Of a stretch of 36,694 bases of DNA, positions 1-36,694 are shown piece by piece. Made by a program: the position numbers and the translations under genes. Source of the DNA: a virus. The stretch spans positions 1-36,694 of IMG/VR virus record IMGVR_UViG_3300042475_002872. One strand, 5' to 3'. Under the pieces are notes generated by a model. It was not told the DNA's origin. It saw only the letters and a program-made list of their open reading frames with translations, and did no database searches. How positions within the stretch are numbered: position 1 is the first letter of the stretch; each line of letters begins with the position of its first letter.

Positions 1-28
1 CCCCCCCGCAAGCAACAATGAATAAAAA

Positions 29-1093
29 ATGAATATCGAGACGGTCAAGGTGGGCGGAATGTCCTGCCGCCTTTGGCAGTCTCCCGGTGACGGACGGTGG
101 CGGTGGCACTCCCGCCGTGGTGGCAAGCGGGTTCTTAATGCGGCGAAGGATTTGACCAAGGCCAAGGCCAAGGCTCGCGAACAACTCGCCCTCCTGCGAG
201 ACGGGCGCAGCCAGTTAGGCAACATTGACCCCGCCCTGCTCTCCGAGTTCCTTGCGTGGAAAGGCCAACGCGCCGATAGCCCGCCGACCGCCGATGCTGC
301 GCGTAATTACGTGCGTCACCTCATCGAGCGAAAGGTTCAGACCCGCACCATTGAGGGCGACCTTGCCCACTTTACCGCCAAGCACCCCGGCCCGATTGCC
401 GATGTGACCGCCGCACAAGTCAAGTTGCACCTTGACTCATTGGGGGTTGGGCCGAGGCGATACAACAATGTCCGGGCAACGCTCGTTTCGTGGTTTGTTT
501 GGGCGCGCAAGCAGTCCTACTTGCCCGATTCGATGACCGCCCCGCAGCGCACCCATGCCTTGCCCGTCCCGAAAAAGCGTCCTGCCATTTATTCCCCCGC
601 CGAGTTCCGCGCCTTGCTTGCCGCCGTTGCCCCGGAATGGCGTCTGCCGCTGGCCGTTTGCGGGTTAGCGGGGCTGCGGACTTGCGAGGCGGAAAGGTTG
701 ATGTGGCGCGAAGTGAAACTCGGCAAGAAGTTGCTTGAGGTTCTACCGGAGAACGCGAAGAACACGGGACGCCGCAGGCTTGTGCCGATCCATCCCGCGC
801 TGATGACTTGGTTCCGCAAGGCAAAGGACTTTGCCCCCGACGATCACGTTTGCCCGCAGGATGTGCGGATCGACAACTTGGCAAAGCGCGTAAAGCGAAA
901 AGGGGTCAAGTGGGTCAAAAACGGGCTGCGGCATGGTTACGGCTCCTACCGCTGCGCCGTGACGAAAAGTGTCGGGCAAGTTGCCTTGGAGATGGGCAAT
1001 TCAGAAGGAACCGTGCGAGCGCATTACCTCGATTACGTCGAAAGACCCGCCGCGACAAAGTGGTTTCAATGTGGTTACTTTCCGCCCTCCTAA
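29..1093 (+). CDS. int: Tyrosine recombinase / phage integrase
   Basis: Site-specific integrase of 354 aa that would join the phage to the host chromosome through the att core just downstream. An N-terminal arm-binding region (about 1-60) and a SAM-like core-binding region (about 65-165) precede the catalytic domain. Visible active-site residues are R217 in 'CGLAGLRTCE', K244 in 'ENAKNTGRRR', R301-H302 in 'GLRHGYGSYR' and the nucleophile Y333 in 'VRAHYLDY'. The usual box-II His and the GH of the third box are replaced by N (N298, N324 in 'EMGN'), a pattern I associate with verrucomicrobial and planctomycetal integrases. The ATG at 29 has no clear Shine-Dalgarno. The stop is 4 nt before a hairpin and 36 nt before the tRNA fragment. 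Function is very secure; lineage is an inference. Confidence 0.96.
   Translation: MNIETVKVGGMSCRLWQSPGDGRWRWHSRRGGKRVLNAAKDLTKAKAKAREQLALLRDGRSQLGNIDPALLSEFLAWKGQRADSPPTADAARNYVRHLIERKVQTRTIEGDLAHFTAKHPGPIADVTAAQVKLHLDSLGVGPRRYNNVRATLVSWFVWARKQSYLPDSMTAPQRTHALPVPKKRPAIYSPAEFRALLAAVAPEWRLPLAVCGLAGLRTCEAERLMWREVKLGKKLLEVLPENAKNTGRRRLVPIHPALMTWFRKAKDFAPDDHVCPQDVRIDNLAKRVKRKGVKWVKNGLRHGYGSYRCAVTKSVGQVALEMGNSEGTVRAHYLDYVERPAATKWFQCGYFPPS
1071..1081. repeat. Possible integrase arm site, copy 1
   Basis: GTGGTTACTTT lies in the last codons of integrase and recurs exactly at 1236-1246, so the two copies flank the tRNA-fragment core in the same orientation. That is how arm-type Int sites are laid out in attP, but binding is inferred only from position. 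Confidence 0.35.
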
Positions 1094-1097
1094 AAAC

Positions 1098-1124
1098 TTA
1101 ACCCCCTGATTTACAGGGGGTTAA
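1098..1124 (-). terminator. Rho-independent terminator hairpin
   Basis: A perfect 11-bp inverted repeat (TTAACCCCCTG / CAGGGGGTTAA) with a 5-nt loop starts 4 nt after the integrase stop. On the minus strand it is followed by GTTTTTAGG, so it best terminates transcription coming from the tRNA-Leu fragment side. On the + strand there is no T-run, though the stem could still slow integrase transcripts. After integration it could serve as the terminator of the restored host tRNA. Confidence 0.8.
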
Positions 1125-1128
1125 ATAA

Positions 1129-1190
1129 TACCGGCGGAGGGGGTCGAACCCACACTCCCTTGCGGGAAACGGATTTTGAGTCCGTCGCGG
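1129..1190 (-). other. attP: attP core: 3' part of tRNA-Leu(CAA)
   Basis: On the minus strand this stretch contains a perfect 5-bp anticodon stem (ACGGA/TCCGT, 1169-1185) with loop CTCAAAA, giving anticodon CAA. A long variable arm (CCC GCAA GGG), a T-arm with TTCGA and the 3' acceptor strand CGCCGGT plus discriminator A (1129) follow. No matching 5' acceptor strand or D-arm lies at 1191-1260, so the tRNA is truncated to its 3' half. A tRNA 3' fragment next to an integrase is the classic att core: integration into tRNA-Leu(CAA) would rebuild the gene. No CCA is encoded. The exact core ends cannot be set from one sequence. Confidence 0.8.
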
Positions 1191-1235
1191 ACAGTAGAAA
1201 CTGAAATCGGCGTAACGGATTGAGCCGATGGGGAA

Positions 1236-1256
1236 GTGGTTACTTTTGGGTTACTA
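1236..1256. repeat. Possible integrase arm sites, copies 2 and 3
   Basis: GTGGTTACTTT (1236-1246) repeats the sequence at 1071-1081, and a variant GGGTTACTA follows at 1248-1256. Their location on the far side of the att core from copy 1 suggests P/P' arm sites. The rest of 1191-1290 shows no gene. Confidence 0.35.
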
Positions 1257-1290
1257 TTTGTCATAGGTTTTGACACTCCCGCCGCCCTTT

Positions 1291-2031
1291 GTGGCGGCAG
1301 TAACAAGACGCTGGAAACGATGGATGGCGGTGAGTTGCACTCACGGGCATCTTGCCGATCCGCGAGCGACGAAGGCAATGCTCGCCTTCCGAAAGGCTTA
1401 CGCCCCGCAGACCGTCCTGCACCTCGGGGATTTTGTAGATATGGCCGCGCTCCGGGCGGGCGCAAGACGCGACTCTGACGATCCTGACCACGCTGAAAGT
1501 ATGGCCGACGATCTTCTCGCGGGGCTGTCGTTCCTACGAGAGCTTGAGCCGACCACGATTCATTTCGGCAATCACGAGGACAGGCTTTGCGGCCTCGCGC
1601 ATAGCGGCAACGCGGTAGTCAGCTACGCCGCTGGGCAAGTCCTTGGTCGGGTTGAAGACGCTGCGCGGGAAATGAAAGCGAAGCTGGTTCCCTACGATGG
1701 ATTGCGTCCGAGCGCCTGCACTCAGCTTGGCGACACTTTGTTTTTGCATGGCGTCATCTTCTCGCAGTCGGCGGCAAGAGATCACGCTGAGACCCTTGGA
1801 ATGAATTGTGTTTTTGGACACACGCACCGCGTAGCGATGGAAGCAGGACGCACGCAGCGCCCCGTTGTCGGTTACAACATCGGCTGCGGCGTTGATCTGA
1901 ATGTCGGGTATGCAAAATCTCGCCGCGCCACGTTGGGATGGGCTCATGGCTTCGCCTATGGCGAATACTGCGACAACGCCTGCACGGTTAACCTCGTCAC
2001 GCTTTCCCCCCATTACAGGCTCCCGCTATGA
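1291..2031 (+). CDS. Calcineurin-like metallophosphoesterase
   Basis: Predicted metal-dependent phosphohydrolase, 246 aa from the GTG at 1291. The metallophosphatase boxes appear in order: 'SCTHGH' (normally DxH; the first Asp is a Cys here), 'HLGDFVD', 'FGNHED', 'LHGVI' and 'FGHTHR'. Substrate (phosphodiester, nucleotide or nucleic acid) is unknown. The reading frame is also open from a TTG at 1270 and has an internal ATG at 1324. I prefer GTG 1291 because TTGACA stands 15 nt upstream, as before eight other genes here. First gene of a four-gene operon between attP and the lysis genes, overlapping the next by ATGA. The loss of the first metal ligand may alter or weaken catalysis. Confidence 0.85.
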   Translation: MAAVTRRWKRWMAVSCTHGHLADPRATKAMLAFRKAYAPQTVLHLGDFVDMAALRAGARRDSDDPDHAESMADDLLAGLSFLRELEPTTIHFGNHEDRLCGLAHSGNAVVSYAAGQVLGRVEDAAREMKAKLVPYDGLRPSACTQLGDTLFLHGVIFSQSAARDHAETLGMNCVFGHTHRVAMEAGRTQRPVVGYNIGCGVDLNVGYAKSRRATLGWAHGFAYGEYCDNACTVNLVTLSPHYRLPL

Positions 2032-2312
2032 AGTCGCGGCTCTCAACCACAAAGGGGGGCGGCAATTTGCCCCCCTCCCTCGATCCCGATCTCGCCGCGT
2101 GGTGTGCGGCCCTCGCGGCTCCCGCCGTGACGGACGTTGTGCCGCCCGGCTGGTTCACCACGAAGACGTTGGCCGACAAGCTCGGCAAGACGCGGCCAAC
2201 GACGGCCCGCCTGCTCGCCGATGCCGTAGCGGCTGGACGATGTGAGGTTCAGAAATTTCGCGTTAGCGTGGGCAGTTTTTCGCGGGCGACTCCGCACTAC
2301 AAGCCGCGATGA
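2028..2312 (+). CDS. Small winged-helix/HTH protein
   Basis: 94 aa. Residues about 42-80 ('WFTTKTLADKLGKTRPTTAR' onward) read as a helix-turn-helix followed by a short wing, as in MarR/LysR-type or phage DNA-binding domains. The N-terminus is Gly/Pro-rich and probably disordered. The start overlaps the phosphoesterase stop (ATGA) and the stop overlaps the zincin start (ATGA), so the operon is translationally coupled. It may regulate its own operon, but nothing in the sequence proves a target. Confidence 0.7.
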   Translation: MKSRLSTTKGGGNLPPSLDPDLAAWCAALAAPAVTDVVPPGWFTTKTLADKLGKTRPTTARLLADAVAAGRCEVQKFRVSVGSFSRATPHYKPR

Positions 2313-2656
2313 AAAAGCGCGCCACGAGCCAACGCAGGCAAAAGAAACGCCCGCCCTCAATGCGCTTCAAGGTCGATGGCGTGTGGTGGACGGTCAAAAT
2401 CCAGCGCCCCCCGGACAAGGAATTGTGTGAAGGCATGGCCCATTTCAAAAAGCGCATAGTGTTTCTTCATCCCTCCGCTATTGCGGGGAACTTGCTTGGC
2501 ATTGTTGCCCACGAGATTGCCCATGTGACCATGCCATGCGTGGACGAAACGCATATCCGCGACCACGAGCGCATCGTGTCTGTCGTTGCGCGCTGGGCCG
2601 CAAAAAACTTTTGCAACGGAAAGATCAGCATAGGCCGACACCGGGCAGACCGATGA
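2309..2656 (+). CDS. Zincin-like protein with HEIAH motif
   Basis: 115 aa with a basic N-terminus and the metalloprotease signature 'VAHEIAHVTMP' around residues 70-80. A downstream acidic/His stretch 'DETHIRDHERI' could supply the third zinc ligand. The fold resembles SprT/ImmA-like small zincins. The substrate is unknown. ATGA overlaps couple it to both neighbours. In other phages, small HExxH proteins sit in recombination or immunity modules; here it sits in the cargo position next to a phosphoesterase. Confidence 0.7.
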   Translation: MKKRATSQRRQKKRPPSMRFKVDGVWWTVKIQRPPDKELCEGMAHFKKRIVFLHPSAIAGNLLGIVAHEIAHVTMPCVDETHIRDHERIVSVVARWAAKNFCNGKISIGRHRADR

Positions 2657-2799
2657 CCTTCTGGCCCTTGCTCATCTGCACCTTGTGCTATGTCGCTACC
2701 AGCGCGGGCTTTGCCTTGGAAAAAAACTGGCCGATGGCCGCAATTTTCCTTGGCTATTCGGGGGCCAACCTTGGATTTCTTTGGATTGCGTCCCGCTGA
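2653..2799 (+). CDS. Small two-helix membrane protein
   Basis: 48 aa. The ATG at 2653 overlaps the zincin stop (ATGA). Two hydrophobic segments (about 3-20 and 27-45) are separated by a short polar turn containing 'EKNWP', and the second carries 'FLGYSGANLGF', a pattern seen in small phage membrane proteins of unknown role. Last gene of the + strand operon. It could anchor or signal for the operon products, but there is no direct evidence. Confidence 0.65.
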   Translation: MTFWPLLICTLCYVATSAGFALEKNWPMAAIFLGYSGANLGFLWIASR

Positions 2800-2803
2800 A
2801 ATT

Positions 2804-2846
2804 TCGACACGTTGTCTAAGCCGTGTTTAAGGCATCGACACGTTGT
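2804..2846. repeat. Pair of 12-bp direct repeats
   Basis: TCGACACGTTGT occurs at 2804-2815 and 2835-2846, 31 bp apart. CACAACG at 2872-2878 is an inverted partial copy. They lie between the convergent cargo operon and the lysis side, right after the last cargo stop. They may be protein-binding sites or part of a transcription end region. No gene is seen in 2800-2909. Confidence 0.6.
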
Positions 2847-2909
2847 GGATACTCAAAGCCGTTTTGGTTTACACAACGCAGCTTTCCGAAATGAATTTCG
2901 GGAACCTTG

Positions 2910-2984
2910 GGGCGGGGTCGGGCATTGAACCCGCATCGGGCCGCGACTCGATACACCATACGGTGCTCTCTACGGCACCCCGCC
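2910..2984 (-). ncRNA. tRNA-like element
   Basis: The minus strand shows a perfect 7-bp acceptor-like stem (GGCGGGG with CCCCGCC) and a T-arm-like hairpin (GCGGG-TTCAATG-CCCGA, 4 of 5 pairs) next to it. A D-like hairpin GGTGC/GCACC is possible. No 5-bp stem with a 7-nt anticodon loop can be drawn between them; the middle instead favours CACC/GGTG and ATCG/CGAT hairpins. It is either a degenerate tRNA or a tRNA-mimicking RNA. It ends 5 nt from the stop of the small gene at 2989. Confidence 0.4.
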
Positions 2985-2988
2985 AAAG

Positions 2989-3129
2989 TTAGGCCATCAG
3001 CGTCAGCAAACGTCTGAACAAACGCCACAGGCAGAGCCGTCCCGCAGGACGATTCGGCTTGTGCCGCTCGACGTAGCCAACGCCGCCATACGGGCCATAG
3101 ACAAGGCCGCTGTCGGTAGATCGGTGCAT
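2989..3129 (-). CDS. Short basic protein after endolysin
   Basis: 46 aa, not recognised. The N-terminal half is Gly/Tyr-rich ('GLVYGPYGGVGYVERHK') and the C-terminal half is basic and hydrophobic ('LWRLFRRLLTLMA'), which could form an amphipathic helix. An excellent Shine-Dalgarno (AAAGGAGGACAACC) precedes the ATG, which lies 14 nt after the amidase stop. It is probably the last gene of the late/lysis operon. Confidence 0.6.
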   Translation of the reverse strand: MHRSTDSGLVYGPYGGVGYVERHKPNRPAGRLCLWRLFRRLLTLMA

Positions 3130-3142
3130 GGTTGTCCTCCTT

Positions 3143-3784
3143 TCATGTTAATCGCTTTCCAAGGTATGCTTTGAAGCGCGCAAATTCCGTCGGATTCAAA
3201 TCGTCTTTGCGCCCCGGCGAAACGGTGCGGTGGTCGGTAACGTCATCCAGCGTGAGCCGATAGCGCCTCATTAACGGCTCAAGGTATTCGGCCATTGACG
3301 CCATCTCGTCCTCGCTTAACGGGCGCTTGTAGGTGTCGCCTTCAAAAGCCGCGCCGATGCTCCAACTATTCAAGTCGCGCTTGCCGCGCCATTCGCTGCG
3401 CCCAGCGTGCCATGTTCTTTCGTCGGGATCGGCAAGCGTAGAGCGCCTGCCGTCTTTTGCCACGATGCAGTGATAGCTGACCCTGCTCGCCGGGTTCATG
3501 CACCATGCGACAGAGCCAGCGTAGGTGCCGCTCGTGTGGTGTAGGACGATAGCCCGTGGCTTGATGCGCCTGCCCTGCGACACGTTCGGCGTGTTGAGCA
3601 GTTTTTCCGGGTAAAACTTAGGGCTTTTCGCCTTTGTGCTTGGGGCGCTTTTTGCTGGCGCGCTCGGCTTCTTTGGCTCGCTTATCGAGGATGGTTTTGA
3701 TGGCGAGGAGGAGTTCGGCGAGATCGACGGTGGGCCATTTCGCAAGCCCGCGAATAAGTGACTGAACCATTTGAGCGGGCTCAC
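3143..3784 (-). CDS. N-acetylmuramoyl-L-alanine amidase (endolysin)
   Basis: Amidase_2/PGRP-type zinc amidase that cleaves peptidoglycan at the end of infection. From about residue 76: 'AIVLHHTSG' (first Zn His), 'YHCIVAKDGR', 'WHAGRSEW', 'IGAAFEGD' and 'DHRTVSPGRKDDLNP' (distal His and catalytic region). The frame is open to a GTG at 3784 that overlaps the lipoprotein stop (GTGA), giving 213 aa with a Ser/Pro/Lys-rich N-terminus. That N-terminus lies antiphase to a well-formed ORF (3618-3770), so an internal GTG at 3583 (146 aa) is a real alternative. No signal peptide is visible, so holin release is expected. Confidence 0.9.
   Translation of the reverse strand: MSPLKWFSHLFAGLRNGPPSISPNSSSPSKPSSISEPKKPSAPAKSAPSTKAKSPKFYPEKLLNTPNVSQGRRIKPRAIVLHHTSGTYAGSVAWCMNPASRVSYHCIVAKDGRRSTLADPDERTWHAGRSEWRGKRDLNSWSIGAAFEGDTYKRPLSEDEMASMAEYLEPLMRRYRLTLDDVTDHRTVSPGRKDDLNPTEFARFKAYLGKRLT
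3618..3770 (-). CDS. Nested ORF inside endolysin 5' end
   Basis: 50 aa on the same strand as endolysin, another frame. It predicts an N-terminal amphipathic helix with Leu/Ile spacing ('VDLAELLLAIKTILDKRA') and a Lys-rich tail. Most of its codons end in G or C, as in neighbouring genes, whereas the endolysin frame across the same DNA is rich in CCA and TCA. ATG 3770 lies 11 nt after the lipoprotein stop. It might be a spanin partner or other lysis accessory. Either this gene is real and endolysin starts later, or both are overprinted. Confidence 0.5.
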   Translation of the reverse strand: MVQSLIRGLAKWPTVDLAELLLAIKTILDKRAKEAERASKKRPKHKGEKP

Positions 3785-3918
3785 TTTTTGTAGCCGCTTA
3801 ACGGCTGCTCGATCTCGGCAAAAAACTTTTTCGCGTTGAAGTCGTAGCCAAGGTTGAACTTGGTCCCCGCGCAGCCCGTGAGGGCCAGCGCGGCCAGCGC
3901 CAAGATGAAGGCGCGCAC
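3781..3918 (-). CDS. Small lipoprotein, Rz1/o-spanin-like
   Basis: 45 aa starting at a GTG that overlaps the holin stop (TAGTG). The N-terminus 'MRAFILALAALALTGC' is a lipoprotein signal peptide with lipobox LTGC (Cys16). The mature part is about 30 polar residues ending 'SGYKK'. A short lipoprotein between holin and endolysin suggests an outer-membrane spanin subunit or a lysis-associated lipoprotein. Its mature part is not Pro-rich as in lambda Rz1, so the spanin label is an inference. Confidence 0.7.
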   Translation of the reverse strand: MRAFILALAALALTGCAGTKFNLGYDFNAKKFFAEIEQPLSGYKK

Positions 3919-4085
3919 TATTTGGACTCCCGGCGAAAGACCTCGAAGACGCCCACCAAAGCCATCACGGCGGCGGCAATGGCCGAAAACTGTTCGGGAT
4001 CAACGGCCAGACCGAGGGCAGAAAGCAGGGCCAACAGGCCCGAATAAGTGGACTTCTCTTTGAGTCGCGCAACGAGGTAGTTCAT
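3918..4085 (-). CDS. Phage holin
   Basis: 55 aa with a basic N-terminus ('MNYLVARLKEKSTYSG'), a hydrophobic helix (about 16-28), a turn 'DPEQ' and a second hydrophobic helix (about 34-50) ending in charged 'FRRESK'. This is the common layout of small two-helix holins that permeabilise the inner membrane before endolysin acts. It is immediately followed by the lipoprotein and endolysin. The ATG is 13 nt after TTGACA and is preceded by a GC hairpin (CCCCTGCGGGG) rather than a Shine-Dalgarno. Confidence 0.85.
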   Translation of the reverse strand: MNYLVARLKEKSTYSGLLALLSALGLAVDPEQFSAIAAAVMALVGVFEVFRRESK

Positions 4086-4107
4086 GCCCCCGCAGGGGTG
4101 TCAAAGC

Positions 4108-4587
4108 CTACCCGGCGAGGTCAGCCACAGCCTCCGCACTCGCCTCCGCAAATGTCGCCTGCGGCTGGCCGAAAGACTCCGCTGGTGCGGGTGTCGGGGC
4201 TGCGGCCCATGAAAGCATCACGCCTTCCAGCCACTGCTTCGCGGCGGTCATCTTCGGGCCGAGGGGTTTGCCCGCTTGGAGCAAGGCCATCTCAAAACGC
4301 TGAAGGGCGAGCGTCTGGTAGGGCGAGAAGTATTTGCTGACGGCTTGTTCGGCGGTGATTGTCGGCGCAGGCGCAGGCGTTCCCGCAACCCACTGACGTT
4401 CGACGCGATCAGCAAACCAGACAACATTCGGCTCCCACGCGCCTTGTTCGGGCTTCGGGATTTTAACCAGCGGCACCACGGTCTGGCCCTCTGGCACATC
4501 GCGCCAGTTGCCTTCGTCATCCGTAAGCAAACTGACGAGTTGCTGGCTCGGCACAAGGCCGACTGTAATCATTTGGTTTGGTTCCAT
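4108..4587 (-). CDS. Conserved phage protein after tail fibre
   Basis: 159 aa from ATG 4587, 3 nt after the fibre stop. The N-terminal half is globular ('MITVGLVPSQQLVSLL', 'WVAG'), then a helical region ('QTLALQRFEMALLQAGKPLG') and an Ala/Pro-rich tail. Its place directly behind a long fibre gene suggests a fibre chaperone or cap, but I do not recognise a family. The frame is open farther upstream (to 4644), but that part overlaps the fibre gene. Confidence 0.7.
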   Translation of the reverse strand: MEPNQMITVGLVPSQQLVSLLTDDEGNWRDVPEGQTVVPLVKIPKPEQGAWEPNVVWFADRVERQWVAGTPAPAPTITAEQAVSKYFSPYQTLALQRFEMALLQAGKPLGPKMTAAKQWLEGVMLSWAAAPTPAPAESFGQPQATFAEASAEAVADLAG

Positions 4588-4592
4588 ATTGT

Positions 4593-6638
4593 CTATGTTC
4601 CGAAAGCGACCTCTACGGCGTCCACGCTGGCGACCCAGCGCCATGTTTCCGATGCGATTCCAGTTACGGAAATCGACAGGGCATCGTTGGTGTCAGGGTT
4701 GTTAAATGTAATCGAAGTGCCTGCCGCGACATCAGTGCCGATTGTTTCGGCGGTGTAGACCGCACTGGAAGTCCCTGCCACGTTCTTGACCGAAAAGCGG
4801 CGGATGTAATGAGCAACCGTAGCGCCGTCCGATTTTACGCCAGTTATGTTGATGATGCCGCTCATCACCTTGCCCGATGGGATGGTGAGGCGTGTGGCTG
4901 ATCCGTCTAAAAACAACTCTGTTGCGGTTGCGTTGGTTGTTTTGCAGCGAAGGACGGCGCGGATGGATTGCGCGTCTCCGTCTGCGGCAAAAAAGCCAGC
5001 AGAGTGCGCCAATAGTGCGTATCTGTTGGCAACAGCGCGAATACCGAGCGCAGATGAATAGGCTGAAGACGCAGTGGTGCTTCTTCCCCCAATGCAGATT
5101 GCCGACTCGCCAGATGCCGTATTGAACGCACCGCCGATACAACTTGCGTAGTCATTCGATGAGGCCAAGTTGTTACGGCCAATAGCCACACTCCCAAATG
5201 CTGATGAAGTCGCATTAAGTCCCATCGCAATCGAATCCGTATTACTTGCCGTAGAGGTGCGGCCCACGGCAAATGAGTATTCACCCGAAGCAACTTGCGT
5301 TGCCGACGAGCGATTCATCTGCAAATCAACCGATTGCGCGCCTCTGGCATTGCCGCCCGTGGCGCTTCCGTCTGGCTGCGGCCCCAGCATAAACGCGCCA
5401 GTGCCTTTAGGGCTTACCACCAGCGCCGAGTTGGTATCGCTGGCGACATTGGACACGCGCACCAATGTCTGCACGGCATGGCCCGTGAGCAGGGTTGCCC
5501 CCGTGATGTTGGTCGTGAAAAGCGAGGCCGAGCCGCCGTCCGTGGTGGACAACTGGAAGGTCGCTCCGCTGGCGTTGATGACGAAGTAGTTCGTCGTGGT
5601 GTTAAGGCCACTGCCGCCAGTCAAGGCCGTAAAGCGCACCCGCTGGCCGTTGGCGAAGGCCGAGCCTGTGGCCGTGATAATGTCGGTGCCAGCATCGCCT
5701 GTGACGCTGGTGAAGGCGGTCACTGCGTCTTCGATGACGAGGCCGCTGGCCTGCAACGTGCTGCCCCCCGTGCCGTCACTCCGCAAAATAGAATTGTCGG
5801 TGGAGCCTGTGCCGCCGCCGATGCCTCCAGCCGCCGCCGCCCACTTCACTCCCAAAGTCTCAGCCGAATCGACTGTCAGCACATGGCCGTTGGTGCCTCC
5901 GACTGCCAGCCGTGCCGCCGTATCCGCTGCCGAGGCCACGATGAGGTCGCCTTTGGCATCGAGGAGGGTTGCAGGGATGCCCGCGCTGACTGTGGAAGAA
6001 AGCTCCCCCCCCGCCAACGAAAGGCCCGAGCCGATTTGGATTTCCTCCACCGCCCCTGTGCTGGCCGTTGTCCTTCCCAAAATTCTTGCGGTGGCTTGGG
6101 TTAGGCCCGATGTGGTTATTGAACCAGAGGCGGCTGCGCCGAGGTTGGTGCGGGTGGTAGATGCGTCTGTTGCCGCGCTGGTCACGCCGACAAAACTAAG
6201 TGCGCTTCCAAGTCCTATGGGGTTGCCTGTTGTTCCAACAATGACGCCAGCTTCGGCGTCAATAGCAAAACCGCTAGAATGCTGGAGTCCGCCGCTAGTA
6301 ATTTCCCAGCCATCGCCTATCGAACCAAATGTTGCTCCTACAAACTGTGGAGAGTCATCCGTATTCAACGACTGATCAAAAATCTCATCCGCGCCTTCGG
6401 GGAGGTGACTTGCAGCATGAAGATTCGGGTCGCGGTCATCCGAAAGCCGCGCATCGTTCCCCTCGCAAAAGCTCCCTGCCGCCGTGCCGAAAGAACCCGC
6501 CTCGACTACGCCGTTTGTGCCTGTTTTGAGCGGGAGGTTGGCGGTGGTGCCGAGTTTGAGGTCGGACGCGGCCAAGGCGATTTCGTCAAACGTGCCTTGC
6601 GCGTTTTCTTTGGGAACTTTGATGTCGTTGAGTGCCAT
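4593..6638 (-). CDS. Tail fibre with YadA-like head repeats
   Basis: 681 aa. The N-terminus 'MALNDIKVPKENAQGTFDEI' is a virion-attachment-like start. The middle is Gly/Ser/Thr-rich with the phrase 'TTRTNLGAA', also found in the fibre-like gene at 8000-9097. Residues about 455-560 carry SxAxGxxxxA repeats ('SIAMGLNATSSAFGSVAIG', 'SAICIGG', 'SSALGIRA') of the YadA/trimeric-adhesin head type, so the protein is probably a trimer. The C-terminal domain ('FAADGDAQSIRAV' onward) is beta-rich and likely binds receptor or folds the trimer. Probably the host-recognition fibre. Confidence 0.8.
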   Translation of the reverse strand: MALNDIKVPKENAQGTFDEIALAASDLKLGTTANLPLKTGTNGVVEAGSFGTAAGSFCEGNDARLSDDRDPNLHAASHLPEGADEIFDQSLNTDDSPQFVGATFGSIGDGWEITSGGLQHSSGFAIDAEAGVIVGTTGNPIGLGSALSFVGVTSAATDASTTRTNLGAAASGSITTSGLTQATARILGRTTASTGAVEEIQIGSGLSLAGGELSSTVSAGIPATLLDAKGDLIVASAADTAARLAVGGTNGHVLTVDSAETLGVKWAAAAGGIGGGTGSTDNSILRSDGTGGSTLQASGLVIEDAVTAFTSVTGDAGTDIITATGSAFANGQRVRFTALTGGSGLNTTTNYFVINASGATFQLSTTDGGSASLFTTNITGATLLTGHAVQTLVRVSNVASDTNSALVVSPKGTGAFMLGPQPDGSATGGNARGAQSVDLQMNRSSATQVASGEYSFAVGRTSTASNTDSIAMGLNATSSAFGSVAIGRNNLASSNDYASCIGGAFNTASGESAICIGGRSTTASSAYSSALGIRAVANRYALLAHSAGFFAADGDAQSIRAVLRCKTTNATATELFLDGSATRLTIPSGKVMSGIINITGVKSDGATVAHYIRRFSVKNVAGTSSAVYTAETIGTDVAAGTSITFNNPDTNDALSISVTGIASETWRWVASVDAVEVAFGT

Positions 6639-6644
6639 GAGAAA

Positions 6645-7451
6645 TTACCAGTTGACCGCCATTGGTGTGCGCGCCCATCGGGCGGACTGCCCGCCAACCT
6701 CTTGCACTAAGATGTAAAGATAGCTTCCGTCATAAGACATAGAGCCCAGCGCCCTGCCGCTGGTGTTGTTGGTCGGAGAAGTGGGCGGCGGGCTCGACCA
6801 TAGCATCTGTCGTGCGTCCGCGAGTCGCGTGTCGTTTGATAAAACGATCTGGTAGCGTTTTTGACCGCCAGTGCCAGAGCGAGTAGCGGCGTTATCTCCG
6901 CCGCGATCAAAATAGTCCGTCTCAATGCGAGTCGGTGTTACATAGTCGCCTGTGTTTTGCTTGGCCGCGAGTGCGTCTGAAAGTCCCGTAACTTCTCCCA
7001 CAAGTGGGTAAGTCCAAGTTGAGTCACCGCGCAAAAATCTACCTGCGGCACTACCAATGGCATTGGGGACAAGTCCCGGCCCCATGTTTTCGTAAGTTGG
7101 AATGGTTACAGCCCCGGTGGCTCCATTGACGCTGGTCACGGCCCCCGACTCCGCGCCCCATTCAGGGGCTGTGCCGCCAGAGTTGACCTTTAGGATTTGG
7201 CCTGCTGTGCCGATGCCGAGGCGCTGCCCGGTAGACGCGCCTTGGTAAAGGATATCGCCCTGCGTTGTCAGGACTTCCAGCCCTGTGCCTGGCACGCCTT
7301 GGGGGCCAGTTGGGCCAACGGGGCCAACGCTGCCGACAGGCCCAGCCGGGCCGATGGTCGGCACTACCACGTTCACAGTCTGCGGCGACGGGATGCCCAC
7401 CTCGACCGCGTTGGTGTTCAGAGACACTTCAACTTTGTGGTAAGCGGCCAT
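6645..7451 (-). CDS. Collagen-like tail fibre protein
   Basis: 268 aa. After a short beta N-terminus there are about eight Gly-X-Y triplets (residues about 34-57, 'GPAGPVGSVGPVGPTGP'), a trimer-forming collagen-like stalk common in phage fibres. The remainder has 'GDILYQGASTGQRLGIGTAG' and 'GRFLRGDSTW', repeats seen in many tail fibres, and a C-terminal beta domain. It stands 6 nt upstream of the YadA-like fibre gene and likely joins the same tip complex. Confidence 0.8.
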   Translation of the reverse strand: MAAYHKVEVSLNTNAVEVGIPSPQTVNVVVPTIGPAGPVGSVGPVGPTGPQGVPGTGLEVLTTQGDILYQGASTGQRLGIGTAGQILKVNSGGTAPEWGAESGAVTSVNGATGAVTIPTYENMGPGLVPNAIGSAAGRFLRGDSTWTYPLVGEVTGLSDALAAKQNTGDYVTPTRIETDYFDRGGDNAATRSGTGGQKRYQIVLSNDTRLADARQMLWSSPPPTSPTNNTSGRALGSMSYDGSYLYILVQEVGGQSARWARTPMAVNW

Positions 7452-7452
7452 G

Positions 7453-7818
7453 TTAGAGCGGTGCGGTGCGGGTGGTTACGTCGGAGAGGACTTTCCACAA
7501 GCCGCCGAAAAGCGTGTAGATTTTGTTGGTCGAGTCCTTTACTTGGACATCGTAATAGCGCGTCCCTGCGGTGGCGTTGTCCGTGGTGAGGAGATCGAAG
7601 TGGGAAATCCCACCCGCTGCGTTGCTGTGCGAGGTGACTTCCTTGCGAATGACGGCGGCAGAATCGGCATCGGTCAACGCGGACTTCACCGTTAAGAAAA
7701 GCGTGCTGCCCGTGAGATTGTAGGCCGTGCCGTCCGCGTCTTTGACCGAGACATCGAGCCGCCCGGAGTCGCCGCGTGTCCAGCAAAGATCGGCTTGAGA
7801 GGAATTGCAGGCACTCAT
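7453..7818 (-). CDS. Tail-tip beta-sandwich protein (BppU-N-like)
   Basis: 121 aa from ATG 7818, which overlaps the previous stop (ATGA). Residues about 14-45 ('RGDSGRLDVSVKDADGTAYN') and the following 'LTGSTLFLTVKS' resemble the N-terminal beta-sandwich of baseplate upper proteins, which attach fibres to the tail tip. Its place upstream of the fibre genes agrees. Assignment is by pattern only. Confidence 0.6.
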   Translation of the reverse strand: MSACNSSQADLCWTRGDSGRLDVSVKDADGTAYNLTGSTLFLTVKSALTDADSAAVIRKEVTSHSNAAGGISHFDLLTTDNATAGTRYYDVQVKDSTNKIYTLFGGLWKVLSDVTTRTAPL

Positions 7819-8000
7819 TTGTTCCGATCCCTCCATGCCTTGCGAACCGTCAGCAGTCCCGCTATGAGTCCGAGCCCAAGCACTCCTAAGCGTGCGGCAG
7901 TCTCAAGGTGCGGCAGCAGGCTAACGATCACGCTGCCGAGCGAAGTCGAGACGCCGATAAGCGGACGCGAAAGGAAGTCGATTGGGTCGTGGAGGCTCAT
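7815..8000 (-). CDS. Small membrane protein in fibre cluster
   Basis: 61 aa with a hydrophobic segment (about 13-29), a polar 'HLETAAR' joint, a second hydrophobic segment (about 36-51) and a basic C-terminus 'RKAWRDRNK'. Start and stop overlap the neighbours (TAATG and ATGA). The topology fits a holin or antiholin-like protein, but it is 4 kb from the lysis genes. An infection-stage membrane protein is also possible. Confidence 0.65.
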   Translation of the reverse strand: MSLHDPIDFLSRPLIGVSTSLGSVIVSLLPHLETAARLGVLGLGLIAGLLTVRKAWRDRNK

Positions 8001-9097
8001 TAGTAAGTGCCTACTTCCAAGATGATGCCATTTGAAACCACGACCGCGATTGGAGGGTTGCCGTCAAACTCTATACTAATCGTTCCGCTATATGGCTGGT
8101 TGGTATTGGTGCTCCCCGCCAGCGCCCGCATCATCGTGACGTTGTTTGTGTTGGTGAGGGCGGGCAGGCCGAGGCCGAGGTTGGTGCGGGTGGTGGCGGC
8201 GTTAGTGGTGTTGTCGAAGGCAATGGCTCCGTCGATGCGAGCGTTACCCCCAAGATGCACCCTGCTTGCAATTTCTGTTTGAGAGTTGCCCCCAATCATA
8301 ACGCCATTGGTCGATGTTCTCAGTGCTAAAAAAGACTCAAGATTGCGCCAAAGCTGCATTCCGCTTGTGTTTACCAACCAGACGCCAATGTTGTTGTTTT
8401 GATTAATATATATGCGTGTGTCCGTGTTGTTTGTGGACGCATTTTTTACTTCAATATGAGGCCCAGCGCCTGCGGTTGGATTATTTTGCACTATAGATAA
8501 TGTTGGCAATGTAGCGAATCCGGTGTTGCGCAGTTGTTTTCCAGCAGGCTCGATAACTGTGGCATGGCTTAAAGAAACAAGCCCATCATTTGCGTTGGTT
8601 TGGGATGTCACAATTCCAATGGGCCTTGATCTGGAAGAACTGCCGCGAGCAATGACATCAAAATAAATTTCAGTCACAGGGTCGGATGGATTGCCGTCCC
8701 AGTTGTATTCATTTTCAATCGTAAGAAACGCAGCCCCCACATTTGTGTTTTTTAAGGTGACTCCACCGCCATAGTTGGTCATTAAGTTCTGACCAATATA
8801 AAACACACTCCAGTTGGTGTGTGCGTTAGTCGGACTGTTCCACAAGTTTGTGGCAAACCTTCTGCCTTGCACAAATAAGCCGCCATTGCCAATGCCGTCA
8901 TCGGTCTGCCACAGTAGTTGCGGCTGTCGATTTGTCGCTCCACCGCTTAAAACAATCGGGCTGGTAAACGACAGTGCATTTGTTCCGTTGTAAATCACGG
9001 CACCATTTGTATTGTAACCAAGCGTTTTGATGGTCTGCGCGTAGCTGGTGGCCGCGCAGAGGGTGGCGAGGAGGAGAGTGAGGATTGTTTTTCTCAT
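8000..9097 (-). CDS. Fibre-like protein with Sec signal peptide
   Basis: 365 aa. The N-terminus 'MRKTILTLLLATLCAATSYA' is a clear Sec signal peptide with a SYA|Q cleavage site, unusual for a protein in a tail cluster. The rest is rich in Asn/Thr/Gly with repeated 'TNT', 'NNT' and 'TNA', and contains 'TTRTNLGLGLPALTNT', similar to the 'TTRTNLGAA' phrase of the fibre at 4593-6638. It may be an exported decoy, lysogenic-conversion surface protein or secreted fibre-like protein. ATGA overlap with the upstream gene. Structural character is fairly sure; role is unknown. Confidence 0.7.
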   Translation of the reverse strand: MRKTILTLLLATLCAATSYAQTIKTLGYNTNGAVIYNGTNALSFTSPIVLSGGATNRQPQLLWQTDDGIGNGGLFVQGRRFATNLWNSPTNAHTNWSVFYIGQNLMTNYGGGVTLKNTNVGAAFLTIENEYNWDGNPSDPVTEIYFDVIARGSSSRSRPIGIVTSQTNANDGLVSLSHATVIEPAGKQLRNTGFATLPTLSIVQNNPTAGAGPHIEVKNASTNNTDTRIYINQNNNIGVWLVNTSGMQLWRNLESFLALRTSTNGVMIGGNSQTEIASRVHLGGNARIDGAIAFDNTTNAATTRTNLGLGLPALTNTNNVTMMRALAGSTNTNQPYSGTISIEFDGNPPIAVVVSNGIILEVGTY

Positions 9098-10605
9098 GCT
9101 ACAAGGTCAGTTTGCAAAATGCCGTTGTTGTCCACAGACAAGTTGAATTGCGTTCCGTTGGGCGACATGAGGCGACGGGTGCTTGTGTAGACAAGCTCCT
9201 CGCCTTCATCGCCACGGATGTAGTCGTTGTAAACAATCGCGGTAGTGGGAAGTGTGGTGTTAATTGTGCCGCCCTCCGTCCATTCCAGTTCTACGTTTGC
9301 CGTTGCAGACTTGAGCGTTTCGTCGCTGAATAGGTCGTTGACTGCTTCCGTGTTTAGATTTAGGGCGAACTTGTAGGTGCTGTCTTTTTGCCCCCAGCCG
9401 CTGTCAATAGCCAGGGCCGCTCCGGTGAAGCTGTTTTTGATAGCTAAAGTGCCGTCTGACCCGAACGACAGCGGCACCACCACGCCATTTTTCACGAATT
9501 TCACATCGACAGCTTCGATGTCGCGGCGTGTGAAAAACATGGTTTGCACTGGCTGGAGCAGCACGGGACTAACAACAAAGGCCCGCGATTCCAGATCAAC
9601 GTAGATTGTCATGCCGCTTACGCGGGTGCTGACGATTAAGGTTTGGGTCTGGCTTGCCGTTGCGGTTGCCGTTGCGGAAGCTCGCATGAAAATAGTCGTG
9701 CCGATGTAGGGGATGGCGCGAATGCTTGCGCGGGGCGCGGCGTTTGCCACAAGCCCAATCGTGGCGTTGGTGGTTGCGCTGGCGCTGGCGGTTGCGTTGG
9801 CGGTCGCTTGAAGAACAACCGGGCCGAGCAACGTGGCCGAGGCAGAGCTTCCTGTCCTCACCGAGCACCTCAAATTTAACTGCTCGTCAATTTCTACGTT
9901 TCCAAAGGTGGAAGATGTTTGCTGGATGTTTCCCACCAATCCAATCACTTCTGATTCTGTTAGGCTCGCGGTCGCCGACACCACCGCTTCGGGGCCAAAA
10001 TATGATCCGTTGAACGCCGTTTTGGCATCCAACGACACGTTTGGCTCGACCAGCGTGATTTCTCGTATCGCTGACGGAGTAGCAACTTCGCACGGGCCAA
10101 ACGGAAGTTTGGACTCCGACACATACTCATATTGAAAAGCGATGTTGACGCTCCCGGTGTAATTAGCCCCAACGTCTGTCAGAGAAAATGTTACTTTGAA
10201 TGCGTTGCGCGAAAACGGCGCTTCGGCGTAACTTAATATTTGTCCATTGTCGCCAAGAACGGAAAATCGAAGCACTCCATTGGCAAGGGCGATTCGCTCC
10301 TCAATGTCCGCCGCCATAACCGTGCCCGCACCCCAAATAGTCCGCAGAAAAAAATTAGTGATTCCAAAGTAAGCAGTTACTTCAATTGACGGAGTTCTGG
10401 GAATGCTTAAAGGAGCAAGTCCTTTTTGCGTGTTCCGAAACCATTGTGGTGTTTTGAAGCCCGTTTGATACCACCGAAAGCCGTCCCGCGCTGACGTTGA
10501 TGTTAAATAATCTCCGTCATCATTATACGGGCCGGGCAGCGCCGACTCTGGAACGCCCAAAAGAGGAAGGCCCAGATTATAGCCAGCTGGCAGAAAAAGG
10601 TTCAT
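9094..10605 (-). CDS. Large tail-tip/fibre structural protein
   Basis: 503 aa, no signal peptide. The N-terminal 170 residues are globular ('YNDDGDYLTSTSARDGFRWY'). The middle (about 205-310) has Ala/Thr/Ser repeats ('ATANATASASATTNATIG', 'RASATATATASQTQ') predicting a fibrous or coiled stalk. The C-terminus is beta-rich ('NLSVDNNGILQTDLVA'). I do not recognise a named family. The position among fibre genes makes it a virion tip protein. The leader before its ATG holds a hairpin (ACCCCACAGGGGT) but no clear Shine-Dalgarno. Confidence 0.65.
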   Translation of the reverse strand: MNLFLPAGYNLGLPLLGVPESALPGPYNDDGDYLTSTSARDGFRWYQTGFKTPQWFRNTQKGLAPLSIPRTPSIEVTAYFGITNFFLRTIWGAGTVMAADIEERIALANGVLRFSVLGDNGQILSYAEAPFSRNAFKVTFSLTDVGANYTGSVNIAFQYEYVSESKLPFGPCEVATPSAIREITLVEPNVSLDAKTAFNGSYFGPEAVVSATASLTESEVIGLVGNIQQTSSTFGNVEIDEQLNLRCSVRTGSSASATLLGPVVLQATANATASASATTNATIGLVANAAPRASIRAIPYIGTTIFMRASATATATASQTQTLIVSTRVSGMTIYVDLESRAFVVSPVLLQPVQTMFFTRRDIEAVDVKFVKNGVVVPLSFGSDGTLAIKNSFTGAALAIDSGWGQKDSTYKFALNLNTEAVNDLFSDETLKSATANVELEWTEGGTINTTLPTTAIVYNDYIRGDEGEELVYTSTRRLMSPNGTQFNLSVDNNGILQTDLVA

Positions 10606-10644
10606 GGCTTAAAAAGTGACCCCTGTGGGGTGCCATGATGCCCC

Positions 10645-11046
10645 TTACTCAAACGTGATCGTGAAATCGCCAGCCGCGAAGCGGGCGGTGTCGCCGCTGG
10701 TCACGCTGCGACTCGCGCTCAAGTTGCCGAAATAAAGCAAATTGCCGCCGCTGGAAGCGTCGAAAACGCCAAAAGCCGTCACCGTGCCCCAGTTCGCCGA
10801 GGCTGTCGGGAAAGTGATGGTGCCGCCGTTGGCTTTGACCCCGGACACGCTGGCCGGGAAGTTGGTCGAGTTGTTGGTCACGCTCACGCGGGCGTAGCTG
10901 CCGCCGCTGCATTCTGTTCCGCCGCCGCTTTCGGTTGGCGCGGCTGTGAACAGGGCAAAATGCACGTTTGCCGGGCGGGTAAAGTCGGAGCCGCCAAGAA
11001 CGTGATCGTTGAGTTTGTTTTCGAGATAGGAAGATAGAGCGGACAT
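10645..11046 (-). CDS. Conserved phage tail-associated protein
   Basis: 133 aa. 'LSSYLENKLNDHVLGGSDFT', 'VHFALFTAAPTESGGG', 'GGSYARVSVTNN' and 'WGTVTAFGVFDA' match a widespread small phage family that normally stands in the tail or fibre region (start pattern 'LSxYLENxLxDHVLGG'). Beta-rich, probably a structural tip protein. The ATG follows an A/C-rich leader (AACAACCAACTAAAACT) without a Shine-Dalgarno. Confidence 0.75.
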   Translation of the reverse strand: MSALSSYLENKLNDHVLGGSDFTRPANVHFALFTAAPTESGGGTECSGGSYARVSVTNNSTNFPASVSGVKANGGTITFPTASANWGTVTAFGVFDASSGGNLLYFGNLSASRSVTSGDTARFAAGDFTITFE

Positions 11047-11087
11047 AGTTTTAGTTGGTTGTTAAACTGGCGCGACGTGTCAAATAA

Positions 11088-12101
11088 TCAGCAAGGCATC
11101 CATGCCTGCTGGCGAACGCGAAGGTGGCCCCGGTATTCCCCCTCGGTTTGGTGATACGCCCGGTGGTGGATGATCTTGCCGTCTTTGTCGCGCTTCACAT
11201 GGTCGGCGGCACAATGCGCGATGCAGGCAATCCGAAGCTCCGCCGGGTGCCAGCGGTGCCAGCAAAGAAACAGGTCTTGTGTGCCCTTGCCGTCGTAGCC
11301 GCTAAACTCTGCCAGTGCCAACGCCTTGGCCGACATGAGCGTGCAGCCAAGGCCGCACCAATCGCTCGGCACGATGGCCCCCTTGCCGATTCCGGGGAAC
11401 GCGAAGTCCATCCAGCCGCGTCTGCGCCATCCGTGCTTGCCGTTTACTTCAAAAACATTGCCGTCTGGCGGGCAACGCTTCACCCGCTCGTGGAGTCGGC
11501 CAAGGCGCTTGCCCTCCTTCTCGCTGGTCGGCTCGGCCTTGAGCCTTTCGCGGCAGACCTCCAAGGCGCGGACAAGGCGCGGCGGTAGCTTGCGCTCCTT
11601 CTCGTTAAAGTCCTCGGCAATGGGATTCTGCGGCGTCCCGTTGCCCCCAAGAAAAAGGCCGTTCGGGTAGGTCACGGCGGCAACATCGTAAAAGTTTGAC
11701 CCATCCGCCTGCGGCATTTGCAGAGCCCACTCGGCCACCCGGAGCGCGTCTGCCGGGACAAGGTTGTCGGCCTCCACCGACCACAACATCGAGGCTCGGA
11801 TCTTGCGGGCAGCAGCAAACGCGGCTCCCTGCAACGCGGCAATCCGCATTTGCGCCTCTACTTGGTAGTCCTTGCCCTCGGCCCCGCCGTCATCGAGCGG
11901 AAGCTGCACCGCTTGGATGCGCCAACCTTCGGGGAGTTCGTGGCGCGCTGCCTCGATGGCTTGCTTGGCCTCCTCGCTCTGGTCAGTTGCCAGAATGAAA
12001 TGCGCCTCGGCGTGGTGCCCGGCTGCGGCGGCGATCCGTCTCAGGAACTGCGGCCAGCAATAGAAATAGCTCTTGGTCGCGTATGTCGCTATAGCCAGCA
12101 C
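11088..12101 (-). CDS. Glycosyltransferase-like protein in tail cluster
   Basis: 337 aa from a GTG at 12101, 16 nt after TTGACA. The N-terminus 'MLAIATYATKSYFYCWPQFL' and the 'HFILATD' strand fit a GT-A Rossmann-like fold. 'WSVEADNLVPADALRVAE' carries an ExD/DxD-like metal site. 'GKGAIVPSDWCGLGCTLMS' and 'GTQDLFLCWHRWHPAELR' resemble acceptor-site motifs of GT-A enzymes with an aromatic/acidic catalytic loop. It may glycosylate a tail or host component. A glycosyltransferase inside the tail block is uncommon. Family by pattern, substrate unknown. Confidence 0.6.
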   Translation of the reverse strand: MLAIATYATKSYFYCWPQFLRRIAAAAGHHAEAHFILATDQSEEAKQAIEAARHELPEGWRIQAVQLPLDDGGAEGKDYQVEAQMRIAALQGAAFAAARKIRASMLWSVEADNLVPADALRVAEWALQMPQADGSNFYDVAAVTYPNGLFLGGNGTPQNPIAEDFNEKERKLPPRLVRALEVCRERLKAEPTSEKEGKRLGRLHERVKRCPPDGNVFEVNGKHGWRRRGWMDFAFPGIGKGAIVPSDWCGLGCTLMSAKALALAEFSGYDGKGTQDLFLCWHRWHPAELRIACIAHCAADHVKRDKDGKIIHHRAYHQTEGEYRGHLRVRQQAWMPC

Positions 12102-12119
12102 TCGGCTGCGCGGAGGGTG

Positions 12120-13964
12120 TCAAGCGAATGGCGTGTTAGGCGGAAGGGAGTTGCTGTTGCGATACTCCGACCATACTACAGGATTAAGGTTCGGGCCGAG
12201 CGACAGAGGGCCGATATGACGGATCGGAAACCACTTTTTGATAACACTTGATTGCCCAGCCGTTATCGAAACATCTCCGTCCGAGAATGTTGACGCAGAA
12301 CCGCCGACTTGATCCTTGTAGACACCTTGGCCCGGTCGCTCAACAATCGTCTGTCCAACGCCGGGATATCCTCTAAAAATAGAAAGCGGGGCAGCGTCTT
12401 GGATTGTAGTTGGAGTCCCGCTAATTCCAAACTCCGCGCTTGTTGTTGTTCTTTGCGTTCCTGTTCCGCTTAAGGCTGCGGTGCTGGTCGTCCATGTGAT
12501 AGAGTTGCTGCTTACGGTTTGTCTTTCGTTGGTGTCTGGAAACACGGTGTTGCCATTTCGCCCCGCTCCATCGAGTGCATAAAGCTCAAAAGGAAACCCC
12601 TGTGAGCTTGCGTTTGCGGTTATCCACCCACCCGTTTGCGATCCGATTACAGCGCCAGTTGTGCAGTATTTTGTGCGACCGAAAGCGCCACCACTGCCAA
12701 GCGAGGCTCGCGGCACGCTAACTGTTGTATTTCCTTCGGCGTGGATAGTTGATCCAAACGAACTGCCTTCGACTTGCTCTGCGGGGACATAGCTGATTCC
12801 TACAATGTAACTGGTGGAACCCGACGTTGAACTTTGAAGCGTCACCGCCGCTTCAATGACTCGTGGCACCAGCAGCGAATGGGTTGTTTGCGTCAGGCCA
12901 CGATAGGTTTCATTTTGAGTTTGTCGCCGCGCCGTGGTTGGCACGGTAAAATAGTCCGTTTGGTTGATGGTTGTGTTTCCGCTTCCATAAATTAATTCCT
13001 GCGAACTAATCGAGAGGCTGGCAGAAGAAGATCGCAGGCTGAATGAATTGTTTGTTCGGGTTTCCGTTCTTGGTGGGAAAGAGTCATAGCTCGCAACAGT
13101 AATAGTGTTCTGACTCGCCGTGACCACCAAGTAACTTACGCCAGTTGAAAAACTTGGTGATTGCACTGACGATGTTGTCGCCGTTTGAGCAATCGAGATC
13201 CTGGCAAAACTGCTCACCTTGGGTGAAAGCGTGAATCGCGCGCCCGATTCGGCCACATCGGTGGCCGCTGAATAGCCATTCCATTCTTGTGGCATTTTCC
13301 GAATCAAATAAAGAATCTCGCCGGGGTCTGCTTGCACCACGGTATTAGGCAGTCCGCTTAATGTTACGACTTGGTCTAAAAGCTCAGTATACGTCTCGGT
13401 GCCTCGCCGCGTCGCGTATTCTTGCACAATGGTCGTGGTTGTTGCGGCCTCCTCGGCCTGAAAAAACACAGGCGCGTCTGAGTTGGCACTTGTGCCGCCT
13501 TGGGAAGATGTCGTCCACGGGTAGTAATATGCCTCGCCGGTTGCTGTTTGATAAAAGACAGACTCGTAAGTGCTGGTTGCGCTGCTGGCGCCGTAAGCTG
13601 TAATTTCTGATGTTGTCTCTCCGCTTGTTAAATAGGAGGTTGAAAAACTTTCTCCATCCGACGCGGTTTGAGTGCGCTCCTCTAAACCGCTTTCCCCTTC
13701 TGTGCTGTCAGTGAACGTAATGCCCGCCTGATAAGTTCCTGATTGGCTATACGAGTTGTAAACTTTGGTTTTCGATGTTGAACCAGCAAAGTATTCCGTG
13801 CTGCCTTCAGAATACGCGGTAGTTGTGCCGCTGGCACTTTGCGCCAAACTCAAATCAGACACATTTGTATTGCCTGAGTAACTGGAAGATGCGCCGCTTG
13901 ATGACGAATAGCTGCTGCTGCCTGTTAGTCCCGCCACCGAACCGGGGATCGTCCAACTTATCAT
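12120..13964 (-). CDS. Ser/Thr-rich tail protein
   Basis: 614 aa from ATG 13964, which overlaps the previous stop (ATGA). The first 200 residues are very rich in Ser, Thr, Gly and Tyr ('SSSYSSSSGASSSYSGNTN', 'SATSTYESVFYQTATGEAYY'), low in charge and beta-prone. The C-terminal part remains Thr/Ser-rich with no recognised domain. It is probably an extended tip or fibre protein. Because the glycosyltransferase gene is next, the many Ser/Thr could be glycan sites, which is speculative. Confidence 0.65.
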   Translation of the reverse strand: MISWTIPGSVAGLTGSSSYSSSSGASSSYSGNTNVSDLSLAQSASGTTTAYSEGSTEYFAGSTSKTKVYNSYSQSGTYQAGITFTDSTEGESGLEERTQTASDGESFSTSYLTSGETTSEITAYGASSATSTYESVFYQTATGEAYYYPWTTSSQGGTSANSDAPVFFQAEEAATTTTIVQEYATRRGTETYTELLDQVVTLSGLPNTVVQADPGEILYLIRKMPQEWNGYSAATDVAESGARFTLSPKVSSFARISIAQTATTSSVQSPSFSTGVSYLVVTASQNTITVASYDSFPPRTETRTNNSFSLRSSSASLSISSQELIYGSGNTTINQTDYFTVPTTARRQTQNETYRGLTQTTHSLLVPRVIEAAVTLQSSTSGSTSYIVGISYVPAEQVEGSSFGSTIHAEGNTTVSVPRASLGSGGAFGRTKYCTTGAVIGSQTGGWITANASSQGFPFELYALDGAGRNGNTVFPDTNERQTVSSNSITWTTSTAALSGTGTQRTTTSAEFGISGTPTTIQDAAPLSIFRGYPGVGQTIVERPGQGVYKDQVGGSASTFSDGDVSITAGQSSVIKKWFPIRHIGPLSLGPNLNPVVWSEYRNSNSLPPNTPFA

Positions 13965-14584
13965 GGCATCAAATTGTAGTATATATCGAAAGGTGATTCG
14001 CCCGGAGAAGCTGCCGGGTCGGCGCTTGTTGTAAGCCAAACGCGGGGGGCCAGCGTAATATGTCCCGCACCAATAGGCCGATAAACCGCCCCCTCGGCAA
14101 ACAGCCCGAAAAGATATTCAACCTTTCTGGCAATGGCAAACTCCTGCGGCTCTTGCGATGCGGGCGCCGTCGTGTCGATGGCGATAGTAACGCCCGTAAC
14201 GACCTCGCCGTCTGTCGCGATGACGGCCTTGGCGTAATGTAGACCTTTGCCAGCGCACTTAAATTCTTTGTCCCAATTAGACGGGAGGATGCCGTTGAGG
14301 GTTCCGGGCCTTACGCGAACAAAATAGGGCGGGTTTGTGTTTTTGGGGTCGGCGGCGGGATCAACGCTGGCGATTAAGTCCCACGGCTGGCGAGTGATTG
14401 GGGTGCCGCCTGCGCCGGGGGCTACCGTAATTTCGGTTCCGCCCGGCAGCTTGCGAAAGGTGCCGTTGACTACGCGGGTGATTCGCAGGCTCTCCAGTTC
14501 GCGCAGGATTTGGTTAAGCGTGGTCGCGCCTAATTGGCGATCGAGAGGCTGGCGCGGCCTAAACTCTTGGATGCCGTTACGCAT
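13961..14584 (-). CDS. Phage tail-tip protein, unknown function
   Basis: 207 aa. It opens with 'MRNGIQEFRPRQPLDRQLG' and a helical stretch 'TTLNQILRELESLRITRV', followed by a beta region with 'FVRVRPGTLNGILPSNW'. This architecture recurs between tape measure and fibres in phages that I associate with the same host group, but its role is not known. ATG start, ATGA overlap with the next gene. Confidence 0.7.
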   Translation of the reverse strand: MRNGIQEFRPRQPLDRQLGATTLNQILRELESLRITRVVNGTFRKLPGGTEITVAPGAGGTPITRQPWDLIASVDPAADPKNTNPPYFVRVRPGTLNGILPSNWDKEFKCAGKGLHYAKAVIATDGEVVTGVTIAIDTTAPASQEPQEFAIARKVEYLFGLFAEGAVYRPIGAGHITLAPRVWLTTSADPAASPGESPFDIYYNLMP

Positions 14585-14590
14585 GGCGCG

Positions 14591-15280
14591 TTATTTGTAA
14601 ATGTCGAAGTCGGCGTTCCAGCCTCGCGGGCCGCTGGCAAGCCATTCGCGGGTCACGCGCCAAAAGCTATTTGTTGCGTCGGGTTGATAAAGTTTTTGGG
14701 CGCGGATTCCTATTAGCAACCAATTTGAACCAGCACGAACTGTCGGGGCATCTGGAGGGGGGCGGTCAACCGTGCAAAGCTCGCTTAAGTTTGGCTTGAG
14801 CGTTTCGTCAAACGTCTCGGAGTAAGTAATGCCGCTTGGCGTAAAATAATGCGTCACCCCTTTCAGCATGAGGTTGTAAAGATTTTGAGCGGCTGTTAAA
14901 TTTAGCCCCGTGCCTGTAAGCTCTGGGGCTTGCCCACTGTTAAGGGACGCTTTAATCGCGGCCAAATCTGCATCACTAACCGTGCCGTTGTTTTGCTGTC
15001 CGTTAAACGCCGGGTGCGTCTCGATGGGTTCCTGCGCGGCTTGGCCGTTAATCTGGATCTGTGCGTCACCGGGGGCGCTGCCCGCGCTCTCGTAGGTGTA
15101 AACGTAATCGCGCCCGCCATCTGGTCGAATCGTGTATTCGTTGCTGACGAGGCGCATCCCGCTCGGCGCGGCTGGTGCGGACGGCGCTGAGTCATCGGTA
15201 ACGCTGACGGGGATTTGCACGATCTTCCGCCCTTCGGGCGTGATGGTGCTGCGGTATCCTGCTGTTTGAAATGAGGCCAT
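14591..15280 (-). CDS. Distal tail protein candidate
   Basis: 229 aa. 'YRSTITPEGRKIVQIPVSVT' and a Pro/Ala linker precede a beta-rich domain, and the C-terminus has 'FWRVTREWLASGPRGWNADF'. First gene after the tape measure, the place normally held by distal tail or minor tail proteins. No family is recognised with certainty. Confidence 0.65.
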   Translation of the reverse strand: MASFQTAGYRSTITPEGRKIVQIPVSVTDDSAPSAPAAPSGMRLVSNEYTIRPDGGRDYVYTYESAGSAPGDAQIQINGQAAQEPIETHPAFNGQQNNGTVSDADLAAIKASLNSGQAPELTGTGLNLTAAQNLYNLMLKGVTHYFTPSGITYSETFDETLKPNLSELCTVDRPPPDAPTVRAGSNWLLIGIRAQKLYQPDATNSFWRVTREWLASGPRGWNADFDIYK

Positions 15281-15283
15281 AGG

Positions 15284-16876
15284 TTAAGCGGGCATGAGCG
15301 CCATTTGCGGCGTCAGTTTTTGTTCGATGCGGGCGAGGAATCCGTTGGCCTTTTGCTGCTCGCGTAGCTGCTGCGCGGCGGGGTTGGCCGCGTCGGAGAA
15401 TCGGGCGAAGGCTGCACCGCCGCCGACCTTTTGCAGCGATTGGGCAATGACCCCTGCGTTGGTGCCGCGCTGCATCCCGCCTTCTTCGTCCATGCCGGGG
15501 ATCATGGTTTTGCTGGCTTCAAAGCGGGCGCGGACTGCGGCCTGATTGGATTCAAACTGCGCCTTTACGGACTCAAGCAGTTGATCGCGTGCCGCTACGA
15601 GTTGGGTTGTGTCAATACTTTCTCCCGCGTTTTCTATTGCAAGAGCGCCCGCCGCCGCTGCTTTGTTGAACGAATCGGCAATCCTGTCTCTGACGTTTTT
15701 TAGCGGATTTGCTATTGCGTCATTGGCCCTTGCAAAATTGGCGTCGGATTCTGTTTGCGCTATTCCTGCTGCTCGTCTGAGGTCGCCAACTGGAGCGCCC
15801 ATGCTTGAAAGAAATGGAACGGTGCTGAGTTTTTGTAAGACATCGGCAACAGAATTTTGAAGGGCTGCTGCTATTTTTTGAACCACTGCCAGCAATCCAT
15901 TGCCAAGGCCGCGCCAAAAGTCTGGTTTGGTAACTGAAGAAAGAATTGTGACAAAATCTGATGGAATGTCCGTAAATCTTTGCTGCATGAATGCAGTTAT
16001 GAAAGCGACGCCTTTGGAAAGTTCGTTTACAAAATTAGCGCCTGCCAATTTGAACTGAGCAGTCAGCACATTGCCAATTTCTCCAGAGGTTAAAAAAGAA
16101 ACGGCCAAGCCTATTTCTTTTCCAAAAGACTGACCCGCTTTGGATAGGTCAAGGGCGTCTGCATTTTCCAAAAGTGGCAGTAACGCTGGAACAAGTTCGT
16201 CGGCAACGCCAACGAAAAAGCCCTCAAGCTTCGCCCCGCTGGTGTTTAAAATATCCGAAGCCCTATCAAACTGAACAGCATTCTTTGATAGCAGTTCAGC
16301 TTGAAGCCCAATGGCGCGAGCCGCGTCACCGAGCGCGCCCGAGTCTTTGAAGAGCGCAAGCAAGTTCCCCGCTCCTCTGCCAAAGATTTGCATGGTTGCG
16401 GCGGTTTGCGCTGCTGGATCTTTAAGTCCTCCAATAGCCTGACCAATGGCTTTGAATTGCTCTTCTGGTGAAAGGCTTCGGAGTGCCTCCAAAGACAGAC
16501 CAATATTTGTGAATGATTTTTGCGCTTCTTTTGACCCTGTGGACGCCTCAAAAATAGCGCGCTGCATTCGGTTGACTGAGGGGCCAACTTGTTCGGCGCT
16601 CATTCCTGCGCGCATAAAAGCCATCTGAAGCACGCGAAGCTCGCCAGCGGCAACGCCTGTTCGGGCTGATAGCTCGGAAAGCGCCCCGCCGATGTCCACG
16701 GCCTTCTTGATCCCCACGGCCAAGGCTCCTGCGGCGGCGGCTGCTGCCGCGAATCCTGCGGCCATGACGGGCACACCAACAGCGGACAGCTTGCCAAGTG
16801 CGGCCTGTGCCCTTGTGAGTCCTGCGGTAAACCCGGAGGAATCAAGCGCGAGTCTGGCTGTTACGGTTGCGGCCAT
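15284..16876 (-). CDS. Tail tape measure protein
   Basis: 530 aa. The N-terminus 'ARLALDSSGFTAGLTRAQAA' is typical of tape measure proteins. A hydrophobic Ala/Gly-rich helix (about 33-60, 'VMAAGFAAAAAAAGALAVG') and long helices follow, with 'FGRGAGNLLALFKDSGAL' of the lambda-H/TP901 type. It sets tail length and helps DNA ejection. At roughly 0.15 nm per residue it predicts a tail near 80 nm, short for a siphovirus. Its position after the chaperone pair and one other gene is canonical. Confidence 0.93.
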   Translation of the reverse strand: MAATVTARLALDSSGFTAGLTRAQAALGKLSAVGVPVMAAGFAAAAAAAGALAVGIKKAVDIGGALSELSARTGVAAGELRVLQMAFMRAGMSAEQVGPSVNRMQRAIFEASTGSKEAQKSFTNIGLSLEALRSLSPEEQFKAIGQAIGGLKDPAAQTAATMQIFGRGAGNLLALFKDSGALGDAARAIGLQAELLSKNAVQFDRASDILNTSGAKLEGFFVGVADELVPALLPLLENADALDLSKAGQSFGKEIGLAVSFLTSGEIGNVLTAQFKLAGANFVNELSKGVAFITAFMQQRFTDIPSDFVTILSSVTKPDFWRGLGNGLLAVVQKIAAALQNSVADVLQKLSTVPFLSSMGAPVGDLRRAAGIAQTESDANFARANDAIANPLKNVRDRIADSFNKAAAAGALAIENAGESIDTTQLVAARDQLLESVKAQFESNQAAVRARFEASKTMIPGMDEEGGMQRGTNAGVIAQSLQKVGGGAAFARFSDAANPAAQQLREQQKANGFLARIEQKLTPQMALMPA

Positions 16877-16878
16877 AA

Positions 16879-17664
16879 TTAGCGGACGCCAAAGCCCGAA
16901 GCCTTGGCATTTTGTTTGAGGTAGTATTGAACGCGGCGGGTAATGGCTCCCGTGCGTTTTGCCAGAACGGCTTTTAGACGGCGCTCGATACTGCCCCGTG
17001 CGCGGGCATAGACCCCGGCATTGGCAAGCTCAAGGACGCCACGGCTTCCCTGCTGCTTGTAGTTGATGTAGCCAGCGCGGTCGTGGCGCGTGATCCATGC
17101 GGGCAGCTTGGCCCCAAGTTTGACGGCGGCGGCTTTCCAGCCTGCGGCTTGCTTGCCGACCAGCTTGATTGCCTTCTTAATGTAAGCGGCTTTCTTGGCC
17201 TCGGTCGTAATGCCTCGATTGTAGGACTTGGAACGGCCCGTGTTGCGGTCGCCCGTCTGCCCTGCGCTGGTCACTCGTCCGTTGCGAGTCCTCTGGCTGC
17301 GGTGCCATTGGGCAAGGTTGCTGACGGCAACGTCATTGTCGGACACATAGACAGTCCCGTCTTTGCGGCGAAGTTCGCGGCGATTAATGGAGCCGCCGAA
17401 GATTTCGACAAATTGCTCGTAAAGCCCCGGCGCAAGGCCGATGAGGATTTTGTTGATGTCGTTTGTGACGGCAATTTCGCCGCCTTTTTTATTCCACTTC
17501 GCGCCCTTGTTTGGGGGAGTAATCTTCGCGGCTTCGACAATGATGATCTTCCCCTGCTCGTTTAGCAGTTCCTTGGTCGTGCGCTTGCTCGTGGCAATAT
17601 AGCTCTGCATTGCCTTGTCGAACTCGGCAGAATCAATCGTAACACTTTTGGCGCGGCGTCCCAT
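16879..17664 (-). CDS. Basic protein upstream of tape measure
   Basis: 261 aa, strongly basic. The N-terminus 'DSAEFDKAMQSYIATSKRTT' and 'ELLNEQGKIIIVEAAKITPP' resemble the HK97 gp10/minor tail pattern (helix, then a helix ending in AxxxxP). The C-terminal half is Lys/Arg-rich ('RARGSIERRLKAVLAKRTG'). ATG overlaps the stop of the -1 frame chaperone ORF (TAATG). Role uncertain; a tail completion or morphogenesis protein is likely. Confidence 0.65.
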   Translation of the reverse strand: MGRRAKSVTIDSAEFDKAMQSYIATSKRTTKELLNEQGKIIIVEAAKITPPNKGAKWNKKGGEIAVTNDINKILIGLAPGLYEQFVEIFGGSINRRELRRKDGTVYVSDNDVAVSNLAQWHRSQRTRNGRVTSAGQTGDRNTGRSKSYNRGITTEAKKAAYIKKAIKLVGKQAAGWKAAAVKLGAKLPAWITRHDRAGYINYKQQGSRGVLELANAGVYARARGSIERRLKAVLAKRTGAITRRVQYYLKQNAKASGFGVR

Positions 17665-17894
17665 TACTCTGCTGAAAACCTCTCTGTCAAAGCCGCCATG
17701 CGCTCAAAGGCGTCCACCGTCTCGCCTGTCGGCGGGCCGGGCGGCACTGTCCACACGTCATTAGCGCGTAAGGCGCAGTGCTGATATTGCAAGAGTCGGG
17801 CGAGCGGCAGTTCCCAAATGATGTAGTGTTCGGGCCAGCCTGTTTCTCGCGCCAGCGTGAAAGCGAAGGTCGCAATCCACGCTGGCTCTGTCAG
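17664..17894 (-). CDS. Tail chaperone GT extension (-1 frame)
   Basis: A 76-codon ORF in the -1 frame of the gpG-like gene, entered at GGGAAAC (17894-17900). It begins 'LTEPAWIATFAFTLARETGW', continues 'PEHYIIWELPLARLLQYQH' and ends 'DAFERMAALTERFSAE'. There is no good start codon of its own. Its stop (TAA) overlaps the next ATG. In lambda, gpGT made by -1 slippage guides tail tube assembly on the tape measure; the place, length and slip site match. Fusion product about 215 aa. Confidence 0.85.
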   Translation of the reverse strand: MTEPAWIATFAFTLARETGWPEHYIIWELPLARLLQYQHCALRANDVWTVPPGPPTGETVDAFERMAALTERFSAE

Positions 17895-18310
17895 TTTCCC
17901 GGTGGCGAGGCTTGGGATGCGCCCGGTGCGGCAGGCTTTTCGACAATCTCCACGGAGGCCGCGCCCGTCATGTCGCCCACTCGCTGAATCTCGTCCATCA
18001 CTTGCGGCACGATAGAAAGCGGGATCTGCAACTGGTAGCGAAGCAGTTCGTCCTCAAGGTTCTGCTTGTCGCGGACGGCGCGCAGCACTTTCTCAACGGG
18101 TTCGCAGTGGATGAAAAGGAAGCCCGCCACTTGGCGTAGCTGCTCGACTTGATCCATCGGCTCGTCGGACTTCTCGCCCGTGAACTGCGACAGGCCGAGC
18201 CGTTTGCAAAGCGTCACGCTGCCAAGGGTGAAAGGCCGCAGCTTGAAATCGCCAATCTGCTTGAGCGAGGGTTCTAAAAACGCTTCTTCGGTTAGAGTAG
18301 TTTGAGCCAT
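17891..18310 (-). CDS. Tail assembly chaperone (gpG-like)
   Basis: 139 aa from ATG 18310 with the purine-rich GAGGAAAAAGC upstream. 'LKQIGDFKLRPFTLGSVTL' is typical of tail chaperones. The C-terminus 'PAAPGASQASPPGN' is flexible and the TGA stop immediately follows the slippery GGGAAAC. Most ribosomes would end here and a minority shift into the -1 ORF. The start overlaps the previous gene by 19 nt. The reading frame is open farther upstream to 18478 but that part overlaps the preceding gene. Confidence 0.88.
   Translation of the reverse strand: MAQTTLTEEAFLEPSLKQIGDFKLRPFTLGSVTLCKRLGLSQFTGEKSDEPMDQVEQLRQVAGFLFIHCEPVEKVLRAVRDKQNLEDELLRYQLQIPLSIVPQVMDEIQRVGDMTGAASVEIVEKPAAPGASQASPPGN
17894..17900 (-). 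promoter_or_regulatory. Programmed -1 frameshift site GGGAAAC
   Basis: On the minus strand the frame-0 codons read CCG GGA AAC TGA. The heptamer G-GGA-AAC fits X-XXY-YYZ, and slipping back one base gives GGG AAA CTG. It closely resembles the lambda G/T heptamer GGGAAAG. The stop codon directly after the heptamer can itself slow ribosomes. I did not identify a downstream pseudoknot by eye. Confidence 0.85.
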
Positions 18311-18738
18311 TTTGCTTTTTCCTCGGTAGTCAAATCGGGGCGGATCTTTAGCGTGCGTTGACCCTTGCGAAGCAGGATCATCGGGCGGTGCTTGCGGAAG
18401 TGGTCGCGGAACTTGGAAAGGTTCTCGTGCGCGTGGCGCAGGTAGGCAATGGGGTGCGCCGGGTTGGCCTTGCACCACTCCAAATCGCGGAAGCGTATGA
18501 GGAATGCTTCCAGCGGCAGACGCTCGTCGCCAAAGTCGGCGGTGGTTGAATCATCAAAGACCCACACCGTCTCGCGGATCATTGTCCCGTCTACCGTGTC
18601 CTCGATGTAATCTTCAAAGTTTTTGACCTGTTTGCCGTCTACCAGACGATAGCCAGCAGTCATGGCCGCGACGGCGGATGCGCCTTCTATCGAAGCGAGG
18701 GGCTGATCGTCCCTCGACTTAACCACTCGGACTTGCAT
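18292..18738 (-). CDS. Conserved phage tail-region protein
   Basis: 148 aa, not recognised. N-terminal beta part ('MQVRVVKSRDDQPLASIEG') followed by helical, basic segments ('FRDHFRKHRPMILLRKGQRT'). It lies between the tail tube candidates and the chaperones, overlapping the chaperone start by 19 nt. Possibly an extra tail chaperone or assembly factor; only the position supports this. Confidence 0.65.
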   Translation of the reverse strand: MQVRVVKSRDDQPLASIEGASAVAAMTAGYRLVDGKQVKNFEDYIEDTVDGTMIRETVWVFDDSTTADFGDERLPLEAFLIRFRDLEWCKANPAHPIAYLRHAHENLSKFRDHFRKHRPMILLRKGQRTLKIRPDLTTEEKAKWLKLL

Positions 18739-18745
18739 GAGCTAC

Positions 18746-19072
18746 TTAGCCCAGCGTGGCACCCGGCCAGTTACGCATTGTGAACGACCAATCAGGGTAG
18801 TCCTCGTTGCGCTCGGTGATCGAAATGTTCGTGACAACGGAAGCCCCGCCACTGACGCCTGTGATCGTGGCCGTGCCGCCGACATCGAGTGTCGGAAAGT
18901 CGCCGCGTCCGCTGACTTGCACTTCAAAGGTCGGGTCAAAGGCTTTGCCTTGGCCGTAGGTGCCGTCTTTTTCGGCAATGTGAAGCTCTTCGACAGACTT
19001 GGTGATCTGCACGGATTGCGTCAGGTTTTCGCTGTAAGCGGTGACGCCGATATCTGCAACGGTGGAAGGCAT
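18746..19072 (-). CDS. Tail tube protein candidate 1
   Basis: 108 aa. It starts 'MPSTVADIGVTAYSENLTQS', has 'FEVQVSGRGDFPTLDVGG', a short 'GVSGGAS' turn and 'ITERNEDYPDWSFT'. The size, beta content and place before the chaperones fit a small tail-tube subunit. It shares the layout of the next upstream gene (19076-19387), suggesting an old tandem duplication. Which of the two forms the tube cannot be decided here. Confidence 0.6.
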   Translation of the reverse strand: MPSTVADIGVTAYSENLTQSVQITKSVEELHIAEKDGTYGQGKAFDPTFEVQVSGRGDFPTLDVGGTATITGVSGGASVVTNISITERNEDYPDWSFTMRNWPGATLG

Positions 19073-19075
19073 GAT

Positions 19076-19387
19076 TTAGAGATCGTCTTTGCGAACGCCG
19101 CTGATTTCGTAGGACGGGAAATCGTCGGCGGTCTGGGTGTTGGAAACGGAAATGATTTTTGCGGTTCCTTCGGAAATGGCTCCTGCGGCTACTCCAGCCA
19201 AGTCGCCAACCCCGCGCCCGCGCCGGGTGAAGTTGGTCGTGGAATATTTCAGTTTTTGAACGTGCTTAGTTACGCCCGTCTTGTCGCGGATTGTGGCGAC
19301 TTCAACCGTGCTGTCGGTCGTGAACTCCTCTGTGGTGGAGTTCGACGGCTCGGCAATGTCTGTGCTGGTAATTCCGATGGAAGGCAT
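19076..19387 (-). CDS. Tail tube protein candidate 2
   Basis: 103 aa. It begins 'MPSIGITSTDIAEPSNSTTE' and continues with 'LKYSTTNFTRRGRGVGDLAG' and 'ISVSNTQTADDFPSYEISG'. Beta-rich and similar in layout to 18746-19072 (MPS start, arginine-glycine turn, acidic-aromatic 'DFP/DYP' near the end). Both may form the tube, or one may be a tube cap. Confidence 0.6.
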   Translation of the reverse strand: MPSIGITSTDIAEPSNSTTEEFTTDSTVEVATIRDKTGVTKHVQKLKYSTTNFTRRGRGVGDLAGVAAGAISEGTAKIISVSNTQTADDFPSYEISGVRKDDL

Positions 19388-19393
19388 GGCGTT

Positions 19394-19495
19394 TTATTTG
19401 GCGGACTTTTTGGCAAGGCGCGCTTCGACGGCTGCGCCACGAGGGCCAGCAACGGCGGGGGCGGCTTTGGGCTGCTCTTTGGCGGCTTCGCTCAT
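19394..19495 (-). CDS. 33-residue Ala/Lys-rich peptide
   Basis: A tiny ORF in the tail block with ATG 14 nt after TTGACA, and a stop 6 nt before the next ATG. The sequence runs 'MSEAAKEQPKAAPAVAGPRG' then 'AAVEARLAKKSAK': disordered, basic, low complexity. Dense packing and the leader motif support it as a real gene. Function unknown, possibly a tail-tube accessory. Confidence 0.5.
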   Translation of the reverse strand: MSEAAKEQPKAAPAVAGPRGAAVEARLAKKSAK

Positions 19496-19511
19496 ACGCT
19501 GCGCGCAGTTG

Positions 19512-19925
19512 TCAAACGGTCACGCCGAGCGCGACTTGCAAAGTGTTGACCCATGCCCTGTCTTGAAAATCTGGCCCCGGCACGCTGGTGATGTAGCTGC
19601 CTGCAAAATCCACGCCTGACGCGGCGGCATCAAAGGCCGTGCGGAAGGAGTTTTGCGCCTCGATGGCGGTAACGAGTGTGGTGAAAAGACTGCTGTGGTC
19701 GGACAGGCTGACAGCCATTGAGGGCGAGCGAAGGCTGACAGTGAGATTGACCAAGAACGCGCCCGGCCCCCGGTGCTCGGCATCGCTGACCTCGACCACT
19801 ACGGCCTGCTTCTCAAAGTCCAAGTCGGCGGCAGTGACCGATTCGTGAACCTGTGTGCCTGCGGGAAGGTTGTTTAATGCGCGCAGGTAGGCCGCTACGC
19901 CCTTTTCTACTTCAAGCGGGTTCAC
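19512..19925 (-). CDS. Tail terminator-like protein
   Basis: 137 aa from a GTG at 19925 that overlaps the upstream stop (GTGA). 'NPLEVEKGVAAYLRALNNLP' followed by alternating strands and a helix ('SSLFTTLVTAIEAQNSFRTA') is the alpha/beta layout of gpU/HK97 gp10-type tail completion proteins. Position between the connector and tail tube agrees. The frame is open to 19949 but that region overlaps the upstream gene. Confidence 0.65.
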   Translation of the reverse strand: MNPLEVEKGVAAYLRALNNLPAGTQVHESVTAADLDFEKQAVVVEVSDAEHRGPGAFLVNLTVSLRSPSMAVSLSDHSSLFTTLVTAIEAQNSFRTAFDAAASGVDFAGSYITSVPGPDFQDRAWVNTLQVALGVTV

Positions 19926-20257
19926 GGGTTGCCAACCTCCACGATCCATTCCTGCGCGAGCGGGGAGTAGTTAAAGCGAACGGAAAGGACGCGATAGGTT
20001 TTGCCTTGGATCTTGACCGCGCTTTTGAGGGCGGGCGCTTCGGGCATATCGGTCTTCGTCACGCGCACCACGAAATCAACGGGGCTTTGGAATCCGCCCG
20101 ACTCAAGGTTCAGTTCGGGCGTGCCTGTCGAGACGGCACAGGTGAAATTGCGGGGGGCTCCGTTCCACGCTTCGCCAAAGGTTACGGTCGTGCCGAAAGC
20201 GGATTTCATCTGCGCGGCAGCTTGACGGGCAAAGGCGGCGACGGAGGTGGCGTCCAT
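19922..20257 (-). CDS. Head-tail connector / head closure protein
   Basis: 111 aa from ATG 20257, which stands 14 nt after TTGACA. 'MDATSVAAFARQAAAQMKSA' is followed by beta strands ('VKIQGKTYRVLSVRFNYSP') in the style of gpFII-like head-tail joining proteins. It lies after the coat gene and before the terminator-like gene. The frame is open to 20305 but that part runs through the hairpin. Confidence 0.65.
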   Translation of the reverse strand: MDATSVAAFARQAAAQMKSAFGTTVTFGEAWNGAPRNFTCAVSTGTPELNLESGGFQSPVDFVVRVTKTDMPEAPALKSAVKIQGKTYRVLSVRFNYSPLAQEWIVEVGNP

Positions 20258-20285
20258 GACCAATCGCAGACTGTCAAAACAGAAT

Positions 20286-20313
20286 GGCCCCGGCTGAATT
20301 AACAACCGGGGCC
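20286..20313 (-). terminator. Hairpin after coat gene
   Basis: Perfect 8-bp inverted repeat GGCCCCGG / CCGGGGCC with a 12-nt loop, 35 nt after the coat stop. On the minus strand it is followed by ATTCTGTTTTGAC, T-rich but interrupted. Likely a partial terminator that lowers tail expression relative to coat. It is in the leader of the connector gene. Confidence 0.6.
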
Positions 20314-20347
20314 ACGCAGTTATGTGAACAACACGGACAGAACAGAC

Positions 20348-21532
20348 TTAGGCGATGATGGTCGAGACGAAGTCGCTCTTCCAGACCTTGACGCCGTAGA
20401 AGGCGGTCACATCGAACATCGCCATTCCGTAGCCCTTGTATTGGGCGACTTCGAAGGTCAGTCCGGTGCGGTCATCGCTCAAGGTGATGCGGTCAACTGC
20501 TGCATCGCCGCCGTAAGGCTGCGCGGGGGCGCGCATGGCGAGTTCAGCCGCCTGCCTGTGGAATGCCACAAGCGGGGTGTAGTTGGACTCCAAGGTGAGA
20601 GCGCGGGTGCTTGCTCCGGTCGCCTTGCGAAGACCGGGGGCATTGAGGACAACCGTGCCGCCGCCAGAAACATCGGCGTCGCCAGTCTTGACGATGTAGA
20701 TGTTGTTTGAGTCGTTGGCAATGTTGAGGGCGTCACCTTCGACAATCGTGCCAGTGCCAGCCGAGCTAAGAGTCAGTGAAGTAGCGCCGACAGCGAAGTT
20801 TGCATTGGTGATCGTCGGGGAACCAGCGAGGGTGCCCTTGGTGTGAAGCGGAACGCCAGCGGACTCCTTGAGCGAGAAGCCCAAGAGGTTAAGCAATTCG
20901 CCTTGGCGAAGCAGATCGCTGCTGCCGCTTTCGTTGACCTTGTAAAGCTCGGACAACTGGCGAAGCGCAGCGCCGTTAGCGGAATCAAGGATGACCGAAA
21001 GCTGTCCGTCGTTAAGCGGGCAACCGTTGTCGGCCAAGACCTGACGGGCGCGGGCGAGGATGCTGAACTTGTTGGTCGAATCAAAGGTGGAGCCGCTGGA
21101 GACTTTGACGCCCCGCGAGCTTGCTTTGTAGATCGTCGAAACAACTTCGCTTTCAATCGCATTGACCACGCGGCGGATCGCCTGCGTGAACATATCGGAA
21201 AGAACAACTTCCATGCCGAAGCTGTTGTCCAGCTTGCGGGCGGTTTCCCCGGTCAGGGGGATGCGGACGTTGGCGATTTTGTTAAGGGTAAAATCGTCAG
21301 CGGCAACGGTCTGATCGTCGCCATCCGGGATGGTCATCGCGGGCGTGTAGCTGGTGTTCAGCGTAGGCGCGGCGGTGGCAAAGGACTGAATTTTGTCGCC
21401 ATAAGCAGCGGTCGTGGAACCGTCGCGGTTGATGGTGACAGAGGTGACGGCTCCGGTAAGCTCGCGAGCCACAATATCCCGCGCTTTGTAAATGCTCGGC
21501 GCGAGTGACGTTAGGGTCAGTGTATTAGGCAT
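20348..21532 (-). CDS. Major capsid protein, P22 coat-like
   Basis: 394 aa. 'LTSLAPSIYKARDIVARELT' at the N-terminus, 'RKLDNSFGMEVVLSDMFTQA', 'QVLADNGCPLNDGQLSVIL' and 'SGSSDLLRQGELLNLLGF' match the P22 coat-type family, an HK97-fold coat with an inserted domain. An Ig-like or I-domain insert is likely at about 235-300 ('ATSLTLSSAGTGTIVEGDAL'). The ATG follows an A/C-rich leader (AAACAAAAACACAATC) with no Shine-Dalgarno. The neighbouring protease carries a probable scaffold region. Confidence 0.93.
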   Translation of the reverse strand: MPNTLTLTSLAPSIYKARDIVARELTGAVTSVTINRDGSTTAAYGDKIQSFATAAPTLNTSYTPAMTIPDGDDQTVAADDFTLNKIANVRIPLTGETARKLDNSFGMEVVLSDMFTQAIRRVVNAIESEVVSTIYKASSRGVKVSSGSTFDSTNKFSILARARQVLADNGCPLNDGQLSVILDSANGAALRQLSELYKVNESGSSDLLRQGELLNLLGFSLKESAGVPLHTKGTLAGSPTITNANFAVGATSLTLSSAGTGTIVEGDALNIANDSNNIYIVKTGDADVSGGGTVVLNAPGLRKATGASTRALTLESNYTPLVAFHRQAAELAMRAPAQPYGGDAAVDRITLSDDRTGLTFEVAQYKGYGMAMFDVTAFYGVKVWKSDFVSTIIA

Positions 21533-21556
21533 GATTGTGTTTTTGTTTGTTGGCTC

Positions 21557-22618
21557 TTAGTCCTCAAGACGCCCGCCCTTTTGGAAGAACGCGGCTCGGT
21601 CGGAGTGGGAGAGTTTTTCAAAATTTTCACGGGACAGCGCGGCAGTCCCTTCGTCGGATGCGCCAAGCGCCGGGACAACAGACGCCGAGGCAACGCCGTT
21701 GGCTTTTTCCAAAGCGGCCAAGGCTTCGCTAACCTTGCTCAGTTCCGTTTCGGCCTTCTCGGCGCGAGCTACGGCAACCGCACGCTCTTCAGCCAGCGCG
21801 GCGATCTTGGCGACAAAAGCATCGGCACTGATTGCGGCTTGCGGCTGTTCAAGAACGGGCTGTTCAACAGCGGCGGGGGAAACTTCCTCCGCTTCGTTTT
21901 TCTCAACAACAGGCGCGTCGGTTACAGACTCGGCAGCCTCAGTCACCACGGGAGTTTCTTCAACTACGGGTTCAGCGGCAGGCGCGGAAATCTCGGCATC
22001 GGAGATAGCATTGTTTTGCATCTTGGCCTTTGCGAAGTTGTCAAATCGTGCGCGCAAATCTTTGGCGCTGGCGGCGGCGGGAATGCCGTCTTCAATGGCG
22101 TCGACAAAACCAAGGGCCACGGCCTCGACTGCATCCAGCCAAGTTTCCTCGTCCATCAGCTTGGCAATCTCCTTTTCTTCCATGCCGCTTTTCTTTTGGT
22201 AAGCGCGCACAAGGTTCGACTTCATTGTGTCGAGCAAGTCGGCCTGCTTGCGCAGGTCTTTAGCTTCGCCAGCAGCGAGCGTCCACGGGTTATGGATCAT
22301 CAGCAGGGCGTTGTCGGCCATATAGACCGGGTTGCCTGACATGGCGATGACGCTCGCCATGCTTGCCGCCAAAGCGTCAATGTGAACAGTCAGCCCGCCT
22401 TCGTGACGGGCAAGAGCGTTGTAGATTGCGCTGCCTTCGACAATTTCGCCTCCGGGCGAGTTAATACGGAGGTGGATGTGTTGACCTTTGTATTTTTTGA
22501 GGTCGGCAATAAACTCTTTTGCGCCGATGCCAAAAGCACCGATCTCGTCGTAGAGAGAAAGTTCAACCTCGTTGCCTTGGTTGACGGTTGCCTTAAACGC
22601 ATACCACTTCTGAGTCAT
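21557..22618 (-). CDS. ClpP-like head protease with scaffold tail
   Basis: 353 aa. Residues 1-190 are a ClpP/S14 serine protease: 'RINSPGGEIVEGSAIY', catalytic Ser86 in 'DALAASMASVIAMSG', His109 in 'LMIHNPW' and a later acidic residue near 'WLDAVEAVALGFVDAI'. The C-terminal 160 residues are Ala/Glu/Pro-rich, then coiled coil ('VAKIAALAEERAVAVARAEK'), typical of an internal scaffold fused to the protease. It would process the prohead before DNA entry. ATG is 13 nt after TTGACA; the motif's TGA is the portal stop. Confidence 0.93.
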   Translation of the reverse strand: MTQKWYAFKATVNQGNEVELSLYDEIGAFGIGAKEFIADLKKYKGQHIHLRINSPGGEIVEGSAIYNALARHEGGLTVHIDALAASMASVIAMSGNPVYMADNALLMIHNPWTLAAGEAKDLRKQADLLDTMKSNLVRAYQKKSGMEEKEIAKLMDEETWLDAVEAVALGFVDAIEDGIPAAASAKDLRARFDNFAKAKMQNNAISDAEISAPAAEPVVEETPVVTEAAESVTDAPVVEKNEAEEVSPAAVEQPVLEQPQAAISADAFVAKIAALAEERAVAVARAEKAETELSKVSEALAALEKANGVASASVVPALGASDEGTAALSRENFEKLSHSDRAAFFQKGGRLED

Positions 22619-22633
22619 TCACCCCTGCGGGTG

Positions 22634-24238
22634 TCAAACATCTGCGCGCTTGTCTGGATGCACAAAATCAACGTGCATCATGTCCATTGCATTGGAGTCG
22701 GGTGGAGTCGAACCACCGTCCGCTTCGTTGGCATCATCGTCATTCGATGTATCGCCCGAAGCGTCGATGCCAGATTGCGACCCCGAAGGAATGGGCGCGG
22801 GCGATCCCGGCGCGGGAGGAAATACGTCTGTGACGGTTAATCCTGCCGCCTCGCACTTTTCTTTGCGGCGAAGATAAGAGGCAATCGCCGCATCTTCTTC
22901 CTGCTCCTCGTCCATGCCGTGCATTTCGGAAAAACGGCGTCCGCTCATTGCGCCCGTGCGGACGATTTCCAGCATGGCCTTGGTGTCGCGGCCATAGTCA
23001 ACGGTGATGCGGGCGGGCGTGATAAACTCAACTTTCCACCAATCATCAACCATCGGCAGGCGTCCTGCGCGAATCTCTGACCAGACCCAGTATTTGTAGA
23101 AGCGGCGGCAGAATGAGTTGATGAGCCAATCCTGCAACTCGGAGAAAAAGACCTGTGCATCGGCTAAAACAAACCGAGTGTTTGCGCCACCGATTTTAGA
23201 AACGTCCCAAAGCAGTTCGGGCGATACTCCAATGCCCCATGAAATGTCGCGGGCGAGGAAGTCCAAGAACTGCTGAAAGTTGTTGCCGGGATGCTCGTTT
23301 TTGAACTGCTGCAATTCCGCTCCGGGCGGAAGCTGAATTACCCCGCTCCCGGCGTAGAGCTTGTCCAGCGTTACCTTATTGCCGTCTCCAGCGTCTTGCC
23401 GCTTGAGGGCCGCGCCCATGCCGATCTGCATCGCATCCGGGCTTTTAATGATATAGGCGGGTTGCGAAGCCAGCTTGAAGGTCGTTTTGGTAAAGCGCAC
23501 GATATCGGCCATGTCGTGCAAATGCAGGGCCGCACGGGCCAGCCATGACGGGGCGCGGGTATAGCCGACTCGCTGCGGGCGGTAGAAGTGGCAAATATCG
23601 TCGCTGCTGACATCTTGAAATTGCGTGCCGAGATAGTTGGTCAAGACCCGGTATTGCGTTGGTCTGCCCATTGCATCGACGCGCACACCGTCCCGCCATT
23701 CGTCTTGCTGTAATCCGGTAACGGCGTTGGCAACTTTTTCCGCCCCGAAAAAGCGCATCATGGCGCGACCGTCTTTGCTTTGCACCAACTGCCCAAAGAA
23801 GTCGCCATCCACGGCGGCGTGGCGAATGATTGCGGCCTGCGCGGTGTAAAAGTTGAATTGCCCCGCCGCATCAAAGCCAAAAGCCTCGCGGCCTACGGCA
23901 TCTTCAAAGCGTTGCTCTGTTTCCTTGTTCCACGCGGAACTTGAAGATCGGGCCTGCGGGATAATGCCCGTGCCGCAAGCATAGCGGGCGATCCCGTCCA
24001 CGGCGCGAGCGGCCAGCCCCACGTTGTTGTAAAGCCAGCGCGCTTTCTTGAGAATGTCCGTGCGCGTCCGAGCGGTAAACTCTTCGACCGGGTTGAGCGT
24101 GGGCAAGTAAATGTAAGTGCGCTCGTTGCCGACTACTTCCGCCGCTTCATAAGCCGCGTTCTTTGCCCCGCTTGTGCGCGGCCTTCCAGCCCCGGTGCGC
24201 TTGCCGCCCCAACTTGATTTTTTGATTTCTGCCGCCAC
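22634..24238 (-). CDS. Portal protein (lambda gpB-type)
   Basis: 534 aa from a GTG 14 nt after TTGACA. Lambda-family portal features: 'ARWLYNNVGLAARAVDGIA', 'AIIRHAAVDGDFF', 'NNFQQFLDFLARDISWGIGV' and 'DWLINSFCRRFYKYWVW'. It forms the dodecameric DNA gate. The first 25 residues contain 'WGGKRTGAGRPRTSGAK', an AT-hook-like DNA-binding patch unusual at a portal N-terminus. The C-terminus is Pro/Asp/Ser-rich. It lies between a tRNA gene and the protease. Confidence 0.95.
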   Translation of the reverse strand: MAAEIKKSSWGGKRTGAGRPRTSGAKNAAYEAAEVVGNERTYIYLPTLNPVEEFTARTRTDILKKARWLYNNVGLAARAVDGIARYACGTGIIPQARSSSSAWNKETEQRFEDAVGREAFGFDAAGQFNFYTAQAAIIRHAAVDGDFFGQLVQSKDGRAMMRFFGAEKVANAVTGLQQDEWRDGVRVDAMGRPTQYRVLTNYLGTQFQDVSSDDICHFYRPQRVGYTRAPSWLARAALHLHDMADIVRFTKTTFKLASQPAYIIKSPDAMQIGMGAALKRQDAGDGNKVTLDKLYAGSGVIQLPPGAELQQFKNEHPGNNFQQFLDFLARDISWGIGVSPELLWDVSKIGGANTRFVLADAQVFFSELQDWLINSFCRRFYKYWVWSEIRAGRLPMVDDWWKVEFITPARITVDYGRDTKAMLEIVRTGAMSGRRFSEMHGMDEEQEEDAAIASYLRRKEKCEAAGLTVTDVFPPAPGSPAPIPSGSQSGIDASGDTSNDDDANEADGGSTPPDSNAMDMMHVDFVHPDKRADV

Positions 24239-24269
24239 GCAGGCGGCGGAAGTGTCAAACAGTTATTCG

Positions 24270-24342
24270 TTGCAGGGGGCGGATTTGAACCGCCGCATGG
24301 TAGGGTATGAGCCTACTGACTTAACCGCTTGTCGACCCTGCA
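24270..24342 (-). tRNA. tRNA-Met (CAT)
   Basis: Full cloverleaf on the minus strand: acceptor TGCAGGG/CCCTGCA, D-arm GAC/GTC with a GG-containing loop, anticodon arm GTAGG-CTCATAC-CCTAC with anticodon CAT, 5-nt variable loop, T-arm GGCGG-TTCAAAT-CCGCC, discriminator A at 24270. No CCA is encoded. CAT could decode Met, or Ile if C34 is lysidinylated. It sits inside the late gene string between the gpW-like gene (1 nt away) and the portal, so it must be cut from a polycistronic RNA. Confidence 0.92.
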
Positions 24343-24343
24343 A

Positions 24344-24637
24344 TTAAACGCTCGCCAGATTGGAGGAATAGTCTGCGTAGACCATGCCTGCGCTGCGGAC
24401 TTTCGCGGGCTCGGCAGACGGGGCGAGGTCTTCAATCAAGTCTTCGACCAGATTCAGAATGTCGGCCTTGCTGTATTTGCGCGCCTGCCCCGATGTGCTG
24501 CCACCCTCAAAGCCCGTCGAGGTAATAGTGACCTCCGAATCAGCGATGGAATACAGCTCGTCAGCAAGAGTCTGAAGCTGAGCCAGAGACTTGGTGCGTT
24601 TTAGATATTTTCTGATTCCTGCCAATTCGGAGGTCAT
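24344..24637 (-). CDS. gpW-like head-tail protein
   Basis: 97 aa. 'LAQLQTLADELYSIADSEVT' then a beta pair around 'TITSTGFEGGSTSGQARKYS' and a helix 'KADILNLVEDLIEDL' match the helix-beta-hairpin-helix layout of lambda gpW, which stabilises the filled head. In lambda, W stands between terminase and portal, as here. ATG is 14 nt after TTGACA. The stop lies 1 nt from the tRNA. Confidence 0.7.
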   Translation of the reverse strand: MTSELAGIRKYLKRTKSLAQLQTLADELYSIADSEVTITSTGFEGGSTSGQARKYSKADILNLVEDLIEDLAPSAEPAKVRSAGMVYADYSSNLASV

Positions 24638-24667
24638 GCGTAATCTTTCAATGTCAATGCGCGCCCG

Positions 24668-24778
24668 CTACCAACCAAGCCACAGGCGAAAGGTTTGCGC
24701 CACCACTTCCAGCGACCAGACAAAGCCAATCGCCGCGAAGCAAAACAGCAAGACGGGCATTGCGCGATCCGCGCTCAC
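24668..24778 (-). CDS. 36-residue membrane peptide
   Basis: A short ORF from a GTG overlapping the previous stop (GTGA), with an in-frame ATG at 24760. 'MPVLLFCFAAIGFVWSLEVV' is one clear transmembrane helix, ending 'LWLGW'. Single-span peptides of this size occur in phage accessory blocks. Function unknown. Confidence 0.5.
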   Translation of the reverse strand: MSADRAMPVLLFCFAAIGFVWSLEVVAQTFRLWLGW

Positions 24779-25317
24779 AGGCCGAACTCCGTTTTCAACT
24801 GCACGGCCAAACGCGCGAGGCGATCGAATTCATAAAGGAAGTCTTTTGCCGCATCGCGGCTCCACTCGGACGGAAGACGATAGACTGTGCGGAAAGATAG
24901 CGAGAACGGCGGCTTGTCCTTGTCGCCTTCGCCGTCTTCTTGCTTCGGCTCGCCCTCTGGTAGCACGCCTGCCGTTTTGTATGCGTCCTGCAAGCCCTTC
25001 GGATTAGATTGCAAAAGTTGATTTAAATCTACTTTTGCGAGCTTCATCCATTTTAGCATCGTGTGGTATCCGCGATCCCCGGAGTTTTCCTCCAGCCAAT
25101 CCTTGAATGTTCCATGCGGAACAATTTCCTTCGCGTGGTTGCAGATTGCCCCGGCGTTCCATGCATGGCGGATTGCGATTTCCGCGCAGCCCTGCGCCAT
25201 TGCTGCGCACTTGTCGGCTTCCTCCGCGCAGCGTTTTAGCTCTGCGGCACAAGCTGCTGCATCAATGCAGACTTCAAGGTTGAGAGACGGTTGACTGAGT
25301 TGTAGTTCGTTTTGCAT
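24775..25317 (-). CDS. DUF3102-like phage protein
   Basis: 180 aa. The middle 'GAICNHAKEIVPHGTFKDWL' and 'GDRGYHTMLKWMKLAKV' match the DUF3102 pattern (a helical domain, often in phage and plasmid genes near partition or regulatory proteins). The first 60 residues are Ala/Cys/Glu-rich and coiled. ATG 25317 lies inside the 3' end of the upstream gene, directly behind AACACAGAAC, which is the start-associated motif of five other genes here. Role unknown. Confidence 0.7.
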   Translation of the reverse strand: MQNELQLSQPSLNLEVCIDAAACAAELKRCAEEADKCAAMAQGCAEIAIRHAWNAGAICNHAKEIVPHGTFKDWLEENSGDRGYHTMLKWMKLAKVDLNQLLQSNPKGLQDAYKTAGVLPEGEPKQEDGEGDKDKPPFSLSFRTVYRLPSEWSRDAAKDFLYEFDRLARLAVQLKTEFGL

Positions 25318-25934
25318 TTGTTCTGTGTTTCTTTTCTTTGGTTGTGGACTTGTGTTGCCCGTTGTCTATAGACCTCGACCGCGCGGTCTGACTTCATTCC
25401 GCGCGACTGCCGCAGGTCAAATTTGCGTTTGTATTGCCGCACCGTGGCGCTGACGTTTGCCCGCGTGTAGCCGAACTTCTCGGCAATCTGCGTCTCGGTC
25501 ATGCGCGTGCGGCCAAGGGCAAACAGCAGCGCGTAGCCATGCATGGCGATTTGCCGTGCTGAGGCCCGCACATATCCCCCCTCGCCCATGAGCGTCCCGG
25601 TCACGGTCTGCAAAATGATGAGCGCGGCATCCTCGCCCCGCGCGCAGGAACCCGGATCGTTCTCTTGCTCCATCCATTCGGCGGCTCCGATTTCCACGCC
25701 GCTGCGGATAACCCCTTGCAGGTAAATCAAGATGGTGTCGATGCCCGCGCCTTTGGCAATTAGCGCGGCCATGTCACCGCGCATCTGCTCGCGGAATTGT
25801 CCAATCCCGTCGAGGCAGTAATCCGACAGCGCATCCTTCGGCAACTCTGGCCCGACGCGGTAATCGTCGAGCGGGTTGGCGTGATGCGCGAGTTGATCGT
25901 CTATGCGTTTAGCGTCTGGTGAATCGTGGCCCAT
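25236..25934 (-). CDS. HTH regulatory protein, sigma-like C-terminus
   Basis: 232 aa from ATG 25934 (GTG 25943 also possible). Residues about 160-190 read as a helix-turn-helix ('MTETQIAEKFGYTRANVSAT' then 'VRQYKRKF'), like the recognition helices of sigma/RNA-binding-type regulators. The N-terminus is helical. The C-terminal 27 codons overlap the next gene in another frame by 82 nt, unusually long for this genome. Probably a transcription regulator of the accessory or late genes. Confidence 0.65.
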   Translation of the reverse strand: MGHDSPDAKRIDDQLAHHANPLDDYRVGPELPKDALSDYCLDGIGQFREQMRGDMAALIAKGAGIDTILIYLQGVIRSGVEIGAAEWMEQENDPGSCARGEDAALIILQTVTGTLMGEGGYVRASARQIAMHGYALLFALGRTRMTETQIAEKFGYTRANVSATVRQYKRKFDLRQSRGMKSDRAVEVYRQRATQVHNQRKETQNKCKTNYNSVNRLSTLKSALMQQLVPQS

Positions 25935-25997
25935 TACGGCCACGCGGGCGAGGTGTGAATCTCATCGGCGCGGAGATTACCACAAACCGGAAATCGG

Positions 25998-26162
25998 TCA
26001 AATGGCCCCCTTGCGCTGAAGCGCCTTGAGGCGGCGAACCTCCCCGCTTTTCTTTCCCGCTTCGCTGTAGTGCTTTTTGCTGCGGGCCTTGGCCTTGCCT
26101 GTGCCTGCCGCCCCGCCTTTACGCCCAAGGGCGGCGGCGGCTTTGCTGATGTCGGTTTTCAT
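25998..26162 (-). CDS. Small basic Gly/Lys-rich protein
   Basis: 54 aa. 'AAAALGRKGGAAGTGKAKAR' is a phrase shared by many small phage and plasmid proteins of unknown role; the remainder is Lys-rich ('GKKSGEVRRLKALQRKG'). Probably nucleic-acid binding. It starts just after the terminator at 26172-26198, so it may have its own leader or depend on readthrough. Confidence 0.65.
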   Translation of the reverse strand: MKTDISKAAAALGRKGGAAGTGKAKARSKKHYSEAGKKSGEVRRLKALQRKGAI

Positions 26163-26171
26163 AGGAAAAAT

Positions 26172-26198
26172 GCCGGGACGGGGATCACCCGCCCCGGC
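26172..26198 (-). terminator. Rho-independent terminator
   Basis: On the minus strand GCCGGGGCGGG-TGATC-CCCGTCCCGGC forms an 11-bp stem with one G-U pair and is followed by ATTTTTCC. It lies 10 nt after the DUF932 stop and would end the transcript that starts near 27.9 kb. Confidence 0.85.
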
Positions 26199-26208
26199 GC
26201 GTTTGGTT

Positions 26209-26958
26209 TTAGTTGTTAAGATAGCCCGCCGCAAGGTTCCAGAGGTCGCGGTTGATTTCAACATCCTTGGCCGCGCTGGTAATGCGGCGCACACGGTAGC
26301 CGCCCCGAATGATGTTTTCCTGCACGCGGTTGAAGACTTGCCACAGGTTATTCGTTCCGTCCTCGTAGCGGCGTTTGCGGCCCAAGGCCCATGTCACCTC
26401 GTTAATCTTCCGCTCGTCATCCCAACGCAGCGCGGCAGCGTCACGAACAAACTTGCCGACTTCTGGCTCGCTCAACGTGCGCTCTTTCATCCCGGCAATG
26501 CGGGCCTGCAACTGCGGCACCATCTTGGTCAGTCCGATAGCCGCCTCGTTCACGCGATCCGTGGTAATGTCCCGGTGAATGAAGCGGGTGCTGAACGCCA
26601 TTTCGCCGCTGATGATTCCGTTCATGCAAACGAATCGGATAACTCCCAAGGCGAGCTTGAGGCTGCTCCGGGCATCGTGCGAATTGATCAGCACGATTTC
26701 GGGCTGATGGTCATTGCCGATGCTCGGCATGAGGGAATCATGCTTGAGGCGGATGATGTGTTTCTGGAATCCCTGCCGCTCGGACTTGTTCACGCGGGCG
26801 ATCTGAATGTCGCGCGGCGTGAATCCTTCGGCTTGGAGGTTATCCAGCAACGTGCGGGTTGAGACAAACCCGTAGCGATCGCTGACTGTCGATGCGCCGT
26901 GTTCGGCGGTGAGAGGATCGCGGTTAAGCGATCCGGTGGTTTCGAGTGTGCTTATCAT
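26209..26958 (-). CDS. DUF932 family protein
   Basis: 249 aa. 'SDRYGFVSTRTLLDNLQAEG', 'EIVLINSHDARSSLKLALGV' and 'IRFVCMNGIISGE' are diagnostic of DUF932 (phage/plasmid-like protein family). Its molecular role is unsettled; some members occur beside restriction, recombination or replication genes. The start is ATG directly after AACACAGAAC-A. A terminator follows. With the next two upstream genes it forms a set often seen together on plasmids and phages. Confidence 0.85.
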   Translation of the reverse strand: MISTLETTGSLNRDPLTAEHGASTVSDRYGFVSTRTLLDNLQAEGFTPRDIQIARVNKSERQGFQKHIIRLKHDSLMPSIGNDHQPEIVLINSHDARSSLKLALGVIRFVCMNGIISGEMAFSTRFIHRDITTDRVNEAAIGLTKMVPQLQARIAGMKERTLSEPEVGKFVRDAAALRWDDERKINEVTWALGRKRRYEDGTNNLWQVFNRVQENIIRGGYRVRRITSAAKDVEINRDLWNLAAGYLNN

Positions 26959-27029
26959 TGTTCTGTGTTCTTTCTTTTTATTTCAGCGGTTGCCGCCGCT
27001 GTTCGTAGTTCGCCGTCTGGCGTCCCATG

Positions 27030-27052
27030 CCGCCCCCGACATGCGGGGGCGG
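27030..27052. repeat. GC-rich inverted repeat
   Basis: CCGCCCCCG / CGGGGGCGG, 9 bp, loop ACATG, in the gap between 27061-27423 and the DUF932 gene. There is no T-run on either strand, so it is a pause or RNA-stability hairpin rather than a standard terminator. Confidence 0.55.
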
Positions 27053-27060
27053 GAGGGGCG

Positions 27061-27423
27061 TCAGGCAACGCACTCGGCGCGGATCGGCGCGGGCTTGGTG
27101 GGCTGCTTGCTGCCTTCCCACTTGTTGTAATGCTCGTCGGCTGCAGCGTCGATGAGCGGACAGACGTTGTAGTCGCTGGCTAACTCGCCGGGGCTATTGC
27201 CATAAACGAGGTAGATGACTTTGTTTTTGTTTTCGGGCGTGCGGACTGTGAGCCATGCCTCGTCGCAAGCGGTGCAGGATTCAAGGAATAGCTCGATGTC
27301 GCGCTGGTCAAAGTCCATGCGATATTCGCCGTTATCGACGCCGCAAATTTGCAGGCCGTGCTTTTGCAGCGACTCCAAGAGGCTGCGGGTTTCTGGTGTC
27401 CAGTCGTTGATGTATTTGCTCAT
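27061..27423 (-). CDS. Conserved plasmid/phage protein
   Basis: 120 aa. 'DIELFLESCTACDEAWLTVR' and 'IYLVYGNSPGELASDYNVCP' belong to a small family often found near DUF932 genes on mobile elements. Contains a Cys pair (CTAC) that may bind metal. ATG 27423 follows AACACAGAAC-C. Function unknown. Confidence 0.7.
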   Translation of the reverse strand: MSKYINDWTPETRSLLESLQKHGLQICGVDNGEYRMDFDQRDIELFLESCTACDEAWLTVRTPENKNKVIYLVYGNSPGELASDYNVCPLIDAAADEHYNKWEGSKQPTKPAPIRAECVA

Positions 27424-27449
27424 GGTTCTGTGTTTGATTGGTTGTTGGA

Positions 27450-27599
27450 TTAGTAGCCGCCAGTAAATTCCAGCGTGAAGGTTCCGTTGTGTGCGTCCTC
27501 GACTACGTTGAAGACGGCTGTGCTTTTAGGGATGAGGGCAGCGATGAACTCGGCCAACGCCTCGGCGGTTTTGAATGTGATGATTCCTTGGATGTTCAT
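27450..27599 (-). CDS. Small protein of accessory block
   Basis: 49 aa from ATG 27599: 'MNIQGIITFKTAEALAEFIA' and a beta C-terminus 'TFTLEFTGGY'. The compact alpha/beta pattern suggests a folded single-domain protein. The leader (AAAGAACAAACA) is A/C-rich like the motif leaders. Not recognised. Confidence 0.6.
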   Translation of the reverse strand: MNIQGIITFKTAEALAEFIAALIPKSTAVFNVVEDAHNGTFTLEFTGGY

Positions 27600-27613
27600 T
27601 GTTTGTTCTTTGG

Positions 27614-27874
27614 TTAGTAGGTGAAGCCGATGAAAACGTAGCGGTCGGCCTTGACGAGTTTGCCGTTGGAAATGTCGGAGCAATCCTCGGCCCAATAAGC
27701 GCGAGCGGAATAGTCATACGCTCCGAGCTTCCAGACTTTTGCGGTGCGCTTGTCGCTGAGTTTGAAGTATTCGCCGCGCGGAAGTTCACGGATCGTTTTC
27801 ACATCCGTCTCTCCGGTTGCGTAGTAGTTGTCCACGGCGGAAACCCCGTGGCCGTTTGTGTTCTGTGTTCTCAT
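27614..27874 (-). CDS. Hypothetical protein, first of accessory operon
   Basis: 86 aa, 'MRTQNTNGHGVSAVDNYYAT' to a beta/aromatic C-terminus 'LVKADRYVFIGFTY'. The AACACAGAAC motif lies immediately inside the gene (codons 2-5), so either it is coding here or the real start is a later codon such as the GTG before 'DNYYATG'. A promoter-like region with a palindrome stands right upstream. Not recognised. Confidence 0.6.
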   Translation of the reverse strand: MRTQNTNGHGVSAVDNYYATGETDVKTIRELPRGEYFKLSDKRTAKVWKLGAYDYSARAYWAEDCSDISNGKLVKADRYVFIGFTY

Positions 27875-27880
27875 TACCCC

Positions 27881-27912
27881 GACAAGTTAAGCCAAGCGCT
27901 TGTCTTTGTAAA
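27881..27912 (-). promoter_or_regulatory. Promoter-like region with palindromic operator
   Basis: Minus strand: TTTACA (27907-27912), 17-bp spacer, TAACTT (27884-27889), only moderate matches to -35/-10. The spacer contains the palindrome CAAGCGCTTG (27893-27902), and GACAAG/CTTGTC repeats surround it, so a repressor could block here. The start codon at 27874 is about 9 nt after the -10, so a leaderless RNA is possible. An A/T-rich tract (27910-27950) lies upstream. The rest of 27875-27975 has no gene. Confidence 0.5.
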
Positions 27913-27975
27913 GGGAAAAGTTTCACCTTTTTTCATCTTTTTTTTCCACCTCCTAACCCCTTGAAAATAGAGGGT

Positions 27976-29757
27976 TTACGGGGTCACTTCTTCTGACGGG
28001 GCCGCGCCCGCGTCGAAATTCCCCCGGAGAATTTGCCAACTTACCACGGCCAACTTGCAGCAATCCCCGTAGTGATCGTTTGGTAACTTCTTCCACGTTT
28101 GCAACGTCCCGCCCGCCGTGCGCTTCGTCATGAGTTGCTGCCCGCTGAGTCCCGCGATGAGCGAGTCGGGTGCGTCGATCGGCAAACGGAAAAGCGGAAC
28201 ACGGCGGCGATTGATTCGCCAATCGTAAAACTCCGTCTTGAGCGTTTGGTCAATGTAGGTGTAAAGCCCCAAGCCTTCGGGTTGTTGTAAGCGCGTGTAT
28301 CGCACCGGGTCTTTGCCGAAGGCTGCGTCACTTCCCTTGCTCGGCCACAGCACGGGAGCCGTGGCATAGCACACATTGTAAACGCGCTCGGTGAGGTAGC
28401 CGCTATCGACAAGCCCACGCTGAATGAAAACGTAATTGCCTGCCGCGTCGAGGTAACGAAGTCGCGCGGGGTTATCTTCCTGCACGAAGGCGATAAGGTC
28501 TTCGGGCGACAAGACCGTGCCGCAATCAATCGGCGTAATCTCTCCCGTGATGCTGATCGCGGAAACAACCCAATGCGTCTGATTTTGTCCGGGGTCAGCT
28601 CCGAGGAATAAATAAGCCAAGCGATCCCCGGAACAATGCGGCGGGATCTTTTGCCACTCGCACGAAACGTCCCGGCATTGCCTCACCTTTTCCTCGCGCA
28701 CGTTTACGTCGATCGGGGCGTAAGGAATCGCCAACGTCGAGTTGTTGAAGTCCTGCAAGTCGGCGGGCGTATCCTTCCCCTGCAAAAACTTTGCCGCCAG
28801 TTCGCCAAAGCCGCAGGATCGCCACGGCGCATAAAGCGAGTTGAGGTGATAGCTGCGGCGTCCCGCAGATGCGGCGGGATTCGTTGCGCGCCATTCCCCC
28901 TCGCGGAGCATCTTGGTTTTGTGGCCGTCCGTGATCTTGCCTTGGCAAGCCGCGCACTCGTAGTAAGCCGAAGCGCGCACAGCGTCCTCGTTCCACTTGC
29001 CGTCGAGCTTGGCCTCCTTGTCCCATTTGACCTGTGAGAACTCGAGCCGTTGCTTGTCGCCGCAATGCGGACACGGGACGTAGTAATAGCGCTGATCGCC
29101 CGATTGAAATGCCGTCCAGATTTCGCCGTCTGGTGTGGTCGGTGTCGAGGTCTTGACCCGGAGCGCGTTGGTGTAACTCTTGGTGCGATTCTCGGCCAAG
29201 GCTACGGCAGAGGATTCCTTTTCCGTGGCCTCGGCAAACTTGTCCGTTTCGTCCATGACCAACAACCCGGCAGGGCGCGAAGCCAGATTTGATGGCGAGT
29301 TTGACCCGACGAAGGTAAGCGTGGCGTCTTTGAACTGCTGCTCCAGCGTCTTGTAGCGATGCGTATTGTGCGGCTTGAGCGCGGCCAAGGGGCGGCAGTC
29401 ATCGACCATCGGTTGCCAGCGATTCTCGGAGAAGGAGCGCGCCATGCTTTCCGTGGGCATAACCCAAAGAGTCGGGAAAGGATTGTTGCTCATGCGCCAT
29501 GCTGTTCCGATCATAACGATGGTTGTTTTGCTGGTCTGCGTTCCGAAGCAAAGCGCAAGGTCGGTCACTCGCGGATCGCTGAAACATTCCAGCGGCTCGC
29601 GGACGTAAGGGGTAAGCAACGTTGAATACGGCCCCGGCGTCTCGGTCTGACGGCGGGAAAGAACGATCTCGTCCTCGGCCCATTGCCACACGCTGCGCGT
29701 GTCGATGGGCGCGAAGACATCGCGCAGGCTGCGGTCAAGTTGTGCGGTGAGCGTCAT
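27976..29757 (-). CDS. terL: Terminase large subunit (lambda gpA-like)
   Basis: 593 aa from ATG 29757, which overlaps the previous stop (ATGA). DNA-packaging motor and nuclease. Walker-A-like 'CFGTQTSKTTIVM', Walker B 'GLLVMDETDKF', coupling 'TSTPTTPDGEIW', two CxxC pairs ('PCPHCGDK', 'ECAACQGK') and a nuclease-domain acid 'LGADPGQNQTHW'. The lambda gpA family usually cuts cos ends, supporting cos packaging. A weak hairpin follows its stop. Confidence 0.95.
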   Translation of the reverse strand: MTLTAQLDRSLRDVFAPIDTRSVWQWAEDEIVLSRRQTETPGPYSTLLTPYVREPLECFSDPRVTDLALCFGTQTSKTTIVMIGTAWRMSNNPFPTLWVMPTESMARSFSENRWQPMVDDCRPLAALKPHNTHRYKTLEQQFKDATLTFVGSNSPSNLASRPAGLLVMDETDKFAEATEKESSAVALAENRTKSYTNALRVKTSTPTTPDGEIWTAFQSGDQRYYYVPCPHCGDKQRLEFSQVKWDKEAKLDGKWNEDAVRASAYYECAACQGKITDGHKTKMLREGEWRATNPAASAGRRSYHLNSLYAPWRSCGFGELAAKFLQGKDTPADLQDFNNSTLAIPYAPIDVNVREEKVRQCRDVSCEWQKIPPHCSGDRLAYLFLGADPGQNQTHWVVSAISITGEITPIDCGTVLSPEDLIAFVQEDNPARLRYLDAAGNYVFIQRGLVDSGYLTERVYNVCYATAPVLWPSKGSDAAFGKDPVRYTRLQQPEGLGLYTYIDQTLKTEFYDWRINRRRVPLFRLPIDAPDSLIAGLSGQQLMTKRTAGGTLQTWKKLPNDHYGDCCKLAVVSWQILRGNFDAGAAPSEEVTP

Positions 29758-30590
29758 GCCGCCTTGCGCCATTTCTCGTTTAGAATTTTAGGCGCGCAGT
29801 TGTTCCATTTGATGCTGTGATGAATCCTGCCGCTGTTCGGTGTGACTGTCCTAATCCGAGTGCATGATGGAGCCGCCATTATCGTGTAAAATGTTTTTTG
29901 ATATGTGCCGCTTTCCAAATAGGCATCAGTCATGCCGCCAGCATTTGCTTGTGTTGCCTTCTGCGATAATGACGCGGAAAAGGTTTGGAGAAATACTCTG
30001 CCACGCAATCCGCCGATTACATAGGCCGTGCAGTCTTCATTCATGTGACCGCTAAATTGTATGGGCGCGCGAGTATCACAGAGCCATGAGTTCATGGTTT
30101 TGCGCTTTCCCCAGTAAGATTTTTTCACGTTGCCCCCGCCGCCCCCGATAAAGTCGCCCTCCTGCGCGAGCGCCAGCGTTGGCCCTTTCTGTGCATATTG
30201 AAGCATTGCGCCAAAGACGAGATCGAGCGAGCGAATGGGAGCAACGACATATTCCAGCAATCCATTATGTCGATAATCCCAAGAAACGTAATCGTCATCG
30301 AATTGCAAAAACCAGCGATAGCCTAATTGCTCGGCAATCTCATAAGCCGCATTGCGCGCATAAACTATGGCTTTGCGATGCGGGAAATTGTCCATTGCAT
30401 CGGTGGCAAGCGCCCATTTTGTCTTATCAAAAACAATTACCTCGCCCGGAAACTTTCGATGATATTCTTCTGCCGTCTTATCCTCGTTATCTATTACAAC
30501 GCGGATCGGGCCGGTGTATCCATGCTTTCGCAGACTTTCGTAAGTGTGCACGCGATCTGGCCTGCCATTCGTCAAAATTAACGCGATCAT
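29754..30590 (-). CDS. TAGT-like glycosyltransferase
   Basis: 278 aa from ATG 30590 (an ATG at 30611 overlaps the upstream gene). 'MIALILTNGRPDRVHTYESL', 'IRVVIDNEDKTAEEY', 'AIVYARNAAYEIAEQLGYRW' and the metal site 'FLQFDDDYVSWDYRH' match the TET/JBP-associated glycosyltransferase type, described for phages that sugar-modify DNA bases. No base-oxidising or deoxynucleotide-modifying enzyme is seen here, so the acceptor is open: DNA, a virion protein or a host product. Between ParB-like and terminase genes. Confidence 0.75.
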   Translation of the reverse strand: MIALILTNGRPDRVHTYESLRKHGYTGPIRVVIDNEDKTAEEYHRKFPGEVIVFDKTKWALATDAMDNFPHRKAIVYARNAAYEIAEQLGYRWFLQFDDDYVSWDYRHNGLLEYVVAPIRSLDLVFGAMLQYAQKGPTLALAQEGDFIGGGGGNVKKSYWGKRKTMNSWLCDTRAPIQFSGHMNEDCTAYVIGGLRGRVFLQTFSASLSQKATQANAGGMTDAYLESGTYQKTFYTIMAAPSCTRIRTVTPNSGRIHHSIKWNNCAPKILNEKWRKAA

Positions 30591-30594
30591 TTCG

Positions 30595-31368
30595 TTACTT
30601 TTCTTTTTCATAATCAGACAAATAGGAGCGACGAATTGCATCGGTAAGTTCAACGAAGCCGCTTTCAATGGCTTTCTTAAAATCGACAATGACCAGGGCC
30701 GAGCACTCAAAAAGTCTTTGTGCCTCCGGTTCGCTTTGCGCGTAGTATTCGGCAATCTTGTCGAAAGAAAAAACTGTGTGTCGCTGCGCTGCGTGCCGCA
30801 AAAAGTCTTTTTCGTTGTCTGGCAAATTTGATTTATTGATCGCCGCAATCAGCGAATCTGTTTTGGTGGTGTCGCACAAAGTTGCGATGCTTGGCTTTGG
30901 TCCTGTTGGCTCATAAATCGGCGGTTCAATTTTTCTTGAGTAGCTCTGATCTTCTGGCGCAAGACCCAAGTCCATATCAGCGCCCAAGGATTCCAAAGCC
31001 GCCGAATCAAATCCGACATCCTCAAGCCCAATTCCTTCCGCTGCCAATCCCTCAAGCTCCGCGCTCAATAGCTCGCTGTCCCATTCGGCCAATTCCGCCA
31101 TGCGGTTAATGCTAATCCGCAGCGCCTTAATGTCGGCCTCGCTCAAGTCATCACACAGCACAACAGGGACTTCATCCATGCCGAGATGCTTCGCGGCCTT
31201 TACGCGCAGATGCCCGTCGATCAATGAGCCGTCCGACTTTGCCAAGACCGGGACGCGAAAGCCAAAGCGTTTGATCGCAGAGGCGACGGCCTCGACGGCG
31301 TGGTCGTTCTTTCGTGGGTTGCCTGCGTAGGCGATGAGTTTATCAAGTGGCAGTGTTACGGTTTTCAT
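30595..31368 (-). CDS. ParB/Srx-domain protein
   Basis: 257 aa from ATG 31368, overlapping the small terminase end by 26 nt. 'LPLDKLIAYAGNPRKNDHAV' and 'GSLIDGHLRVKAAKHLGMDE' are the ParB N-terminal fold (GxxRxxAA-like box). The C-terminal 100 residues ('FSFDKIAEYYAQSEPEAQRL', 'ALVIVDFKKAIESGFVELT') form a separate domain. Such proteins in phages can be CTPases, nucleases or DNA-modification partners. The pairing with the TAGT-like enzyme is suggestive. Confidence 0.85.
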   Translation of the reverse strand: MKTVTLPLDKLIAYAGNPRKNDHAVEAVASAIKRFGFRVPVLAKSDGSLIDGHLRVKAAKHLGMDEVPVVLCDDLSEADIKALRISINRMAELAEWDSELLSAELEGLAAEGIGLEDVGFDSAALESLGADMDLGLAPEDQSYSRKIEPPIYEPTGPKPSIATLCDTTKTDSLIAAINKSNLPDNEKDFLRHAAQRHTVFSFDKIAEYYAQSEPEAQRLFECSALVIVDFKKAIESGFVELTDAIRRSYLSDYEKEK

Positions 31369-31993
31369 TTGGTCGGTTTGTTTCTTTGAAAAGCATTCTG
31401 ATCCAGTTCTCCATGATCCCCTGCGCATGGATCGGGTCGTTCGGGTTAAGTTGCGCGGACAGGGCGGCGGGGGCAGCGACCAGCTTTTGCCGTAGGTCGC
31501 TAAAGACTTGCCTATATGTCCGCTCGGCGTCCTCGACTTGCATTGTCTTGCCGTCCCGCTCCATCAGGTCACGAAGCTGACGCTCATAGGCGACTTGCTT
31601 GGCGATGTATTGCTGATGCGTTTGCGCCCATCGGCGCGAGGCTTCGATATCCCCGGAGTGGTGCAGGCGGGCGACTTGAGCAGCGGCGTGTTTGCGTAGC
31701 TGCCTTTGCTCGTTTAGCGCCTCCCGGCAGTTGTCGGTATCGGTGAAGGTCTTGGTCGGTTCCGCGACGGGTTCGGGTTCGGCGGGTTCGGGCGGGTCTT
31801 CGTTTTCCGTGGAAATCTCTACGGGAGTCGGGCTCGGCGCTGGCCGGGGCTGACTCGCTATGCGGCTGCGGCCATTGCGCTGATACCAAGATTGAGCGGC
31901 CTCAATGCTGTCAATGGGCATCCCGCGCTTGATGCACTTATGCGCCCCGGCCCCGGTAATTCCGAGGGCGGCGGCAAGAGCGCGGACAGTCAT
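31343..31993 (-). CDS. terS: Terminase small subunit-like protein
   Basis: 216 aa. The N-terminal HTH 'MTVRALAAALGITGAGAHKC' is Nu1-type and would bind the cos/pac site. A Pro/Glu linker (about 50-80) joins it to a helical oligomerisation region ('LRKHAAAQVARLHHSGDIEA', 'QLRDLMERDGKTMQVEDAE') and a C-terminal motor-binding tail. The ATG is 14 nt after TTGACA. A symmetrical repeat array lies right upstream, where lambda has cosB. ParB-like and TAGT genes separate it from terL. Confidence 0.75.
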   Translation of the reverse strand: MTVRALAAALGITGAGAHKCIKRGMPIDSIEAAQSWYQRNGRSRIASQPRPAPSPTPVEISTENEDPPEPAEPEPVAEPTKTFTDTDNCREALNEQRQLRKHAAAQVARLHHSGDIEASRRWAQTHQQYIAKQVAYERQLRDLMERDGKTMQVEDAERTYRQVFSDLRQKLVAAPAALSAQLNPNDPIHAQGIMENWIRMLFKETNRPNENRNTAT

Positions 31994-32006
31994 GTCAACC
32001 TCGCCC

Positions 32007-32059
32007 GTGTCAACTTCGTGTTAACTTTTACAACGGCCAGTTAACACTCAAATTAACAC
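32007..32059. promoter_or_regulatory. GTGTTAAC repeat array, candidate cosB/operator
   Basis: Four related octamers on the + strand: GTGTCAAC (32007-32014), GTGTTAAC (32018-32025), GTTAACAC (32040-32047) and ATTAACAC (32052-32059). The first two are direct, the last two are their inverted partners; starts are 11 and 12 bp apart and the centre is near 32033. This stands directly upstream of the small terminase gene. Farther out, a run of eight G at 32111-32118 could be part of a cos nick region. The interval 31994-32138 has no gene. Confidence 0.65.
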
Positions 32060-32138
32060 CGAATGACGCCGAAACCCCGTTCCGTCCCCCATTTTAAAAG
32101 ATTCCTTACCGGGGGGGGTCTATGAGCCACAATGCCCA

Positions 32139-32351
32139 TCATTCGCACGCAAAAGCCCCTCCAAGGCGTTTTCTTTCCTCATCCGTAACATGACGCTTTA
32201 AGCGATCTTCCCGCATTACCTCGTCAATCAAGCCAAGGGTTGCAATCCCCTTCAGTGCCTTGAATATCTTGCTCCGCTGTCTATGTCCTCGCCCGTCCAG
32301 CTTGCCCATGTAGGAATGGTTCGCGCCTGACGTTTTGTAGGCCTCGCTCAC
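32139..32351 (-). CDS. Small protein with wHTH-like helices
   Basis: 70 aa from a GTG at 32351 that overlaps the upstream stop (GTGA). 'RSKIFKALKGIATLGLIDEV' and basic 'REDRLKRHVTDEERKRLGG' suggest a helical DNA-binding protein. Not recognised. The open frame extends upstream to 32441, but that region overlaps the preceding gene. Confidence 0.55.
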   Translation of the reverse strand: MSEAYKTSGANHSYMGKLDGRGHRQRSKIFKALKGIATLGLIDEVMREDRLKRHVTDEERKRLGGAFACE

Positions 32352-32536
32352 TTCCCCGCCCTCCGATATTCCCGCACATCCCGCCCCAATAACCACCGCA
32401 GGCACTCGCCCCCATTCCCTACGTCTTCCACCTCGACGCACAGGTCAGAGCATTTGCCGTGGTCTTGCAGCGCGTTCATGACGAGGCGCGGGTCAAGGTT
32501 GTTGGCCGTGATCCAATGCATAAGCGTCTGGCTCAC
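32348..32536 (-). CDS. Small hypothetical protein
   Basis: 62 aa from a GTG at 32536 (GTGA overlap with the previous stop). 'LMHWITANNLDPRLVMNALQ' is followed by a Cys/Asp/Glu-rich middle ('KCSDLCVEVEDVGNGGECL'), perhaps a small metal-binding protein. Both ends overlap neighbours, so it is translationally coupled. Confidence 0.6.
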   Translation of the reverse strand: MSQTLMHWITANNLDPRLVMNALQDHGKCSDLCVEVEDVGNGGECLRWLLGRDVREYRRAGK

Positions 32537-33054
32537 CACCGATGCTCCGGTTGCATCTCCGCATCCTTCGGCCTTTCCAGCGTCAACGTCTCAAAGGGTC
32601 GCAGCGCCCCCCGGTATCTCCAATGCGGCCTGCCCTCTCCCGCGACCTTCCACTCGTCGCGCATGACTTCGTAGCCGTAAGCCCACCCCCTCACCGCAAA
32701 GCCCAACATTGCCTCACAGACCACCAGAACATACCGCCGCGCGGGGTCATCGTTGTCCCGCAGAATCAGCGAGCCGTTGAGGTGATGCGTTGACCGCACT
32801 TCGATGTCTTGCCCGACATCCGCCTGCTTGTGAAACGTGTTGCAGCTTGGCAGATAAGCCCTGTCGAATTTCCTGCCGACAACAAGCTCGGCCAAGATGC
32901 CATTGACGTTGCGCGTAAGAAACTCGGCAAGATCGCTTTTGTAGGTTGTGCTGGCATTGCACCCCAATGCGCTGCCCTCCAGATTCCGAAGCTCGGCCAA
33001 CTTGACTGCTTCCAAGAGCGTAATGAGGCGGAAGGGGCGAAGGGTTTCGCTCAT
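32533..33054 (-). CDS. Phage protein, nuclease-like motif
   Basis: 173 aa. 'NGILAELVVGRKFDRAYLPS' and 'ADVGQDIEVRSTHH' followed by a hydrophobic strand 'RRYVLVVCEAM' resemble the E...D-x(n)-ExK/R core of PD-(D/E)XK folds, with Arg in place of Lys. The homing or restriction-like role is a guess. ATGA/GTGA overlaps with both neighbours. Confidence 0.55.
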   Translation of the reverse strand: MSETLRPFRLITLLEAVKLAELRNLEGSALGCNASTTYKSDLAEFLTRNVNGILAELVVGRKFDRAYLPSCNTFHKQADVGQDIEVRSTHHLNGSLILRDNDDPARRYVLVVCEAMLGFAVRGWAYGYEVMRDEWKVAGEGRPHWRYRGALRPFETLTLERPKDAEMQPEHRW

Positions 33055-33293
33055 GCTCTTGCCCTCCGTATCCGCGCAAGCTCCTCGCGCACCTTCGCCA
33101 ACTCCCGCTCGGCCACGGCAAGATGCGTCTGAGACTCGACGTAATGCGCGACCACGTTGTCCCGCTCCCGCTCAAGGCGCATGGCGTGCATGGTTAGTGC
33201 CACGGCAAGCGGTGTCGTGTCCTTGTCGCGGCGGTATCGACGCACCACCGAATCCGTTTCGGGCGTTTGGCGACAGCATGGTTCAGTCTTCAC
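33051..33293 (-). CDS. Coiled-coil protein
   Basis: 80 aa: 'AVALTMHAMRLERERDNVVA' and 'LAVAERELAKVREELARIRR' predict a long helical coiled coil. The ATG overlaps the stop of the replication gene (ATGA). Could be a dimerising partner in replication; not recognised. Confidence 0.65.
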   Translation of the reverse strand: MKTEPCCRQTPETDSVVRRYRRDKDTTPLAVALTMHAMRLERERDNVVAHYVESQTHLAVAERELAKVREELARIRRARA

Positions 33294-34213
33294 GCCGCTA
33301 CCCCCACCCCTGCTATGCGTTGCCGCATTTCGCTGATGCTTGCCTTGAGCGCCCGCACCCTTGCCATCGGTTCCGCCTTGAGGCGGCGGTCGAAGCTGTC
33401 CTCGACCTGTTCCTTGTTCGATGGGTTAGCTTGGATGCGTTCGATTTCCTTGGTCGCTGCGTCAATGCGCTGTTGCGTGGCCCATACGCTCTCTGGAGCG
33501 GTTTTTCCGTTCCCGTTGGGTCTTCCTGCCCCGTTGCCCCTCCGGGCGCGAATCTGCGAGGCTCGCGCCATCATGTTCGCCTGCCACTTGACGATGGGGT
33601 TCCCGCGATAGTCCGTCCATTGGCCGTAGGGGGTTATGGGTCGGGATTCGTTGTCGTGCCAAATCTCCGTTGCGATGTCGGCTTCGACTCCGATCTTTGC
33701 CGCCTCCGCTAAAAATTCTGCAAGGGCGGGGGTCGATTCGGCTTTTTGCAAGCCCCCCTCTTCCCTTCCATTACATTCCTTTCCATTCCCTTCCTTTCCC
33801 TTCCGTTCAAGGTGTGCTTCAAGCACTCCTTCAAGGTGTGCTTCGCCGTTTGCTTGAAGGTGTGCTTCGTTTTTGCTTCGACGGCGGGCTTTTCCCGACC
33901 GCTTTCCGCCTAATCGGCCTGCCTCACGGCGGGACTGAACCTCGGCCTCCTTGTCGGACGGGTAGAACGTCACGACAAGGGCTTCGCCCTCCCATTGCCA
34001 CAGGTCACACTCCTCGCGGACTTCGGCCAAGGTCACGCCAGCGGTTTGCTGCCACTGGCGGTCTTTCCATCCCGCGCAGCCTTCGATCGTTCCCCCGTTT
34101 TCCTGCTCGCAGCAGTAGCACAAGAGGTTAAGCCATGTGCCACGCTGCGTTGGCTCGCTGCCGATGTATTCCGGGGCGCGCAGGGTCGAGGTTTTAAGGT
34201 TGAGGTAGATCAT
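33290..34213 (-). CDS. Phage replication initiator-like protein
   Basis: 307 aa. N-terminal helical/wHTH domain (about 1-95: 'EYIGSEPTQRGTWLNLLCYC', 'AGVTLAEVREECDLWQW') typical of phage replication or O-like proteins, then a basic linker 'GGKRSGKARRRSKNEAHLQ', an 8-residue EAHL repeat x3 encoded by the iteron block, and a C-terminal helical part ('MMARASQIRARRGNG'). As in lambda O, the origin appears to lie inside the gene. ATGA overlap with the upstream gene. Confidence 0.75.
   Translation of the reverse strand: MIYLNLKTSTLRAPEYIGSEPTQRGTWLNLLCYCCEQENGGTIEGCAGWKDRQWQQTAGVTLAEVREECDLWQWEGEALVVTFYPSDKEAEVQSRREAGRLGGKRSGKARRRSKNEAHLQANGEAHLEGVLEAHLERKGKEGNGKECNGREEGGLQKAESTPALAEFLAEAAKIGVEADIATEIWHDNESRPITPYGQWTDYRGNPIVKWQANMMARASQIRARRGNGAGRPNGNGKTAPESVWATQQRIDAATKEIERIQANPSNKEQVEDSFDRRLKAEPMARVRALKASISEMRQRIAGVGVAA
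33761..33868. repeat. Candidate replication origin (iterons + Py tract)
   Basis: AAGGTGTGCTTC occurs at 33809-33820, 33833-33844 and 33857-33868, an exact 24-bp period (repeat arms TTCAAGGTGTGCTTC). A long pyrimidine tract (33761-33808, mainly C/T) is directly beside it and could be the melting region. The whole block lies within the replication gene, like the lambda origin inside O. Confidence 0.6.
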
Positions 34214-34563
34214 ATCTCGCCCTCCATATCAGCCAGCGCGGCCAGCCCTTTGCGCGTGATGCAGGAAACGATGACCTCATGCCCGCAATCACTTGTCCGG
34301 GTGCGACCCGTGTCCGCGATAAGGCCAAGGTCGCGCAGTTCGCCGCAGCGTTTCCAATAACAAGCCCGTGCAGCGTAAAGACCCGTAACCTTGCCAGCCT
34401 CCTCATCGCTCATGTCCGCACCAACGCCAAATGCCGCAAGCAGCTTGTGCCGTTGCGACCCCCAGCGAATACGATTGTCTCTCGACGCCGCCGCCTCTTG
34501 CGAGGTCGGCGGGTCGGTGTGACGGACAAACGATGCAAGTTCAAACGGGAAGTCGTTGCTCAT
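34210..34563 (-). CDS. Winged-helix phage protein
   Basis: 117 aa from ATG 34563 (ATGA overlap both ends). 'FVRHTDPPTSQEAAASRDNR' is a recurrent start motif of small phage HTH proteins; 'HKLLAAFGVGADMSDEEAGK' and 'CGELRDLGLIADTGRTRTS' form the wHTH. Probably regulates or assists replication. Function not proven. Confidence 0.7.
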   Translation of the reverse strand: MSNDFPFELASFVRHTDPPTSQEAAASRDNRIRWGSQRHKLLAAFGVGADMSDEEAGKVTGLYAARACYWKRCGELRDLGLIADTGRTRTSDCGHEVIVSCITRKGLAALADMEGEI

Positions 34564-34739
34564 TTCTCGCCCTCCTTCTTTCGCAGTAAAGCCGTTGCCT
34601 CGGTCAGCGCGCGTCCGGTGGATTCCAATTCCCAAGCCAACCGCTCGCAGTGTTCCCGCAGCCATTCCATGCTGTCGGCAATGGGAGCGTCATCCTCGGG
34701 GGCGAGGCCGTCACAGATGCGGCGTTGAGTTGCGTTCAT
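34560..34739 (-). CDS. Small helical protein
   Basis: 59 aa, 'MNATQRRICDGLAPEDDAPI' followed by a coiled 'HCERLAWELESTGRALTEAT' helix. Start and stop overlap both neighbours by ATGA, so it is part of the replication operon. Not recognised. Confidence 0.6.
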   Translation of the reverse strand: MNATQRRICDGLAPEDDAPIADSMEWLREHCERLAWELESTGRALTEATALLRKKEGEK

Positions 34740-34957
34740 AGCAGTTCAACCTCCTTTGCGGCTGTTTTCAGTGATTCCCTGCTTTTGCAGCGGCCTTCCA
34801 ACTCGGCCATGAACTCCATGACCAAGCCGTCATTGCCGAGCCGATCCGTCAGCGCGTCGATCCATTGAAGCGCCCAGACCAAATCAAGCATAAGGTTGCT
34901 CAATTCAATGCAGGCCGTGACGATGGGATCGTTGTTGCTTTGTTGCGCAGTGGTCAT
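34736..34957 (-). CDS. Small helical protein
   Basis: 73 aa from ATG 34957. 'IELSNLMLDLVWALQWIDAL' and 'GLVMEFMAELEGRC' suggest an all-helical fold. ATGA overlaps with the exonuclease and the next gene. Unknown role in the recombination/replication operon. Confidence 0.6.
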   Translation of the reverse strand: MTTAQQSNNDPIVTACIELSNLMLDLVWALQWIDALTDRLGNDGLVMEFMAELEGRCKSRESLKTAAKEVELL

Positions 34958-35748
34958 TTCGCTTCCTCCGCTTGCTTGTAAGCCCAACCCGGAAGGTCGA
35001 GCGTCTGCTCTTCGACGCTATATGCGGGCCAAAGACCCGCCTCGGTGCATAGCGCGATGGTTTCCAGCGCGTAGTTGAGCGAGTTAAGCCCGACCTGCAA
35101 CGCCTTGCTCGATAGCGTATAGACCGCCACCGCAAAGGGTGGGGTCTTTTCCACGGCAATGAAGCTAAACCGCTCCACCCCGGCCAACTGGCAATACATC
35201 GCCGCTTGGACATGGTAGTTGTAGCGGAAGACCGCCGCCGCGAAGTTCTGCGTGTCGCCGTCCACGGCGGTCTTAACGTCCGCGACGAACCCATTGCCCA
35301 AAACGTCGATGCGTCCTTTGAGCTTGAGTCCGGTGCGATGCTCGGAGAACAGGCTGACTTCGCGCTTGCTGCCGTCGAGCAACTTGCGGGCGACCGGATG
35401 GGCGGCGACCGCCGCGCTCATCCCGTCGAGCATGGCCGCTTCCTCGCCGTCGAGGATCGGCTTATCGCCTTGCGCTTCCTTCCACGCCTTGCCGTCCTTC
35501 GTGCGAAGGTCGAGGCCGTCCGGTCGTAGGGCGAATGCCGTAGCGAGCTTGTCCGGTTCCAGCACTGCCAAGTGGCAGAGCGTGCCGATGACCAAGGCGC
35601 GAGTTTCCTCGCGCTTGATCTGGCCCGTCTTGTAAGCGTGATAGTGCGCCGGGGTTTTTGGCGGCAGTATCCACTTAATGTCGCTCGCGCTGATTGCTTC
35701 GTGCGAGCGGTATTGCTCCGTGGGTAGGTCGAAGACTTGTGTAGGCAT
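34954..35748 (-). CDS. PD-(D/E)XK exonuclease (RecE/DUF3799-like)
   Basis: 264 aa. Opens with 'YRSHEAISASDIKWILPPKT', typical of phage RecE-like exonucleases. 'LKGRIDVLGNGFVADVKTA' carries the D...DxK catalytic core, and 'YHVQAAMYCQLAGV' the conserved QxxxY helix. It would resect double-stranded ends to give 3' single strands for the ERF annealing protein. Third gene of the recombination module after ERF and SSB-like genes. Confidence 0.88.
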   Translation of the reverse strand: MPTQVFDLPTEQYRSHEAISASDIKWILPPKTPAHYHAYKTGQIKREETRALVIGTLCHLAVLEPDKLATAFALRPDGLDLRTKDGKAWKEAQGDKPILDGEEAAMLDGMSAAVAAHPVARKLLDGSKREVSLFSEHRTGLKLKGRIDVLGNGFVADVKTAVDGDTQNFAAAVFRYNYHVQAAMYCQLAGVERFSFIAVEKTPPFAVAVYTLSSKALQVGLNSLNYALETIALCTEAGLWPAYSVEEQTLDLPGWAYKQAEEAK

Positions 35749-35751
35749 GGC

Positions 35752-36027
35752 TTAGAACGGGACGTTATCGTCCTCGACCTCCTGCTTGGGTTTGCTGTTG
35801 CCGCCCGTTGCGCCTTGGCCGATGTAGCGCCAGTTGCCAACGATCGGGCCGCGCGTTCCCGCCTCGCGGGATTCTTTGCTTACGCCTTGCACGGCGAATC
35901 CGTCATCGCCGTATTGGCCCTTGCCGTCCTTGTTCTCAAAGAGGACAACGGAAAGGATTTTTCCGTTTTTGCCTTCGATGAGGTGCTGCTTTTCTATTTT
36001 TTCCGTTTTGATGCTGAGACTAATCAT
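35752..36027 (-). CDS. SSB-like protein with acidic C-tip
   Basis: 91 aa from ATG 36027, directly after AACACAGAAC-ACC. Beta-rich N-terminus ('MISLSIKTEKIEKQHLIEG', 'GPIVGNWRYIGQGATGG') and the ending 'EVEDDNVPF', which copies the acidic SSB tail (DDxxPF-like) that recruits replication and repair enzymes. It lies between the ERF and exonuclease genes, where SSBs are common. The fold is an inference. Confidence 0.7.
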   Translation of the reverse strand: MISLSIKTEKIEKQHLIEGKNGKILSVVLFENKDGKGQYGDDGFAVQGVSKESREAGTRGPIVGNWRYIGQGATGGNSKPKQEVEDDNVPF

Positions 36028-36056
36028 GGTGTTCTGTGTTCGTGTGTTTGTGTTGA

Positions 36057-36602
36057 TTACCAAGGCAGCGCTTCGTCTGCCTCGTTCGTAGCGACCGCCG
36101 CTTTTGCCGAGCGTTGGCCGTTAGATTTTTCTGCCGCCTCATCCGTCATGCGCGGGGCGGGCTTGCTTGGTTTTGCGTAGCCGACCCAAGGCTTCGCCGC
36201 CGCGTTTCCGTCATCATCCTCCGGGGCGATCCCGCAGGCGGACATGAGGCTGTATCGACGCGCATAGGTCAGCGCGCTTCCGTAACCCTGTGGGTCTTGC
36301 TTGCTCGCGGGAACGTGCAACGGGCCGCTGGTCAGCGTCTCGCCGCTGGCGTGGACGAATACCGTTTCGACCGTGACGCCGCTTTCGCAAGGCAAGTTGC
36401 GCTGAATAAGCGCAATGCCGTTTTGATTGAGCGCGTCGAGGACGGCTTCCACGCAAGCCGCCAAGTCGGCGTATTTGCTTTTGAAATGACCGTTGTCGCT
36501 GGTTTTAAGCGCGGGGCCAAAAGCCGTCTGCGCCTTGACAAATGCAGAAGCAATAGCCTTACCTATTGGCTGCACTGAGTTGGATGCTTGTTCTGTGTTC
36601 AT
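36057..36602 (-). CDS. erf: ERF-family single-strand annealing protein
   Basis: 181 aa. 'IASAFVKAQTAFGPALKTSD', 'GHFKSKYADLAACVEAVLDA' and 'PQGYGSALTYARRYSLMSAC' with 'GIAPEDDDGNAA' are diagnostic of the ERF superfamily, which anneals complementary strands during phage recombination. The C-terminus 'EADEALPW' is another acidic/aromatic tip. AACACAGAAC lies immediately after the ATG. First complete gene of the recombination module. Confidence 0.93.
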   Translation of the reverse strand: MNTEQASNSVQPIGKAIASAFVKAQTAFGPALKTSDNGHFKSKYADLAACVEAVLDALNQNGIALIQRNLPCESGVTVETVFVHASGETLTSGPLHVPASKQDPQGYGSALTYARRYSLMSACGIAPEDDDGNAAAKPWVGYAKPSKPAPRMTDEAAEKSNGQRSAKAAVATNEADEALPW

Positions 36603-36607
36603 TCGTG

Positions 36608-36655
36608 CTAATCGCGCCGGGGGTTGCCGCCCCCGGCGTCTTTGTTTGTGTTCAT
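36608..36655 (-). CDS. 15-residue upstream ORF
   Basis: ATG at 36655 overlaps the stop of the truncated gene (ATGA) and the ORF runs through the hairpin to a TAG at 36608, 5 nt before the ERF start. It begins 'MNTNKDAGGGNPRRD', A/C-rich in its first codons like ERF. It could be a leader peptide that couples ERF translation; it could also be chance. Confidence 0.3.
   Translation of the reverse strand: MNTNKDAGGGNPRRD
36615..36638. repeat. GC-rich hairpin upstream of ERF
   Basis: CGCCGGGGG / CCCCCGGCG, 9-bp stem with a 6-nt loop, 13 nt from the ERF start. There is no T-run. Likely an attenuator or RNA-protecting hairpin in the early transcript. Confidence 0.55.
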
Positions 36656-36694
36656 GCGGGCGGCGGTGCGTCCGGTGACTCCACCAAGTCGCTG
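36652..36694 (-). CDS. 3' end of a truncated gene
   Basis: The minus-strand frame reads 'SDLVESPDAPPA' to a TGA that overlaps the next ATG. The gene's body lies beyond the right end of the window. Too short to identify. Because of this cut, the window does not appear to close on itself as a circle at this junction. Confidence 0.4.
   Translation of the reverse strand, partial: SDLVESPDAPPPA

Follow-up and report, generated by a model that had tools for sequence, protein, structure and literature searches.

A TTGACA hexamer at a fixed distance upstream of late-gene starts in phages of Verrucomicrobiota

Introduction

Cluster K mycobacteriophages carry start-associated sequences (SAS and ESAS) upstream of many start codons; these sequences are conserved between phages, their function is unknown, and a role in translation initiation is suspected (PMC3203893). 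Stoperators, which are found in Cluster A phages, have a consensus that varies between subclusters as the repressors diverge (PMC6550527), and boxA sites close to gene starts regulate translation (PMC5725501). In addition, Shine-Dalgarno (SD) sequences are scarce in some Verrucomicrobia (PMC10783764).

Here we characterize the hexamer TTGACA, which recurs 13 to 16 nt upstream of start codons in a group of phages associated with Verrucomicrobiota. A literature search for TTTGACA in combination with phage returned no report of such a signal. Among published elements, the Cluster K start-associated sequence comes closest (PMC3203893). Both elements are short and asymmetric, occur in a single orientation just before many phage starts, and are conserved between phages. 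However, they differ in sequence, spacing, and gene set. SAS is a 13-bp sequence (GGGATAGGAGCCC) that contains AGGAG, lies 3 to 7 bp from the starts of non-structural genes, and allows deviations (PMC3203893), whereas TTGACA spans 6 to 7 nt, leaves a gap of 13 to 16 nt, tolerates essentially no mismatch, contains no SD letters, and precedes head, connector, and some lysis genes.

Results

The window, i.e., the whole stretch of 36,694 nucleotides that was analyzed, corresponds to an IMG/VR record of 36.7 kb. Its source is a temperate tailed phage, with genes for an integrase, a portal, a head protease, a major head protein, and terminases. An initial annotation of this sequence had described TTGACA just ahead of nine start codons. 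All nine sites were recovered with the gaps that it gave:

1270..1275, plus strand: TTGACA 15 nt upstream of GTG 1291 of the metallophosphoesterase gene (1291-2031; PHROG 221)
4099..4104, minus strand: TTGACA 13 nt upstream of ATG 4085 of a holin-like gene (3918-4085)
12118..12123, minus strand: TTGACA 16 nt upstream of GTG 12101 of gene 11088-12101; its TGA is the stop of the upstream gene
19510..19515, minus strand: TTGACA 14 nt upstream of ATG 19495 of a 33-aa gene (19394-19495); its TGA is the upstream gene's stop
20272..20277, minus strand: TTGACA 14 nt upstream of ATG 20257 of the head-closure (Hc1-like) gene (19922-20257; PHROG 82)
22632..22637, minus strand: TTGACA 13 nt upstream of ATG 22618 of the head maturation protease gene (21557-22618); its TGA is the portal stop
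24253..24258, minus strand: TTGACA 14 nt upstream of GTG 24238 of the portal gene (22634-24238)
24652..24657, minus strand: TTGACA 14 nt upstream of ATG 24637 of a gpW-like gene (24344-24637)
32008..32013, minus strand: TTGACA 14 nt upstream of ATG 31993 of the small terminase gene (31343-31993; PHROG 57)

As the annotation had also noted, only three of the nine sites share a TGA with a preceding stop codon (12120, 19512, and 22634). Gene 11088-12101, which it had called a glycosyltransferase, has no PHROG match. Its mention of few internal copies was an understatement, given that eight more copies occur in the window (9402, 11078, 15610, 17685, 22039, 31909, 31993, and 36535). Three of them lie near starts:

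31993..31998, minus strand: extra TTGACA copy that overlaps the small terminase ATG, off the conserved spacing
17685..17690, minus strand: TTGACA within upstream coding sequence, 20 nt from ATG 17664
11078..11083, minus strand: TTGACA 31 nt from ATG 11046, outside the conserved arrangement

The last two had been listed as looser instances of the motif. The 20-nt case has a counterpart in 0/12 orthologues from clade B (defined below) and is probably a coincidence, while the 31-nt case found no support. The 17/20-nt and 31-nt cases were rejected as motif sites on these grounds of coding coincidence or missing support.

The comparison with shuffled controls that the annotation had proposed gave a divided answer. 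There was no overall excess of TTGACA, with 17 copies in the window compared to 15.8 ± 4.0 in dinucleotide shuffles, and the strand bias (15 minus, 2 plus) matched that of the genes. Position relative to starts, in contrast, was highly nonrandom: 9 of the 17 copies fell at a gap of 13 to 16 nt, where 0.91 were expected (z = 8.5). This combination achieved the top score among all hexamers and 4-nt spacing windows when any ATG or GTG opening an open reading frame (ORF) of at least 30 aa, as defined by a simple ORF caller, was counted as a start.

To characterize conservation, we searched viral contigs for related portals and obtained 41 relatives (clade A), with portals 61 to 99% identical. A profile search uncovered a second group (clade B) close to a prophage in a Chthoniobacter MAG; clade B portals are ~44% identical to those of clade A. 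At a gap of 13 to 14 nt, TTGACA ranked first of 4,096 hexamers in both clade A (60/85) and clade B (50/82). In the alignment of clade A portal starts, each was preceded by TTGACA at 13 to 14 nt, even though the gene upstream of the portal is a tRNA gene in the window versus a gpW-like gene in most relatives. More generally, the sequence around the motif was divergent (mean identity of 0.33 to 0.61 for spacers plus upstream sequence, and 0.42 to 0.61 for the flanking spacers alone), and neither a second element nor any conserved sequence was detected upstream of TTGACA. Thus, in relatives with different intergenic sequence, which the annotation had named as a place to look, the hexamer was kept while its surroundings changed.

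We then scored individual gene families, with starts chosen by orthology and not by motif presence. The contigs are fragmentary, and many are near-identical. The following counts include close relatives and do not represent independent events: exact TTGACA preceded 123/123 scorable portal starts (42/42 in clade A, 81/81 in clade B) and 77/77 gpW-like starts (41/41 and 36/36), and TTGACA was found at 98/112 protease starts (41/41 and 57/71) and at 15/21 and 4/24 small terminase orthologues. The head-closure (Hc1-like) family had the motif in 71 loci. Orthologues of gene 11088-12101 carried it in 5/5 cases, each at 16 nt, as did the metallophosphoesterase orthologues of four other clade A contigs, at 13 to 14 nt. 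The proposal that the motif serves mainly structural and lysis genes holds for head and connector genes but not for the large terminase (0/110), tape measure (0/49), or major capsid (0/4), all at orthologue-scored starts. The capsid gene has an A/C-rich leader in place of TTGACA.

The spelling of the motif was strict. When clade A, clade B, and the motif-bearing distant prophages described below were pooled, TTGACA occurred 153 times at a gap of 13 to 16 nt compared to an expectation of 8.8. None of the 18 single-mismatch variants was clearly enriched, and only CTGACA was mildly raised (14 versus 5.5). The preceding base was usually T, such that 132 of 144 non-redundant sites read TTTGACA. This invariance, which ribosome-binding sites and promoter boxes normally do not show, suggests that TTGACA is read by a stringent protein with strict specificity.

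The arrangement was not restricted to close relatives. A portal profile detected related, mostly only distantly similar, portals in 23 of 388 Verrucomicrobiota genomes, a phylum membership that rests on the kinship of one of them (G001, Chthoniobacter). In 20-kb regions around these distant portals, 79 of the 155 TTGACA copies fell at a gap of 13 to 16 nt, versus 2 to 11 in other windows of equal width, and TTGACA was again the top hexamer (24/42 at 13 to 14 nt). Individual regions ranged from 8/8 (L287) and 9/11 (L284) copies at 13 to 16 nt to none or one in five regions (L283, L289, L291, L292, and L294). The annotation's view of a phage-wide, start-tied signal is therefore borne out by the fixed spacing and by relatives that keep the hexamer amid differing sequence, but the signal extends well beyond one phage. 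By comparison, among isolated phages that fall outside the group with the motif, no site at 13 to 16 nt was found in Akkermansia phage Moulinsart, Verrucomicrobia phage P8625, Escherichia coli phage mEp213, Sinorhizobium phage phi3LM21, or Synechococcus phage S-CBS1, and a search of genome contigs with the terminase returned no relatives.

Host genes do not share the arrangement. In G130, 7 of 12 copies in the prophage region were at 13 to 16 nt versus 1 of 86 in 400 kb of chromosome. This genome is a complete chromosome with the prophage at about 2.23 Mb. Sampled host genes of G001, G002, G121, G189, and G130 showed no enrichment, and no outlier host using the arrangement widely was detected among the 388 genomes. 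Together, these results rule out a host-wide translation signal and, with the prophage-specific placement, identify the motif as a signal of the phages.

Within late-gene regions, TTGACA use was complementary to translational coupling. The motif was present at 34/34 junctions with a stop-to-start distance of 15 to 20 nt and at 0/81 distinct junctions with a distance of 0 to 10 nt, an absence that is partly geometric because the motif needs room. At the portal-protease junction, the genes overlap by 4 nt in 12 loci, all of which lack TTGACA, versus 95 of the 96 other junctions, which have it. Likewise, where the 33-aa gene lies ahead of the next tail gene, TTGACA sits at the 33-aa gene, and where the 33-aa gene is missing, the motif is found before the next gene. 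The gpW-like gene departs from this pattern: in 21 clade B loci, it retains TTGACA even though it shares 4 nt with the large terminase, indicating that coupling does not fully substitute for the motif. On the whole, this complementarity leans toward a role at the level of mRNA.

Discussion

Our best explanation, in which we have moderate confidence, is that TTGACA acts as a sequence-specific, non-SD signal in late mRNA, either at translation initiation or via cleavage upstream of starts. In this view, late transcripts of Verrucomicrobiota phages would carry TTGACA (mostly TTTGACA) 13 to 16 nt ahead of the start as a cis-acting mark of late-gene starts that are mostly not translationally coupled to the upstream gene. 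A protein, either of the host or widely common to these phages, would read UUGACA close to the 5' boundary of the ribosome footprint and recruit or license the 30S subunit. Alternatively, the reader might cut the mRNA at this point, leaving a short-leader mRNA that an SD-scarce host could translate. From the patterns in the sequence, we infer action at the RNA level, promotion of expression, and a stringent reader protein.

Like SD and non-SD signals, the motif has a fixed distance from the start and is missing when translation is coupled. Unlike an SD sequence, it occupies positions -19 to -14, upstream of the SD position, has no purine run, mismatch tolerance, or host use, and is not complementary to CCTCC. 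SD tetramers were found in 3% of spacers with a gap of 13 and 17% of those with a gap of 14. The scarcity of SD sequences in at least some Verrucomicrobia would favor the use of another signal (PMC10783764). A more specific version, in which UUGACA replaces the SD sequence for uncoupled late genes via a dedicated factor and so provides a private translation route in an SD-scarce host, is a tentative proposal that we consider quite possible but somewhat short of probable. Four observations run against an mRNA signal: the gpW-like gene keeps TTGACA despite its overlap in 21 clade B loci, the highly expressed capsid gene lacks TTGACA, it would be odd for host genes to avoid TTGACA if host machinery reads it, and the search for a reader in trans, described below, identified none.

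Even phages whose portals are only remotely similar spell this cis signal identically and position it, to almost the exact nucleotide, ahead of their start codons, and host genes do not use it. Should it function in translation or mRNA cleavage, it would constitute a phage-specific expression code in a phylum with reported scarce SD use, and it would point to a novel RNA-binding factor or nuclease. The motif may also help to place metagenomic phages in Verrucomicrobiota and to improve start calling, and it offers a testable handle on the role of phage start-associated sequences.

Instead of marking mRNA, TTGACA could be the sole element of a late promoter used by a phage-modified RNA polymerase, with transcription beginning a few nucleotides before the start and producing short leaders. 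The use of TTGACA is limited to phage late genes, and T4-type late promoters likewise serve only the late genes of a phage. A fixed transcription start would yield fixed spacing, and retention of the motif at the overlapping gpW-like start fits as well. TTGACA is also the -35 consensus, and some copies at about 30 nt in host chromosomes and phage P8625 fit leaderless sigma70 promoters. At 13 to 16 nt from the start, however, the motif is too close for such a promoter (about 30 nt), and the -10 box is missing: at N16-18, 0/120 non-redundant sites matched TATAAT at 4/6 or better, compared to 4 to 5% in the control. An ordinary -35/-10 promoter is thereby ruled out, as the initial annotation had argued. 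Against a modified polymerase stand the lack of a second element or of anything conserved upstream, the GC content of the spacer that would need to melt (63 to 77%), the presence of sites every one or two genes within a compact operon, and the absence of the mismatches that promoter elements normally allow. We consider a late promoter unlikely.

A DNA-binding phage repressor could also recognize TTGACA as a stoperator-like road-block site that silences prophage late genes. The phage is temperate, with an integrase, and the sites are many, in a single orientation, and in short intergenic regions. Moreover, TGTCAA, which is TTGACA read on the opposite strand, is part of L5 stoperators. To our knowledge, though, stoperators do not keep a fixed distance from start codons. 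As in Cluster A, the sites are numerous and oriented, but the stoperator, a 13-bp site, diverges with its repressor between subclusters (PMC6550527), whereas TTGACA is unchanged across distant prophages whose portals are only distantly related. Such a repressor site seems improbable to us.

Another candidate is a boxA-like RNA site bound by NusB/S10, or a nut-like combination of boxA and a hairpin. TTTGACA resembles the core of rrn boxA. Like boxA, TTTGACA would be an RNA element with a U-rich core near translation starts, conserved across species, and boxA near gene starts can regulate translation (PMC5725501). Yet the letters expected before TTTGACA are missing, with 0/144 non-redundant sites matching GYTCTTTGACA, and the 16S-23S spacers of the examined Verrucomicrobiota carry CTTTGAAA instead of the boxA TTTGACA core. 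In most families, spacers showed no stronger folding than their shuffled versions (median rank, 0.39), which also argues against a stem-loop that would hold the start codon in its loop, as hinted at by portal alignments. A single tail-fibre family with a long gap departs from this null result. We regard a boxA-like site as very unlikely.

Base pairing of the motif with a TGTCAA(A) seed, in 16S rRNA or in a small RNA, is even harder to credit. Seeds of 6 to 7 nt upstream of starts are typical of RNA pairing. But the 3' tails of 16S rRNA were ordinary (CCTCCTTT(C/A)TA.GGA) and contained no TGTCAA, which rules out pairing with the tail; TGTCAA in the 16S rRNA of some genomes was internal only. 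Furthermore, the G:U-tolerated variants TTGACG and TTGGCA were not enriched. Finally, although many contigs are near-identical copies, chance or common ancestry without function is scarcely credible given an invariant hexamer with divergent flanks in three divergent phage sets and the sharp contrast with control gaps, variants, and host DNA.

With respect to a reader in trans, no translation factor was found in 11 long contigs. Several phages with the motif share a family of 220- to 260-aa HTH-like proteins; this family is not universal, and it did not occur in the five regions treated as motif-poor, which are themselves truncated.

Start regions and candidate regulator

Among genes without the motif (TTGACA, mostly TTTGACA, 13 to 16 nt before late-gene start codons), several share A/C-rich leaders, both at 24769-27440 in the window and at the capsid starts of its relatives. 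A AAACACAGAACAATG-like leader precedes 25317, 26958, and 27423 in the window, and a CAACCCAAC-type leader lies ahead of the capsid gene. These A/C-rich leaders are a second type of start region. In clade B, a second clade with portals about 44% identical to those of the window's own clade, the tail-fibre genes (e.g., L235, L240, L247, and L209) have a longer gap of 19 to 22 nt between TTTGACA and ATG, with a stem-loop immediately 5' of the ATG whose stem varies among relatives (GCCGCT..AGCGGC, GGCGCG..CGCGCC).

Several motif-bearing phages encode an HTH-like protein family of 220 to 260 aa (L280:18823-19530, L236:4696-5358, and relatives), which is a candidate late regulator. The family was found in none of the five motif-poor regions (none or one TTGACA at motif spacing), although these regions are truncated.

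Terminase and tRNA sequences

Upstream of the small terminase gene of L050 (~7093-7130), direct repeats of TTCCGTTCCGT lie on either side of TTTGACA, as they do in clade B relatives (e.g., L135, L136, and L189); this region is possibly a terminase-binding (pac/cos) site. Two tRNA sequences were found in the window:

24269-24342, minus strand, tRNA-Met (CAT) gene between the gpW-like and portal genes
1129-1189, 3' portion of a sequence resembling tRNA-Leu(CAA), adjoining the integrase

Besides this phage, its closest relatives carry the tRNA-Met gene, but most of the clade lacks it. The tRNA-Leu-like sequence, which matches a Verrucomicrobiota genome at up to 93% identity, is probably the attachment site.

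TTGACA at promoter-like distance

In Verrucomicrobia phage P8625, three structural-region starts have TTGACA 30 nt ahead (sites 5412, 10736, and 15558). All three also have an inverted repeat, either GTATCC-N7-GGATAC or a similar sequence, and 17 nt separate the TTGACA from a TAT.. hexamer that follows it. These sites resemble leaderless sigma70 promoters that include an operator. On host chromosomes (samples G001 and G002, L054-L086; G121, L095-L114), TTGACA is slightly in excess 29 to 32 nt before open reading frame starts, consistent with leaderless sigma70 promoters.
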